Shown: positions 1 through 64,000 of the stretch, one piece after another
Layout of the letters: each line of letters opens with the position of its first letter
How positions within the stretch are numbered: position 1 is the stretch's first letter
Origin: Aphanomyces cochlioides
Taxonomy: Eukaryota; Oomycota; Saprolegniomycetes; Saprolegniales; Verrucalvaceae
Assembly: GCA_019828595.1 (NCBI GenBank)
Contig: JAHQRK010000001.1
Location: 4,960,001 to 5,024,000, forward strand
Direction of reading: 5' to 3'
Length of the DNA stretch: 64,000 nt
Translations under genes and position numbers: made by a program
Notes under the pieces: model-generated
What the model saw: the letters and a program-made list of their open reading frames with translations, nothing else
Databases searched by the model: none
Told to the model about the DNA's origin: nothing

Positions 1-781
1 GTCTGTGGGTTCTTCTTGTGGATCAAAATGTTCGGAAATTTGGAGCCCCATAACGAACCAGGATTTTCCTTGACAAATTGATCGCAGATGACTTTTTCGG
101 ACCAGTCCTTGTAGCCTTCGCCCAACTTGACTGTGAGCTCGTACACTTGGGACTGGGGAGTGAGCAAAATGTTTTCAATGAAGGCGTCCATGTCACCAGA
201 GTCTTTGTAGAATGCGTCCGCCATGGCCTCGCATCGCGCAATATCGTCATCGGCAATAGCATGAGCACCAGTGTTGCGATGTTTCGCGCCTTTGGGGGCA
301 TTGCCTTGCTTGGAATCTTTCTTGGACGAAGCTGAATCCTTGCCGGGAGCCTTTTGCGTCCATGGATTGGCCTTTTCAGCGTTTTGTTGCTCTTGATCGC
401 CTTGTATTTTGTCTGCCGCGGTAGGAGGATCAACAGCGCCATTTCCTTGAGCAACGGATTTGTCGACAATGTCTTGATTTGACTGGTCATTGTCATTGTT
501 TGTCGATTGTTCCTCTTGAATAACTTCTCCAGGAGTATCACACGGCTTCGCTTGGCCGTTAATGTCGCCTGACCCATCAACCTCAGAGTGAATTTGAGTA
601 TTTCCCTCGTCGGTTAAGGCCTCGGTTTCAGTAGAATCCTTCCCCTCGGCGTCTCCAGAGACCATATCCACGTCCTCTTGAGATTTTTCTTCTTCCTCTC
701 CCGTTCTAGGAGGCTCAGCACAGGGGGCGACGCGGTTGGTGGCTGCTGGCTCAGTCCCATTGGTCACGAGAAAGGCCGGGG
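1..781 (-). mobile_element. R13: 5'-truncated LINE copy, partial at window edge
   Basis: Antisense ORF1 sequence matching reference element positions about 684-1464 (numbered from 25976). It runs off the left window edge, so its 3' part is not visible. At 781/782 its truncated 5' end abuts plus-strand R2. The first 15 bases of R2 after the junction, ACGTCAACTTCATGG, end in TGG, exactly as expected for the target-site duplication of a minus-strand insertion. I therefore read it as a separate insertion into R2 and not as an inverted part of R2. The second duplication copy lies outside the window. Confidence 0.85.
1..781 (-). pseudogene. ORF1 internal fragment (R13)
   Basis: Corresponds to about residues 208-468 of the 1012-aa ORF1 protein: the acidic Glu/Asp/Ser-rich part of the N-terminal half and the start of the conserved central domain (the GSLWGSKFPN region). 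No start codon or stop of its own, because both ends are cut, by 5' truncation at 781 and by the window edge. A Thr to Ala difference is seen near the PGK motif relative to the other copies. Not expected to make a functional protein. Confidence 0.85.
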
Positions 782-792
782 ACGTCAACTTC

Positions 793-1197
793 ATGGCTCA
801 ATACAAGATTCACCCGTCAGAAATCTTGGAAGAATTGACCACGGACATACCAGAGATCAAGCGCATCCTCTTTGCACTTGCTACGATTGACTTATTCCTC
901 TCAAATCGGGCCCCAGACCTCTACACAAACTCGGAGGCACTGACTGTTCTATTGAACCAAGAAGCAACAAGATTGCCTGACACCAACTGCTTGACGGACT
1001 GGTCGCTGTTTGCTTTGATCGAAAACTTCAGCGACAATCTCGAGAAGTTCACTTTGCCGGCTCCCGTCTTGTCGGCCATCTCGATGCTCAAAAGCATCAC
1101 CAACAATTACCACATCGACGAGCTCTGCAGCAAAGCTCACCACTCCATGAACGCCGACGAAATTGATCCCCTCGATTTGGAGGACGATCAACTCTAA
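793..1197 (+). pseudogene. ORF1 C-terminal fragment (R2)
   Basis: Encodes the C-terminal helical part of ORF1 (about residues 878-1012, from MAQYKIH to the DDQL terminus) and the normal TAA stop at 1195-1197. Upstream sequence is lost at the 781/782 junction. The open frame entering from R13 (736-1197) is a chimera of antisense and sense ORF1 and is not a gene. The 793 start is simply the first internal Met of the fragment. Confidence 0.85.
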
Positions 1198-1275
1198 GGC
1201 TTCTATCCCCTGCTTCAATCCATTTCAACCTCCCCTCTGACCCCTCCATTCTACTCATTTTCATCTGTACTCGTG

Positions 1276-1781
1276 ATGAGTGACAACAACTTCTCCGATG
1301 TCCCAACTGAACTCGTGGACTGGGACCCACAAATCATCTCCCTCAACACCAATGGCTTCTCCAACAGTCATCGGTACATCCTCGACAAACTATCAAGTGT
1401 TCACGACGTTTCCTTTATCCAAGAAACCCGTTTCCGCACGCCAAGTCTCCACGACCGTGTTGCGTTCCATTGGCAACGCATCACAAACCACGAAGGCTCT
1501 TTGTTCTTTGAAGAGCCTATTTACCCTGAAGTATCCACGTCGCCAGCCACTGGAGGTCTGGCTACGTTGATACATCCTCACTCTCCTTTGAAGAACGCCA
1601 CTCAAGTCCCTCATGACAACCCAGTGCTTCGTGGTCGTTATCTACAAGTGCGATGTACTCTGGGTCCACTGACAGTCGTTCTCCACAATATCTATGCGCC
1701 GGCAGCCTTCCAACAACGAGCAAGTTACTTCGAAGAATTGCCACGCGACTTTCCTCCACATGCGCTCCACATTGTTGGAGG
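1276..1781 (+). pseudogene. ORF2 N-terminal fragment, endonuclease part (R2)
   Basis: First 168 residues of ORF2: the N-terminal half of the endonuclease/exonuclease/phosphatase domain, with NTNG, QET and NIYAPA motifs. It is broken after HIVGG by the R3 insertion; a TAA in the R3 3' end closes the frame at once. The remainder of the same gene resumes at 58089. ATG at 1276 follows a GTG codon and lies 78 nt after the ORF1 stop. Confidence 0.9.
1767..1781 (+). repeat. Target-site duplication of R3, left copy
   Basis: CCACATTGTTGGAGG, 15 bp in R2 ORF2, identical to 58089-58103. It ends in AGG directly at the R3 3' end, defining the primer nick as TTGGAGG|AGATT. Confidence 0.93.
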
Positions 1782-1927
1782 TTAAATGAGTTGTATTAAC
1801 CTTATTTTTGAGCAAAGGCCCTAATGACTTACTAATTTGCCTCGTACTGTATAAATAGAACTTGGAAAACAGAATATGGCAAAGTGGTCATTGAACAGGA
1901 GATGAAGTGAGTGAGCCGTCAGCTCAC
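1782..1927 (-). promoter_or_regulatory. R3 3' UTR with terminal hairpin
   Basis: 146-nt 3' UTR. A stem-loop of 9 bp (TGAGTGAGC/GCTCACTCA, loop TGACG) begins at the ORF2 TGA stop. The terminal inverted repeat GGTTAA-N10-TTAACC spans 1780-1801, its outer GG/CC pair coming from the R2 target. There is no poly(A). Such 3' structures are the usual RT recognition sites in stringent-type LINEs; that role is inferred here. Confidence 0.7.
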
Positions 1928-4900
1928 TCATGAAACGACGCTGTCAGGAATGGCGTGTTGACGTAACCAGGGGTCCGAAGATAGATGCTTGAGCACATTG
2001 AATACCTTGGTGTATCCCTTCTTGAGAGGGAGATCAACCAGGAGCTGTTGTAGATGTAGCTTGATCAAAGAGGCAGCATGAATGGCAACTTCCATCGGAC
2101 TCTTCGCTGTGAGGTCGGGTCGAAAGGTGCGATCGGCACGTTGGAGCCATATTTGATAATACACGCAGGCTCGGACAATCGGCCAGATCTTCAGATAGCC
2201 ACGGATGTAGTATCCATCGGACGGCTTGGGCGTCTCGTAGAACATTTCCAGACACGTGGACGGAAAGGAACACTCGAGCAGTCGCTGGATTGTCTTGAAG
2301 AAATACCAAACAGATTGACCATATCCACAAGAGAACAGGAAATGCTCGTACGTCTCATTGACACGACAGAAGACACACGTCGGCTTGGGGTCTTGGTACT
2401 GAAACAGATATTGCATGGCGTTGGCGCGGAGAAGGGTCTTGAAAATGAACTCTCCATATCGAGGGAGAATGTGGTCGGGTTGGAGGAAGGCGGCAAGTTG
2501 GGTAAGGCGCTTGGGGTCTTCGTAAAAGTTGGATGGCAGGTTGAGATGCTTGGTAGGAAGAATGGACGAGCTGACAGCTGGAGAAGCTCTGATCTTAGCC
2601 GATTTCGAAGTCGCAAACGCCAACAAGATCGGACTCGAGTCAGGGTGAATCATCCAGTGCCATTCCATCCATTCAGAGCTTGGCGTCGGCAAGTGGAACA
2701 CGGGAGCATCCTCTTCAGAAACAATCTCAAACAATCGTGATAACTTGGTCACCAAGATTGAGATCCATTGTTTCGTTGGAGGGACAAAATTGGCTTGGCG
2801 GCAGGCACGGTTGATTTTGTCGAACAAGATCGAAGCTGGCCAAACTCGCTGACACGGAGTCAACAAATGCGACAACTTCGTGATGTGAAGCGAAGCCAAT
2901 ACATTGGCTTGGTCTTGCGTCGATGTAGAGCACTGATCGTATAGGTCTTCGAGTCCAGGCAGATACGAGTTGTGCCAAAGGGGAACATCCAAAGATGAGA
3001 TGTGATTTGGACAGCCGTACGGAGTCCAGCGGGATTCAAACCAGCTACTCAATAAGGCTTTCCACATTGGAGTGATATTGGGATTCTTGTACAGTCGTCT
3101 GATGAATGCAGAAGAGCCATTTGCCAAGAGGAGATCTCGGGGGGAACCCCATGGATGAAAAGCCTTCTCGAGGAGAGTATAGCCCGGCGTAATCCAGGCG
3201 GACATGGCAGACTTGCGGGGTGGGGTGGTGATGGCTTGAATGCATCTGATCATGACAGAGCGGTTGTGTTGTTGCCATAAAGCAAGTGCATGGTGCAGGC
3301 CTAAGCCACCGGACTTCTTCGGCATGAATATGATCTCCTTTTTGATCAAACGGAGGCCATGGACAGAGGAGGATGGGTTGATTTCTTCACCATGCATAAA
3401 TTGAAGCATGGCCTTGTCGATCTTTTTGGCCAGGTCTTTGTCGGCAGGGACAAAAGCCAGTTGGTACCATAACACAGGCAGACATATGCTGTGCAGGATA
3501 GTGACTTTTCCGGCCATGGTTCGAGCCTTGTAGAGCCACAAAGACAAGCGAGCCACAAACTTCTCAAACACGTAATTGAAACGTGCCAATGGAGAAAGAT
3601 TGGGCGCAACCAAGATACCAAGAGCCTTCACGGGACTGTCGGAAGTAACTTGTAGTGAGGCAAGGTTCCCATTCAACTGGCTGTAGGTCAGAATTTGGGT
3701 CTTGTCTACGTTGAGTCGGAAACCAGACTTGTCGCAAAAGGTTTGAACCAATGCAAGCTGCCGGTGGAGGCACGTCTCATTTGCAGCATAGAGTTGCGAG
3801 TCGTCGGCAAAGTAACTCCCAGTGTGGTAGCGATCCCCACACTTGATGCCATAGTTGGAGTGTTGCCGTAGGAGTTGGCACATCGGTTCCAAAGCGATCA
3901 CAAACAGAAGTGGCGACAGTGGATCACCTTGCAACACACCGCGTGAGATGTGAACTGGCTTGGACAAGAAGCCGTTCACCAAGATGCGAGACTTGCGGCC
4001 CGAGTACAGTACGCGAACCATGTCAACAAAGGTTTCGGGAAAGCCATAGTGACGGAGGACGCGGAGCAAGTACGCGTGGTCCACGCGATCAAAAGCTTTC
4101 TCAAAGTCAAGCAGTGCCACCATCGAGGACGGACTGTGTAGTTTGATGTGGTGCAGCATGTCATCCAGTCGTGCAAAATTGGTTTGGATATTGCTTCGAC
4201 GGATAAAGCCTTGCTGGTCCGGGTGGATGATGTGTCGAATGTGGCGCTGGAGTCGATAAGCCAGAATACTCGTCAGGATTTTCACATCCGTGTTGAGTAG
4301 GCTAATGGGCCGATAGTTCTTGGCCTGTGACTTGGGGCCTTTCTTGTGCAGCAACACCAGCGTACTGACAAGTTGCATGGGAGTCAAGCGAGGGTGAGAA
4401 TGGAGCTGGTGTGTGAATAGCAGCTCCAATACCAACGACCACTTGTGAGGTGCAAGTTTGAGGACTTCGAATGGCAGAGCGTTGGGACCTGGCGCTGAGT
4501 TCGAACTGCTGTGTCGAATAGCATGATAGAACTCGTTGGCGCGCAAGGGAGCCGACAGCTCTTTCTGGGCTTGCTCTGGCAGTTGCTTGTGTCGAGTCAA
4601 TGGGGTCAGAAATGACGACACTTCGTCTCCAGATCGCTGCACCTCGGGAGCTGCAAACAAGTCCTTGTAGTAGTCGACCAGGACGTCAGACATGCCTTGT
4701 TGATTGGAGACAACATTTCCATTGACATCCACCAACTCTTTGAAGACTGTCTTCTTCAAGGGGGTAGGGACAGGGGACATGAAGTGGAACTTGGACGAGC
4801 GCTCTGCTTTGTACAAGTGAAGTTGGAACGCCTGGTCTTGACGAAACTGCTTGTCTCGATCTTGCAGCTCGTGAATTTGCTTTTGAAGGTCTCGCACTCG

Positions 4901-5983
4901 ATCCACCAGCACTGAATCTTGACGCATGTTGGGGACTTGCAAAAGCGAAGCGATCTCGACAGCTAACTTCTTCAACGGCAGACGTTGTTTCTCCAATCGT
5001 TGAGAATGGAATTCTTTGAGTTGGGAGCGGATATCATTGACCAGTATGTCGTAGGCCTTGGAGATATTGTGGAATGTTGGAGACTTGTCCAAAAATCGAT
5101 CCAGACATCCATGAACAATCTCGGCCGCTCGTGGTAGACGAAGTAGCCAAGTTGGAGCTTTCCATGATCCAGAGCCATGGCGCAATGTTTGACGCTTTGT
5201 GATGATACGACAAGCCACGTGGTCAGCCTGTGGAACGTGTGGCATGTGCGTCGCCTTCCAATGACAAAGACCCGCCAAGGTGGACGAACAAAAGATGTAG
5301 TCGAGTCGGTTGGTGAGTGTGGGACTTGTGAAGGCTCGTGCCACGGGGTTTTGACGACGAAACAGATCCACCAGAGACAAACTGTGCATCCATTGTTCCA
5401 GTTGAAGGGTGCCGGCCATGGTGGAGGTACTGGGTCTCAACGAATCCAAATCTTTGTTGAGAGTGCAGTTGAAATCTCCTCCAACAATGTGGAGCGCATG
5501 TGGAGGAAAGTCGCGTGGCAATTCTTCGAAGTAACTTGCTCGTTCTTGGAAGGCTGCCGGCGCATAGATATTGTGGAGAACGACTGTCAGTGGACCCAGA
5601 GTACATCGCACTTGTAGATAACGACCACGAAGCACTGAGTTGTCATGAGGGACTTGAGTGGCGTTCTTCAAAGGAGAGTGAGGATGTATCAACGTAGCCA
5701 GACCTCCAGTGGCTGGCGACGTGGATACTTCAGGGTAAATAGGCTCTTCAAAGAACAAAGAGCCTTCGTGGTTTGTGATGCGTTGCCAATGGAACGCAAC
5801 ACGGTCGTGGAGACTTGGCGTGCGGAAACGGGTTTCTTGGATAAAGGAAACGTCGTGAACACTTGATAGTTTGTCGAGGATGTACCGATGACTGTTGGAG
5901 AAGCCATTGGTGTTGAGGGAGATGATTTGTGGGTCCCAGTCCACGAGTTCAGTTGGGACATCGGAGAAGTTGTTGTCAATCAT
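1928..5983 (-). CDS. ORF2: endonuclease-reverse transcriptase, intact (R3)
   Basis: Complete 1351-aa ORF2 with all catalytic motifs described for the R9 copy: N-terminal endonuclease (QET, GGDFN, SDH-like ADHVA), RT with LLDFEKAFDR, LQGDPLSP and FADD, and a C-terminal CX2CX7HX4C finger. Private differences include Cys for Arg in the LRHWKA segment and Phe for Ile in QTNIARL. ATG at 5983 is chosen over the preceding GTG. It could still supply protein in trans even though its own ORF1 is destroyed. Confidence 0.93.
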   Translation of the reverse strand: MIDNNFSDVPTELVDWDPQIISLNTNGFSNSHRYILDKLSSVHDVSFIQETRFRTPSLHDRVAFHWQRITNHEGSLFFEEPIYPEVSTSPATGGLATLIHPHSPLKNATQVPHDNSVLRGRYLQVRCTLGPLTVVLHNIYAPAAFQERASYFEELPRDFPPHALHIVGGDFNCTLNKDLDSLRPSTSTMAGTLQLEQWMHSLSLVDLFRRQNPVARAFTSPTLTNRLDYIFCSSTLAGLCHWKATHMPHVPQADHVACRIITKRQTLRHGSGSWKAPTWLLRLPRAAEIVHGCLDRFLDKSPTFHNISKAYDILVNDIRSQLKEFHSQRLEKQRLPLKKLAVEIASLLQVPNMRQDSVLVDRVRDLQKQIHELQDRDKQFRQDQAFQLHLYKAERSSKFHFMSPVPTPLKKTVFKELVDVNGNVVSNQQGMSDVLVDYYKDLFAAPEVQRSGDEVSSFLTPLTRHKQLPEQAQKELSAPLRANEFYHAIRHSSSNSAPGPNALPFEVLKLAPHKWSLVLELLFTHQLHSHPRLTPMQLVSTLVLLHKKGPKSQAKNYRPISLLNTDVKILTSILAYRLQRHIRHIIHPDQQGFIRRSNIQTNFARLDDMLHHIKLHSPSSMVALLDFEKAFDRVDHAYLLRVLRHYGFPETFVDMVRVLYSGRKSRILVNGFLSKPVHISRGVLQGDPLSPLLFVIALEPMCQLLRQHSNYGIKCGDRYHTGSYFADDSQLYAANETCLHRQLALVQTFCDKSGFRLNVDKTQILTYSQLNGNLASLQVTSDSPVKALGILVAPNLSPLARFNYVFEKFVARLSLWLYKARTMAGKVTILHSICLPVLWYQLAFVPADKDLAKKIDKAMLQFMHGEEINPSSSVHGLRLIKKEIIFMPKKSGGLGLHHALALWQQHNRSVMIRCIQAITTPPRKSAMSAWITPGYTLLEKAFHPWGSPRDLLLANGSSAFIRRLYKNPNITPMWKALLSSWFESRWTPYGCPNHISSLDVPLWHNSYLPGLEDLYDQCSTSTQDQANVLASLHITKLSHLLTPCQRVWPASILFDKINRACRQANFVPPTKQWISILVTKLSRLFEIVSEEDAPVFHLPTPSSEWMEWHWMIHPDSSPILLAFATSKSAKIRASPAVSSSILPTKHLNLPSNFYEDPKRLTQLAAFLQPDHILPRYGEFIFKTLLRANAMQYLFQYQDPKPTCVFCRVNETYEHFLFSCGYGQSVWYFFKTIQRLLECSFPSTCLEMFYETPKPSDGYYIRGYLKIWPIVRACVYYQIWLQRADRTFRPDLTAKSPMEVAIHAASLIKLHLQQLLVDLPLKKGYTKVFNVLKHLSSDPWLRQHAIPDSVVS

Positions 5984-6061
5984 CACGAGTACAGATGAAA
6001 ATGAGTAGAATGGAGGGGTGAGAGGGGAGGTTGAAATGGATTGAAGCAGGGGATAGAAGCC

Positions 6062-7759
6062 TTAGAGTTGATCGTCCTCCAAATCGAGGGGATCAATTTC
6101 GTCGGCGTTCATGGAGTGGTGAGCTTTGCTGCAGAGCTCGTCGATGTGGTAATTGTTGGTGATGCTTTTGAGCATCGAGATGGCCGACAAGACGGGAGCC
6201 GGCAAAGTGAACTTCTCGAGATTGTCGCTGAAGTTTTCGATCAAAGCAAACAGCGACCAGTCCGTCAAGCAGTTGGTGTCAGGCAATCTTGTTGCTTCTT
6301 GGTTCAATAGAACAGTCAGTGCCTCCGAGTTTGTGTAGAGGTCTGGGGCCCGATTTGAGAGGAATAAGTCAATCGTAGCAAGTGCAAAGAGGATGCGCTT
6401 GATCTCTGGTATGTCCGTGGTCAATTCTTCCAAGATTTCTGACGGGTGAATCTTGTATTGAGCCATGAAGTTGACGTGATGTTTGTAGTTGTGAGGCTTG
6501 CCTTGAGCTTTTAACAAAGCCATCTTGCGCTCAATAGTCTTGGTTGCAACAAGTGACTGAAACAAACTGAGGTCTTCATCTTGTGCGTACATAGCATGTG
6601 CAACGAGCTGAGGATCATCTCGCAAAATGCGTTGACATTCGGTGATACTGCCTTCGACTTTCTTGTCTCGAATGATCTTCTTCGCCAATTCGAGGTGGGC
6701 TGCAGCAGACTTGTTAAGTCGTTGTTTCTTCGCTTTGCCTTTGGTCTTTTTCGGGCGTGGCGCACTTGAATCTTCCAATACAATTCGAGGCACTGCAAAG
6801 TCTTCAAACGAGAGTTCCACGTCGTCTTCTTCGAGGATATGAAAACGGTTGGATGTCGGCAGGGGATCCAAACGTGGGGACGAAGGCAAAGTACGTTTTG
6901 GAGCTGGTCCAGACCGGTAGCCCGTTACCAATTGAAGGTCCAGCGAGTTCTTGGGCTGCTCACTTGGTGGAGCAAGAGCGGGCGATTCGTTGGTAGACAT
7001 TTCCACATCTTCTTGTTGTTTGTCTTGTCCATTGTTGTTAGGGGGATCGCTGTCACCAGACATATCAACATCAGAGCCATGAGAAGGAGCTGTTGGCTGT
7101 GGTTGTTCATCTTGACGATCTCCAGATGCCTCAGTTGAGTCGGCCTCGCCTTCCGCATTTGTTCCAGGGTCTTGATCATGATCGTCTCCATCAGGTTCAG
7201 GTTCTTTTTCTCCTGACGGAGGAGATTTTGCCGCTGCCTTGGCCGCTTTTGCCTTCGCTTTTTCAGCCTTGGCCTCTGCACGTCGTGAAACAATCGACGG
7301 AGGCAATGTCTTGTTCAGAGCAGCGATCTTGTGCTGAAACACGACGACAAAAGGCTGACCCGACGGATCCGTAATGGTGATTTCGCGTAGTGCGTCGCCG
7401 GATTTTGGCACCAGCACTGCAGGAGGCGCAGGCGACTTGAAAATGACTCTCAAATGCGGCGACTTGATGTTCTGACCAGCAGTAGGGTTGAATGCTGCTA
7501 TCACTGACTTGGTCAATGCAGCCATTTTCTTGACAATCGCCTTGGCCATCGAAGGGTGACTGACCTTGTTGAACGTAACGTAGTAGTTGTTGCCATAACG
7601 CGAGTACTTGGGAACCAGGAAGTCTTTGCCACCAAGTCGAAACGTTGTGCCTCCCATTTCCACGCACGTAGACAAGTTGTAACTTGAGATCACAATGGTC
7701 TGTGGGTTCTTCTTGTGGATCAAAATGTTCGGAAATTTGGAGCCCCATAACGAACCAGG
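6062..7759 (-). pseudogene. ORF1 C-terminal part, split by R4 (R3)
   Basis: Encodes ORF1 residues about 448-1012: central conserved domain, Ala/Lys-rich helix, acidic linker, basic KKTKGKAKKQR stretch and C-terminal helical domain, ending at the normal TAA. The N-terminal 452 codons lie 49 kb away at 56671-58025. The linker carries the EPEPDG..EADSTEASGDR haplotype also seen in R5 and R9. Confidence 0.9.
7745..7759 (+). repeat. Target-site duplication of R4, left copy
   Basis: CCATAACGAACCAGG, 15 bp (16 if the next A, shared with the element's first base, is counted), repeated at 56671-56685. This is the same site, on the same ORF1 sequence, that R6 used in R5. Confidence 0.93.
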
Positions 7760-7820
7760 ACTTCCGAATTTGCCTCGTACCCCTCAAGTCAAGAAGTTAT
7801 CAAGTGCCGCCGCGCTCAAA

Positions 7821-10820
7821 ATGTCCAACGCCAACAGCTGTTCCGAGCTCCGTGAGACCAACACTCACGGAGTCACCATCATTCCAGGTATTGTATCACC
7901 TCACCCACTTTCGTCGTCCAATCAGGATGGCGGAAGTGGTGTGAGTAATGTCTCTACACCTAACCCTAGGGCCGAAGTGGAGGTCGAGTTCGACCCCAAC
8001 AGCGTCTCTGGAGACCAATCTGCGTCTCGCTCCACCAGCGCTTCACCTGGTGCTCCACTCGCCGGAGTTCCAGGGGGGGTCAACCTCAGTGGGTCAGTGG
8101 TTGACCCCCAGACCACTGTCGTTAACTTGTCTAGCGAAGCCCTCACTCAGGAGGGCGAACCACTGGGGCCTTGTGCCTGTGGTGGCTGCTTCCCTGGACT
8201 CCAATTGGAGTCGATCCCCAGTGAAGGCGGCGAGAAAACGGGGTCCATGCCAGCCCTAGAGGCTACGAGGGCCCCCCCTATGGGCACACCCTGCGGTTCT
8301 GTCTACTTCCCCCAGGGGCCTCTTCGGAGGGGCGGGGGCGGTATCCCGATTTGGGTTCTCGCCGGAGCAATGGTGTACCCCAGTCACCGTGCTGCGGGGA
8401 TGGCATGGATTCCCCTTCTACCCCTGTCACTGGGGGTCTGGCCCCGGCCTTTCTCGTGACCAATGGGACTGAGCCAGCAGCCACCAACCGCGTCGCCCCC
8501 TGTGCTGAGCCTCCTAGAACGGGAGAGGAAGAAGAAAAATCTCAAGAGGACGTGGATATGGTCTCTGGAGACGCCGAGGGGAAGGATTCTACTGAAACCG
8601 AGGCCTTAACCGACGAGGGAAATACTCAAATTCACTCTGAGGTTGATGGGTCAGGCGACATTAACGGCCAAGCGAAGTCGTGTGATACTCCTGGAGAAGT
8701 TATTCAAGAGGAACAATCGACAAACAATGACAATGACCAGTCAAATCAAGACATTGTCGACAAATCCGTTGCTCAAGGAAATGGCGCTGTTGATCCTCCT
8801 ACCGCGGCAGACAAAATACAAGGCGATCAAGAGCAACAAAACGCTGAAAAGGCCAATCCATGGACGCAAAAGACTCCCGGCAAGGATTCAGCTTCGTCCA
8901 AGAAAGATTCCAAGCAAGGCAATGCCCCCAAAGGCGCGAAACATCGCAACACTGGTGCTCATGCTATTGCCGATGACGATATTGCGCGATGCGAGGCCAT
9001 GGCGGACGCATTCTACAAAGACTCTGGTGACATGGACGCCTTCATTGAAAACATTTTGCTCACTCCCCAGTCCCAAGTGTACGAGCTCACAGTCAAGTTG
9101 GGCGAAGGCTACAAGGACTGGTCCGAAAAAGTCATCTGCGATCAATTTGTCAAGGAAAATCCTGGTTCGTTATGGGGCTCCAAATTTCCGAACATTTTGA
9201 TCCACAAGAAGAACCCATAGACCATTGTGATCTCAAGTTACAACTTGTCTACGTGCGTGGAAATGGGAGGCACAACGTTTCGACTTGGTGGTAAAGACTT
9301 CCTGGTTCCCAAGTACTCGCGTTATGGCAACAACTACTACGTTACGTTCAACAAGGTCAGTCACCCTTCGATGGCCAAGGCGATTGTCAAGAAAATGGCT
9401 GCATTGACCAAGTCAGTGATAGCAGCATTCAACCCTACTGCTGGTCAGAACATCAAGTCGCCGCATTTGAGAGTCATTTTCAAGTCGTCTGCGCCTCCTG
9501 CAGTGTTGGTGCCAAAATCCGGCGACGCACTACGCGAAATCACCATTACGGATCCGTCGGGTCAGCCTTTTGTCGTCGTGTTTCAGCACAAGATCGCTGC
9601 TCTGAACAAGACATTGCCTCCGTCGATTGTTTCACGACGTGCAGAGGCCAAGGCTGAAAAAGCGAAGGCAAAAGCGGCCAAGGCAGCGGCAAAATCTCCT
9701 CCGTCAGGAGAAAAAGAACCTGAACATGATGGAGACGATCATGATCAAGACCCTGGAACAAATGCGGAAGGCAAGGCCGACTCAACTGAGGCATCTGAAG
9801 ATGGTCAAGATGAACAACCACAGCCAACAGCTCCTTCTCATGGCTCTGATGTCGATATGTCTGGTGACAGCGATCCCCCTAACAACAATGGACAAGACAA
9901 ACAACAAGAAGATGTGGAAATGTCTACCAACGAATCGCCCGCTCTTGCTCCACCAAGTGAGCAGCCCAAGAACTCGCTGGACCTTCAATTGGTAACGGGC
10001 TACCGGTCTGGACCAGCTCCAAAACGTACTTTGCCTTCGTCCCCACGTTTGGATCCCCTGCCGACATCCAACCGTTTTCATATCCTCGAAGAAGACGACG
10101 TGGAACTCTCGTTTGAAGACTTTGCAGTGCCTCGAATTGTATTGGAAGATTCAAGTGCGCCACGCCCGAAAAAGACCAAAGGCAAAGCGAAGAAACAACG
10201 ACTTAACAAGTCTGCTGCAGCCCACCTCGAATTGGCGAAGAAGATCATTCGAGACAAGAAAGTCGAAGGCAGTATCACCGAATGTCAACGCATTTTGCGA
10301 GATGATCCTCAGCTCGTTGCACATGCTATGTACGCACAAGATGAAGACCTCAGTTTGTTTCAGTCACTTGTTGCAACCAAGACTATTGAGCGCAAGATGG
10401 CTTTGTTAAAAGCTCAAGGCAAGCCTCACAACTACAAACATCACGTCAACTTCATGGCTCAATACAAGATTCACCCGTCAGAAATCTTGGAAGAATTGAC
10501 CACGGACATACCAGAGATCAAGCGCATCCTCTTTGCACTTGCTACGATTGACTTATTCCTCTCAAATCGGGCCCCAGACCTCTACACAAACTCGGAGGCA
10601 CTGACTGTTCTATTGAACCAAGAAGCAACAAGATTGCCTGACACCAACTGCTTGACGGACTGGTCGCTGTTTGCTTTGATCGAAAACTTCAGCGACAATC
10701 TCGAGAAGTTCACTTTGCCGGCTCCCGTCTTGTCGGCCATCTCGATGCTCAAAAGCATCACCAACAATTACCACATCGACGAGCTCTGCAGCAAAGCTCA
10801 CCACTCCATGAACGCCGACG
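7821..10820 (+). pseudogene. ORF1, frameshifted and with stop codon (R4)
   Basis: ORF1 from ATG 7821 is disabled three ways. A C6 tract is C5 at 8309-8313 (frameshift near residue 163). A CAG is changed to TAG at 9218-9220 in the HKKNPQ motif. R5 is inserted 17 codons before the natural end. The C5 variant is shared with R3 (57533-57537), suggesting common ancestry. The linker has the EPEHDG..GKADSTEASEDG haplotype. The frame reading past 10820 into the R5 leader is a junction artefact. Confidence 0.9.
10806..10820 (+). repeat. Target-site duplication of R5, left copy
   Basis: CCATGAACGCCGACG, 15 bp at the end of R4 ORF1, repeated at 52117-52131, where it directly follows the R5/R10 3' end. 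Confidence 0.93.
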
Positions 10821-10881
10821 ACTTCCGAATTTGCCTCGTACCCCTCAAGTCAAGAAGTTATCAAGTGCCGCCGCGCTCAAA

Positions 10882-12237
10882 ATGTCCAACGCCAACAGCT
10901 GTTCCGAGCTCCGTGAGACCAACACTCACGGAGTCACCATCATTCCAGGTATTGTATCACCTCACCCACTTTCGTCGTCCAATCAGGATGGCGGAAGTGG
11001 TGTGAGTAATGTCTCTACACCTAACCCTAGGGCCGAAGTGGAGGTCGAGTTCGACCCCAACAGCGTCTCTGGAGACCAATCTGCGTCTCGCTCCCCCAGC
11101 GCTTCACCTGGTGCTCCACTCGCCGGAGTTCCAGGGGGGGTCAACCTCAGTGGGTCAGTGGTTGACCCCCAGACCACTGTCGTTAACTTGTCTAGCGAAG
11201 CCCTCACTCAGGAGGGCGAACCACTGGGGCCTTGTGCCTGTGGTGGCTGCTTCCCTGGACTCCAATTGGAGTCGATCCCCAGTGAAGGCGGCGAGAAAAC
11301 GGGGTCCATGCCAGCCCTAGAGGCTACGAGGGCCCCCCCTATGGGCACACCCTGCGGTTCTGTCTACTTCCCCCCAGGGGCCTCTTCGGAGGGGCGGGGG
11401 CGGTATCCCGATTTGGGTTCTCGCCGGAGCAATGGTGTACCCCAGTCACCGTGCTGCGGGGATGGCATGGATTCCCCTTCTACCCCTGTCACTGGGGGTC
11501 TGGCCCCGGCCTTTCTCGTGACCAATGGGACTGAGCCAGCAGCCACCAACCGCGTCGCCCCCTGTGCTGAGCCTCCTAGAACGGGAGAGGAAGAAGAAAA
11601 ATCTCAAGAGGACGTGGATATGGTCTCTGGAGACGCCGAGGGGAAGGATTCTACTGAATCCGAGGCCTTAACCGACGAGGGAAATACTCAAATTCACTCT
11701 GAGGTTGATGGGTCAGGCGACATTAACGGCCAAGCGAAGTCGTGTGATACTCCTGGAGAAGTTATTCAAGAGGAACAATCGACAAACAATGACAATGAAC
11801 AGTCAAATCAAGACATTGTCGACAAATCCGTTGCTCAAGGAAATGGCGCTGTTGATCCTCCTACCGCGGCAGACAAAATACAAGGCGATCAAGAGCAACA
11901 AAACGCTGAAAAGGCCAATCCATGGACGCAAAAGACTCCCGGCAAGGATTCAGCTTCGTCCAAGAAAGATTCCAAGCAAGGCAATGCCCCCAAAGGCGCG
12001 AAACATCGCAACACTGGTGCTCATGCTATTGCCGATGACGATATTGCGCGATGCGAGGCCATGGCGGACGCATTCTACAAAGACTCTGGTGACATGGACG
12101 CCTTCATTGAAAACATTTTGCTCACCCCCCAGTCCCAAGTGTACGAGCTCACAGTCAAGTTGGGCGAAGGCTACAAGGACTGGTCCGAAAAAGTCATCTG
12201 CGATCAATTTGTCAAGGAAAATCCTGGTTCGTTATGG
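10882..12237 (+). pseudogene. ORF1 N-terminal part, split by R6 (R5)
   Basis: Residues 1-452 of ORF1 in an uninterrupted frame: Gly/Pro/Ser-rich N-terminus with CACGGC, acidic region, and the start of the central domain ending at GSLW. It is cut by R6; the frame then meets a stop inside the R6 3' end. The rest of the gene, also uninterrupted, is at 19622-21319, so R5 ORF1 was open before R6 arrived. Confidence 0.9.
12223..12237 (+). repeat. Target-site duplication of R6, left copy
   Basis: CCTGGTTCGTTATGG, 15 bp, repeated at 19622-19636 (one more T on the left could be shared with the element's first base). Nick TTATGG|GGCTCC, identical to the R4 insertion site in R3. Confidence 0.94.
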
Positions 12238-12383
12238 TTAAATGAGTTGTATTAACCTTATTTTTGAGCAAAGGCCCTAATGACTTACTAATTTGCCTCG
12301 TACTGTATAAATAGAACTTGGAAAACAGAATATGGCAAAGTGGTCATTGAACAGGAGATGAAGTGAGTGAGCCGTTAGCTCAC
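12238..12383 (-). promoter_or_regulatory. R6 3' UTR with terminal hairpin
   Basis: 146 nt. The stop-codon stem-loop keeps its 9-bp stem, with loop TAACG instead of TGACG. The terminal inverted repeat GGTTAA-N10-TTAACC is at 12236-12257, with the outer two pairs contributed by R5. Confidence 0.68.
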
Positions 12384-15300
12384 TCATGAAACGACGCTGT
12401 CAGGAATGGCGTGTTGACGTAACCAGGGGTCCGAAGATAGATGCTTGAGCACATTGAATACCTTGGTGTATCCCTTCTTGAGAGGGAGATCAACCAGGAG
12501 CTGTTGTAGATGTAGCTTGATCAAAGAGGCAGCATGAATGGCAACTTCCATCGGACTCTTCGCTGTGAGGTCGGGTCGAAAGGTGCGATCGGCACGTTGG
12601 AGCCATATTTGATAATACACGCAGGCTCGGACAATCGGCCAGATCTTCAGATAGCCACGGATGTAGTATCCATCGGACGGCTTGGGCGTCTCGTAGAACA
12701 TTTCCAGACACGTGGACGGAAAGGAACACTCGAGCAGTCGCTGGATCGCCTTGAAGAAATACCAAACAGATTGACCATATCCACAAGAGAACAGGAAATG
12801 CTCGTACGTCTCATTGACACGACAGAAGACACACGTCGGCTTGGGGTCTTGGTACTGAAACAGATATTGCATGGCGTTGGCGCGGAGAAGGGTCTTGAAA
12901 ATGAACTCTCCATATCGAGGGAGAATGTGGTCGGGTTGGAGGAAGGCGGCAAGTTGGGTAAGGCGCTTGGGGTCTTCGTAAAAGTTGGATGGCAGGTTGA
13001 GATGCTTGGTAGGAAGAATGGACGAGCTGACAGCTGGAGAAGCTCTGATCTTAGCCGATTTCGAAGTCGCAAACGCCAACAAGATCGGACTCGAGTCAGG
13101 GTGAATCATCCAGTGCCATTCCATCCATTCAGAGCTTGGCGTCGGCAAGTGGAACACGGGAGCATCCTCTTCAGAAACAATCTCAAACAATCGTGATAAC
13201 TTGGTCACCAAGATTGAGATCCATTGTTTCGTTGGAGGGACAAAATTGGCTTGGCGGCAGGCACGGTTGATTTTGTCGAACAAGATCGAAGCTGGCCAAA
13301 CTCGCTGACACGGAGTCAACAAATGCGACAACTTCGTGATGTGAAGCGACGCCAATACATTGGCTTGGTCTTGCGTCGATGTAGAGCACTGATCGTATAG
13401 GTCTTCGAGTCCAGGCAGATACGAGTTGTGCCAAAGGGGAACATCCAAAGATGAGATGTGATTTGGACAGCCGTACGGAGTCCAGCGGGATTCAAACCAG
13501 CTACTCAATAAGGCTTTCCACATTGGAGTGATATTGGGATTCTTGTACAGTTGTCTGATGAATGCAGAAGAGCCATTTGCCAAGAGGAGATCGGGGGGAA
13601 CCCCATGGATGAAAAGCCTTCTCGAGGAGAGTATAGCCCGGCGTAATCCAGGCGGACATGGCAGACTTGCGGGGTGGGGTGGTGATGGCTTGAATGCATC
13701 TGATCATGACAGAGCGGTTGTGTTGTTGCCATAAAGCAAGTGCATGGTGCAGGCCTAAGCCACCGGACTTCTTCGGCATGAATAGGATCTCCTTTTTGAT
13801 CAAACGGAGGCCATGGACAGAGGAGGATGGGTTGATTTCTTCACCATGCATAAATTGAAGCATGGCCTTGTCGATCTTTTTGGCCAGGTCTTTGTCGGCA
13901 GGGACAAAAGCCAGTTGGTACCATAACACAGGCAGACATATGCTGTGCAGGATAGTGACTTTTCCGGCCATGGTTCGAGCCTTGTAGAGCCACAAAGACA
14001 AGCGAGCCACAAACTTCTCAAACACGTAATTGAAACGTGCCAATGGAGAAAGATTGGGCGCAACCAAGATACCAAGAGCCTTCACGGGACTGTCGGAAGT
14101 AACTTGTAGTGAGGCAAGGTTCCCATTCAACTGGCTGTAGGTCAGAATTTGGGTCTTGTCTACGTTGAGTCGGAAACCAGACTTGTCGCAAAAGGTTTGA
14201 ACCAATGCAAGCTGCCGGTGGAGGCACGTCTCATTTGCCGCATAGAGTTGCGAGTCGTCGGCAAAGTAACTCCCAGTGTGGTAGCGATCCCCACACTTGA
14301 TGCCATAGTTGGAGTGTTGCCGTAGGAGTTGGCACATCGGTTCCAAAGCGATCACAAACAGAAGTGGCGACAGTGGATCACCTTGCAACACACCGCGTGA
14401 GATGTGAACTGGCTTGGACAAGAAGCCGTTCACCAAGATGCGAGACTTGCGGCCCGAGTACAGTACGCGAACCATGTCAACAAAGGTTTCGGGAAAGCCA
14501 TAGTGACGGAGGACGCGGAGCAAGTACGCGTGGTCCACGCGATCAAAAGCTTTCTCAAAGTCAAGCAGTGCCACCATCGAGGACGGACTGTGTAGTTTGA
14601 TGTGGTGCAGCATGTCATCCAGTCGTGCAATATTGGTTTGGATATTGCTTCGACGGATAAAGCCTTGCTGGTCCGGGTGGATGATGTGTCGAATGTGGCG
14701 CTGGAGTCGATAAGCCAGAATACTCGTCAGGATTTTCACATCCGTGTTGAGTAGGCTAATGGGCCGATAGTTCTTGGCCTGTGACTTGGGGCCTTTCTTG
14801 TGCAGCAACACCAGCGTACTGACAAGTTGCATGGGAGTCAAGCGAGGGTGAGAATGGAGCTGGTGTGTGAATAGCAGCTCCAATACCAACGACCACTTGT
14901 GAGGTGCAAGTTTGAGGACTTCGAATGGCAGAGCGTTGGGACCTGGCGCTGAGTTCGAACTGCTGTGTCGAATAGCATGATAGAACTCGTTGGCGCGCAA
15001 GGGAGCCGACAGCTCTTTCTGGGCTTGCTCTGGCAGTTGCTTGTGTCGAGTCAATGGGGTCAGAAATGACGACACTTCGTCTCCAGATCGCTGCACCTCG
15101 GGAGCTGCAAACAAGTCCTTGTAGTAGTCGACCAGGACGTCAGACATGCCTTGTTGATTGGAGACAACATTTCCATTGACATCCACCAACTCTTTGAAGA
15201 CTGTCTTCTTCAAGGGGGTAGGGACAGGGGACATGAAGTGGAACTTGGACGAGCGCTCTGCTTTGTACAAGTGAAGTTGGAACGCCTGGTCTTGACGAAA

Positions 15301-16437
15301 CTGCTTGTCTCGATCTTGCAGCTCGTGAATTTGCTTTTGAAGGTCTCGCACTCGATCCACCAGCACTGAATCTTGACGCATGTTGGGGACTTGCAAAAGC
15401 GAAGCGATCTCCACAGCTAACTTCTTCAACGGCAGACGTTGTTTCTCCAATCGTTGAGAATGGAATTCTTTGAGTTGGGAGCGGATATCATTGACCAGCA
15501 TGTCGTAGGCCTTGGAGATATTGTGGAATGTTGGAGACTTGTCCAAAAATCGATCCAGACATCCATGAACAATCTCGGCCGCTCGTGGTAGACGAAGTAG
15601 CCAAGTTGGAGCTTTCCATGATCCAGAGCCATGGCGCAATGTTTGACGCTTTGTGATGATACGACAAGCCACGTGGTCAGCCTGTGGAACGTGTGGCATG
15701 TGCGTCGCCTTCCAATGACGAAGACCCGCCAAGGTGGACGAACAAAAGATGTAGTCAAGTCGGTTGGTGAGTGTGGGACTTGTGAAGGCTCGTGCCACGG
15801 GGTTTTGACGGCGAAACAGATCCACCAGAGACAAACTGTGCATCCATTGTTCCAGTTGAAGGGTGCCGGCCATGGTGGAGGTACTGGGTCTCAACGAATC
15901 CAAATCTTTGTTGAGAGTGCAGTTGAAATCTCCTCCAACAATGTGGAGCGCATGTGGAGGAAAGTCGCGTGGCAATTCTTCGAAGTAACTTGCTCGTTCT
16001 TGGAAGGCTGCCGGCGCATAGATATTGTGGAGAACGACTGTCAGTGGACCCAGAGTACATCGCACTTGTAGATAACGACCACGAAGCACTGGGTTGTCAT
16101 GAGGGACTTGAGTGGCGTTCTTCAAAGGAGAGTGAGGATGTATCAACGTAGCCAGACCTCCAGTGGCTGGCGACGTGGATACTTCAGGGTAAATAGGCTC
16201 TTCAAAGAACAAAGAGCCTTCGTGGTTTGTGATGCGTTGCCAATGGAACGCAACACGGTCGTGGAGACTTGGCGTGCGGAAACGGGTTTCTTGGATAAAG
16301 GAAACGTCGTGAACACTTGATAGTTTGTCGAGGATGTACCGATGACTGTTGGAGAAGCCATTGGTGTTGAGGGAGATGATTTGTGGGTCCCAGTCCACGA
16401 GTTCAGTTGGGACATCGGAGAAGTTGTTGTCAATCAT
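12384..16437 (-). pseudogene. ORF2 with 2-nt frameshift (R6)
   Basis: All of ORF2 is present, but GATCTCGG of the other copies is GATCGG at 13591-13592, a TC deletion in a TCTC run. This shifts the frame near residue 949, after the RT domain and before the CCHC finger. Endonuclease and RT motifs upstream are intact, so a product lacking the finger could be made. A sequencing error cannot be excluded, as the change is in a short repeat. Confidence 0.9.
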
Positions 16438-16515
16438 CACGAGTACAGATGAAAATGAGTAGAATGGAGGGGTCAGAGGGGAGGTTGAAATGGATTGAAG
16501 CAGGGGATAGAAGCC

Positions 16516-19500
16516 TTAGAGTTGATCGTCCTCCAAATCGAGGGGATCAATTTCGTCGGCGTTCATGGAGTGGTGAGCTTTGCTGCAGAGCTCGTCGATG
16601 TGGTAATTGTTGGTGATGCTTTTGAGCATCGAGATGGCCGACAAGACGGGAGCCGGCAAAGTGAACTTCTCGAGATTGTCGCTGAAGTTTTCGATCAAAG
16701 CAAACAGCGACCAGTCCGTCAAGCAGTTGGTGTCAAACAATCTTGTTGCTTCTTGGTTCAATAGAACAGTCAGTGCCTCCGAGTTTGTGTAGAGGTCTGG
16801 GGCCCGATTTGAGAGGAATAAGTCAATCGTAGCAAGTGCAAAGAGGATGCGCTTGATCTCTGGTATGTCCGTGGTCAATTCTTCCAAGATTTCTGACGGG
16901 TGAATCTTGTATTGAGCCATGAAGTTGACGTGATGTTTGTAGTTGTGAGGCTTGCCTTGAGCTTTTAACAAAGCCATCTTGCGCTCAATAGTCTTGGTTG
17001 CAACAAGTGACTGAAACAAACTGAGGTCTTCATCTTGTGCGTACATAGCATGTGCAACGAGCTGAGGATCATCTCGCAAAATGCGTTGACATTCGGTGAT
17101 ACTGCCTTCGACTTTCTTGTCTCGAATGATCTTCTTCGCCAATTCGAGGTGGGCTGCAGCAGACTTGTTAAGTCGTTGTTTCTTCGCTTTGCCTTTGGTC
17201 TTTTTCGGGCGTGGCGCACTTGAATCTTCCAATACAATTCGAGGCACTGCAAAGTCTTCAAACGAGAGTTCCACGTCGTCTTCTTCGAGGATATGAAAAC
17301 GGTTGGATGTCGGCAGGGGATCCAAACGTGGGGACGAAGGCAAAGTACGTTTTGGAGCTGGTCCAGACCGGTAGCCCGTTACCAATTGAAGGTCCAGCGA
17401 GTTCTTGGGCTGCTCACTTGGTGGTGCAAGAGCAAGAGCGGGCGATTCGTTGGTAGACATTTCCACATCTTCTTGTTGTTTGTCTTGTCCATTGTTGTTA
17501 GGGGGATCGCTGTCACCAGACATATCGACATCAGAGCCATGAGAAGGAGCTGTTGGCTGTGGTTGTTCATCTTGACCATCTTCAGATGCCTCAGTTGAGT
17601 CGGCCTTGCCTTCCGCATTTGTTCCAGGGTCTTGATCATGATCGTCTCCATCATGTTCAGGTTCTTTTTCTCCTGACGGAGGAGATTTTGCCGCTGCCTT
17701 GGCCGCTTTTGCCTTCGCTTTTTCAGCCTTGGCCTCTGCACGTCGTGAAACAATCGACGGAGGCAATGTCTTGTTCAGAGCAGCGATCTTGTGCTGAAAC
17801 ACGACGACAAAAGGCTGACCCGACGGATCCGTAATGGTGATTTCGCGTAGTGCGTCGCCGGATTTTGGCACCAGCACTGCAGGAGGCGCAGACGACTTGA
17901 AAATGACTCTCAAATGCGGCGACTTGATGTTCTGACCAGCAGTAGGGTTGAATGCTGCTATCACTGACTTGGTCAATGCAGCCATTTTCTTGACAATTGC
18001 CTTGGCCATCGAAGGGTGACTGACCTTGTTGAACGTAACGTAGTAGTTGTTGCCATAACGCGAGTATTTGGGAACCAGGAAGTCTTTGCCACCAAGTCGA
18101 AACGTTGTGCCTCCCATTTCCACGCACGTAGACAAGTTGTAACTTGAGATCACAATGGTCTGTGGGTTCTTCTTGTGGATCAAAATGTTCGGAAATTTGG
18201 AGCCCCATAACGAACCAGGATTTTCCTTGACAAATTGATCGCAGATGACTTTTTCGGACCAGTCCTTGTAGGCTTCGCCCAACTTGACTGTGAGCTCGTA
18301 CACTTGGGACTGGGGGGTGAGCAAAATATTTTCAATGAAGGCGTCCATGTCACCAGAGTCTTTGTAGAATGCGTCCGCCATGGCCTCGCATCGCGCAATA
18401 TCGTCATCGGCAATAGCATGAGCACCAGTGTTGCGATGTTTCGCGCCTTTGGGGGCATTGCCTTGCTTGGAATCTTTCTTGGACGAAGCTGAATCCTTGC
18501 CGGGAGTCTTTTGCGTCCATGGATTGGCCTTTTCAGCGTTTTGTTGCTCTTGATCGCCTTGTATTTTGTCTGCCGCGGTAGGAGGATCAACAGCGCCATT
18601 TCCTTGAGCAACGGATTTGTCGACAATGTCTTGATTTGACTGGTCATTGTCATTGTTTGTCGATTGTTCCTCTTGAATAACTTCTCCAGGAGTATCACAC
18701 GACTTCGCTTGGCCGTTAATGTCGCCTGACCCATCAACCTCCGAGTGAATTTGAGTATTTCCCTCGTCGGTTAAGGCCTCGGTTTCAGTAGAATCCTTCC
18801 CCTCGGCGTCTCCAGAGACCATATCCACGTCCTCTTGAGATTTTTCTTCTTCCTCTCCCGTTCTAGGAGGCTCAGCACAGGGGGCGACGCGGTTGGTGGC
18901 TGCTGGCTCAGTCCCATTGGTCACGAGAAAGGCCGGGGCCAGACCCCCAGTGACAGGGGTAGAAGGGGAATCCATGCCATCCCCGCAGCACGGTGACTGG
19001 GGTACACCATTGCTCCGGCGAGAACCCAAATCGGGATACCGCCCCCGCCCCTCCGAAGAGGCCCCTGGGGGGAAGTAGACAGAACCGCAGGGTGTGCCCA
19101 TAGGGGGGGCCCTCGTAGCCTCTAGGGCTGGCATGGACCCCGTTTTCTCGCCGCCTTCACTGGGGATCGACTCCAATTGGAGTCCAGGGAAGCAGCCACC
19201 ACAGGCACAAGGCCCCAGTGGTTCGCCCTCCTGAGTGAGGGCTTCGCTAGACAAGTTAACGACAGTGGTCTGGGGGTCAACCACTGACCCACTGAGGTTG
19301 ACCCCCCCTGGAACTCCGGCGAGTGGAGCACCAGGTGAAGCGCTGGGGGAGCGAGACGCAGATTGGTCTCCAGAGACGCTGTTGGGGTCGAACTCGACCT
19401 CCACTTCGGCCCTAGGGTTAGGTGTAGAGACATTACTCACACCACTTCCGCCATCCTGATTGGACGACGAAAGTGGGTGAGGTGATACAATACCTGGAAT

Positions 19501-19560
19501 GATGGTGACTCCGTGAGTGTTGGTCTCACGGAGCTCGGAACAGCTGTTGGCGTTGGACAT
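16516..19560 (-). CDS. ORF1 protein, intact with 2-aa insertion (R6)
   Basis: Open 1014-aa ORF1 from ATG 19560. It differs from the 1012-aa type by a 6-bp duplication near 17424-17435 that turns SPALAPP into SPALALAPP, and by Pro to Phe in ATRLPDTN near the C-terminus (two adjacent base changes). Domain order is as in the R9 copy. It has the EPEHDG..GKADSTEASEDG linker haplotype. The leader upstream is in frame and open to the element's 5' end. Confidence 0.92.
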   Translation of the reverse strand: MSNANSCSELRETNTHGVTIIPGIVSPHPLSSSNQDGGSGVSNVSTPNPRAEVEVEFDPNSVSGDQSASRSPSASPGAPLAGVPGGVNLSGSVVDPQTTVVNLSSEALTQEGEPLGPCACGGCFPGLQLESIPSEGGEKTGSMPALEATRAPPMGTPCGSVYFPPGASSEGRGRYPDLGSRRSNGVPQSPCCGDGMDSPSTPVTGGLAPAFLVTNGTEPAATNRVAPCAEPPRTGEEEEKSQEDVDMVSGDAEGKDSTETEALTDEGNTQIHSEVDGSGDINGQAKSCDTPGEVIQEEQSTNNDNDQSNQDIVDKSVAQGNGAVDPPTAADKIQGDQEQQNAEKANPWTQKTPGKDSASSKKDSKQGNAPKGAKHRNTGAHAIADDDIARCEAMADAFYKDSGDMDAFIENILLTPQSQVYELTVKLGEAYKDWSEKVICDQFVKENPGSLWGSKFPNILIHKKNPQTIVISSYNLSTCVEMGGTTFRLGGKDFLVPKYSRYGNNYYVTFNKVSHPSMAKAIVKKMAALTKSVIAAFNPTAGQNIKSPHLRVIFKSSAPPAVLVPKSGDALREITITDPSGQPFVVVFQHKIAALNKTLPPSIVSRRAEAKAEKAKAKAAKAAAKSPPSGEKEPEHDGDDHDQDPGTNAEGKADSTEASEDGQDEQPQPTAPSHGSDVDMSGDSDPPNNNGQDKQQEDVEMSTNESPALALAPPSEQPKNSLDLQLVTGYRSGPAPKRTLPSSPRLDPLPTSNRFHILEEDDVELSFEDFAVPRIVLEDSSAPRPKKTKGKAKKQRLNKSAAAHLELAKKIIRDKKVEGSITECQRILRDDPQLVAHAMYAQDEDLSLFQSLVATKTIERKMALLKAQGKPHNYKHHVNFMAQYKIHPSEILEELTTDIPEIKRILFALATIDLFLSNRAPDLYTNSEALTVLLNQEATRLFDTNCLTDWSLFALIENFSDNLEKFTLPAPVLSAISMLKSITNNYHIDELCSKAHHSMNADEIDPLDLEDDQL

Positions 19561-19621
19561 TTTGAGCGCGGCGGCACTTGATAACTTCTTGACTTGAGGG
19601 GTACGAGGCAAATTCGGAAGT

Positions 19622-19636
19622 CCTGGTTCGTTATGG
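19622..19636 (+). repeat. Target-site duplication of R6, right copy
   Basis: CCTGGTTCGTTATGG, matches 12223-12237 exactly. Confidence 0.94.
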
Positions 19637-21319
19637 GGCTCCAAATTTCCGAACATTTTGATCCACAAGAAGAACCCACAGACCATTGTGATCTCAAGTT
19701 ACAACTTGTCTACGTGCGTGGAAATGGGAGGCACAACGTTTCGACTTGGTGGCAAAGATTTCCTGGTTCCCAAGTACTCGCGTTATGGCAACAACTACTA
19801 CGTTACGTTCAACAAGGTCAGTCACCCTTCGATGGCCAAGGCGATTGTCAAGAAAATGGCTGCATTGACCAAGTCAGTGATAGCAGCATTCAACCCTACT
19901 GCTGGTCAGAACATCAAGTCGCCGCATTTGAGAGTCATTTTCAAGTCGCCTGCGCCTCCAGCAGTGTTGGTGCCAAAATCCGGCGACACACTACGCGAAA
20001 TCACCATTACGGATCCGTCGGGTCAGCCTTTTGTCGTCGTGTTTCAGCACAAGATCGCTGCTCTGAACAAGACATTGCCTCCGTCGATTGTTTCACGACG
20101 TGCAGAGGCCAAGGCTGAAAAAGCGAAGGCAAAAGCGGCCAAGGCAGCGGCAAAATCTCCTCCGTCAGGAGAAAAAGAACCTGAACCTGATGGAGACGAT
20201 CATGATCAAGACCTTGGAACAAATGCGGAAGGCGAGGCCGACTCAACTGAGGCATCTGGAGATCGTCAAGATGAACAACCACAGCCAACAGCTCCTTCTC
20301 ATGGCTCTGATGTCGATATGTCTGGTGACAGCGATCCCCCTAACAACAATGGACAAGACAAACAACAAGAAGATGTGGAAATGTCTACCAACGAATCGCC
20401 CGCTCTTGCTCCACCAAGTGAGCAGCCCAAGAACTCGCTGGACCTTCAATTGGTAACGGGCTACCGGTCTGGACCAGCTCCAAAACGTACTTTGCCTTCG
20501 TCCCCACGTTTGGATCCCCTGCCGACATCCAACCGTTTTCATATCCTCGAAGAAGACGACGTGGAACTCTCGTTTGAAGACTTTGCAGTGCCTCGAATTG
20601 TATTGGAAGATTCAAGTGCGCCACGCCCGAAAAAGACCAAAGGCAAAGCGAAGAAACAACGACTTAACAAGTCTGCTGCAGCCCACCTCGAATTGGCGAA
20701 GAAGATCATTCGAGACAAGAAAGTCGAAGGCAGTATCACCGAATGTCAACGCATTTTGCGAGATGATCCTCAGCTCGTTGCACATGCTATGTACGCACAA
20801 GATGAAGACCTCAGTTTGTTTCAGTCACTTGTTGCAACCAAGACTATTGAGCGCAAGATGGCTTTGTTAAAAGCTCAAGGCAAGCCTCACAACTACAAAC
20901 ATCACGTCAACTTCATGGCTCAATACAAGATTCACCCGTCAGAAATCTTGGAAGAATTGACCACGGACATACCAGAGATCAAGCGCATCCTCTTTGCACT
21001 TGCTACGATTGACTTATTCCTCTCAAATCGGGCCCCAGACCTCTACACAAACTCGGAGGCACTGACTGTTCTATTGAACCAAGAAGCAACAAGATTGCCT
21101 GACACCAACTGCTTGACGGACTGGTCGCTGTTTGCTTTGATCGAAAACTTCAGCGACAATCTCGAGAAGTTCACTTTGCCGGCTCCCGTCTTGTCGGCCA
21201 TCTCGATGCTCAAAAGCATCACCAACAATTACCACATCGACGAGCTCTGCAGCAAAGCTCACCACTCCATGAACGCCGACGAAATTGATCCCCTCGATTT
21301 GGAGGACGATCAACTCTAA
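19622..21319 (+). pseudogene. ORF1 C-terminal part (R5)
   Basis: ORF1 from about residue 448 to the TAA at 21317-21319, with no frameshift or stop. Together with 10882-12237 it would give an uninterrupted protein. It carries the GDR linker haplotype and an Ala to Thr change in SGDALREI. The first in-frame ATG is 19658, but that is an internal codon. Confidence 0.9.
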
Positions 21320-21397
21320 GGCTTCTATCCCCTGCTTCAATCCATTTCAACCTCCCCTCTGACCCCTCCATTCTACTCATTTTCATCTGTACTCGTG

Positions 21398-21683
21398 ATG
21401 AGTGACAACAACTTCTCCGATGTCCCAACTGAACTCGTGGACTGGGACCCACAAATCATCTCCCTCAACACCAATGGCTTCTCCAACAGTCATCGGTACA
21501 TCCTCGACAAACTATCAAGTGTTCACGACGTTTCCTTTATCCAAGAAACCCGTTTCCGCACGCCAAGTCTCCACGACCGTGTTGCGTTCCATTGGCAACG
21601 CATCACAAACCACGAAGGCTCTTTGTTCTTTGAAGAGCCTATTTACCCTGAAGTATCCACGTCGCCAGCCACTGGAGGTCTGG
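21398..21683 (+). pseudogene. ORF2 N-terminal fragment (R5)
   Basis: First 95 residues of ORF2 (Met-Ser-Asp start type), including the endonuclease NTNG and QETRF motifs, cut by R7 after ATGGL. The gene resumes at 42234. Confidence 0.88.
21669..21683 (+). repeat. Target-site duplication of R7, left copy
   Basis: CCACTGGAGGTCTGG, 15 bp, repeated at 42234-42248. Nick GGTCTGG|CTACG. Confidence 0.94.
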
Positions 21684-21829
21684 TTAAATGAGTTGTATTA
21701 ACCTTATTTTTGAGCAAAGGCCCTAATGACTTACTAATTTGCCTCGTACTGTATAAATAGAACTTGGAAAACAGAATATGGCAAAGTGGTCATTGAACAG
21801 GAGATGAAGTGAGTGAGCCGTCAGCTCAC
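21684..21829 (-). promoter_or_regulatory. R7 3' UTR with terminal hairpin
   Basis: 146 nt with the full 9-bp stop-codon stem and the terminal inverted repeat at 21682-21703. The antisense TATAAATAG and the 14-nt motif shared with the element 5' end are both present. Confidence 0.68.
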
Positions 21830-24800
21830 TCATGAAACGACGCTGTCAGGAATGGCGTGTTGACGTAACCAGGGGTCCGAAGATAGATGCTTGAGCACAT
21901 TGAATACCTTGGTGTATCCCTTCTTGAGAGGGAGATCAACCAGGAGCTGTTGTAGATGTAGCTTGATCAAAGAGGCAGCATAAATGGCAACTTCCATCGG
22001 ACTCTTCGCTGTGAGGTCGGGTCGAAAGGTGCGATCGGCACGTTGGAGCCATATTTGATAATACACGCAGGCTCGGACAATCGGCCAGATCTTCAGATAG
22101 CCACGGATGTAGTATCCATCGGACGGCTTGGGCGTCTCGTAGAACATTTCCAGACACGTTGACGGAAAGGAACACTCGAGCAGTCGCTGGATTGTCTTGA
22201 AGGAATACCAAACAGATTGACCATATCCACAAGAGAACAGGAAATGCTCGTACGTCTCATTGACACGACAGAAGACACACGTCGGCTTGGGGTCTTGGTA
22301 CTGAAACAGATATTGCATGGCGTTGGCGCGGAGAAGGGTCTTGAAAATGAACTCTCCATATCGAGGGAGAATGTGGTCGGGTTGGAGGAAGGCGGCAAGT
22401 TGGGTAAGGCGCTTGGGGTCTTCGTAAAAGTTGGATGGCAGGTTGAGATGCTTGGTAGGAAGAATGGACGAGCTGACAGCTGGAGAAGCTCTGATCTTAG
22501 CCGATTTCGAAGTCGCAAGCGCCAACAAGATCGGACTCGAGTCAGGGTGTATCATCCAGTGCCATTCCATCCATTCAGAGCTTGGCGTCGGCAAGTGGAA
22601 CACGGGAGCATCCTCTTCAGAAACAATCTCAAACAATCGTGATAACTTGGTCACCAAGATTGAGATCCATTGTTTCGTTGGAGGGACAAAATTGGCTTGG
22701 CGGCAGGCACGGTTGATTTTGTCGAACAAGATCGAAGCTGGCCAAACTCGCTGACACGGAGTCAACAAATGCGACAACTTCGTGATGTGAAGCGAAGCCA
22801 ATACATTGGCTTGGTCTTGCGTCGATGTAGAGCACTGATCGTATAGGTCTTCGAGTCCAGGCAGATACGAGTTGTGCCAAAGGGGAACATCCAAAGATGA
22901 GATGTGATTTGGACAGCCGTACGGAGTCCAGCGAGATTCAAACCAGCTACTCAATAAGGCTTTCCACATTGGAGTGATATTGGGATTCTTGTACAGTTGT
23001 CTGATGAATGCAGAAGAGCCATTTGCCAAGAGGAGATCTCGGGGGGAACCCCATGGATGAAAAGCCTTCTCGAGGAGAGTATAGCCCGGCGTAATCCAGG
23101 CGGACATGGCAGACTTGCGGGGTGGGGTGGTGATGGCTTGAATGCATCTGATCATGACAGAGCGGTTGTGTTGTTGCCATAAAGCAAGTGCATGGTGCAG
23201 GCCTAAGCCACCGGACTTCTTCGGCATGAATATGATCTCCTTTTTGATCAAACGGAGGCCATGGACAGAGGAGGATGGGTTGATTTCTTCACCATGCATA
23301 AATTGAAGCATGGCCTTGTCGATCTTTTTGGCCAGGTCTTTGTCGGCAGGGACAAAAGCCAGTTGGTACCATAACACAGGCAGACATATGCTGTGCAGGA
23401 TAGTGACTTTTCCGGCCATGGTTCGAGCCTTGTAGAGCCACAAAGACAAGCGAGCCACAAACTTCTCAAACACGTAATTGAAACGTGCCAATGGAGAAAG
23501 ATTGGGCGCAACCAAGATACCAAGAGCCTTCACGGGACTGTCGGAAGTAACTTGTAGTGAGGCAAGGTTCCCATTCAACTGGCTGTAGGTCAGAATTTGG
23601 GTCTTGTCTACGTTGAGTCGGAAACCAGACTTGTCGCAAAAGGTTTGAACCAATGCAAGCTGCCGGTGGAGGCACGTCTCATTTGCCGCATAGAGTTGCG
23701 AGTCGTCGGCAAAGTAACTCCCAGTGTGGTAGCGATCCCCACACTTGATGCCATAGTTGGAGTGTTGCCGTAGGAGTTGGCACATCGGTTCCAAAGCGAT
23801 CACAAACAGAAGTGGCGACAGTGGATCACCTTGCAACACACCGCGTGAGATGTGAACTGGCTTGGACAAGAAGCCGTTCACCAAGATGCGAGACTTGCGG
23901 CCCGAGTACAGTACGCGAACCATGGCAACAAAGGTTTCGGGAAAGCCATAGTGACGGAGGACGCGGAGCAAGTACGCGTGGTCCACGCGATCAAAAGCTT
24001 TCTCAAAGTCAAGCAGTGCCACCATCGAGGACGGACTGTGTAGTTTGATGTGGTGCAGCATGTCATCCAGTCGTGCAATATTGGTTTGGATATTGCTTCG
24101 ACGGATAAAGCCTTGCTGGTCCGGGTGGATGATGTGTCGAATGTGGCGCTGGAGTCGATAAGCCAGAATACTCGTCAGGATTTTCACATCCGTGTTGAGT
24201 AGGCTAATGGGCCGATAGTTCTTGGCTTGTGACTTGGGGCCTTTCTTGTGCAGCAACACCAGCGTACTGACAAGTTGCATGGGAGTCAAGCGAGGGTGAG
24301 AATGGAGCTGGTGTGTGAATAGCAGCTCCAATACCAACGACCACTTGTGAGGTGCAAGTTTGAGGACTTCGAATGGCAGAGCGTTGGGACCTGGCGCTGA
24401 GTTCGAACTGCTGTGTCGAATAGCATGATAGAACTCGTTGGCGCGCAAGGGAGCCGACAGCTCTTTCTGGGCTTGCTCTGGCAGTTGCTTGTGTCGAGTC
24501 AATGGGGTCAGAAATGACGACACTTCGTCTCCAGATCGCTGCACCTCGGGAGCTGCAAACAAGTCCTTGTAGTAGTCGACCAGGACGTCAGACATGCCTT
24601 GTTGATTGGAGACAACATTTCCATTGACATCCACCAACTCTTTGAAGACTGTCTTCTTCAAGGGGGTAGGGACAGGGGACATGAAGTGGAACTTGGACGA
24701 GCGCTCTGCTTTGTACAAGTGAAGTTGGAACGCCTGGTCTTGACGAAACTGCTTGTCTCGATCTTGCAGCTCGTGAATTTGCTTTTGAAGGTCTCGCACT

Positions 24801-25885
24801 CGATCCACCAGCACTGCATCTTGACGCATGTTGGGGACTTGCAAAAGCGAAGCGATCTCGACAGCTAACTTCTTCAACGGCAGACGTTGTTTCTCCAATC
24901 GTTGAGAATGGAATTCTTTGAGTTGGGAGCGGATATCATTGACCAGCATGTCGTAGGCCTTGGAGATATTGTGGAATGATGGAGACTTGTCCAAAAATCG
25001 ATCCAGACATCCATGAACAATCTCGGCCGCTCGTGGTAGACGAAGTAGCCAAGTTGGAGCTTTCCATGATCCAGAGCCATGGCGCAATGTTTGACGCTTT
25101 GTGATGATACGACAAGCCACGTGGTCAGCCTGTGGAACGTGTGGCATGTGCGTCGCCTTCCAATGACGAAGACCCGCCAAGGTGGACGAACAAAAGATGT
25201 AGTCAAGTCGGTTGGTGAGTGTGGGACTTGTGAAGGTTCTTGCCACGGGGTTTTGACGGCGAAACAGATCCACCAGAGACAAACTGTGCATCCATTGTTC
25301 CAGTTGAAGGGTGCCGGCCATGGTGGAGGTACTGGGTCTCAACGAATCCAAATCTTTGTTGAGAGTGCAGTTGAAATCTCCTCCAACAATGTGGAGCGCA
25401 TGTGGAGGAAAGTCGCGTGGCAATTCTTCGAAGTAACTTGCTCGTTGTTGGAAGGCTGCCGGCGCATAGATATTGTGGAGAACGACTGTCAGTGGACCCA
25501 GAGTACATCGCACTTGTAGATAACGACCACGAAGCACTGGGTTGTCATGAGGGACTTGAGTGGCGTTCTTCAAAGGAGAGTGAGGATGTATCAACGTAGC
25601 CAGACCTCCAGTGGCTGGCGACGTGGATACTTCAGGGTAAATAGGCTCTTCAAAGAACAAAGAGCCTTCGTGGTTTGTGATGCGTTGCCAATGGAACGCA
25701 ACACGGTCGTGGAGACTTGGCGTGCGGAAACGGGTTTCTTGGATAAAGGAAACGTCGTGAACACTTGATAGTTTGTCGAGGATGTACCGATGACTGTTGG
25801 AGAAGCCATTGGTGTTGAGGGAGATGATTTGTGGGTCCCAGTCCACGAGTTCAGTTGGGACATCGGAGAAGTTGTTGTCAATCAT
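21830..25885 (-). CDS. ORF2: endonuclease-reverse transcriptase, intact (R7)
   Basis: Complete 1351 aa with all endonuclease, RT and finger motifs. It shares a set of diagnostic residues with R4 (QQRAS, SPSFHN, FVAMVRV, WYSFKTI), although it has the Met-Ile-Asp start; this suggests a common source or gene conversion. The private change AIYAASL is near the C-terminus. ORF1 of the same element also remains complete, but 13 kb away. Confidence 0.93.
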   Translation of the reverse strand: MIDNNFSDVPTELVDWDPQIISLNTNGFSNSHRYILDKLSSVHDVSFIQETRFRTPSLHDRVAFHWQRITNHEGSLFFEEPIYPEVSTSPATGGLATLIHPHSPLKNATQVPHDNPVLRGRYLQVRCTLGPLTVVLHNIYAPAAFQQRASYFEELPRDFPPHALHIVGGDFNCTLNKDLDSLRPSTSTMAGTLQLEQWMHSLSLVDLFRRQNPVARTFTSPTLTNRLDYIFCSSTLAGLRHWKATHMPHVPQADHVACRIITKRQTLRHGSGSWKAPTWLLRLPRAAEIVHGCLDRFLDKSPSFHNISKAYDMLVNDIRSQLKEFHSQRLEKQRLPLKKLAVEIASLLQVPNMRQDAVLVDRVRDLQKQIHELQDRDKQFRQDQAFQLHLYKAERSSKFHFMSPVPTPLKKTVFKELVDVNGNVVSNQQGMSDVLVDYYKDLFAAPEVQRSGDEVSSFLTPLTRHKQLPEQAQKELSAPLRANEFYHAIRHSSSNSAPGPNALPFEVLKLAPHKWSLVLELLFTHQLHSHPRLTPMQLVSTLVLLHKKGPKSQAKNYRPISLLNTDVKILTSILAYRLQRHIRHIIHPDQQGFIRRSNIQTNIARLDDMLHHIKLHSPSSMVALLDFEKAFDRVDHAYLLRVLRHYGFPETFVAMVRVLYSGRKSRILVNGFLSKPVHISRGVLQGDPLSPLLFVIALEPMCQLLRQHSNYGIKCGDRYHTGSYFADDSQLYAANETCLHRQLALVQTFCDKSGFRLNVDKTQILTYSQLNGNLASLQVTSDSPVKALGILVAPNLSPLARFNYVFEKFVARLSLWLYKARTMAGKVTILHSICLPVLWYQLAFVPADKDLAKKIDKAMLQFMHGEEINPSSSVHGLRLIKKEIIFMPKKSGGLGLHHALALWQQHNRSVMIRCIQAITTPPRKSAMSAWITPGYTLLEKAFHPWGSPRDLLLANGSSAFIRQLYKNPNITPMWKALLSSWFESRWTPYGCPNHISSLDVPLWHNSYLPGLEDLYDQCSTSTQDQANVLASLHITKLSHLLTPCQRVWPASILFDKINRACRQANFVPPTKQWISILVTKLSRLFEIVSEEDAPVFHLPTPSSEWMEWHWMIHPDSSPILLALATSKSAKIRASPAVSSSILPTKHLNLPSNFYEDPKRLTQLAAFLQPDHILPRYGEFIFKTLLRANAMQYLFQYQDPKPTCVFCRVNETYEHFLFSCGYGQSVWYSFKTIQRLLECSFPSTCLEMFYETPKPSDGYYIRGYLKIWPIVRACVYYQIWLQRADRTFRPDLTAKSPMEVAIYAASLIKLHLQQLLVDLPLKKGYTKVFNVLKHLSSDPWLRQHAIPDSVVS

Positions 25886-25961
25886 CACGAGTACAGATGA
25901 AAATGAGTAGAATGGAGGGGTGAGAGGGGAGGTTGAAATGGATTGAAGCAGGGGATAGAAG

Positions 25962-25975
25962 CCTTAGAGTTGATC
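25962..25975 (-). repeat. Target-site duplication of R8, left copy
   Basis: CCTTAGAGTTGATC (plus strand), 14 bp, repeated at 39131-39144. It contains the last ORF1 codons and the ORF1 stop. Confidence 0.93.
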
Positions 25976-25982
25976 ACTTCCG

Positions 25983-25996
25983 AATTTGCCTCGTAC
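25983..25996 (+). promoter_or_regulatory. 14-nt motif at element 5' end
   Basis: AATTTGCCTCGTAC starts 8 nt from the 5' end. Its exact reverse complement lies in the same element's 3' UTR at 33289-33302. The two could pair in the RNA as a panhandle, or be one protein-binding site used in two directions. It is also present in the other intact 5' ends (7760, 10821, 19621, 42232, 44736, 58086). Confidence 0.55.
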
Positions 25997-26036
25997 CCCT
26001 CAAGTCAAGAAGTTATCAAGTGCCGCCGCGCTGAAA

Positions 26037-29000
26037 ATGTCCAACGCCAACAGCTGTTCCGAGCTCCGTGAGACCAACACTCACGGAGTCACCATCATTC
26101 CAGGTATTGTATCACCTCACCCACTTTCGTCGTCCAATCAGGATGGCGGAAGTGGTGTGAGTAATGTCTCTACACCTAACCCTAGGGCCGAAGTGGAGGT
26201 CGAGTTCGACCCCAATGGCGTCTCTGGAGACCAATCTGCGTCTCGCTCCACCAGCGCTTCACCTGGTGCTCCACTCGCCGGAGTTCCAGGGGGGGTCAAC
26301 CTCAGTGGGTCAGTGGTTGACCCCCAGACCACTGTCGTTAACTTGTCTAGCGAAGCCCTCACTCAGGAGGGCGAACCACTGGGGCCTTGTGCCTGTGGTG
26401 GCTGCTTCCCTGGACTCCAATTGGAGTCGATCCCCAGTGAAGGCGGCGAGAAAACGGGGTCCATGCCAGCCCTAGAGGCTACGAGGGCCCCCCCTATGGG
26501 CACACCCTGCGGTTCTGTCTACTTCCCCCCAGGGGCCTCTTCGGAGGGGCGGGGGCGGTATCCCGATTTGGGTTCTCGCCGGAGCAATGGTGTACCCCAG
26601 TCACCGTGCTGCGGGGATGGCATGGATTCCCCTTCTACCCCTGTCACTGGGGGTCTGGCCCCGGCCTTTCTCGTGACCAATGGGACTGAGCCAGCAGCCA
26701 CCAACCGCGTCGCCCCCTGTGCTGAGCCTCCTAGAACGGGAGAGGAAGAAGAAAAATCTCAAGAGGACGTGGATATGGTCTCTGGAGACGCCGAGGGGAA
26801 GGATTCTACTGAAACCGAAGCCTTAACCGACGAGGGAAATACTCAAATTCACTCTGAGGTTGATGGGTCAGGCGACATTAACGGCCAAGCGAAGCCGTGT
26901 GATACTCCTGGAGAAGTTATTCAAGAGGAACAATCGACAAACAATGACAATGACCAGTCAAATCAAGACATTGTCGACAAATCCGTTGCTCAAGGAAATG
27001 GCGCTGTTGATCCTCCTACCGCGGCAGACAAAATACAAGGCGATCAAGAGCAACAAAACGCTGAAAAGGCCAATCCATGGACGCAAAAGACTCCCGGCAA
27101 GGATTCAGCTTCGTCCAAGAAAGATTCCAAGCAAGGCAATGCCCCCAAAGGCGCGAAACATCGCAACACTGGTGCTCATGCTATTGCCGATGACGATATT
27201 GCGCGATGCGAGGCCATGGCGGACGCATTCTACAAAGACTCTGGTGACATGGACGCCTTCATTGAAAACATTTTGCTCACCCCCCAGTCCCAAGTGTACG
27301 AGCTCACAGTCAAGTTGGGCGAAGCCTACAAGGACTGGTCCGAAAAAGTCATCTGCGATCAATTTGTCAAGGAAAATCCTGGTTCGTTATGGGGCTCCAA
27401 ATTTCCGAACATTTTGATCCACAAGAAGAACGCACAGACCATTGTGATCTCAAGTTACAACTTGTCTACGTGCGTGGAAATGGGAGGCACAACGTTTCGA
27501 CTTGGTGGCAAAGATTTCCTGGTTCCCAAGTACTCGCGTTATGGCAACAACTACTATGTTACGTTCAACAAGGTCAGTCACCCTTCGATGGCCAAGGCAA
27601 TTGTCAAGAAAATGGCTGCATTGACCAAGTCAGTGATAGCAGCATTCAACCCTACTGCTGGTCAGAACATCAAGTCGCCGCATTTGAGAGTCATTTTCAA
27701 GTCGCCTGCGCCTCCAGCAGTGTTGGTGCCAAAATCCGGCGACGCACTACGCGAAATCACCATTACGGATCCGTCGGGTCAGCCTTTTGTCGTCGTGTTT
27801 CAGCACAAGATCGCTGCTCTGAACAAGACATTGCCTCCGTCGATTGTTTCACGACGTGCAGAGGCCAAGGCTGAAAAAGCGAAGGCAAAAGCGGCCAAGG
27901 CAGCGGCAAAATCTCCTCCGTCAGGAGAAAAAGAACCTGAACCTGATGGAGACGATCATGATCAAGACCTTGGAACAAATGCGGAAGGCGAGGCCGACTC
28001 AACTGAGGCATCTGGAGATCGTCAAGATGAACAACCACAGCCAACAGCTCCTTCTCATGGCTCTGATGTCGATATGTCTGGTGACAGCGATCCCCCTAAC
28101 AACAATGGACAAGACAAACAACAAGAAGATGTGGAAATGTCTACCAACGAATCGCCCGCTCTTGCTCCACCAAGTGAGCAGCCCAAGAACTCGCTGGACC
28201 TTCAATTGGTAACGGGCTACCGGTCTGGACCAGCTCCAAAACGTACTTTGCCTTCGTCCCCACGTTTGGATCCCCTGCCGACATCCAACCGTTTTCATAT
28301 CCTCGAAGAAGACGACGTGGAACTCTCGTTTGAAGACTTTGCAGTGCCTCGAATTGTATTGGAAGATTCAAGTGCGCCACGCCCGAAAAAGACCAAAGGC
28401 AAAGCGAAGAAACAACGACTTAACAAGTCTGCTGCAGCCCACCTCGAATTGGCGAAGAAGATCATTCGAGACAAGAAAGTCGAAGGCAGTATCACCGAAT
28501 GTCAACGCATTTTGCGAGATGATCCTCAGCTCGTTGCACATGCTATGTACGCACAAGATGAAGACCTCAGTTTGTTTCAGTCACTTGTTGCAACCAAGAC
28601 TATTGAGCGCAAGATGGCTTTGTTAAAAGCTCAAGGCAAGCCTCACAACTACAAACATCACGTCAACTTCATGGCTCAATACAAGATTCACCCGTCAGAA
28701 ATCTTGGAAGAATTGACCACGGACATACCAGAGATCAAGCGCATCCTCTTTGCACTTGCTACGATTGACTTATTCCTCTCAAATCGGGCCCCAGACCTCT
28801 ACACAAACTCGGAGGCACTGACTGTTCTATTGAACCAAGAAGCAACAAGATTGCCTGACACCAACTGCTTGACGGACTGGTCGCTGTTTGCTTTGATCGA
28901 AAACTTCAGCGACAATCTCGAGAAGTTCACTTTGCCGGCTCCCGTCTTGTCGGCCATCTCGATGCTCAAAAGCATCACCAACAATTACCACATCGACGAG

Positions 29001-29075
29001 CTCTGCAGCAAAGCTCACCACTCCATGAACGCCGACGAAATTGATCCCCTCGATTTGGAGGACGATCAACTCTAA
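26037..29075 (+). CDS. ORF1 protein, 1012 aa (R9)
   Basis: Presumed RNA-binding partner of the LINE RNP; role inferred from position. Residues 1-380 are low-complexity, Gly/Pro/Ser-rich with CACGGC near 118 and acidic runs near 236 (EEEEKSQEDVDM). About 384-605 is a conserved folded region (DDDIARCEAMADAF, TFRLGGKDFLVPKYSRYGN, FVVVFQHKIAALN) with alternating strands and helices. About 608-625 is an Ala/Lys repeat helix, followed by an acidic linker. About 782-794 is basic (RPKKTKGKAKKQR, NLS-like). About 795-1012 is mostly helical. I see no CCHC knuckle, which many LINE ORF1 proteins have. ATG 26037 is the first ATG, after a 61-nt leader that is itself open in frame. The stop TAA is followed by 26 open codons leading to ORF2 in the same frame. 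Confidence 0.92.
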   Translation: MSNANSCSELRETNTHGVTIIPGIVSPHPLSSSNQDGGSGVSNVSTPNPRAEVEVEFDPNGVSGDQSASRSTSASPGAPLAGVPGGVNLSGSVVDPQTTVVNLSSEALTQEGEPLGPCACGGCFPGLQLESIPSEGGEKTGSMPALEATRAPPMGTPCGSVYFPPGASSEGRGRYPDLGSRRSNGVPQSPCCGDGMDSPSTPVTGGLAPAFLVTNGTEPAATNRVAPCAEPPRTGEEEEKSQEDVDMVSGDAEGKDSTETEALTDEGNTQIHSEVDGSGDINGQAKPCDTPGEVIQEEQSTNNDNDQSNQDIVDKSVAQGNGAVDPPTAADKIQGDQEQQNAEKANPWTQKTPGKDSASSKKDSKQGNAPKGAKHRNTGAHAIADDDIARCEAMADAFYKDSGDMDAFIENILLTPQSQVYELTVKLGEAYKDWSEKVICDQFVKENPGSLWGSKFPNILIHKKNAQTIVISSYNLSTCVEMGGTTFRLGGKDFLVPKYSRYGNNYYVTFNKVSHPSMAKAIVKKMAALTKSVIAAFNPTAGQNIKSPHLRVIFKSPAPPAVLVPKSGDALREITITDPSGQPFVVVFQHKIAALNKTLPPSIVSRRAEAKAEKAKAKAAKAAAKSPPSGEKEPEPDGDDHDQDLGTNAEGEADSTEASGDRQDEQPQPTAPSHGSDVDMSGDSDPPNNNGQDKQQEDVEMSTNESPALAPPSEQPKNSLDLQLVTGYRSGPAPKRTLPSSPRLDPLPTSNRFHILEEDDVELSFEDFAVPRIVLEDSSAPRPKKTKGKAKKQRLNKSAAAHLELAKKIIRDKKVEGSITECQRILRDDPQLVAHAMYAQDEDLSLFQSLVATKTIERKMALLKAQGKPHNYKHHVNFMAQYKIHPSEILEELTTDIPEIKRILFALATIDLFLSNRAPDLYTNSEALTVLLNQEATRLPDTNCLTDWSLFALIENFSDNLEKFTLPAPVLSAISMLKSITNNYHIDELCSKAHHSMNADEIDPLDLEDDQL

Positions 29076-29153
29076 GGCTTCTATCCCCTGCTTCAATCCA
29101 TTTCAACCTCCCCTCTCACCCCTCCATTCTACTCATTTTCATCTGTACTCGTG
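29076..29153 (+). promoter_or_regulatory. Inter-ORF spacer, in frame and pyrimidine-rich
   Basis: 78 nt between the ORF1 TAA and the ORF2 ATG; 60 of 78 bases are pyrimidines. It contains 26 sense codons and no stop, so ORF1 and ORF2 are in the same frame across it. The spacing and frame are the same in the copies checked (R2, R3, R5, R6, R8, R10). Possible roles are reinitiation, internal initiation or stop readthrough; none is proven by sequence. Confidence 0.6.
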
Positions 29154-32100
29154 ATGATTGACAACAACTTCTCCGATGTCCCAACTGAACTCGTGGACTG
29201 GGACCCACAAATCATCTCCCTCAACACCAATGGCTTCTCCAACAGTCATCGGTACATCCTCGACAAACTATCAAGTGTTCACGACGTTTCCTTTATCCAA
29301 GAAACCCGTTTCCGCACGCCAAGTCTCCACGACCGTGTTGCGTTCCATTGGCAACGCATCACAAACCACGAAGGCTCTTTGTTCTTTGAAGAGCCTATTT
29401 ACCCTGAAGTATTCACGTCGCCAGCCACTGGAGGTCTGGCTACGTTGATACATCCTCACTCTCCTTTGAAGAACGCCACTCAAGTCCCTCATGACAACCC
29501 AGTGCTTCGTGGTCGTTATCTACAAGTGCGATGTACTCTGGGTCCACTGACAGTCGTTCTCCACAATATCTATGCGCCGGCAGCCTTCCAAGAACGAGCA
29601 AGTTACTTCGAAGAATTGCCACGCGACTTTCCTCCACATGCGCTCCACATTGTTGGAGGAGATTTCAACTGCACTCTCAACAAAGATTTGGATTCGTTGA
29701 GACCCAGTACCTCCACCATGGCCGGCACCCTTCAACTGGAACAATGGATGCACAGTTTGTCTCTGGTGGATCTGTTTCGCCGTCAAAACCCCGTGGCAAG
29801 AACCTTCACAAGTCCCACACTCACCAACCGACTTGACTACATCTTTTGTTCGTCCACCTTGGCGGGTCTTCGTCATTGGAAGGCGACGCACATGCCACAC
29901 GTTCCACAGGCTGACCACGTGGCTTGTCGTATCATCACAAAGCGTCAAACATTGCGCCATGGCTCTGGATCATGGAAAGCTCCAACTTGGCTACTTCGTC
30001 TACCACGAGCGGCCGAGATTGTTCATGGATGTCTGGATCGATTTTTGGACAAGTCTCCAACATTCCACAATATCTCCAAGGCCTACGACATGCTGGTCAA
30101 TGATATCCGCTCCCAACTCAAAGAATTCCATTCTCAACGATTGGAGAAACAACGTCTGCCGTTGAAGAAGTTAGCTGTGGAGATCGCTTCGCTTTTGCAA
30201 GTCCCCAACATGCGTCAAGATGCAGTGCTGGTGGATCGAGTGCGAGACCTTCAAAAGCAAATTCACGAGCTGCAAGATCGAGACAAGCAGTTTCGTCAAG
30301 ACCAGGCGTTCCAACTTCACTTGTACAAAGCAGAGCGCTCGTCCAAGTTCCACTTCATGTCTCCTGTCCCTACCCCCTTGAAGAAGACAGTCTTCAAAGA
30401 GTTGGTGGATGTCAATGGAAATGTTGTCTCCAATCAACAAGGCATGTCTGACGTCCTGGTCGACTACTACAAGGACTTGTTTGCAGCTCCCGAGGTGCAG
30501 CGATCTGGAGACGAAGTGTCGTCATTTCTGACCCCATTGACTCGACACAAGCAACTGCCAGAGCAAGCCCAGAAAGAGCTGTCGGCTCCCTTGCGCGCCA
30601 ACGAGTTCTATCATGCTATTCGACACAGCAGTTCGAACTCAGCGCCAGGTCCCAACGCTCTGCCATTCGAAGTCCTCAAACTTGCACCTCACAAGTGGTC
30701 GTTGGTATTGGAGCTGCTATTCACACACCAGCTCCATTCTCACCCTCGCTTGACTCCCATGCAACTTGTCAGTACGCTGGTGTTGCTGCACAAGAAAGGC
30801 CCCAAGTCACAAGCCAAGAACTATCGGCCCATTAGCCTACTCAACACGGATGTGAAAATCCTGACGAGTATTCTGGCTTATCGACTTCAGCGCCACATTC
30901 GACACATCATCCACCCGGACCAGCAAGGCTTTATCCGTCGAAGCAATATCCAAACCAATATTGCACGACTGGATGACATGCTGCACCACATCAAACTACA
31001 CAGTCCGTCCTCGATGGTGGCACTGCTTGACTTTGAGAAAGCTTTTGATCGCGTGGACCACGCGTACTTGCTCCGCGTCCTCCGTCACTATGGCTTTCCC
31101 GAAACCTTTGTTGACATGGTTCGCGTACTGTACTCGGGCCGCAAGTCTCGCATCTTGGTGAACGGCTTCTTGTCCAAGCCAGTTCACATCTCACGCGGTG
31201 TGTTGCAAGGTGATCCACTGTCGCCATTTCTGTTTGTGATCGCTTTGGAACCGATGTGCCAACTCCTACGGCAACACTCCAACTATGGCATCAAGTGTGG
31301 GGATCGCTACCACACTGGGAGTTACTTTGCCGACGACTCGCAACTCTATGCGGCAAATGAGACGTGCCTCCACCGGCAGCTTGCATTGGTTCAAACCTTT
31401 TGCGACAAGTCTGGTTTCCGACTCAACGTAGACAAGACCCAAATTCTGACCTACAGCCAGTTGAATGGGAACCTTGCCTCACTACAAGTTACTTCCGACA
31501 GTCCCGTGAAGGCTCTTGGTATCTTGGTTGCGCCCAATCTTTCTCCATTGGCACGTTTCAATTACGTGTTTGAGAAGTTTGTGGCTCGCTTGTCTTTGTG
31601 GCTCTACAAGGCTCGAACCATGGCCGGAAAAGTCACTATCCTGCACAGCATATGTCTGCCTGTGTTATGGTACCAACTGGCTTTTGTCCCTGCCGACAAA
31701 GACCTGGCCAAAAAGATCGACAAGGCCATGCTTCAATTTATGCATGGTGAAGAAATCAACCCATCCTCCTCTGTCCATGGCCTCCGGTTGATCAAAAAGG
31801 AGATCATATTCATGCCGAAGAAGTCCGGTGGCTTAGGCCTGCACCATGCACTTGCTTTATGGCAACAACACAACCGCTCTGTCATGATCAGATGCATTCA
31901 AGCCATCACCACCCCACCCCGCAAGTCTGCCATGTCCGCCTGGATTACGCCGGGCTATACTCTCCTCGAGAAGGCTTTTCATCCATGGGGTTCCCCCCGA
32001 GATCTCCTCTTGGCAAATGGCTCTTCTGCATTCATCAGACAACTGTACAAGAATCCCAATATCACTCCAATGTGGAAAGCCTTATTGAGTAGCTGGTTTG

Positions 32101-33209
32101 AATCCCGCTGGACTCCGTACGGCTGTCCAAATCACATCTCATCTTTGGATGTTCCCCTTTGGCACAACTCGTATCTGCCTGGACTCGAAGACCTATACGA
32201 TCAGTGCTCTACATCGACGCAAGACCAAGCCAATGTATTGGCTTCGCTTCACATCACGAAGTTGTCGCATTTGTTGACTCCGTGTCAGCGAGTTTGGCCA
32301 GCTTCGATCTTGTTCGACAAAATCAACCGTGCCTGCCGCCAAGCCAATTTTGTCCCTCCAACGAAACAATGGATCTCAATCTTGGTGACCAAGTTATCAC
32401 GATTGTTTGAGATTGTTTCTGAAGAGGATGCTCCCGTGTTCCACTTGCCGACGCCAAGCTCTGAATGGATGGAATGGCACTGGATAATTCACCCTGACTC
32501 GAGTCCGATCTTGTTGGCGCTTGCGACTTCGAAATCGGCTAAGATCAGAGCTTCTCCAGCTGCCAGCTCGTCCATTCTTCCTACCAAGCATCTCAACCTG
32601 CCATCCAACTTTTACGAAGACCCCAAGCGCCTTACCCAACTTGCCGCCTTCCTCCAACCCGACCACATTCTCCCTCGATATGGAGAGTTCGTTTTCAAGA
32701 CCCTTCTCCGCGCCAACGCCATGCAATATCTGTTTCAGTACCAAGACCCCAAGCCGACGTGTGTCTTCTGTCGTGTCAATGAGACGTACGAGCATTTCCT
32801 GTTCTCTTGTGGATATGGTCAATCTGTTTGGTATTTCTTCAAGACAATCCAGCGACTGCTCGAGTGTTCCTTTCCGTCAACGTGTCTGGAAATGTTCTAC
32901 GAGACGCCCAAGCCGTCCGATGGATACTACATCCGTGGCTATCTGAAGATCTGGCCGATTGTCCGAGCCTGCGTGTATTATCAAATATGGCTCCAACGTG
33001 CCGATCGCACCTTTCGACCCGACCTCACAGCGAAGAGTCCGATGGAAGTTGCCATTCATGCTGCCTCTTTGATCAAGCTACATCTACAACAGCTCCTGGT
33101 TGATCTCCCTCTCAAGAAGGGATACACCAAGGTATTCAATGTGCTCAAGCATCTATCTTCGGACCCCTGGTTACGTCAACACGCCATTCCTGACAGTGTC
33201 GTTTCATGA
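29154..33209 (+). CDS. ORF2: endonuclease-reverse transcriptase, intact (R9)
   Basis: 1351-aa enzyme for target-primed reverse transcription. The N-terminal endonuclease/exonuclease/phosphatase domain spans about 18-260: NTNG (N26), QET (E50), NIYAPA (138-143), GGDFNC (D170, N172), RLDYIF (D227) and ADHVA (D254-H255). The RT spans about 530-800: KNYRPISLL (~555), LLDFEKAFDRVDH (624-636), LQGDPLSP (~684) and the catalytic FADD box (~724-727), with Phe where Tyr is commoner. The C-terminal finger CX2CX7HX4C starts at about C1202 (CVFC..HFLFSC). No RNase H domain is seen. This order fits the L1/Tx1-like APE LINEs. Private changes: EVFTSP, LSPFLF, HWIIHPD. ATG 29154 is preferred; a GTG precedes it. 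Confidence 0.95.
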   Translation: MIDNNFSDVPTELVDWDPQIISLNTNGFSNSHRYILDKLSSVHDVSFIQETRFRTPSLHDRVAFHWQRITNHEGSLFFEEPIYPEVFTSPATGGLATLIHPHSPLKNATQVPHDNPVLRGRYLQVRCTLGPLTVVLHNIYAPAAFQERASYFEELPRDFPPHALHIVGGDFNCTLNKDLDSLRPSTSTMAGTLQLEQWMHSLSLVDLFRRQNPVARTFTSPTLTNRLDYIFCSSTLAGLRHWKATHMPHVPQADHVACRIITKRQTLRHGSGSWKAPTWLLRLPRAAEIVHGCLDRFLDKSPTFHNISKAYDMLVNDIRSQLKEFHSQRLEKQRLPLKKLAVEIASLLQVPNMRQDAVLVDRVRDLQKQIHELQDRDKQFRQDQAFQLHLYKAERSSKFHFMSPVPTPLKKTVFKELVDVNGNVVSNQQGMSDVLVDYYKDLFAAPEVQRSGDEVSSFLTPLTRHKQLPEQAQKELSAPLRANEFYHAIRHSSSNSAPGPNALPFEVLKLAPHKWSLVLELLFTHQLHSHPRLTPMQLVSTLVLLHKKGPKSQAKNYRPISLLNTDVKILTSILAYRLQRHIRHIIHPDQQGFIRRSNIQTNIARLDDMLHHIKLHSPSSMVALLDFEKAFDRVDHAYLLRVLRHYGFPETFVDMVRVLYSGRKSRILVNGFLSKPVHISRGVLQGDPLSPFLFVIALEPMCQLLRQHSNYGIKCGDRYHTGSYFADDSQLYAANETCLHRQLALVQTFCDKSGFRLNVDKTQILTYSQLNGNLASLQVTSDSPVKALGILVAPNLSPLARFNYVFEKFVARLSLWLYKARTMAGKVTILHSICLPVLWYQLAFVPADKDLAKKIDKAMLQFMHGEEINPSSSVHGLRLIKKEIIFMPKKSGGLGLHHALALWQQHNRSVMIRCIQAITTPPRKSAMSAWITPGYTLLEKAFHPWGSPRDLLLANGSSAFIRQLYKNPNITPMWKALLSSWFESRWTPYGCPNHISSLDVPLWHNSYLPGLEDLYDQCSTSTQDQANVLASLHITKLSHLLTPCQRVWPASILFDKINRACRQANFVPPTKQWISILVTKLSRLFEIVSEEDAPVFHLPTPSSEWMEWHWIIHPDSSPILLALATSKSAKIRASPAASSSILPTKHLNLPSNFYEDPKRLTQLAAFLQPDHILPRYGEFVFKTLLRANAMQYLFQYQDPKPTCVFCRVNETYEHFLFSCGYGQSVWYFFKTIQRLLECSFPSTCLEMFYETPKPSDGYYIRGYLKIWPIVRACVYYQIWLQRADRTFRPDLTAKSPMEVAIHAASLIKLHLQQLLVDLPLKKGYTKVFNVLKHLSSDPWLRQHAIPDSVVS

Positions 33210-33354
33210 GTGAGCTGACGGCTCACCACTTCATCTCCTGTTCAATGACCACTTTGCCATATTCTGTTTTCCAAGTTCTATTTATACAGTACGAGGCAAA
33301 TTAGTAAGTCATTAGGGCCTTTGCTCAAAAATAAGGTTAATACAACTCATTTAA
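33210..33354 (+). promoter_or_regulatory. R9 3' UTR: stop-codon stem, antisense TATA, terminal hairpin
   Basis: 145 nt. The stem after the ORF2 stop is shortened here because a T is missing (CTCACCAC versus CTCACTCAC). At 33278-33286 the minus strand reads TATAAATAG, next to the 14-nt motif (33289-33302). The end is GGTTAA-N10-TTAACC at 33335-33356, the last CC belonging to the target. There is no poly(A) and no AATAAA. Confidence 0.7.
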
Positions 33355-34848
33355 CCTTCGATGGCCAAGGCAATTGTCAAGAAAATGGCTGCATTGACCA
33401 AGTCAGTGATAGCAGCATTCAACCCTACTGCTGGTCAGAACATCAAGTCGCCGCATTTGAGAGTCATTTTCAAGTCGTCTGCGCCTCCTGCAGTGCTGGT
33501 GCCAAAATCCGGCGACGCACTACGCGAAATCACCATTACGGATCCGTCGGGTCAGCCTTTTGTCGTCGTGTTTCAGCACAAGATCGCTGCTCTGAACAAG
33601 ACATTGCCTCCGTCGATTGTTTCACGACGTGCAGAGGCCAAGGCTGAAAAAGCGAAGGCAAAAGCGGCCAAGGCAGCGGCAAAATCTCCTCCGTCAGGAG
33701 AAAAAGAACCTGAACATGATGGAGACGATCATGACCAAGACCCTGGAACAAATGCGGAAGGCGAGGCCGACTCAACTGAGGCATCTGGAGATCGTCAAGA
33801 TGAACAACCACAGCCAACAGCTCCTTCTCATGGCTCTGATGTCGATATGTCTGGTGACAGCGATCCCCCTAACAACAATGGACAAGACAAACAACAAGAA
33901 GATGTGGAAATGTCTACCAACGAATCGCCCGCTCTTGCTCCACCAAGTGAGCAGCCCAAGAACTCGCTGGACCTTCAATTGGTAACGGGCTACCGGTCTG
34001 GACCAGCTCCAAAACGTACTTTGCCTTCGTCCCCACGTTTGGATCCCCTGCCGACATCCAACCGTTTTCATATCCTCGAAGAAGACGACGTGGAACTCTC
34101 GTTTGAAGACTTTGCAGTGCCTCGAATTATATTGGAAGATTCAAGTGCGCCACGCCCGAAAAAGACCAAAGGCAAAGCGAAGAAACAACGACTTAACAAG
34201 TCTGCTGCAGCCCACCTCGAATTGGCGAAGAAGATCATTCGAGACAAGAAAGTCGAAGGCAGTATCACCGAATGTCAACGCATTTTGCGAGATGATCCTC
34301 AGCTCGTTGCACATGCTATGTACGCACAAGATGAAGACCTCAGTTTGTTTCAGTCACTTGTTGCAACCAAGACTATTGAGCGCAAGATGGCTTTGTTAAA
34401 AGCTCAAGGCAAGCCTCACAACTACAAACATCACGTCAACTTCATGGCTCAATACAAGATTCACCCGTCAGAAATCTTGGAAGAATTGACCACGGACATA
34501 CCAGAGATCAAGCGCATCCTCTTTGCACTTGCTACGATTGACTTATTCCTCTCAAATCGGGCCCCAGACCTCTACACAAACTCGGAGGCACTGACTGTTC
34601 TATTGAACCAAGAAGCAACAAGATTGCCTGACACCAACTGCTTGACGGACTGGTCGCTGTTTGCTTTGATCGAAAACTTCAGCGACAATCTCGAGAAGTT
34701 CACTTTGCCGGCTCCCGTCTTGTCGGCCATCTCGATGCTCAAAAGCATCACCAACAATTACCACATCGACGAGCTCTGCAGCAAAGCTCACCACTCCATG
34801 AACGCCGACGAAATTGATCCCCTCGATTTGGAGGACGATCAACTCTAA
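33355..34848 (+). pseudogene. ORF1 C-terminal part (R8)
   Basis: ORF1 from about residue 516 to the TAA at 34846-34848, no disruption within. The linker is mosaic: EPEHDG as in R4/R6/R7 but GEADSTEASGDR as in R3/R9, pointing to recombination between subfamilies. A Val to Ile change is in FAVPRIILED. If the merged 5' region is counted, 26037-27581 plus this segment would restore a full ORF1 on the lost ancestor. Confidence 0.86.
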
Positions 34849-34926
34849 GGCTTCTATCCCCTGCTTCAATCCATTTCAACCTCCCCTCTCACCCCTCCAT
34901 TCTACTCATTTTCATCTGTACTCGTG

Positions 34927-37900
34927 ATGATTGACAACAACTTCTCCGATGTCCCAACTGAACTCATGGACTGGGACCCACAAATCATCTCCCTCAACAC
35001 CAATGGCTTCTCCAACAGTCATCGGTACATCCTCAACAAACTATCAAGTGTTCACGACGTTTCCTTTATCCAAGAAACCCGTTTCCGCACGCCAAGTCTC
35101 CACGACCGTGTTGCGTTCCATTGGCAACGCATCACAAACCACGAAGGCTCTTTGTTCTTTGAAGAGCCTATTTACCCTGAAGTATCCACGTCGCCAGCCA
35201 CTGGAGGTCTGGCTACGTTGATACATCCTCACTCTCCTTTGAAGAACGCCACTCAAGTCCCTCATGACAACCCAGTGCTTCGTGGTCGTTATCTACAAGT
35301 GCGATGTACTCTGGGTCCACTGACAGTCGTTCTCCACAATATCTATGCGCCGGCAGCCTTCCAAGAACGAGCAAGTTACTTCGAAGAATTGCCACGCGAC
35401 TTTCCTCCACATGCGCTCCACATTGTTGGAGGAGATTTCAACTGCACTCTCAACAAAGATTTGGATTCGTTGAGACCCAGTACCTCCACCATGGCCGGCA
35501 CCCTTCAACTGGAACAATGGATGCGCAGTTTGTCTCTGGTGGATCGTTTCGCCGTCAAAACCCCGTGGCAAGAACCTTCACAAGTCCCACACTCACCAAC
35601 CGACTTGACTACATCTTTTGTTCGTCCACCTTGGCGGGTCTTCGTCATTGGAAGGCGACGCACATGCCACACGTTCCACAGGCTGACCACGTGGCATGTC
35701 GTATCATCACAAAGCGTCAAACATTGCGCCATGGCTCTGGATCATGGAAAGCTTCAACTTGGCTACTTCGTCTACCACGAGCGGCCGAGATTGTTCATGG
35801 ATGTCTGGATCGATTTTTGGACAAGTCTCCAACATTCCACAATATCTCCAAGGCCTACGACATGCTGGTCAATGATATCCGCTCCCAACTCAAAGAATTC
35901 CATTCTCAACGATTGGAGAAACAACGTCTGCCGTTGAAGAAGTTAGCTGTCGAGATCGCTTCGCTTTTGCAAGTCCCCAACATGCGTCAAGATGCAGTGC
36001 TGGTGGATCGAGTGCGAGACCTTCAAAAGCAAATTCACGAGCTGCAAGATCGAGACAAGCAGTTTCGTCAAGACCAGGCGTTCCAACTTCACTTGTACAA
36101 AGCAGAGCGCTCGTCCAAGTTCCACTTCATGTCCCCTGTCCCTACCCCCTTGAAGAAGACAGTCTTCAAAGAGTTGGTGGATGTCAATGGAAATGTTGTC
36201 TCCAATCAACAAGGCATGTCTGACGTCCTGGTCGACTACTACAAGGACTTGTTTGCAGCTCCCGAGGTGCAGCGATCTGGAGACGAAGTGTCGTCATTTC
36301 TGACCCCATTGACTCGACACAAGCAACTGCCAGAGCAAGCCCAGAAAGAGCTGTCGGCTCCCTTGCGCGCCAACGAGTTCTATCATGCTATTCGACACAG
36401 CAGTTCGAACTCAGCGCCAGGTCCCAACGCTCTGCCATTCGAAGTCCTCAAACTTGCACCTCACAAGTGGTCGTTGGTATTGGAGCTGCTATTCACACAC
36501 CAGCTCCATTCTCACCCTCGCTTGACTCCCATGCAACTTGTCAGTACGCTGGTGTTGCTGCACAAGAAAGGCCCCAAGTCACAAGCCAAGAACTATCGGC
36601 CCATTAGCCTACTCAACACGGATGTGAAAATCCTGACGAGTATTCTGGCTTATCGACTCCAGCGCCACATTCGACACATCATCCACCCGGACCAGCAAGG
36701 CTTTATCCGTCGAAGCAATATCCAAACCAATATTGCACGACTGGATGACATGCTGCACCACATCAAACTACACAGTCCGTCCTCGATGGTGGCACTGCTT
36801 GACTTTGAGAAAGCTTTTGATCGCGTGGACCACGCGTACTTGCTCCGCGTCCTCCGTCACTATGGCTTTCCCGAAACCTTTGTTGACATGGTTCGCGTAC
36901 TGTACTCGGGCCGCAAGTCTCGCATCTTGGTGAACGGCTTCTTGTCCAAGCCAGTTCACATCTCACGCGGTGTGTTGCAAGGTGATCCACTGTCGCCACT
37001 TCTGTTTGTGATCGCTTTGGAACCGATGTGCCAACTCCTACGGCAACACTCCAACTATGGCATCAAGTGTGGGGATCGCTACCACACTGGGAGTTACTTT
37101 GCCGACGACTCGCAACTCTATGCGGCAAATGAGACGTGCCTCCACCGGCAGCTTGCATTGGTTCAAACCTTTTGCGACAAGTCTGGTTTCCGACTCAACG
37201 TAGACAAGACCCAAATTCTGACCTACAGCCAGTTGAATGGGAACCTTGCCTCACTACAAGTTACTTCCGACAGTCCCGTGAAGGCTCTTGGTATCTTGGT
37301 TGCGCCCAATCTTTCTCCATTGGCACGTTTCAATTACGTGTTTGAGAAGTTTGTGGCTCGCTTGTCTTTGTGGCTCTACAAGGCTCGAACCATGGCCGGA
37401 AAAGTCACTATCCTGCACAGCATATGTCTGCCTGTGTTATGGTACCAACTGGCTTTTGTCCCTGCCGACAAAGACCTGGCCAAAAAGATCGACAAGGCCA
37501 TGCTTCAATTTATGCATGGTGAAGAAATCAACCCATCCTCCTCTGTCCATGGCCTCCGTTTGATCAAAAAGGAGATCCTATTCATGCCGAAGAAGTCCGG
37601 TGGCTTAGGCCTGCACCATGCACTTGCTTTATGGCAACAACACAACCGCTCTGTCATGATCAGATGCATTCAAGCCATCACCACCCCACCCCGCAAGTCT
37701 GCCATGTCCGCCTGGATTACGCCGGGCTATACTCTCCTCGAGAAGGCTTTTCATCCATGGGGTTCCCCCCGAGATCTCCTCTTGGCAAATGGCTCTTCTG
37801 CATTCATCAGACAACTGTACAAGAATCCCAATATCACTCCAATGTGGAAAGCCTTATTGAGTAGCTGGTTTGAATCCCGCTGGACTCCGTACGGCTGTCC

Positions 37901-38985
37901 AAATCACATCTCATCTTTGGATGTTCCCCCTTTGGCACAACTCGTATCTGCCTGGACTCGAAGACCTATACGATCAGTGCTCTACATCGACGCAAGACCA
38001 AGCCAATGTATTGGCTTCGCTTCACATCACGAAGTTGTCGCATTTGTTGACTCCGTGTCAGCGAGTTTGGCCAGCTTCGATCTTGTTCGACAAAATCAAC
38101 CGTGCCTGCCGCCAAGCCAATTTTGTCCCTCCAACGAAACAATGGATCTCAATCTTGGTGACCAAGTTATCACGATTGTTTGAGATTGTTTCTGAAGAGG
38201 ATGCTCCCGTGTTCCACTTGCCGACGCCAAGCTCTGAATGGATGGAATGGCACTGGATGATTCACCCTGACTCGAGTCCGATCTTGTTGGCGCTTGCGAC
38301 TTCGAAATCGGCTAAGATCAGAGCTTCTCCAGCTGTCAGCTCGTCCATTCTTCCTACCAAGCATCTCAACCTGCCATCCAACTTTTATGAAGACCCCAAG
38401 CGCCTTACCCAACTTGCCGCCTTCCTCCAACCCGACCACATTCTCCCTCGATATGGAGAGTTCATTTTCAAGACCCTTCTCCGCGCCAACGCCATGCAAT
38501 ATCTGTTTCAGTACCAAGACCCCAAGCCGACGTGTGTCTTCTGTCGTGTCAATGAGACGTACGAGCATTTCCTGTTCTCTTGTGGATATGGTCAATCTGT
38601 TTGGTATTTCTTCAAGACAATCCAGCGACTGCTCGAGTGTTCCTTTCCGTCGACGTGTCTGGAAATGTTCTACGAGACGCCCAAGCCGTCCGATGGATAC
38701 TACATCCGTGGCTATCTGAAGATCTGGCCGATTGTCCGAGCCTGCGTGTATTATCAAATATGGCTCCAACGTGCCGATCGCACCTTTCGACCCGACCTCA
38801 CAGCGAAGAGTCCGATGGAAGTTGCCATTCATGCTGCCTCTTTGATCAAGCTACATCTACAACAGCTCCTGGTTGATCTCCCTCTCAAGAAGGGATACAC
38901 CAAGGTATTCAATGTGCTCAAGCATCTATCTTCTTCGGATCCCTGGTTACGTCAACACGCCATTCCTGACAGCGTCGTTTCATGA
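34927..38985 (+). pseudogene. ORF2 with two frameshifts (R8)
   Basis: Full-length ORF2 with a one-base deletion at 35545/35546 (residue ~207, in the endonuclease) and a one-base insertion in a C run at 37926-37930 (residue ~1001), so most of RT is out of frame with the start. A TTC is duplicated near 38932 (SSSDPWL). RT and finger motifs are otherwise preserved. The changes Val to Met at residue 14 and Asp to Asn at residue 37 are private. Confidence 0.92.
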
Positions 38986-39130
38986 GTGAGCTGACGGCTC
39001 ACCACTTCATCTCCTGTTCAATGACCACTTTGCCATATTCTGTTTTCCAAGTTCTATTTATACAGTACGAGGCAAATTAGTAAGTCATTAGGGCCTTTGC
39101 TCAAAAATAAGGTTAATACAACTCATTTAA
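38986..39130 (+). promoter_or_regulatory. R8 3' UTR with terminal hairpin
   Basis: 145 nt, lacking the same T in the stop-codon stem as R9, which links the two copies. The terminal inverted repeat is at 39111-39132. Confidence 0.66.
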
Positions 39131-39144
39131 CCTTAGAGTTGATC
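39131..39144 (-). repeat. Target-site duplication of R8, right copy
   Basis: CCTTAGAGTTGATC, matches 25962-25975. Nick on the other strand: TCTAAGG|CTTCT. It carries a second copy of the ORF1 stop codon. Confidence 0.93.
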
Positions 39145-42100
39145 GTCCTCCAAATCGAGGGGATCAATTTCGTCGGCGTTCATGGAGTGGTGAGCTTTGC
39201 TGCAGAGCTCGTCGATGTGGTAATTGTTGGTGATGCTTTTGAGCATCGAGATGGCCGACAAGACGGGAGCCGGCAAAGTGAACTTCTCGAGATTGTCGCT
39301 GAAGTTTTCGATCAAAGCAAACAGCGACCAGTCCGTCAAGCAGTTGGTGTCAGGCAATCTTGTTGCTTCTTGGTTCAATAGAACAGTCAGTGCCTCCGAG
39401 TTTGTGTAGAGGTCTGGGGCCCGATTTGAGAGGAATAAGTCAATCGTAGCAAGTGCAAAGAGGATGCGCTTGATCTCTGGTATGTCCGTGGTCAATTCTT
39501 CCAAGATTTCTGACGGGTGAATCTTGTATTGAGCCATGAAGTTGACGTGATGTTTGTAGTTGTGAGGCTTGCCTTGAGCTTTTAACAAAGCCATCTTGCG
39601 CTCAATAGTCTTGGTTGCAACAAGTGACTGAAACAAACTGAGGTCTTCATCTTGTGCGTACATAGCATGTGCAACGAGCTGAGGATCATCTCGCAAAATG
39701 CGTTGACATTCGGTGATACTGCCTTCGACTTTCTTGTCTCGAATGATCTTCTTCGCCAATTCGAGGTGGGCTGCAGCAGACTTGTTAAGTCGTTGTTTCT
39801 TCGCTTTGCCTTTGGTCTTTTTCGGGCGTGGCGCACTTGAATCTTCCAATACAATTCGAGGCACTGCAAAGTCTTCAAACGAGAGTTCCACGTCGTCTTC
39901 TTCGAGGATATGAAAACGGTTGGATGTCGGCAGGGGATCCAAACGTGGGGACGAAGGCAAAGTACGTTTTGGAGCTGGTCCAGACCGGTAGCCCGTTACC
40001 AATTGAAGGTCCAGCGAGTTCTTGGGCTGCTCACTTGGTGGAGCAAGAGCGGGCGATTCGTTGGTAGACATTTCCACATCTTCTTGTTGTTTGTCTTGTC
40101 CATTGTTGTTAGGGGGATCGCTGTCACCAGACATATCGACATCAGAGCCATGAGAAGGAGCTGTTGGCTGTGGTTGTTCATCTTGACCATCTTCAGATGC
40201 CTCAGTTGAGTCGGCCTTGCCTTCCGCATTTGTTCCAGGGTCTTGATCATGATCGTCTCCATCATGTTCAGGTTCTTTTTCTCCTGACGGAGGAGATTTT
40301 GCCGCTGCCTTGGCCGCTTTTGCCTTCGCTTTTTCAGCCTTGGCCTCTGCACGTCGTGAAACAATCGACGGAGGCAATGTCTTGTTCAGAGCAGCGATCT
40401 TGTGCTGAAACACGACGACAAAAGGCTGACCCGACGGATCCGTAATGGTGATTTCGCGTAGTGCGTCGCCGGATTTTGGCACCAACACTGCAGGAGGCGC
40501 AGACGACTTGAAAATGACTCTCAAATGCGGCGACTTGATGTTCTGACCAGCAGTAGGGTTGAATGCTGCTATCACTGACTTGGTCAATGCAGCCATTTTC
40601 TTGACAATTGCCTTGGCCATCGAAGGGTGACTGACCTTGTTGAACGTAACGTAGTAGTTGTTGCCATAACGCGAGTACTTGGGAACCAGGAAATCTTTGC
40701 CACCAAGTCGAAACGTTGTGCCTCCCATTTCCACGCACGTAGACAAGTTGTAACTTGAGATCACAATGGTCTGTGGGTTCTTCTTGTGGATCAAAATGTT
40801 CGGAAATTTGGAGCCCCATAACGAACCAGGATTTTCCTTGACAAATTGATCGCAGATGACTTTTTCGGACCAGTCCTTGTAGCCTTCGCCCAACTTGACT
40901 GTGAGCTCGTACACTTGGGACTGGGGGGTGAGCAAAATGTTTTCAATGAAGGCGTCCATGTCACCAGAGTCTTTGTAGAATGCGTCCGCCATGGCCTCGC
41001 ATCGCGCAATATCGTCATCGGCAATAGCATGAGCACCAGTGTTGCGATGTTTCGCGCCTTTGGGGGCATTGCCTTGCTTGGAATCTTTCTTGGACGAAGC
41101 TGAATCCTTGCCGGGAGTCTTTTGCGTCCATGGATTGGCCTTTTCAGCGTTTTGTTGCTCTTGATCGCCTTGTATTTTGTCTGCCGCGGTAGGAGGATCA
41201 ACAGCGCCATTTCCTTGAGCAACGGATTTGTCGACAATGTCTTGATTTGACTGGTCATTGTCATTGTTTGTCGATTGTTCCTCTTGAATAACTTCTCCAG
41301 GAGTATCACACGACTTCGCTTGGCCGTTAATGTCGCCTGACCCATCAACCTCAGAGTGAATTTGAGTATTTCCCTCGTCGGTTAAGGCCTCGGTTTCAGT
41401 AGAATCCTTCCCCTCGGCGTCTCCAGAGACCATATCCACGTCCTCTTGAGATTTTTCTTCTTCCTCTCCCGTTCTAGGAGGCTCAGCACAGGGGGCGACG
41501 CGGTTGGTGGCTGCTGGCTCAGTCCCATTGGTCACGAGAAAGGCCGGGGCCAGACCCCCAGTGACAGGGGTAGAAGGGGAATCCATGCCATCCCCGCAGC
41601 ACGGTGACTGGGGTACACCATTGCTCCGGCGAGAACCCAAATCGGGATACCGCCCCCGCCCCTCCGAAGAGGCCCCTGGGGGGAAGTAGACAGAACCGCA
41701 GGGTGTGCCCATAGGGGGGGCCCTCGTAGCCTCTAGGGCTGGCATGGACCCCGTTTTCTCGCCGCCTTCACTGGGGATCGACTCCAATTGGAGTCCAGGG
41801 AAGCAGCCACCACAGGCACAAGGCCCCAGTGGTTCGCCCTCCTGAGTGAGGGCTTCGCTAGACAAGTTAACGACAGTGGTCTGGGGGTCAACCACTGACC
41901 CACTGAGGTTGACCCCCCCTGGAACTCCGGCGAGTGGAGCACCAGGTGAAGCGCTGGGGGAGCGAGACGCAGATTGGTCTCCAGAGACGCTGTTGGGGTC
42001 GAACTCGACCTCCACTTCGGCCCTAGGGTTAGGTGTAGAGACATTACTCACACCACTTCCGCCATCCTGATTGGACGACGAAAGTGGGTGAGGTGATACA

Positions 42101-42171
42101 ATCCCTGGAATGATGGTGACTCCGTGAGTGTTGGTCTCACGGAGCTCGGAACAGCTGTTGGCGTTGGACAT
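39133..42171 (-). CDS. ORF1 protein, intact (R7)
   Basis: Complete 1012-aa ORF1 from ATG 42171 to the TAA at 39133-39135. Although R8 was inserted into this gene, the 14-bp target duplication re-creates the last codons and the stop, so the protein is unchanged. The stop is then followed directly by the R8 3' end on the opposite strand. It has the EPEHDG..GKADSTEASEDG haplotype and Pro in SASRSPSASPG. Domain layout as in R9. Confidence 0.93.
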   Translation of the reverse strand: MSNANSCSELRETNTHGVTIIPGIVSPHPLSSSNQDGGSGVSNVSTPNPRAEVEVEFDPNSVSGDQSASRSPSASPGAPLAGVPGGVNLSGSVVDPQTTVVNLSSEALTQEGEPLGPCACGGCFPGLQLESIPSEGGEKTGSMPALEATRAPPMGTPCGSVYFPPGASSEGRGRYPDLGSRRSNGVPQSPCCGDGMDSPSTPVTGGLAPAFLVTNGTEPAATNRVAPCAEPPRTGEEEEKSQEDVDMVSGDAEGKDSTETEALTDEGNTQIHSEVDGSGDINGQAKSCDTPGEVIQEEQSTNNDNDQSNQDIVDKSVAQGNGAVDPPTAADKIQGDQEQQNAEKANPWTQKTPGKDSASSKKDSKQGNAPKGAKHRNTGAHAIADDDIARCEAMADAFYKDSGDMDAFIENILLTPQSQVYELTVKLGEGYKDWSEKVICDQFVKENPGSLWGSKFPNILIHKKNPQTIVISSYNLSTCVEMGGTTFRLGGKDFLVPKYSRYGNNYYVTFNKVSHPSMAKAIVKKMAALTKSVIAAFNPTAGQNIKSPHLRVIFKSSAPPAVLVPKSGDALREITITDPSGQPFVVVFQHKIAALNKTLPPSIVSRRAEAKAEKAKAKAAKAAAKSPPSGEKEPEHDGDDHDQDPGTNAEGKADSTEASEDGQDEQPQPTAPSHGSDVDMSGDSDPPNNNGQDKQQEDVEMSTNESPALAPPSEQPKNSLDLQLVTGYRSGPAPKRTLPSSPRLDPLPTSNRFHILEEDDVELSFEDFAVPRIVLEDSSAPRPKKTKGKAKKQRLNKSAAAHLELAKKIIRDKKVEGSITECQRILRDDPQLVAHAMYAQDEDLSLFQSLVATKTIERKMALLKAQGKPHNYKHHVNFMAQYKIHPSEILEELTTDIPEIKRILFALATIDLFLSNRAPDLYTNSEALTVLLNQEATRLPDTNCLTDWSLFALIENFSDNLEKFTLPAPVLSAISMLKSITNNYHIDELCSKAHHSMNADEIDPLDLEDDQL

Positions 42172-42233
42172 TTTGAGCGCGGCGGCACTTGATAACTTCT
42201 TGACTTGAGGGGTACGAGGCAAATTCGGAAGTC

Positions 42234-42248
42234 CCACTGGAGGTCTGG
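42234..42248 (+). repeat. Target-site duplication of R7, right copy
   Basis: CCACTGGAGGTCTGG, matches 21669-21683. An untemplated C (42233) separates it from the R7 5' end. Confidence 0.94.
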
Positions 42249-44735
42249 CTACGTTGATACATCCTCACTCTCCTTTGAAGAACGCCACTCAAGTCCCTCA
42301 TGACAACCCAGTGCTTCGTGGTCGTTATCTACAAGTGCGATGTACTCTGGGTCCACTGACAGTCGTTCTCCACAATATCTATGCGCCGGCAGCCTTCCAA
42401 GAACGAGCAAGTTACTTCGAAGAATTGCCACGCGACTTTCCTCCACATGCGCTCCACATTGTTGGAGGAGATTTCAACTGCACTCTCAACAAAGATTTGG
42501 ATTCGTTGAGACCCAGTACCTCCACCATGGCCGGCACCCTTCAACTGGAACAATGGATGCACAGTTTGTCTCTGGTGGATCTGTTTCGCCGTCAAAACCC
42601 CGTGGCACGAGCCTTCACAAGTCCCACACTCACCAACCGACTCGACTACATATTTTGTTCGTCCACCTTGGCGGGTCTTCGTCATTGGAAGGCGACGCAC
42701 ATGCCACACGTTCCACAGGCTGACCACGTGGCTTGTCGTATCATCACAAAGCGTCAAACATTGCGCCATGGCTCTGGATCATGGAAAGCTCCAACTTGGC
42801 TACTTCGTCTACCACGAGCGGCCGAGATTGTTCATGGATGTCTGGATCGATTTTTGGACAAGTCTCCATCATTCCACAATATCTCCAAGGCCTACGACAT
42901 GCTGGTCAATGATATCCGCTCCCAACTCAAAGAATTCCATTCTCAACGATTGGAGAAACAACGTCTGCCGTTGAAGAAGTTAGCTGTCGAGATCGCTTCG
43001 CTTTTGCAAGTCCCCAACATGCGTCAAGATTCAGTGCTGGTGGATCGAGTGCGAGACCTTCAAAAGCAAATTCACGAGCTGCAAGATCGAGACAAGCAGT
43101 TTCGTCAAGACCAGGCGTTCCAACTTCACTTGTACAAAGCAGAGCGCTCGTCCAAGTTCCACTTCATGTCCCCTGTCCCTACCCCCTTGAAGAAGACAGT
43201 CTTCAAAGAGTTGGTGGATGTCAATGGAAATGTTGTCTCCAATCAACAAGGCATGTCTGACGTCCTGGTCGACTACTACAAGGACTTGTTTGCAGCTCCC
43301 GAGGTGCAGCGATCTGGAGACGAAGTGTCGTCATTTCTGACCCCATTGACTCGACACAAGCAACTGCCAGAGCAAGCCCAGAAAGAGCTGTCGGCTCCCT
43401 TGCGCGCCAACGAGTTCTATCATGCTATTCGACACAGCAGTTCGAACTCAGCGCCAGGTCCCAACGCTCTGCCATTCGAAGTCCTCAAACTTGCACCTCA
43501 CAAGTGGTCGTTGGTATTGGAGCTGCTATTCACACACCAGCTCCATTCTCACCCTCGCTTGACTCCCATGCAACTTGTCAGTACGCTGGTGTTGCTGCAC
43601 AAGAAAGGCCCCAAGTCACAAGCCAAGAACTATCGGCCCATTAGCCTACTCAACACGGATGTGAAAATCCTGACGAGTATTCTGGCTTATCGACTCCAGC
43701 GCCACATTCGACACATCATCCACCCGGACCAGCAAGGCTTTATCCGTCGAAGCAATATCCAAACCAATATTGCACGACTGGATGACATGCTGCACCACAT
43801 CAAACTACACAGTCCGTCCTCGATGGTGGCACTGCTTGACTTTGAGAAAGCTTTTGATCGCGTGGACCACGCGTACTTGCTCCGCGTCCTCCGTCACTAT
43901 GGCTTTCCCGAAACCTTTGTTGACATGGTTCGTATACTCGGGCCGCAAGTCTCGCATCTTGGTGAACGGCTTCTTGTCCAAGCCAGTTCACATCTCACGC
44001 GGTGTGTTGCAAGGTGATCCACTGTCGCCACTTCTGTTTGTGATCGCTTTGGAACCGATGTGCCAACTCCTACGGCAACACTCCAACTATGGCATCAAGT
44101 GTGGGGATCGCTACCACACTGGGAGTTACTTTGCCGACGACTCGCAACTCTATGCTGCAAATGAGACGTGCCTCCACCGGCAGCTTGCATTGGTTCAAAC
44201 CTTTTGCGACAAGTCTGGTTTCCGACTCAACGTAGACAAGACCCAAATTCTGACCTACAGCCAGTTGAATGGGAACCTTGCCTCACTACAAGTTACTTCC
44301 GACAGTCCCGTGAAGGCTCTTGGTATCTTGGTTGCGCCCAATCTTTCTCCATTGGCACGTTTCAATTACGTGTTTGAGAAGTTTGTGGCTCGCTTGTCTT
44401 TGTGGCTCTACAAGGCTCGAACCATGGCCGGAAAAGTCACTATCCTGCACAGCATATGTCTGCCTGTGTTATGGTACCAACTGGCTTTTGTCCCTGCCGA
44501 CAAAGACCTGGCCAAAAAGATCGACAAGGCCATGCTTCAATTTATGCATGGTGAAGAAATCAACCCATCCTCCTCTGTCCATGGCCTCCGTTTGATCAAA
44601 AAGGAGATCCTATTCATGCCGAAGAAGTCCGGTGGCTTAGGCCTGCACCATGCACTTGCTTTATGGCAACAACACAACCGCTCTGTCATGATCAGATGCA
44701 TTCAAGCCATCACCACCCCACCCCGCAAGTCTGCC
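42234..44735 (+). mobile_element. R5 segment c: LINE ORF2 part
   Basis: Continuation of R5 after R7: ORF2 residues about 91-925. It stops at GTCTGCC, directly joined to the intact 5' end of R10. The expected R5 ORF2 end and 3' UTR are not separately present; the R10 3' end now serves both (see findings). Confidence 0.9.
42234..44735 (+). pseudogene. ORF2 middle part with RT indel (R5)
   Basis: Endonuclease and RT up to about residue 925. At 43931-43937, seven bases of the other copies (CGTACTG) are replaced by TA, a net loss of five, shifting the frame at about residue 656, between LLDFEKAFDR and LQGDPLSP. RT of this copy is therefore dead independently of the R7 and R10 insertions. It has the SPSFHN variant together with QERAS. 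The frame running past 44735 into R10 is a junction artefact. Confidence 0.9.
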
Positions 44736-44796
44736 ACTTCCGAATTTGCCTCGTACCCCTCAAGTCAAGAAGTTATCAAGTGCCGCCGCGCTCAAA

Positions 44797-47700
44797 ATGT
44801 CCAACGCCAACAGCTGTTCCGAGCTCCGTGAGACCAACACTCACGGAGTCACCATCATTCCAGGTATTGTATCACCTCACCCACTTTCGTCGTCCAATCA
44901 GGATGGCGGAAGTGGTGTGAGTAATGTCTCTACACCTAACCCTAGGGCCGAAGTGGAGGTCGAGTTCGACCCCAACAGCGTCTCTGGAGACCAATCTGCG
45001 TCTCGCTCCACCAGCGCTTCACCTGGTGCTCCACTCGCCGGAGTTCCAGGGGGGGGTCAACCTCAGTGGGTCAGTGGTTGACCCCCAGACCACTGTCGTT
45101 AACTTGTCTAGCGAAGCCCTCACTCAGGAGGGCGAACCACTGGGGCCTTGTGCCTGTGGTGGCTGCTTCCCTGGACTCCAATTGGAGTCGATCCCCAGTG
45201 AAGGCGGCGAGAAAACGGGGTCCATGCCAGCCCTAGAGGCTACGAGGGCCCCCCCTATGGGCACACCCTGCGGTTCTGTCTACTTCCCCCCAGGGGCCTC
45301 TTCGGAGGGGCGGGGGCGGTATCCCGATTTGGGTTCTCGCCGGAGCAATGGTGTACCCCAGTCACCGTGCTGCGGGGATGGCATGGATTCCCCTTCTACC
45401 CCTGTCACTGGGGGTCTGGCCCCGGCCTTTCTCGTGACCAATGGGACTGAGCCAGCAGCCACCAACCGCGTCGCCCCCTGTGCTGAGCCTCCTAGAACGG
45501 GAGAGGAAGAAGAACAATCTCAAGAGGACGTGGATATGGTCTCTGGAGACGCCGAGGGGAAGGATTCTACTGAAACCGAGGCCTTAACCGACGAGGGAAA
45601 TACTCAAATTCACTCGGAGGTTGATGGGTCAGGCGACATTAACGGCCAAGCGAAGCCGTGTGATACTCCTGGAGAAGTTATTCACGAGGAACAATCGACA
45701 AACAATGACAATGACCAGTCAAATCAAGACATTGTCGACAAATCCGTTGCTCAAGGAAATGGCGCTGTTGATCCTCCTACCGCGGCAGACAAAATACAAG
45801 GCGATCAAGAGCAACAAAACGCTGAAAAGGCCAATCCATGGACGCAAAAGACTCCCGGCAAGGATTCAGCTTCGTCCAAGAAAGATTCCAAGCAAGGCAA
45901 TGCCCCCAAAGGCGCGAAACATCGCAACACTGGTGCTCATGCTATTGCCGATGACGATATTGCGCGATGCGAGGCCATGGCGGACGCATTCTACAAAGAC
46001 TCTGGTGACATGGACGCCTTCATTGAAAACATTTTGCTCACCCCCCAGTCCCAAGTGTACGAGCTCACAGTCAAGTTGGGCGAAGGCTACAAGGACTGGT
46101 CCGAAAAAGTCATCTGCGATCAATTTGTCAAGGAAAATCCTGGTTCGTTATGGGGCTCCAAATTTCCGAACATTTTGATCCACAAGAAGAACCCACAGAC
46201 CATTGTGATCTCAAGTTACAACTTGTCTACGTGCGTGGAAATGGGAGGCACAACGTTTCGACTTGGTGGCAAAGACTTCCTGGTTCCCAAGTACTCGCGT
46301 TATGGCAACAACTACTACGTTACGTTCAACAAGGTCAGTCACCCTTCGATGGCCAAGGCGATTGTCAAGAAAATGGCTGCATTGACCAAGTCAGTGATAG
46401 CAGCATTCAACCCTACTGCTGGTCAGAACATCAAGTCGCCGCATTTGAGAGTCATTTTCAAGTCGTCTGCGCCTCCTGCAGTGCTGGTGCCAAAATCCGG
46501 CGACGCACTACGCGAAATCACCATTACGGATCCGTCGGGTCAGCCTTTTGTCGTCGTGTTTCAGCACAAGATCGCTGCTCTGAACAAGACATTGCCTCCG
46601 TCGATTGTTTCACGACGTGCAGAGGCCAAGGCTGAAAAAGCGAAGGCAAAAGCGGCCAAGGCAGCGGCAAAATCTCCTCCGTCAGGAGAAAAAGAACCTG
46701 AACATGATGGAGACGATCATGATCAAGACCCTGGAACAAATGCGGAAGGCAAGGCCGACTCAACTGAGGCATCTGAAGATGGTCAAGATGAACAACCACA
46801 GCCAACAGCTCCTTCTCATGGCTCTGATGTCGATATGTTTGGTGACAGCGATCCCCCTAACAACAATGGACAAGACAAACAACAAGAAGATGTGGAAATG
46901 TCTACCAACGAATCGCCCGCTCTTGCTCCACCAAGTGAGCAGCCCAAGAACTCGCTGGACCTTCAATTGGTAACGGGCTACCGGTCTGGACCAGCTCCAA
47001 AACGTACTTTGCCTTCGTCCCCACGTTTGGATCCCCTGCCGACATCCAACCGTTTTCATATCCTCGAAGAAGACGACGTGGAACTCTCGTTTGAAGACTT
47101 TGCAGTGCCTCGAATTGTATTGGAAGATTCAAGTGCGCCACGCCCGAAAAAGACCAAAGGCAAAGCGAAGAAACAACGACTTAACAAGTCTGCTGCAGCC
47201 CACCTCGAATTGGCGAAGAAGATCATTCGAGACAAGAAAGTCGAAGGCAGTATCACCGAATGTCAACGCATTTTGCGAGATGATCCTCAGCTCGTTGCAC
47301 ATGCTATGTACGCACAAGATGAAGACCTCAGTTTGTTTCAGTCACTTGTTGCAACCAAGACTATTGAGCGCAAGATGGCTTTGTTAAAAGCTCAAGGCAA
47401 GCCTCACAACTACAAACATCACGTCAACTTCATGGCTCAATACAAGATTCACCCGTCAGAAATCTTGGAAGAATTGACCACGGACATACCAGAGATCAAG
47501 CGCATCCTCTTTGCACTTGCTACGATTGACTTATTCCTCTCAAATCGGGCCCCAGACCTCTACACAAACTCGGAGGCACTGACTGTTCTATTGAACCAAG
47601 AAGCAACAAGATTGCCTGACACCAACTGCTTGACGGACTGGTCGCTGTTTGCTTTGATCGAAAACTTCAGCGACAATCTCGAGAAGTTCACTTTGCCGGC

Positions 47701-47836
47701 TCCCGTCTTGTCGGCCATCTCGATGCTCAAAAGCATCACCAACAATTACCACATCGACGAGCTCTGCAGCAAAGCTCACCACTCCATGAACGCCGACGAA
47801 ATTGATCCCCTCGATTTGGAGGACGATCAACTCTAA
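44797..47836 (+). pseudogene. ORF1 with +1 frameshift in a G run (R10)
   Basis: ORF1 from ATG 44797 is complete except that the usual G7 run is G8 at 45049-45056 (residue ~87), shifting the frame; the correct frame is then open to the TAA at 47834-47836. R12 has G6 at the same place. Either a slippage hotspot or a sequencing error. It has a private Ser to Phe change (DVDMFGDSD), and Gln for Lys in EEEEQSQED. Confidence 0.88.
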
Positions 47837-47914
47837 GGCTTCTATCCCCTGCTTCAATCCATTTCAACCTCCCCTCTCACCCCTCCATTCTACTCATTTT
47901 CATCTGTACTCGTG

Positions 47915-50900
47915 ATGATTGACAACAACTTCTCCGATGTCCCAACTGAACTCGTGGACTGGGACCCACAAATCATCTCCCTCAACACCAATGGCTTCTC
48001 CAACAGTCATCGGTACATCCTCGACAAACTATCAAGTGTTCACGACGTTTCCTTTATCCAAGAAACCCGTTTCCGCACGCCAAGTCTCCACGACCGTGTT
48101 GCGTTCCATTGGCAACGCATCACAAACCACGAAGGCTCTTTGTTCTTTGAAGAGCCTATTTACCCTGAAGTATCCACGTCGCCAGCCACTGGAGGTCTGG
48201 CTACGTTGATACATCCTCACTCTCCTTTGAAGAACGCCACTCAAGTCCCTCATGACAACCCAGTGCTTCGTGGTCGTTATCTACAAGTGCGATGTACTCT
48301 GGGTCCACTGACAGTCGTTCTCCACAATATCTATGCGCCGGCAGCCTTCCAAGAACGAGCAAGTTACTTCGAAGAATTGCCACGCGACTTTCCTCCACAT
48401 GCGCTCCACATTGTTGGAGGAGATTTCAACTGCACTCTCAACAAAGATTTGGATTCGTTGAGACCCAGTACCTCCACCATGGCCGGCACCCTTCAACTGG
48501 AACAATGGATGCACAGTTTGTCTCTGGTGGATCTGTTTCGCCGTCAAAACCCCGTGGCAAGAACCTTCACAAGTCCCACACTCACCAACCGACTTGACTA
48601 CATCTTTTGTTCGTCCACCTTGGCGGGTATTCGTCATTGGAAGGCGACGCACATGCCACACGTTCCACAGGCTGACCACGTGGCTTGTCGTATCATCACA
48701 AAGCGTCAAACATTGCGCCATGGCTCTGGATCATGGAAAGCTCCAACTTGGCTACTTCGTCTACCACGAGCGGCCGAGATTGTTCATGGATGTCTGGATC
48801 GATTTTTGGACAAGTCTCCAACATTCCACAATATCTCCAAGGCCTACGACATACTGGTCAATGATATCCGCTCCCAACTCAAAGAATTCCATTCTCAACG
48901 ATTGGAGAAACAACGTCTGCCGTTGAAGAAGTTAGCTGTCGAGATCGCTTCGCTTTTGCAAGTCCCCAACATGCGTCAAGATGCAGTGCTGGTGGATCGA
49001 GTGCGAGACCTTCAAAAGCAAATTCACGAGCTGCAAGATCGAGACAAGCAGTTTCGTCAAGACCAGGCGTTCCAACTTCACTTGTACAAAGCAGAGCGCT
49101 CGTCCAAGTTCCACTTCATGTCCCCTGTCCCTACCCCCTTGAAGAAGACAGTCTTCAAAGAGTTGGTGGATGTCAATGGAAATGTTATCTCCAATCAACA
49201 AGGCATGTCTGACGTCCTGGTCGACTACTACAAGGACTTGTTTGCAGCTCCCGAGGTGCAGCGATCTGGAGACGAAGTGTCGTCATTTCTGACCCCATTG
49301 ACTCGACACAAGCAACTGCCAGAGCAAGCCCAGAAAGAGCTGTCGGCTCCCTTGCGCGCCAACGAGTTCTATCATGCTATTCGACACAGCAGTTCGAACT
49401 CAGCGCCAGGTCCCAACGCTCTGCCATTCGAAGTCCTCAAACTTGCACCTCACAAGTGGTCGTTGGTATTGGAGCTGCTATTCACACACCAGCTCCATTC
49501 TCACCCTCGCTTGACTCCCATGCAACTTGTCAGTACGCTGGTGTTGCTGCACAAGAAAGGCCCCAAGTCACAGGCCAAGAACTATCGGCCCATTAGCCTA
49601 CTCAACACGGATGTGAAAATCCTGACGAGTATTCTGGCTTATCGACTCCAGCGCCACATTCGACACATCATCCACCCGGACCAGCAAGGCTTTATCCGTC
49701 GAAGCAATATCCAAACCAATATTGCACGACTGGATGACATGCTGCACCACATCAAACTACACAGTCCGTCCTCGATGGTGGCACTGCTTGACTTTGAGAA
49801 AGCTTTTGATCGCGTGGACCACGCGTACTTGCTCCGCGTCCTCCGTCACTATGGCTTTCCCGAAACCTTTGTTGACATGGTTCGCGTACTGTACTCGGGC
49901 CGCAAGTCTCGCATCTTGGTGAACGGCTTCTTGTCCAAGCCAGTTCACATCTCACGCGGTGTGTTGCAAGGTGATCCACTGTCGCCACTTCTGTTTGTGA
50001 TCGCTTTGGAACCGATGTGCCAACTCCTACGGCAACACTCCAACTATGGCATCAAGTGTGGGGATCGCTACCACACTGGGAGTTACTTTGCCGACGACTC
50101 GCAACTCTATGCGGCAAATGAGACGTGCCTCCACCGGCAGCTTGCATTGGTTCAAACCTTTTGCGACAAGTCTGGTTTCCGACTCAACGTAGACAAGACC
50201 CAAATTCTGACCTACAGCCAGTTGAATGGGAACCTTGCCTCACTACAAGTTACTTCCGACAGTCCCGTGAAGGCTCTTGGTATCTTGGTTGCGCCCAATC
50301 TTTCTCCATTGGCACGTTTCAATTACGTGTTTGAGAAGTTTGTGGCTCGCTTGTCTTTGTGGCTCTACAAGGCTCGAACCATGGCCGGAAAAGTCACTAT
50401 CCTGCACAGCATATGTCTGCCTGTGTTATGGTACCAACTGGCTTTTGTCCCTGCCGACAAAGACCTGGCCAAAAAGATCGACAAGGCCATGCTTCAATTT
50501 ATGCATGGTGAAGAAATCAACCCATCCTCCTCTGTCCATGGCCTCCGTTTGATCAAAAAGGAGATCATATTCATGCCGAAGAAGTCCGGTGGCTTAGGCC
50601 TGCACCATGCACTTGCTTTATGGCAACAACACAACCGCTCTGTCATGATCAGATGCATTCAAGCCATCACCACCCCACCCCGCAAGTCTGCCATGTCCGC
50701 CTGGATTACGCCGGGCTATACTCTCCTCGAGAAGGCTTTTCATCCATGGGGGTTCCCCCGAGATCTCCTCTTGGCGAATGGTACTTCTGCATTCATCAGA
50801 CAACTGTACAAGAATCCCAATATCACTCCAATGTGGAAAGCCTTATTGAGTAGCTGGTTTGAATCCCGCTGGACTCCGTACGGCTGTCCAAATCACATCT

Positions 50901-51970
50901 CATCTTTGGATGTTCCCCTTTGGCACAACTCGTATCTGCCTGGACTCGAAGACCTATACGATCAGTGCTCTACATCGACGCAATACCAAGCCAATGTATT
51001 GGCGTCGCTTCACATCACGAAGTTGTCGCATTTGTTGACTCCGTGTCAGCGAGTTTGGCCAGCTTCGATCTTGTTCGACAAAATCAACCGTGCCTGCCGC
51101 CAAGCCAATTTTGTCCCTCCAACGAAACAATGGATCTCAATCTTGGTGACCAAGTTATCACGATTGTTTGAGATTGTTTCTGAAGAGGATGCTCCCGTGT
51201 TCCACTTGCCGACGCCAAGCTCTGAATGGATGGAATGGCACTGGATGATTCACCCTGACTCGAGTCCGATCTTGTTGGCGCTTGCGACTTCGAAATCGGC
51301 TAAGATCAGAGCTTCTCCAGCTGTCAGCTCGTCCATCCTTCCTACCAAGCATCTCAACCTGCCATCGAACTTTTACGAAGACCCCAAGCGCCTTACCCAA
51401 CTTGCCGCCTTCCTCCAACCCGACCACATTCTCCCTCGATATGGAGAGTTCATTTTCAAGACCCTTCTCCGCGCCAACGCCATGCAATATCTGTTTCAGT
51501 ACCAAGACCCCAAGCCGACGTGTGTCTTCTGTCGTGTCAATGAGACGTACGAGCATTTCCTGTTCTCTTGTGGATATGGTCAATCTGTTTGGTATTCCTT
51601 CAAGACAATCCAGCGACTGCTCGAGTGTTCCTTTCCGTCCACGTGTCTGGAAATGTTCTACGAGACGCCCAAGCCGTCCGATGGATACTACATCCGTGGC
51701 TATCTGAAGATCTGGCCGATTGTCCGAGCCTGCGTGTATTATCAAATATGGCTCCAACGTGCCGATCGCACCTTTCGACCCGACCTCACAGCGAAGAGTC
51801 CGATGGAAGTTGCCATTCATGCTGCCTCTTTGATCAAGCTACATCTACAACAGCTCCTGGTTGATCTCCCTCTCAAGAAGGGATACACCAAGGTATTCAA
51901 TGTGCTCAAGCATCTATCTTCGGACCACTGGTTACGTCAACACATCATTCCTGACAGCGTCGTTTCATGA
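47915..51970 (+). CDS. ORF2: endonuclease-reverse transcriptase, intact (R10)
   Basis: 1351 aa with all endonuclease, RT and finger motifs. Distinguishing residues are LAGIRHW, NGNVISN, HPWGFPRDL, STQYQAN, WYSFKTI and the C-terminus DHWLRQHIIPDSVVS. Because of the 3' collapse with R5, the part after about residue 925 could come from R5 or R10. ATG 47915 follows GTG, as in the other copies. Confidence 0.93.
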   Translation: MIDNNFSDVPTELVDWDPQIISLNTNGFSNSHRYILDKLSSVHDVSFIQETRFRTPSLHDRVAFHWQRITNHEGSLFFEEPIYPEVSTSPATGGLATLIHPHSPLKNATQVPHDNPVLRGRYLQVRCTLGPLTVVLHNIYAPAAFQERASYFEELPRDFPPHALHIVGGDFNCTLNKDLDSLRPSTSTMAGTLQLEQWMHSLSLVDLFRRQNPVARTFTSPTLTNRLDYIFCSSTLAGIRHWKATHMPHVPQADHVACRIITKRQTLRHGSGSWKAPTWLLRLPRAAEIVHGCLDRFLDKSPTFHNISKAYDILVNDIRSQLKEFHSQRLEKQRLPLKKLAVEIASLLQVPNMRQDAVLVDRVRDLQKQIHELQDRDKQFRQDQAFQLHLYKAERSSKFHFMSPVPTPLKKTVFKELVDVNGNVISNQQGMSDVLVDYYKDLFAAPEVQRSGDEVSSFLTPLTRHKQLPEQAQKELSAPLRANEFYHAIRHSSSNSAPGPNALPFEVLKLAPHKWSLVLELLFTHQLHSHPRLTPMQLVSTLVLLHKKGPKSQAKNYRPISLLNTDVKILTSILAYRLQRHIRHIIHPDQQGFIRRSNIQTNIARLDDMLHHIKLHSPSSMVALLDFEKAFDRVDHAYLLRVLRHYGFPETFVDMVRVLYSGRKSRILVNGFLSKPVHISRGVLQGDPLSPLLFVIALEPMCQLLRQHSNYGIKCGDRYHTGSYFADDSQLYAANETCLHRQLALVQTFCDKSGFRLNVDKTQILTYSQLNGNLASLQVTSDSPVKALGILVAPNLSPLARFNYVFEKFVARLSLWLYKARTMAGKVTILHSICLPVLWYQLAFVPADKDLAKKIDKAMLQFMHGEEINPSSSVHGLRLIKKEIIFMPKKSGGLGLHHALALWQQHNRSVMIRCIQAITTPPRKSAMSAWITPGYTLLEKAFHPWGFPRDLLLANGTSAFIRQLYKNPNITPMWKALLSSWFESRWTPYGCPNHISSLDVPLWHNSYLPGLEDLYDQCSTSTQYQANVLASLHITKLSHLLTPCQRVWPASILFDKINRACRQANFVPPTKQWISILVTKLSRLFEIVSEEDAPVFHLPTPSSEWMEWHWMIHPDSSPILLALATSKSAKIRASPAVSSSILPTKHLNLPSNFYEDPKRLTQLAAFLQPDHILPRYGEFIFKTLLRANAMQYLFQYQDPKPTCVFCRVNETYEHFLFSCGYGQSVWYSFKTIQRLLECSFPSTCLEMFYETPKPSDGYYIRGYLKIWPIVRACVYYQIWLQRADRTFRPDLTAKSPMEVAIHAASLIKLHLQQLLVDLPLKKGYTKVFNVLKHLSSDHWLRQHIIPDSVVS

Positions 51971-52116
51971 GAGAGCTAACGGCTCACTCACTTCATCTCC
52001 TGTTCAATGACCACTTTGCCATATTCTGTTTTCCAAGTTCTATTTATAGAGTACGAGGCAAATTAGTAAGTCATTAGGGCCTTTGCTCAAAAATAAGGTT
52101 AATACAACTCATTTAA
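51971..52116 (+). promoter_or_regulatory. R10/R5 3' UTR with terminal hairpin
   Basis: 146 nt. The stop-codon stem has a mismatch (GAGAGAGC opposite GCTCACTC). TATAGAG replaces TATACAG next to the 14-nt motif, but the antisense TATAAATAG is kept. The terminal inverted repeat is at 52097-52118. Confidence 0.66.
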
Positions 52117-52131
52117 CCATGAACGCCGACG
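52117..52131 (+). repeat. Target-site duplication of R5, right copy
   Basis: CCATGAACGCCGACG, matches 10806-10820. Nick on the other strand: TTCATGG|AGTGG. Confidence 0.93.
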
Positions 52132-52169
52132 AAATTGATCCCCTCGATTTGGAGGACGATCAACTCTAA
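52117..52169 (+). pseudogene. ORF1 C-terminal tail (R4)
   Basis: Last 17 codons of ORF1 (MNADEIDPLDLEDDQL, with TAA at 52167-52169), the remainder of the gene at 7821-10820. An ATG is present, but this is only the tail of the split gene. Confidence 0.85.
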
Positions 52170-52247
52170 GGCTTCTATCCCCTGCTTCAATCCATTTCAA
52201 CCTCCCCTCTGACCCCTCCATTCTACTCATTTTCATCTGTACTCGTG

Positions 52248-53112
52248 ATGAGTGACAACAACTTCTCCGATGTCCCAACTGAACTCGTGGACTGGGACCC
52301 ACAAATCATCTCCCTCAACACCAATGGCTTCTCCAACAGTCATCGGTACATCCTCGACAAACTATCAAGTGTTCACGACGTTTCCTTTATCCAAGAAACC
52401 CGTTTCCGCACGCCAAGTCTCCACGACCGTGTTGCGTTCCATTGGCAACGCATCACAAACCACGAAGGCTCTTTGTTCTTTGAAGAGCCTATTTACCCTG
52501 AAGTATCCACGTCGCCAGCCACTGGAGGTCTGGCTACGTTGATACATCCTCACTCTCCTTTGAAGAACGCCACTCAAGTCCCTCATGACAACCCAGTGCT
52601 TCGTGGTCGTTATCTACAAGTGCGATGTACTCTGGGTCCACTGACAGTCGTTCTCCACAATATCTATGCGCCGGCAGCCTTCCAACAACGAGCAAGTTAC
52701 TTCGAAGAATTGCCACGCGACTTTCCTCCACATGCGCTCCACATTGTTGGAGGCGATTTCAACTGCACTCTCAACAAAGATTTGGATTCGTTGAGACCCA
52801 GTACCTCCACCATGGCCGGCACCCTTCAACTGGAACAATGGATGCACAGTTTGTCTCTGGTGGATCTGTTTCGCCGTCAAAACCCCGTGGCACGAGCCTT
52901 CACAAGTCCCACACTCACCAACCGACTTGACTACATCTTTTGTTCGTCCACCTTGGCGGGTCTTCGTCATTGGAAGGCGACGCACATGCCACACGTTCCA
53001 CAGGCTGACCACGTGGCTTGTCGTATCATCACAAAGCGTCAAACATTGCGCCATGGCTCTGGATCATGGAAAGCTCCAACTTGGCTACTTCGTCTACCAC
53101 GAGCGGCCGAGA
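52248..53112 (+). pseudogene. ORF2 endonuclease part, split by R11 (R4)
   Basis: ORF2 residues 1-288 with the complete endonuclease domain (NTNG, QET, GGDFNC, RLDYIF, ADHVA), Met-Ser-Asp start type and QQRAS variant. It is interrupted by the 204-bp R11 stub, after which the frame continues from 53318. Without R11 the gene would be open from start to stop. Confidence 0.91.
53097..53112 (+). repeat. Target-site duplication of R11, left copy
   Basis: CCACGAGCGGCCGAGA, 16 bp, repeated at 53318-53333 (17 bp if the preceding A is included). Confidence 0.92.
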
Positions 53113-53157
53113 CGTCAACACGCCATTCCTGACAACGTCAACACGCCATTCCTGACA
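53112..53157 (+). repeat. 23-bp tandem duplication at the R11 5' end
   Basis: Two exact 23-bp copies beginning ACGTCAACACG at 53112 and 53135. Only one copy exists at the matching place in the other elements. Confidence 0.9.
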
Positions 53158-53316
53158 GTGTCGTTTCATGAGTGAGCTGACGGCTCACCACTTCATCTCC
53201 TGTTCAATGACCACTTTGCAATATTCTGTTTTCCAAGTTCTATTTATACAGTACGAGGCAAATTAGTAAGTCATTAGGGCCTTTGCTCAAAAATAAGGTT
53301 AATACAACTCATTTAA
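53113..53316 (+). mobile_element. R11: 204-bp 5'-truncated LINE stub
   Basis: Contains only the last ORF2 codons (RQHAIPDSVVS) and the 3' UTR, flanked by 16-bp target-site duplications in R4 ORF2. A normal, very short product of abortive reverse transcription. Its first 23 bp are tandemly repeated (53112-53134 and 53135-53157). It is the only 3' junction where the element end and the target CC are separated by an extra A (53317), which breaks the perfect terminal inverted repeat. The stop-codon stem lacks the T, as in R8 and R9. Confidence 0.93.
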
Positions 53317-53317
53317 A

Positions 53318-53333
53318 CCACGAGCGGCCGAGA
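53318..53333 (+). repeat. Target-site duplication of R11, right copy
   Basis: CCACGAGCGGCCGAGA, matches 53097-53112. Nick on the other strand: GCTCGTGG|TAGAC. Confidence 0.92.
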
Positions 53334-56300
53334 TTGTTCATGGATGTCTGGATCGATTTTTGGACAAGTCTCCATCATTCCACAATATCTCCAAGGCCTA
53401 CGACATGCTGGTCAATGATATCCGCTCCCAACTCAAAGAATTCCATTCTCAACGATTGGAGAAACAACGTCTGCCGTTGAAGAAGTTAGCTGTCGAGATC
53501 GCTTCGCTTTTGCAAGTCCCCAACATGCGTCAATATGCAGTGCTGGTGGATCGAGTGCGAGACCTTCAAAAGCAAATTCACGAGCTGCAAGATCGAGACA
53601 AGCAGTTTCGTCAAGACCAGGCGTTCCAACTTCACTTGTACAAAGCAGAGCGCTCGTCCAAGTTCCACTTCATGTCTCCTGTCCCTACCCCCTTGAAGAA
53701 GACAGTCTTCAAAGAGTTGGTGGATGTCAATGGAAATGTTGTCTCCAATCAACAAGGCATGTCTGACGTCCTGGTCGACTACTACAAGGACTTGTTTGCA
53801 GCTCCCGAGGTGCAGCGATCTGGAGACGAAGTGTCGTCATTTCTGACCCCATTGACTCGACACAAGCAACTGCCAGAGCAAGCCCAGAAAGAGCTGTCGG
53901 CTCCCTTGCGCGCCAACGAGTTCTATCATGCTATTTCGCACAGCAGTTCGAACTCAGCGCCAGGTCCCAACGCTCTGCCATTCGAAGTCCTCAAACTTGC
54001 ACCTCACAAGTGGTCGTTGGTATTGGAGCTGCTATTCACACACCAGCTCCATTCTCACCCTCGCTTGACTCCCATGCAACTTGTCAGTACGCTGGTGTTG
54101 CTGCACAAGAAAGGCCCCAAGTCACAAGCCAAGAACTATCGGCCCATTAGCCTACTCAACACGGATGTGAAAATCCTGACGAGTATTCTGGCTTATCGAC
54201 TCCAGCGCCACATTCGACACATCATCCACCCGGACCAGCAAGGCTTTATCCGTCGAAGCAATATCCAAACCAATATTGCACGACTGGATGACATGCTGCA
54301 CCACATCAAACTACACAGTCCGTCCTCGATGGTGGCACTGCTTGACTTTGAGAAAGCTTTTGATCGCGTGGACCACGCGTACTTGCTCCGCGTCCTCCGT
54401 CACTATGGCTTTCCCGAAACCTTTGTTGCCATGGTTCGCGTACTGTACTCGGGCCGCAAGTCTCGCATCTTGGTGAACGGCTTCTTGTCCAAGCCAGTTC
54501 ACATCTCACGCGGTGTGTTGCAAGGTGATCCACTGTCGCCACTTCTGTTTGTGATCGCTTTGGAACCGATGTGCCAACTCCTACGGCAACACTCCAACTA
54601 TGGCATCAAGTGTGGGGATCGCTACCACACTGGGAGTTACTTTGCCGACGACTCGCAACTCTATGCGGCAAATGAGACGTGCCTCCACCGGCAGCTTGCA
54701 TTGGTTCAAACCTTTTGCGACAAGTCTGGTTTCCGACTCAACGTAGACAAGACCCAAATTCTGACCTACAGCCAGTTGAATGGGAACCTTGCCTCACTAC
54801 AAGTTACTTCCGACAGTCCCGTGAAGGCTCTTGGTATCTTGGTTGCGCCCAATCTTTCTCCATTGGCACGTTTCAATTACGTGTATGAGAAGTTTGTGGC
54901 TCGCTTGTCTTTGTGGCTCTACAAGGCTCGAACCATGGCCGGAAAAGTCACTATCCTGCACAGCATATGTCTGCCTGTGTTATGGTACCAACTGGCTTTT
55001 GTCCCTGCCGACAAAGACCTGGCCAAAAAGATCGACAAGGCCATGCTTCAATTTATGCATGGTGAAGAAATCAACCCATCCTCCTCTGTCCATGGCCTCC
55101 GTTTGATCAAAAAGGAGATTCTATTCATGCCGAAGAAGTCCGGTGGCTTAGGCCTGCACCATGCACTTGCTTTATGGCAACAACACAACCGCTCTGTCAT
55201 GATCAGATGCATTCAAGCCATCACCACCCCACCCCGCAAGTCTGCCATGTCCGCCTGGATTACGCCGGGCTATACTCTCCTCGAGAAGGCTTTTCATCCA
55301 TGGGGTTCCCCCCGAGATCTCCTCTTGGCAAATGGCTCTTCTGCATTCATCAGACAACTGTACAAGAATCCCAATATCACTCCAATGTGGAAAGCCTTAT
55401 TGAGTAGCTGGTTTGAATCCCGCTGGACTCCGTACGGCTGTCCAAATCACATCTCATCTTTGGATGTTCCCCTTTGGCACAACTCGTATCTGCCTGGACT
55501 CGAAGACCTATACGATCAGTGCTCTACATCGACGCAAGACCAAGCCAATGTATTGGCTTCGCTTCACATCACGAAGTTGTCGCATTTGTTGACTCCGTGT
55601 CAGCGAGTTTGGCCAGCTTCGATCTTGTTCGACAAAATCAACCGTGCCTGCCGCCAAGCCAATTTTGTCCCTCCAACGAAACAATGGATCTCAATCTTGG
55701 TGACCAAGTTATCACGATTGTTTGAGATTGTTTCTGAAGAGGATGCTCCCGTGTTCCACTTGCCGACGCCAAGCTCTGAATGGATGGAATGGCACTGGAT
55801 GATACACCCTGACTCGAGTCCGATCTTGTTGGCGCTTGCGACTTCGAAATCGGCTAAGATCAGAGCTTCTCCAGCTGTCAGCTCGTCCATTCTTCCTACC
55901 AAGCATCTCAACCTGCCATCCAACTTTTACGAAGACCCCAAGCGCCTTACCCAACTTGCCGCCTTCCTCCAACCCGACCACATTCTCCCTCGATATGGAG
56001 AGTTCATTTTCAAGACCCTTCTCCGCGCCAACGCCATGCAATATCTGTTTCAGTACCAAGACCCCAAGCCGACGTGTGTCTTCTGTCGTGTCAATGAGAC
56101 GTACGAGCATTTCCTGTTCTCTTGTGGATATGGTCAATCTGTTTGGTATTCCTTCAAGACAATCCAGCGACTGCTCGAGTGTTCCTTTCCGTCCACGTGT
56201 CTGGAAATGTTCTACGAGACGCCCAAGCCGTCCGATGGATACTACATCCGTGGCTATCTGAAGATCTGGCCGATTGTCCGAGCCTGCGTGTATTATCAAA

Positions 56301-56524
56301 TATGGCTCCAACGTGCCGATCGCACCTTTCGACCCGACCTCACAGCGAAGAGTCCGATGGAAGTTGCCATTCATGCTGCCTCTTTGATCAAGCTACATCT
56401 ACAACAGCTCCTGGTTGATCTCCCTCTCAAGAAGGGATACACCAAGGTATTCAATGTGCTCAAGCATCTATCTTCGGACCCCTGGTTACGTCAACACGCC
56501 ATTCCTGACAGCGTCGTTTCATGA
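53318..56524 (+). pseudogene. ORF2 RT and finger part (R4)
   Basis: ORF2 residues ~284-1351, open to the TGA at 56522-56524, with RT boxes and CCHC finger intact. Diagnostic residues SPSFHN, FVAMVRV and WYSFKTI are shared with R7. Private changes are MRQYAV, AISHSSS (Ser for Arg) and VYEKF. The only defect in this gene is the R11 stub upstream. Confidence 0.91.
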
Positions 56525-56670
56525 GTGAGCTGACGGCTCACTCACTTCATCTCCTGTTCAATGACCACTTTGCCATATTCTGTTTTCCAAGTTCTATTTA
56601 TAGAGTACGAGGCAAATTAGTAAGTCATTAGGGCCTTTGCTCAAAAATATGGTTAATACAACTCATTTAA
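56525..56670 (+). promoter_or_regulatory. R4 3' UTR with terminal hairpin
   Basis: 146 nt with the perfect 9-bp stop-codon stem (TGAGTGAGC/GCTCACTCA). TATAGAG variant beside the 14-nt motif. AAATATGG instead of AAATAAGG before the terminal inverted repeat at 56651-56672. Confidence 0.68.
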
Positions 56671-56685
56671 CCATAACGAACCAGG
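56671..56685 (+). repeat. Target-site duplication of R4, right copy
   Basis: CCATAACGAACCAGG, matches 7745-7759 (16 bp with the following A). Nick on the other strand: GTTATGG|GGCTC. Confidence 0.93.
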
Positions 56686-58025
56686 ATTTTCCTTGACAAA
56701 TTGATCGCAGATGACTTTTTCGGACCAGTCCTTGTAGCCTTCGCCCAACTTGACTGTGAGCTCGTACACTTGGGACTGGGGGGTGAGCAAAATGTTTTCA
56801 ATGAAGGCGTCCATGTCACCAGAGTCTTTGTAGAATGCGTCCGCCATGGCCTCGCATCGCGCAATATCGTCATCGGCAATAGCATGAGCACCAGTGTTGC
56901 GATGTTTCGCGCCTTTGGGGGCATTGCCTTGCTTGGAATCTTTCTTGGACGAAGCTGAATCCTTGCCGGGAGTCTTTTGCGTCCATGGATTGGCCCTTTC
57001 AGCGTTTTGTTGCTCTTGATCGCCTTGTATTTTGTCTGCCGCGGTAGGAGGATCAACAGCGCCATTTCCTTGAGCAACGGATTTGTCGACAATGTCTTGA
57101 TTTGACTGGTCATTGTCATTGTTTGTCGATTGTTCCTCTTGAATAACTTCTCCAGGAGTATCACACGGCTTCGCTTGGCCGTTAATGTCGCCTGACCCAT
57201 CAACCTCAGAGTGAATTTGAGTATTTCCCTCGTCGGTTAAGGCCTCGGTTTCAGTAGAATCCTTCCCCTCGGCGTCTCCAGAGACCATATCCACGTCCTC
57301 TTGAGATTTTTCTTCTTCCTCTCCCGTTCTAGGAGGCTCAGCACAGGGGGCGACGCGGTTGGTGGCTGCTGGCTCAGTCCCATTGGTCACGAGAAAGGCC
57401 GGGGCCAGACCCCCAGTGACAGGGGTAGAAGGGGAATCCATGCCATCCCCGCAGCACGGTGACTGGGGTACACCATTGCTCCGGCGAGAACCCAAATCGG
57501 GATACCGCCCCCGCCCCTCCGAAGAGGCCCCTGGGGGAAGTAGACAGAACCGCAGGGTGTGCCCATAGGGGGGGCCCTCGTAGCCTCTAGGGCTGGCATG
57601 GACCCCGTTTTCTCGCCGCCTTCACTGGGGATCGACTCCAATTGGAGTCCAGGGAAGCAGCCACCACAGGCACAAGGCCCCAGTGGTTCGCCCTCCTGAG
57701 TGAGGGCTTCGCTAGACAAGTTAACGACAGTGGTCTGGGGGTCAACCACTGACCCACTGAGGTTGACCCCCCCTGGAACTCCGGCGAGTGGAGCACCAGG
57801 TGAAGCGCTGGTGGAGCGAGACGCAGATTGGTCTCCAGAGACGCTGTTGGGGTCGAACTCGACCTCCACTTCGGCCCTAGGGTTAGGTGTAGAGACATTA
57901 CTCACACCACTTCCGCCATCCTGATTGGACGACGAAAGTGGGTGAGGTGATACAATACCTGGAATGATGGTGACTCCGTGAGTGTTGGTCTCACGGAGCT
58001 CGGAACAGCTGTTGGCGTTGGACAT
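56671..58025 (-). pseudogene. ORF1 N-terminal part with frameshift (R3)
   Basis: ATG at 58025. The C6 tract is C5 (57533-57537 on the plus strand as G5), shifting the frame near residue 163, the same lesion as in R4. Residues up to ~452 follow in the shifted frame to the R4 insertion. The open frame extending upstream through 58086 into R2 is the open leader plus antisense ORF2, not a gene. Confidence 0.88.
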
Positions 58026-58088
58026 TTTGAGCGCGGCGGCACTTGATAACTTCTTGACTTGAGGGGTACGAGGCAAATTCGGAAGTAC

Positions 58089-58103
58089 CCACATTGTTGG
58101 AGG
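58089..58103 (+). repeat. Target-site duplication of R3, right copy
   Basis: CCACATTGTTGGAGG, matches 1767-1781. Confidence 0.93.
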
Positions 58104-61100
58104 AGATTTCAACTGCACTCTCAACAAAGATTTGGATTCGTTGAGACCCAGTACCTCCACCATGGCCGGCACCCTTCAACTGGAACAATGGATGCACAGT
58201 TTGTCTCTGGTGGATCTGTTTCGCCGTCAAAACCCCGTGGCACGAGCCTTCACAAGTCCCACACTCACCAACCGACTCGACTACATATTTTGTTCGTCCA
58301 CCTTGGCGGGTCTTCGTCATTGGAAGGCGACGCACATGCCACACGTTCCACAGGCTGACCACGTGGCTTGTCGTATCATCACAAAGCGTCAAACATTGCG
58401 CCATGGCTCTGGATCATGGAAAGCTCCAACTTGGCTACTTCGTCTACCACGAGCGGCCGAGATTGTTCATGGATGTCTGGATCGATTTTTGGACAAGTCT
58501 CCAACATTCCACAATATCTCCAAGGCCTACGACATGCTGGTCAATGATATCCGCTCCCAACTCAAAGAATTCCATTCTCAACGATTGGAGAAACAACGTC
58601 TGCCGTTGAAGAAGTCAGCTGTGGAGATCGCTTCGCTTTTGCAAGTCCCCAACATGCGTCAAGATGCAGTGCTGGTGGATCGAGTGCGAGACCTTCAAAA
58701 GCAAATTCACGAGCTGCAAGATCGAGACAAGCAGTTTCGTCAAGACCAGGCGTTCCAACTTCACTTGTACAAAGCAGAGCGCTCGTCCAAGTTCCACTTC
58801 ATGTCTCCTGTCCCTACCCCCTTGAAGAAGACAGTCTTCAAAGAGTTGGTGGATGTCAATGGAAATGTTGTCTCCAATCAACAAGGCATGTCTGACGTCC
58901 TGGTCGACTACTACAAGGACTTGTTTGCAGCTCCCGAGGTGCAGCGATCTGGAGACGAAGTGTCGTCATTTCTGACCCCATTGACTCGACACAAGCAACT
59001 GCCAGAGCAAGCCCAGAAAGAGCTGTCGGCTCCCTTGCGCGCCAACGAGTTCTATCATGCTATTCGACACAGCAGTTCGAACTCAGCGCCAGGTCCCAAC
59101 GCTCTGCCATTCGAAGTCCTCAAACTTGCACCTCACAAGTGGTCGTTGGTATTGGAGCTGCTATTCACACACCAGCTCCATTCTCACCCTCGCTTGACTC
59201 CCATGCAACTTGTCAGTACGCTGGTGTTGCTGCACAAGAAAGGCCCCAAGTCACAAGCCAAGAACTATCGGCCCATTAGCCTACTCAACACGGATGTGAA
59301 AATCCTGACGAGTATTCTGGCTTATCGACTCCAGCGCCACATTCGACACATCATCCACCCGGACCAGCAAGGCTTTATCCGTCGAAGCAATATCCAAACC
59401 AATATTGCACGACTGGATGACATGCTGCACCACATCAAACTACACAGTCCGTCCTCGATGGTGGCACTGCTTGACTTTGAGAAAGCTTTTGATCGCGTGG
59501 ACCACGCGTACTTGCTCCGCGTCCTCCGTCACTATGGCTTTCCCGAAACCTTTGTTGACATGGTTCGCGTACTGTACTCGGGCCGCAAGTCTCGCATCTT
59601 GGTGAACGGCTTCTTGTCCAAGCCAGTTCACATCTCACGCGGTGTGTTGCAAGGTGATCCACTGTCGCCACTTCTGTTTGTGATCGCTTTAGAACCGATG
59701 TGCCAACTCCTACGGCAACACTCCAACTATGGCATCAAGTGTGGGGATCGCTACCACACTGGGAGTTACTTTGCCGACGACTCGCAACTCTATGCGGCAA
59801 ATGAGACGTGCCTCCACCGGCAGCTTGCATTGGTTCAAACCTTTTGCGACAAGTCTGGTTTCCGACTCAACGTAGACAAGACCCAAATTCTGACCTACAG
59901 CCAGTTGAATGGGAACCTTGCCTCACTACAAGTTACTTCCGACAGTCCCGTGAAGGCTCTTGGTATCTTGGTTGCGCCCAATCTTTCTCCATTGGCACGT
60001 TTCAATTACGTGTTTGAGAAGTTTGTGGCTCGCTTGTCTTTGTGGCTCTACAAGGCTCGAACCATGGCCGGAAAAGTCACTATCCTGCACAGCATATGTC
60101 TGCCTGTGTTATGGTACCAACTGGCTTTTGTCCCTGCCGACAAAGACCTGGCCAAAAAGATCGACAAGGCCATGCTTCAATTTATGCATGGTGAAGAAAT
60201 CAACCCATCCTCCTCTGTCCATGGCCTCCGTTTGATCAAAAAGGAGATTCTATTCATGCCGAAGAAGTCCGGTGGCTTAGGCCTGCACCATGCACTTGCT
60301 TTATGGCAACAACACAACCGCTCTGTCATGATCAGATGCATTCAAGCCATCACCACCCCACCCCGCAAGTCTGCCATGTCCGCCTGGATTACGCCGGGCT
60401 ATACTCTCCTCGAGAAGGCTTTTCATCCATGGGGTTCCCCCCGAGATCTCCTCTTGGCAAATGGCTCTTCTGCATTCATCAGACAACTGTACAAGAATCC
60501 CAATATCACTCCAATGTGGAAAGCCTTATTGAGTAGCTGGTTTGAATCTCGCTGGACTCCGTACGGCTGTCCAAATCACATCTCATCTTTGGATGTTCCC
60601 CTTTGGCACAACTCGTATCTGCCTGGACTCGAAGACCTATACGATCAGTGCTCTACATCGACGCAAGACCAAGCCAATGTATTGGCGTCGCTTCACATCA
60701 CGAAGTTGTCGCATTTGTTGACTCCGTGTCAGCGAGTTTGGCCAGCTTCGATCTTGTTCGACAAAATCAACCGTGCCTGCCGCCAAGCCAATTTTGTCCC
60801 TCCAACGAAACAATGGATCTCAATCTTGGTGACCAAGTTATCACGATTGTTTGAGATTGTTTCTGAAGAGGATGCTCCCGTGTTCCACTTGCCGACGCCA
60901 AGCTCTGAATGGATGGAATGGCACTGGATGATACACCCTGACTCGAGTCCGATCTTGTTGGCGCTTGCGACTTCGAAATCGGCTAAGATCAGAGCTTCTC
61001 CAGCTGTCAGCTCGTCCATTCTTCCTACCAAGCATCTCAACCTGCCATCCAACTTTTACGAAGACCCCAAGCGCCTTACCCAACTTGCCGCCTTCCTCCA

Positions 61101-61653
61101 ACCCGACCACATTCTCCCTCGATATGGAGAGTTCATTTTCAAGACCCTTCTCCGCGCCAACGCCATGCAATATCTGTTTCAGTACCAAGACCCCAAGCCG
61201 ACGTGTGTCTTCTGTCGTGTCAATGAGACGTACGAGCATTTCCTGTTCTCTTGTGGATATGGTCAATCTGTTTGGTATTTCTTCAAGGCGATCCAGCGAC
61301 TGCTCGAGTGTTCCTTTCCGTCAACGTGTCTGGAAATGTTCTACGAGACGCCCAAGCCGTCCGATGGATACTACATCCGTGGCTATCTGAAGATCTGGCC
61401 GATTGTCCGAGCCTGCGTGTATTATCAAATATGGCTCCAACGTGCCGATCGCACCTTTCGACCCGACCTCACAGAGAAGAGTCCGATGGAAGTTGCCATT
61501 CATGCTGCCTCTTTGATCAAGCTACATCTACAACACCTCCTGGTTGATCTCCCTCTCAAGAAGGGATACACCAAGGTATTCAATGTGCTCAAGCATCTAT
61601 CTTCGGACCACTGGTTACGTCAACACATCATTCCTAACAGCGTCGTTTCATGA
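58089..61653 (+). pseudogene. ORF2 C-terminal seven-eighths (R2)
   Basis: ORF2 residues ~164-1351: the second half of the endonuclease (GGDFNC, RLDYIF, ADHVA), RT boxes and CCHC finger, all in one open frame. With 1276-1781 it makes a complete gene interrupted only by R3. Private changes: LKKSAVEI, LTEKSPM, LQHLLVD and IIPNSVVS. The C-terminal DHWLRQHII is shared with R10. Confidence 0.91.
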
Positions 61654-61799
61654 GAGAGCTGACGGCTCACTCACTTCATCTCCTGTCCAATGACCACTTT
61701 GCCATATCCTGTTTTCCAAGTTCTATTTATACAGTACGAGGCAAATTAGTAAGTCATTAGGGCCTTTGCTCAAAAATAAGGTTAATACAACTCATTTAA
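61654..61799 (+). promoter_or_regulatory. R2 3' UTR with terminal hairpin
   Basis: 146 nt. The stop-codon stem carries GAGAGAGC (one mismatch), as in R10. The antisense TATAAATAG and 14-nt motif are kept. The terminal inverted repeat is at 61780-61801. Confidence 0.66.
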
Positions 61800-63291
61800 C
61801 CTCCATTCTACTCATTTTCATCTGTACTCGTGATGAGTGACAACAACTTCTCCGATGTCCCAACTGAACTCGTGGACTGGGACCCACAAATCATCTCCCT
61901 CAACACCAATGGCTTCTCCAACAGTCATCGGTACATCCTCGACAAACTATCAAGTGTTCACGACGTTTCCTTTATCCAAGAAACCCGTTTCCGCACGCCA
62001 AGTCTCCACGACCGTGTTGCGTTCCATTGGCAACGCATCACAAACCACGCAGGCTCTTTGTTCTTTGAAGAGCCTATTTACCCTGAAGTATCCACGTCGC
62101 CAGCCACTGGAGGTCTGGCTACGTTGATACATCCTCACTCTCCTTTGAAGAACGCCACTCAAGTCCCTCATGACAACCCAGTGCTTCGTGGTCGTTATCT
62201 ACAAGTGCGATGTACTCTGGGTCCACTGACAGTCGTTCTCCACAATATCTATGCGCCGGCAGCCTTCCAACAACGAGCAAGTTACTTCGAAGAATTGCCA
62301 CGCGACTTTCCTCCACATGCGCTCCACATTGTTGGAGGAGATTTCAACTGCACTCTCAACAAAGATTTGGATTCGTTGAGACCCAGTACCTCCACCATGG
62401 CCGGCACCCTTCAACTGGAACAATGGATGCACAGTTTGTCTCTGGTGGATCTGTTTCGCCGTCAAAACCCCGTGGCACGAGCCTTCACAAGTCCCACACT
62501 CACCAACCGACTTGACTACATCTTTTGTTCGTCCACCTTGGCGGGTCTTCGTCATTGGAAGGCGACGCACATGCCACACGTTCCACAGGCTGACCACGTG
62601 GCTTGTCGTATCATCACAAAGCGTCAAACATTGCGCCATGGCTCTGGATCATGGAAAGCTCCAACTTGGCTACTTCGTCTACCACGAGCGGCCGAGATTG
62701 TTCATGGATGTCTGGATCGATTTTTGGACAAGTCTCCAACATTCCACAATATCGCCAAGGCCTACGACATGCTGGTCAATGATATCCGCTCCCAACTCAA
62801 AGAATTCCATTCTCAACGATTGGAGAAACAACGTCTGCCGTTGAAGAAGTTAGCTGTCGAGATCGCTTCGCTTTTGCAAGTCCCCAACATGCGTCAAGAT
62901 TCAGTGCTGGTGGATCGAGTGCGAGACCTTCAAAAGCAAATTCACGAGCTACAAGATCGAGACAAGCAGTTTCGTCAAGACCAGGCGTTCCAACTTCACT
63001 TGTACAAAGCAGAGCGCTCGTCCAAGTTCCACTTCATGTCCCCTGTCCCTACCCCCTTGAAGAAGACAGTCTTCAAAGAGTTGGTGGATGTCAATGGAAA
63101 TGTTGTCTCCAATCAACAAGGCATGTCTGACGTCCTGGTCGACTACTACAAGGACTTGTTTGCAGCTCCCGAGGTGCAGCGATCTGGAGACGAAGTGTCG
63201 TCATTTCTGACCCCATTGACTCGACACAAGCAACTGCCAGAGCAAGCCCAGAAAGAGCTGTCGGCTCCCTTGCGCGCCAACGAGTTCTATC
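61800..63291 (+). mobile_element. R1: outermost LINE host, partial
   Basis: Reference positions ~3146-4637: the end of the spacer and the N-terminal third of ORF2, bounded on the left by R2 and on the right by R12. Its ORF1 should lie left of the window and its 3' half right of it. Confidence 0.9.
61833..63290 (+). pseudogene. ORF2 N-terminal part, cut by R12 (R1)
   Basis: ORF2 residues 1-486 (Met-Ser-Asp start type, QQRAS variant), with the complete endonuclease domain and the region leading to RT, no frameshift. It stops at RANEFY, where R12 begins. Private changes: NHAGSLF (Ala for Glu) and HNIAKAY. Confidence 0.9.
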
Positions 63292-64000
63292 CAAGTCAAG
63301 AAGTTATCAAGTGCCGCCGCGCTCAAAATGTCCAACGCCAACAGCTGTTCCGAGCTCCGTGAGACCAACACTCACGGAGTCACCATCATTCCAGGTATTG
63401 TATCACCTCACCCACTTTCGTCGTCCAATCAGGATGGCGGAAGTGGTGTGAGTAATGTCTCTACACCTAACCCTAGGGCCGAAGTGGAGGTCGAGTTCGA
63501 CCCCAACAGCGTCTCTGGAGACCAATCTGCGTCTCGCTCCACCAGCGCTTCACCTGGTGCTCCACTCGCCGGAGTTCCAGGGGGGTCAACCTCAGTGGGT
63601 CAGTGGTTGACCCCCAGACCACTGTCGTTAACTTGTCTAGCGAAGCCCTCACTCAGGAGGGCGAACCACTGGGGCCTTGTGCCTGTGGTGGCTGCTTCCC
63701 TGGACTCCAATTGGAGTCGATCCCCAGTGAAGGCGGCGAGAAAACGGGGTCCATGCCAGCCCTAGAGGCTACGAGGGCCCCCCCTATGGGCACACCCTGC
63801 GGTTCTGTCTACTTCCCCCCAGGGGCCTCTTCGGAGGGGCGGGGGCGGTATCCCGATTTGGGTTCTCGCCGGAGCAATGGTGTACCCCAGTCACCGTGCT
63901 GCGGGGATGGCATGGATTCCCCTTCTACCCCTGTCACTGGGGGTCTGGCCCCGGCCTTTCTCGTGACCAATGGGACTGAGCCAGCAGCCACCAACCGCGT
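63292..64000 (+). mobile_element. R12: LINE 5' part at window edge
   Basis: Begins at reference position ~26, so it is almost full length at the 5' side, lacking the first 25 nt including the 14-nt motif. It is inserted in R1 ORF2 in the same orientation and continues past the window. If it follows the family rule, its target duplication is CCAACGAGTTCTATC (15 bp ending at 63291). Confidence 0.9.
63328..64000 (+). pseudogene. ORF1 N-terminal part with frameshift (R12)
   Basis: ATG 63328 followed by ORF1, but the usual G7 run is G6 at 63580-63585, shifting the frame at about residue 87. The normal frame continues afterwards to the window end (about residue 225), including CACGGC. The alternative-frame product after the shift is not a family protein. 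Confidence 0.86.

Follow-up and report, generated by a model that had tools for sequence, protein, structure and literature searches.

We consider it probable that the window (the whole 64,000-nucleotide stretch of DNA analysed here) forms part of a roughly 200-kb cluster, on contig C1, of a LINE inserted into itself, and that this cluster is one of about 20 that are likely to be the centromeres of a likely oomycete. The clusters are read as centromeres because there is one per contig among the mapped ends, three contigs with telomere repeats at both ends have one each, several contigs end inside clusters, and the genome encodes a CENP-A-like histone (C9:1226828-1227235; the ten best PDB matches are CENP-A or H3/CENP-A chimeras); together, these observations support the assignment indirectly. 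Judging from gene content, the host is likely to be an oomycete because the genome yields 22 matches to elicitins, which we take to mark oomycetes, and none to chlorophyll-binding proteins; Mucoromycota and green algae, with which the preliminary description had compared the locus, are therefore not the groups of the host.

Composition and nesting of the window

In BLASTN alignments against a full-length copy (the innermost one, i, 25976-33360 on the plus strand, used as the reference), 63,975 of the 64,000 bases tile onto one LINE of 7.38 kb, with pieces about 99% identical to the element (Table 1), in agreement with the preliminary description, which had traced every segment to a single 7.4-kb element. 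Of the 25 bases outside the alignment, 22 (53113-53134) repeat the start of a 182-bp insert. Copy i encodes a 1029-aa ORF1 frame (25986-29075) and a 1352-aa ORF2 (29151-33209), the latter also open in copies c, h and m. ORF2 contains the Exo_endo_phos (PF03372, E = 4.8e-9) and RVT_1 (PF00078, E = 3e-37) domains, and its best PDB matches are human L1 ORF2p (2.8e-61). Several traits of L1-type (APE-endonuclease) elements are present, namely, endonuclease and reverse transcriptase in ORF2, target-site duplications (carried by 15 joins in the C1 cluster) and 5′ truncation, which affects numerous copies. The ORF1 frame matched no Pfam family even at E = 5, so that no known L1 ORF1 domain is recognised at the Pfam level; neither a strict nor a relaxed PIP-box pattern matched in ORF2, and Rfam produced no match at gathering score within the element.

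Table 1 Segments of the window, the element 3′ end and the strand switch (window positions unless prefixed with C1)
Feature	Position	Strand	Description
a	1-781	-	element 1464 to 684; 5′ end of a 5′-truncated copy starting left of the window (C1:4954083-4960781)
b	782-1781	+	element 2685-3684; middle piece of host, continues as r; rejoins r (58089), 15-bp duplication
c	1779-7763	-	element 7382 to 1399; 3′ part of copy c/q; open 1352-aa ORF2
d	7760-10821	+	element 1-3063; 5′ part of copy d/n/p; rejoins n (52117), 15-16-bp duplication
e	10821-12237	+	element 1-1417; 5′ part of copy e/g/l
f	12236-19621	-	full-length unsplit copy within e/g; 16-bp duplication CCATAACGAACCAGGA
g	19618-21683	+	element 1399-3464; middle of copy e/g/l
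h	21682-25975	-	element 7381 to 3089; 3′ part of copy h/k; open 1352-aa ORF2
i	25976-33360	+	innermost full-length copy; reference
j	33355-39134	+	element 1607-7383; likely host of i, 5′ half lost; CC at empty-site junction, no partner half
k	39131-42232	-	element 3102 to 1; 5′ part of copy h/k; 14-bp duplication
l	42234-44736	+	element 3450-5957; last piece left of copy e/g/l; remaining 3′ part missing
m	44736-52118	+	full-length unsplit copy; open 1352-aa ORF2
n	52117-53112	+	element 3048-4043; middle of copy d/n/p
o	53135-53316	+	182-bp insert, element 7198-7379; 22-bp repeat before 5′ end; 17-bp duplication ACCACGAGCGGCCGAGA
p	53317-56672	+	element 4027-7381; 3′ part of copy d/n/p
q	56671-58086	-	element 1417 to 1; 5′ part of copy c/q; 16-bp duplication
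r	58089-61802	+	element 3670-7382; 3′ part of copy including b
s	61800-63291	+	element 3146-4637; likely host of r; interrupted by t, resumes at C1:5030646
t	63292-64000	+	element from base 26; near-full copy leaving the window (to C1:5030647)
Element 3′ end	33335-33356	+	no poly(A); predicted terminal hairpin GGTTAA/TTAACC
Switch zone, main C1 block	21685-33352		12 preceding 3′ ends all -, 9 following all +

Seven split hosts rejoin within the window (b/r, c/q, d/n, e/g, g/l, h/k and n/p), with overlaps of 14-19 bp in BLAST and duplications of 14-17 bp when read letter by letter; rejoining at duplications had been noted before and stands, the range given then (14-16 bp) being slightly too narrow. 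Across the whole C1 cluster, 15 rejoins were found at overlaps of 8-22 bp, against 0 or 1 apiece for eight control offsets, and no pairs cross. Five duplication-backed joins are nested in the window (b/r > c/q > d/n > g/l > h/k), which makes six levels, and a further join outside the window (4936676/5037462) encloses them. For two more levels, s hosting r and j hosting i, no partner half is left and the basis is the CC insertion site described below; the eight levels of the preliminary description are accordingly plausible, not fully proven, six of them being backed by duplications and two by the CC site. Partners were lost in 11 of 16 versus 3 of 13 cases (p = 0.025; 0.054 after merging a tandem trio), and this is the basis for the idea that recombination often collapses inserts in the same orientation, since such inserts form direct repeats.

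A depth of at least 8 arose in 17% of 20,000 simulations of uniform random insertion, so that depth by itself needs no special cause; these simulations ruled it out as a sign of focused insertion. No age gradient toward the centre of the C1 cluster was detected (Spearman 0.13, p = 0.44). The site at element 1399-1417, which received two insertions in the window, has only 4 matches genome-wide at one mismatch or fewer, two of them in the window, and hence is not a general hot spot. Twin-priming inversion was ruled out for a and b when the C1 cluster was read further left and b proved to be the central piece of a host carrying four inserts.

Insertion site and 3′ end

At the LINE-in-LINE 3′ junctions of the C1 cluster (29 in total, 27 of them locatable in the reference copy), the empty site begins with CC adjoining the element 3′ end. 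The second base is C in 27/27 located empty sites, CC is found in 25/27 (21 of the 23 distinct sites) and CCA in 18, against a background of CC at 4-6% of positions. Reading of 31 3′ ends from the C1 cluster and the flank to its left gave CATTTAA in every case, followed by CC (29), ACC (1) or TC (1); none of them carries a poly(A) or A-rich tail. The fold predicted for the whole 117-nt 3′ end has a z-score of -2.05. Neither the CC site and the missing poly(A) tail nor the outward polarity discussed below formed part of the preliminary description. Template jumping by the reverse transcriptase was set aside as the main cause of head-to-tail copies (i/j, r/s and others) because head-to-tail junctions also sit at CC in the empty site.

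Under the mechanism that we propose, the ORF2 endonuclease would act on the strand opposite CC, nicking it after 5′-GG; reverse transcription could then be primed by pairing of the GG end with the RNA 3′ end (UUAACC). Because CC occurs everywhere, the choice of target would be set by the chromatin of the cluster. The CC site together with the tail-less 3′ end amounts to a precise biochemical prediction.

One cluster per contig among the mapped ends

The genome contains 754 element 3′ ends; among the 273 that were mapped, 266 are located in clusters, one on each of about 20 contigs, and 7 are solitary. The preference of the element for its own domain, as put forward initially, is borne out in this mapped part, where dispersed single copies are rare. 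On C1, 28 ends fall within 199 kb versus 4 in the remaining 4.8 Mb. Telomere repeats are present at both ends of three contigs (C4, C45 and C67), each of which has one cluster, and, among the contig ends looked at, six contigs start or end in LINE sequence (C1, C5, C14, C21, C57 and C78). A subtelomeric location, suggested earlier as the alternative to a centromere, is not general: the clusters of C45, C67, C12, C23 and C34 are separated from any telomere found by at least about 300 kb, whereas that of C4 starts 9 kb from one. Within the subsets listed for C1-C21, no copy appears on C6, C7, C11, C13, C15, C17, C18 and C20, and C2 and C10 have one each; contigs without clusters may be chromosome arms, or else they may contradict the one-per-chromosome rule.

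Conceivably, the centromere could lie elsewhere and the clusters be a heterochromatic sink in which the LINE accumulates. The proximity of the C4 cluster to a telomere and the contigs lacking a cluster in the listed subsets would fit such a sink, but the occurrence of clusters once per contig, including the three contigs with two telomeres, at both median and near-terminal positions, is a centromere-like placing that makes this explanation unlikely.

Outward polarity and its possible origins

The 3′ ends point outward in 16 of the 17 contigs with copies on both strands (sign test p = 0.0003; 0 of 5,000 permutations), although these contigs may not be independent because they may include two haplotypes; C28 (3 ends) is inward. 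Outward pairs are at least twice as numerous as inward ones in only 12 of the 17 contigs, and the polarity is weak on C12 (5 vs 4 pairs), C27 (40 vs 32) and C34 (12 vs 8). Near 4.87 Mb, C1 shows another, smaller switch, and there is more than one switch on C4, C16 and C27. The 5′ ends are outward in all five contigs examined (C1, C3, C4, C5 and C8; one-sided p = 0.0008, 0.0016 without C1 and 0.010 for C4 and C5 alone).

Our tentative interpretation, which we regard as possible though far from established, is that every centromere carries a record of replication written by the LINE. Forks would enter the cluster from both flanks and converge inside it, and the element would insert into the lagging-strand template, leaving minus copies on the left and plus copies on the right; the preference of L1-type elements for this template is the reason why orientation would follow replication. 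The switch zone would then be the convergence point and, possibly, also mark the position of the kinetochore.

Similar polarity of 3′ ends could arise with random orientation if insertions occurred mainly in the innermost core copies, given that splitting alone leaves minus 3′ ends on the left and plus ones on the right. The nested chain in C1 is compatible with such growth, and insertion simulated within about 2 kb of the centre gave a polarity block of at least 20 in 11% of runs (observed, 21 raw and 19 with the tandem trio merged). Moreover, in the window's own C1 block, the 5′ ends are not outward but lean slightly inward (19 outward vs 26 inward pairs), which is what splitting alone would give. 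The same prediction of inward 5′ ends fails, however, for C3, C4, C5, C8 and C1 as a whole. Unsplit copies, too, are minus on the left (f and those at C1:4925214, 4938178, 4946175 and 4954083) and plus on the right (m, o and t), the unsplit minus copy at 5038388 being the exception, and focused insertion predicts a depth of about 20 rather than the 8 or so observed. On balance, growth from the core with random orientation appears improbable.

Still less probable, in our assessment, is that each cluster is a big palindrome made by recombination, with polarity as a by-product. Inverted duplications, which give polarity without independent insertions, are suspected from mirrored spacings on C3 (2517 and 3755 vs 2520 and 3757) and mirrored 2133-bp steps on C8; the polarity of 3′ ends nevertheless persists when both contigs are left out (0 of 4,000 permutations), and the main C1 block resolves into insertions with differing duplications. 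That the nesting stems from repeat collapse or chimerism in the assembly is hardly credible: six contigs do start or end in the LINE, but misassembly would not be expected to give exact-duplication joins, zero crossings and the CC rule.

The outward polarity is a readout available from sequence only, and it opens two questions to testing together: whether, in natural genomes, the direction of forks is recorded in the orientation of LINEs, and where replication ends relative to the kinetochore.

Comparison with known systems

Green algae provide known cases of self-nested LINE clusters at likely centromeres, and LINE-rich centromeres have been described in plants and fungi. The literature searched, with subscription papers available in part only, yielded no LINE-built oomycete centromere, no outward LINE polarity at centromeres and no TTTGGGGG telomeres.

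Human L1 is described as using target-primed reverse transcription and preferring the lagging-strand template (PMC12503042, PMC12809410). It resembles the window LINE in its APE-type endonuclease and reverse transcriptase, target duplications and 5′ truncation, and its strand preference offers, by analogy, a candidate mechanism for the polarity. Human L1 has a poly(A) tail and a T/A-rich site, unlike the window LINE with its CC site and no poly(A).

Zepp of Chlorella and Coccomyxa and ZeppL of Chlamydomonas are self-nested LINEs that form one cluster per chromosome and are proposed to be centromeric (PMC3446292, PMC8226300, PMC11005252). The apparent parallels with the window LINE are self-nesting (seen here in the C1 cluster), one cluster per contig among the mapped ends, mostly internal and some subtelomeric locations, and frequent 5′ truncation; the differences are the green algal hosts, the size of the Coccomyxa clusters (1.5-42.3 kb vs about 200 kb on C1) and, in the passages available, no orientation rule and no CC site, both of which are present here. 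Zepp has a poly(A) tail, which the window LINE lacks.

For Celine of poplar, 84% is reported to lie in CENH3 domains, with target duplications averaging 15 bp (PMC11288735). It is a centromere-confined LINE, as the window LINE is likely to be, and the duplications of both are of about 15 bp, but 52 of its 58 full-length copies are inserted into other elements, for the most part Gypsy-like, its site is of the AAGA/AATA type, and its location is ChIP-proven. Grem-LINE1 of Mucor comprises L1-like elements at pericentric regions (PMC7377519). It differs from the window LINE in its fungal host. Mucor is not known to have CENP-A, and Grem-LINE1 flanks the kinetochore region and does not fill it.

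Among oomycetes, the CoLT centromeres of Phytophthora sojae are CENP-A-mapped, Copia-rich and 211-356 kb long (PMC7082073). The clusters described here are similar in size, in being found in most cases once on a contig and frequently at its end, in the presence of CENP-A (here a CENP-A-like histone) and in the host, here a likely oomycete, whereas the element in P. sojae is a Copia-like LTR element rather than a LINE. No CoLT-type enrichment of Copia-like LTR elements was found in the C1 cluster, the only one read through, which is 99.98% LINE from 4853549 to the contig end. A self-nested LINE cluster is likely to occur here in an oomycete, a member of a group whose mapped centromeres are Copia-rich; a similar solution would then have been reached with another class of elements.

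Nesting of a single LINE

The window corresponds to C1:4960001-5024000 in an assembly that comprises 76.2 Mb in 94 contigs. Twenty segments of a single 7.38-kb element, 99.2–99.6% identical to the reference copy (window 25976-33360), account for the whole window except 25 bases. The element has two frames: one of 1029 codons, with no match in Pfam, and ORF2 (1352 aa, open in 4 window segments), which contains an APE-type endonuclease and a reverse transcriptase along with a weak, under-cut-off match to zf-RVT, and whose best match among solved structures, judged by sequence, is human L1 ORF2p.

The nesting was parsed on contig C1 between 4830001 and its right end, 5046973, using LINE segments of at least 100 bp. 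Among the 64 segments of this stretch, 15 same-strand pairs rejoin with overlaps of 14–19 bp and none cross; each of 8 control offsets produced 0 or 1 rejoin. With the window being LINE except for 25 bases, these joins bear out the claim of the preliminary description that the LINE is nested in itself. Of the eight levels it proposed, six are proven in the window by five nested joins, and two more, with the partner half missing, are likely; a further join outside the window encloses it; the duplications, put at 14–16 bp, nearly hold to that range, spanning 14–17 bp in the seven read letter by letter in the window. In a simulation of 29 uniform insertions, depth 8 was reached in 17% of 20,000 runs, so that self-targeting is enough to produce such a depth. 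Two window inserts (7763/56671 and 12237/19618) occupy one target (element 1399-1417) in equal relative orientation; two more cases were found genome-wide, both on C57. A 182-bp insert carries a 22-bp direct repeat (window 53113-53134) where its 5′ end is truncated, which looks like a double copy of the cDNA end.

One cluster per contig among the mapped ends

Genome searches allowing at most one mismatch produced 754 matches to the 3′-end motif and 473 to the 5′-end motif; the reversed-control motif had none in the whole genome. The first 100 3′ ends listed and four subsets defined by the next target bases (all of CCTT, 38, CCAG, 46, and CCTC, 20; 100 of 187 for CCAC) gave 273 distinct mapped ends of the 754, with 2 further C57 ends left out of the count. 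Of these, 266 fall in one cluster per contig and only 7 are solitary (four on C1 and one each on C2, C10, and C29), upholding the earlier proposal that the element prefers its own domain. At least two mapped ends occur on 21 contigs and at least three on 20, with spans up to 366 kb. The self-nested LINE cluster, one per contig among the mapped ends, is real and well supported. Among the first 21 contigs, C6, C7, C11, C13, C15, C17, C18, and C20 had no copy among the ends listed; LINE sequence lies at the start or end of C1, C5, C14, C21, C57, and C78.

The telomere repeat is the octamer TTTGGGGG, found at 20 of the 49 contig ends examined, for instance, at L022, the C1 terminal locus (C1:1-340), and at both ends of C4 and C45; none of the titles listed by a literature search names it as a telomere repeat. 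Three contigs with (TTTGGGGG)n at both ends, C4, C45, and C67, contain a single cluster each among the mapped ends. A long frame directly inside the C1 telomere repeats has no Pfam match and presumably resembles Penelope-like elements. Besides standard H3 genes, the genome encodes one CENP-A-like H3. Judged by sequence, the LINE clusters are likely to be centromeric.

Elicitins are oomycete markers; given 22 elicitin matches above the cut-off (the family is absent from all 14 control genomes) and no match to chlorophyll-binding protein in the genome, the host is taken for an oomycete.

Features of the LINE clusters and other loci
Feature	Location	Strand	Remarks
CENP-A-like histone gene	L030, C9:1226828-1227235		extra loop 1 residues, likely short intron
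Long RT-like frame	L022:1170-3370	+	directly inside C1 telomere repeats
Cluster on C4	9-286 kb of 2.52 Mb		both telomere repeats present
Cluster on C45	1.71-2.08 of 3.62 Mb		both telomere repeats present
Cluster on C67	2.67-2.75 of 3.05 Mb		both telomere repeats present
LINE sub-array	C1:4880980-4885654		step ~937 bp
LINE sub-array	C1:4901778-4914984		step ~4402 bp
LINE sub-array	C4 ~245-250 kb		step ~907 bp
LINE sub-array	C5:2106643-2119545		step ~1480 bp
LINE sub-array	C8:1471161-1479953		step ~2133 bp
Mostly non-LINE stretch (L005, L006)	C1:4846874-4853548		sole sizeable one in the C1 cluster; short LINE-end-like pieces, mirror-symmetric

Insertion site and 3′ end

Poly(A) is absent from all 31 element 3′ ends read, which end in ...TTTAA followed by CC (29), ACC (1), or TC (1). 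A terminal hairpin is predicted for the final 22 bases together with CC (folding z of the 117-nt 3′ end, -2.05). The empty site was located in the reference copy for 27 of 29 LINE-in-LINE 3′ junctions: the second base is C in 27/27, with CC in 25 and CCA in 18 (21 and 15, respectively, of 23 distinct sites), against a CC background of 4–6% of positions; this CC is common to target and element end and may belong to the RNA end as well. Across the 29 junctions, both host halves survive in 10 of the 13 inserts of opposite orientation vs 5 of the 16 that share the host's orientation (Fisher test, 0.025, rising to 0.054 once a tandem trio is merged), a weak fit to deletion between direct repeats.

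Orientation of copies

Among the ends listed, 3′-end strands run, left to right, 3 -, 4 +, 12 -, 8 +, 1 - on C1, 2 +, 8 -, 12 + on C3, and, at the start of the C4 series, 29 - then 6 +; direct reading of the main C1 block, which includes the window, gave 12 - then 9 +. Outward pairs (- ends left, + ends right) exceed inward ones in 16 of the 17 contigs with mapped 3′ ends on both strands, by at least 2:1 in 12, and total 840 vs 247 (sign test 0.0003; 0/5,000 permutations; still 16/17 with equal spacings merged). The half clusters fit: C5, with its right end inside its cluster, has six - ends and no +, and C14, with its left end inside, only three + ends, among mapped ends.

Splitting by later inserts, as the sole cause, would leave 5′ ends inward. 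They are outward in C1, C3, C4, C5, and C8 (for C8, among matches listed; one-sided p 0.0008, or 0.0016 without C1) and not in the window's own block (19 outward vs 26 inward pairs), where splitting dominates, the overall C1 score being a contrast with the left part of the C1 cluster. Hence, in several clusters, orientation is side-dependent, with splitting as an added contribution.

A + copy would derive from a nick in the bottom strand, which at a fork moving leftward would be the lagging-strand template; + copies on the right and - copies on the left would then imply, as we infer, forks moving inward. This reading is weakened by suspected inverted duplications on C3 and C8 and by possible haplotype duplicates among contigs; the 3′-end polarity persists without C3 and C8. 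On C3, 3′-end spacings at 2445475-2465092 and 2504370-2523062 are mirrored, which, from 3′-end positions alone, suggests an inverted duplication with arms of ~20 kb, ~40 kb apart. Tandem and mirrored LINE sub-arrays on C1, C4, C5, and C8 (see table) point to recombination within clusters.

Comparison with known LINE clusters

In the portions of the literature cited here, Zepp of Coccomyxa forms nested clusters, strictly one per chromosome (PMC3446292), ZeppL of Chlamydomonas is clustered likewise (PMC8226300), Celine fills poplar centromeres (PMC11288735), and Phytophthora centromeres are Copia-rich (PMC7082073, PMC11139960). The element of the window's cluster works in like manner to Zepp, a resemblance of behaviour. 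The new parts, compared to the LINE clusters cited here, are the outward polarity and the CC site.
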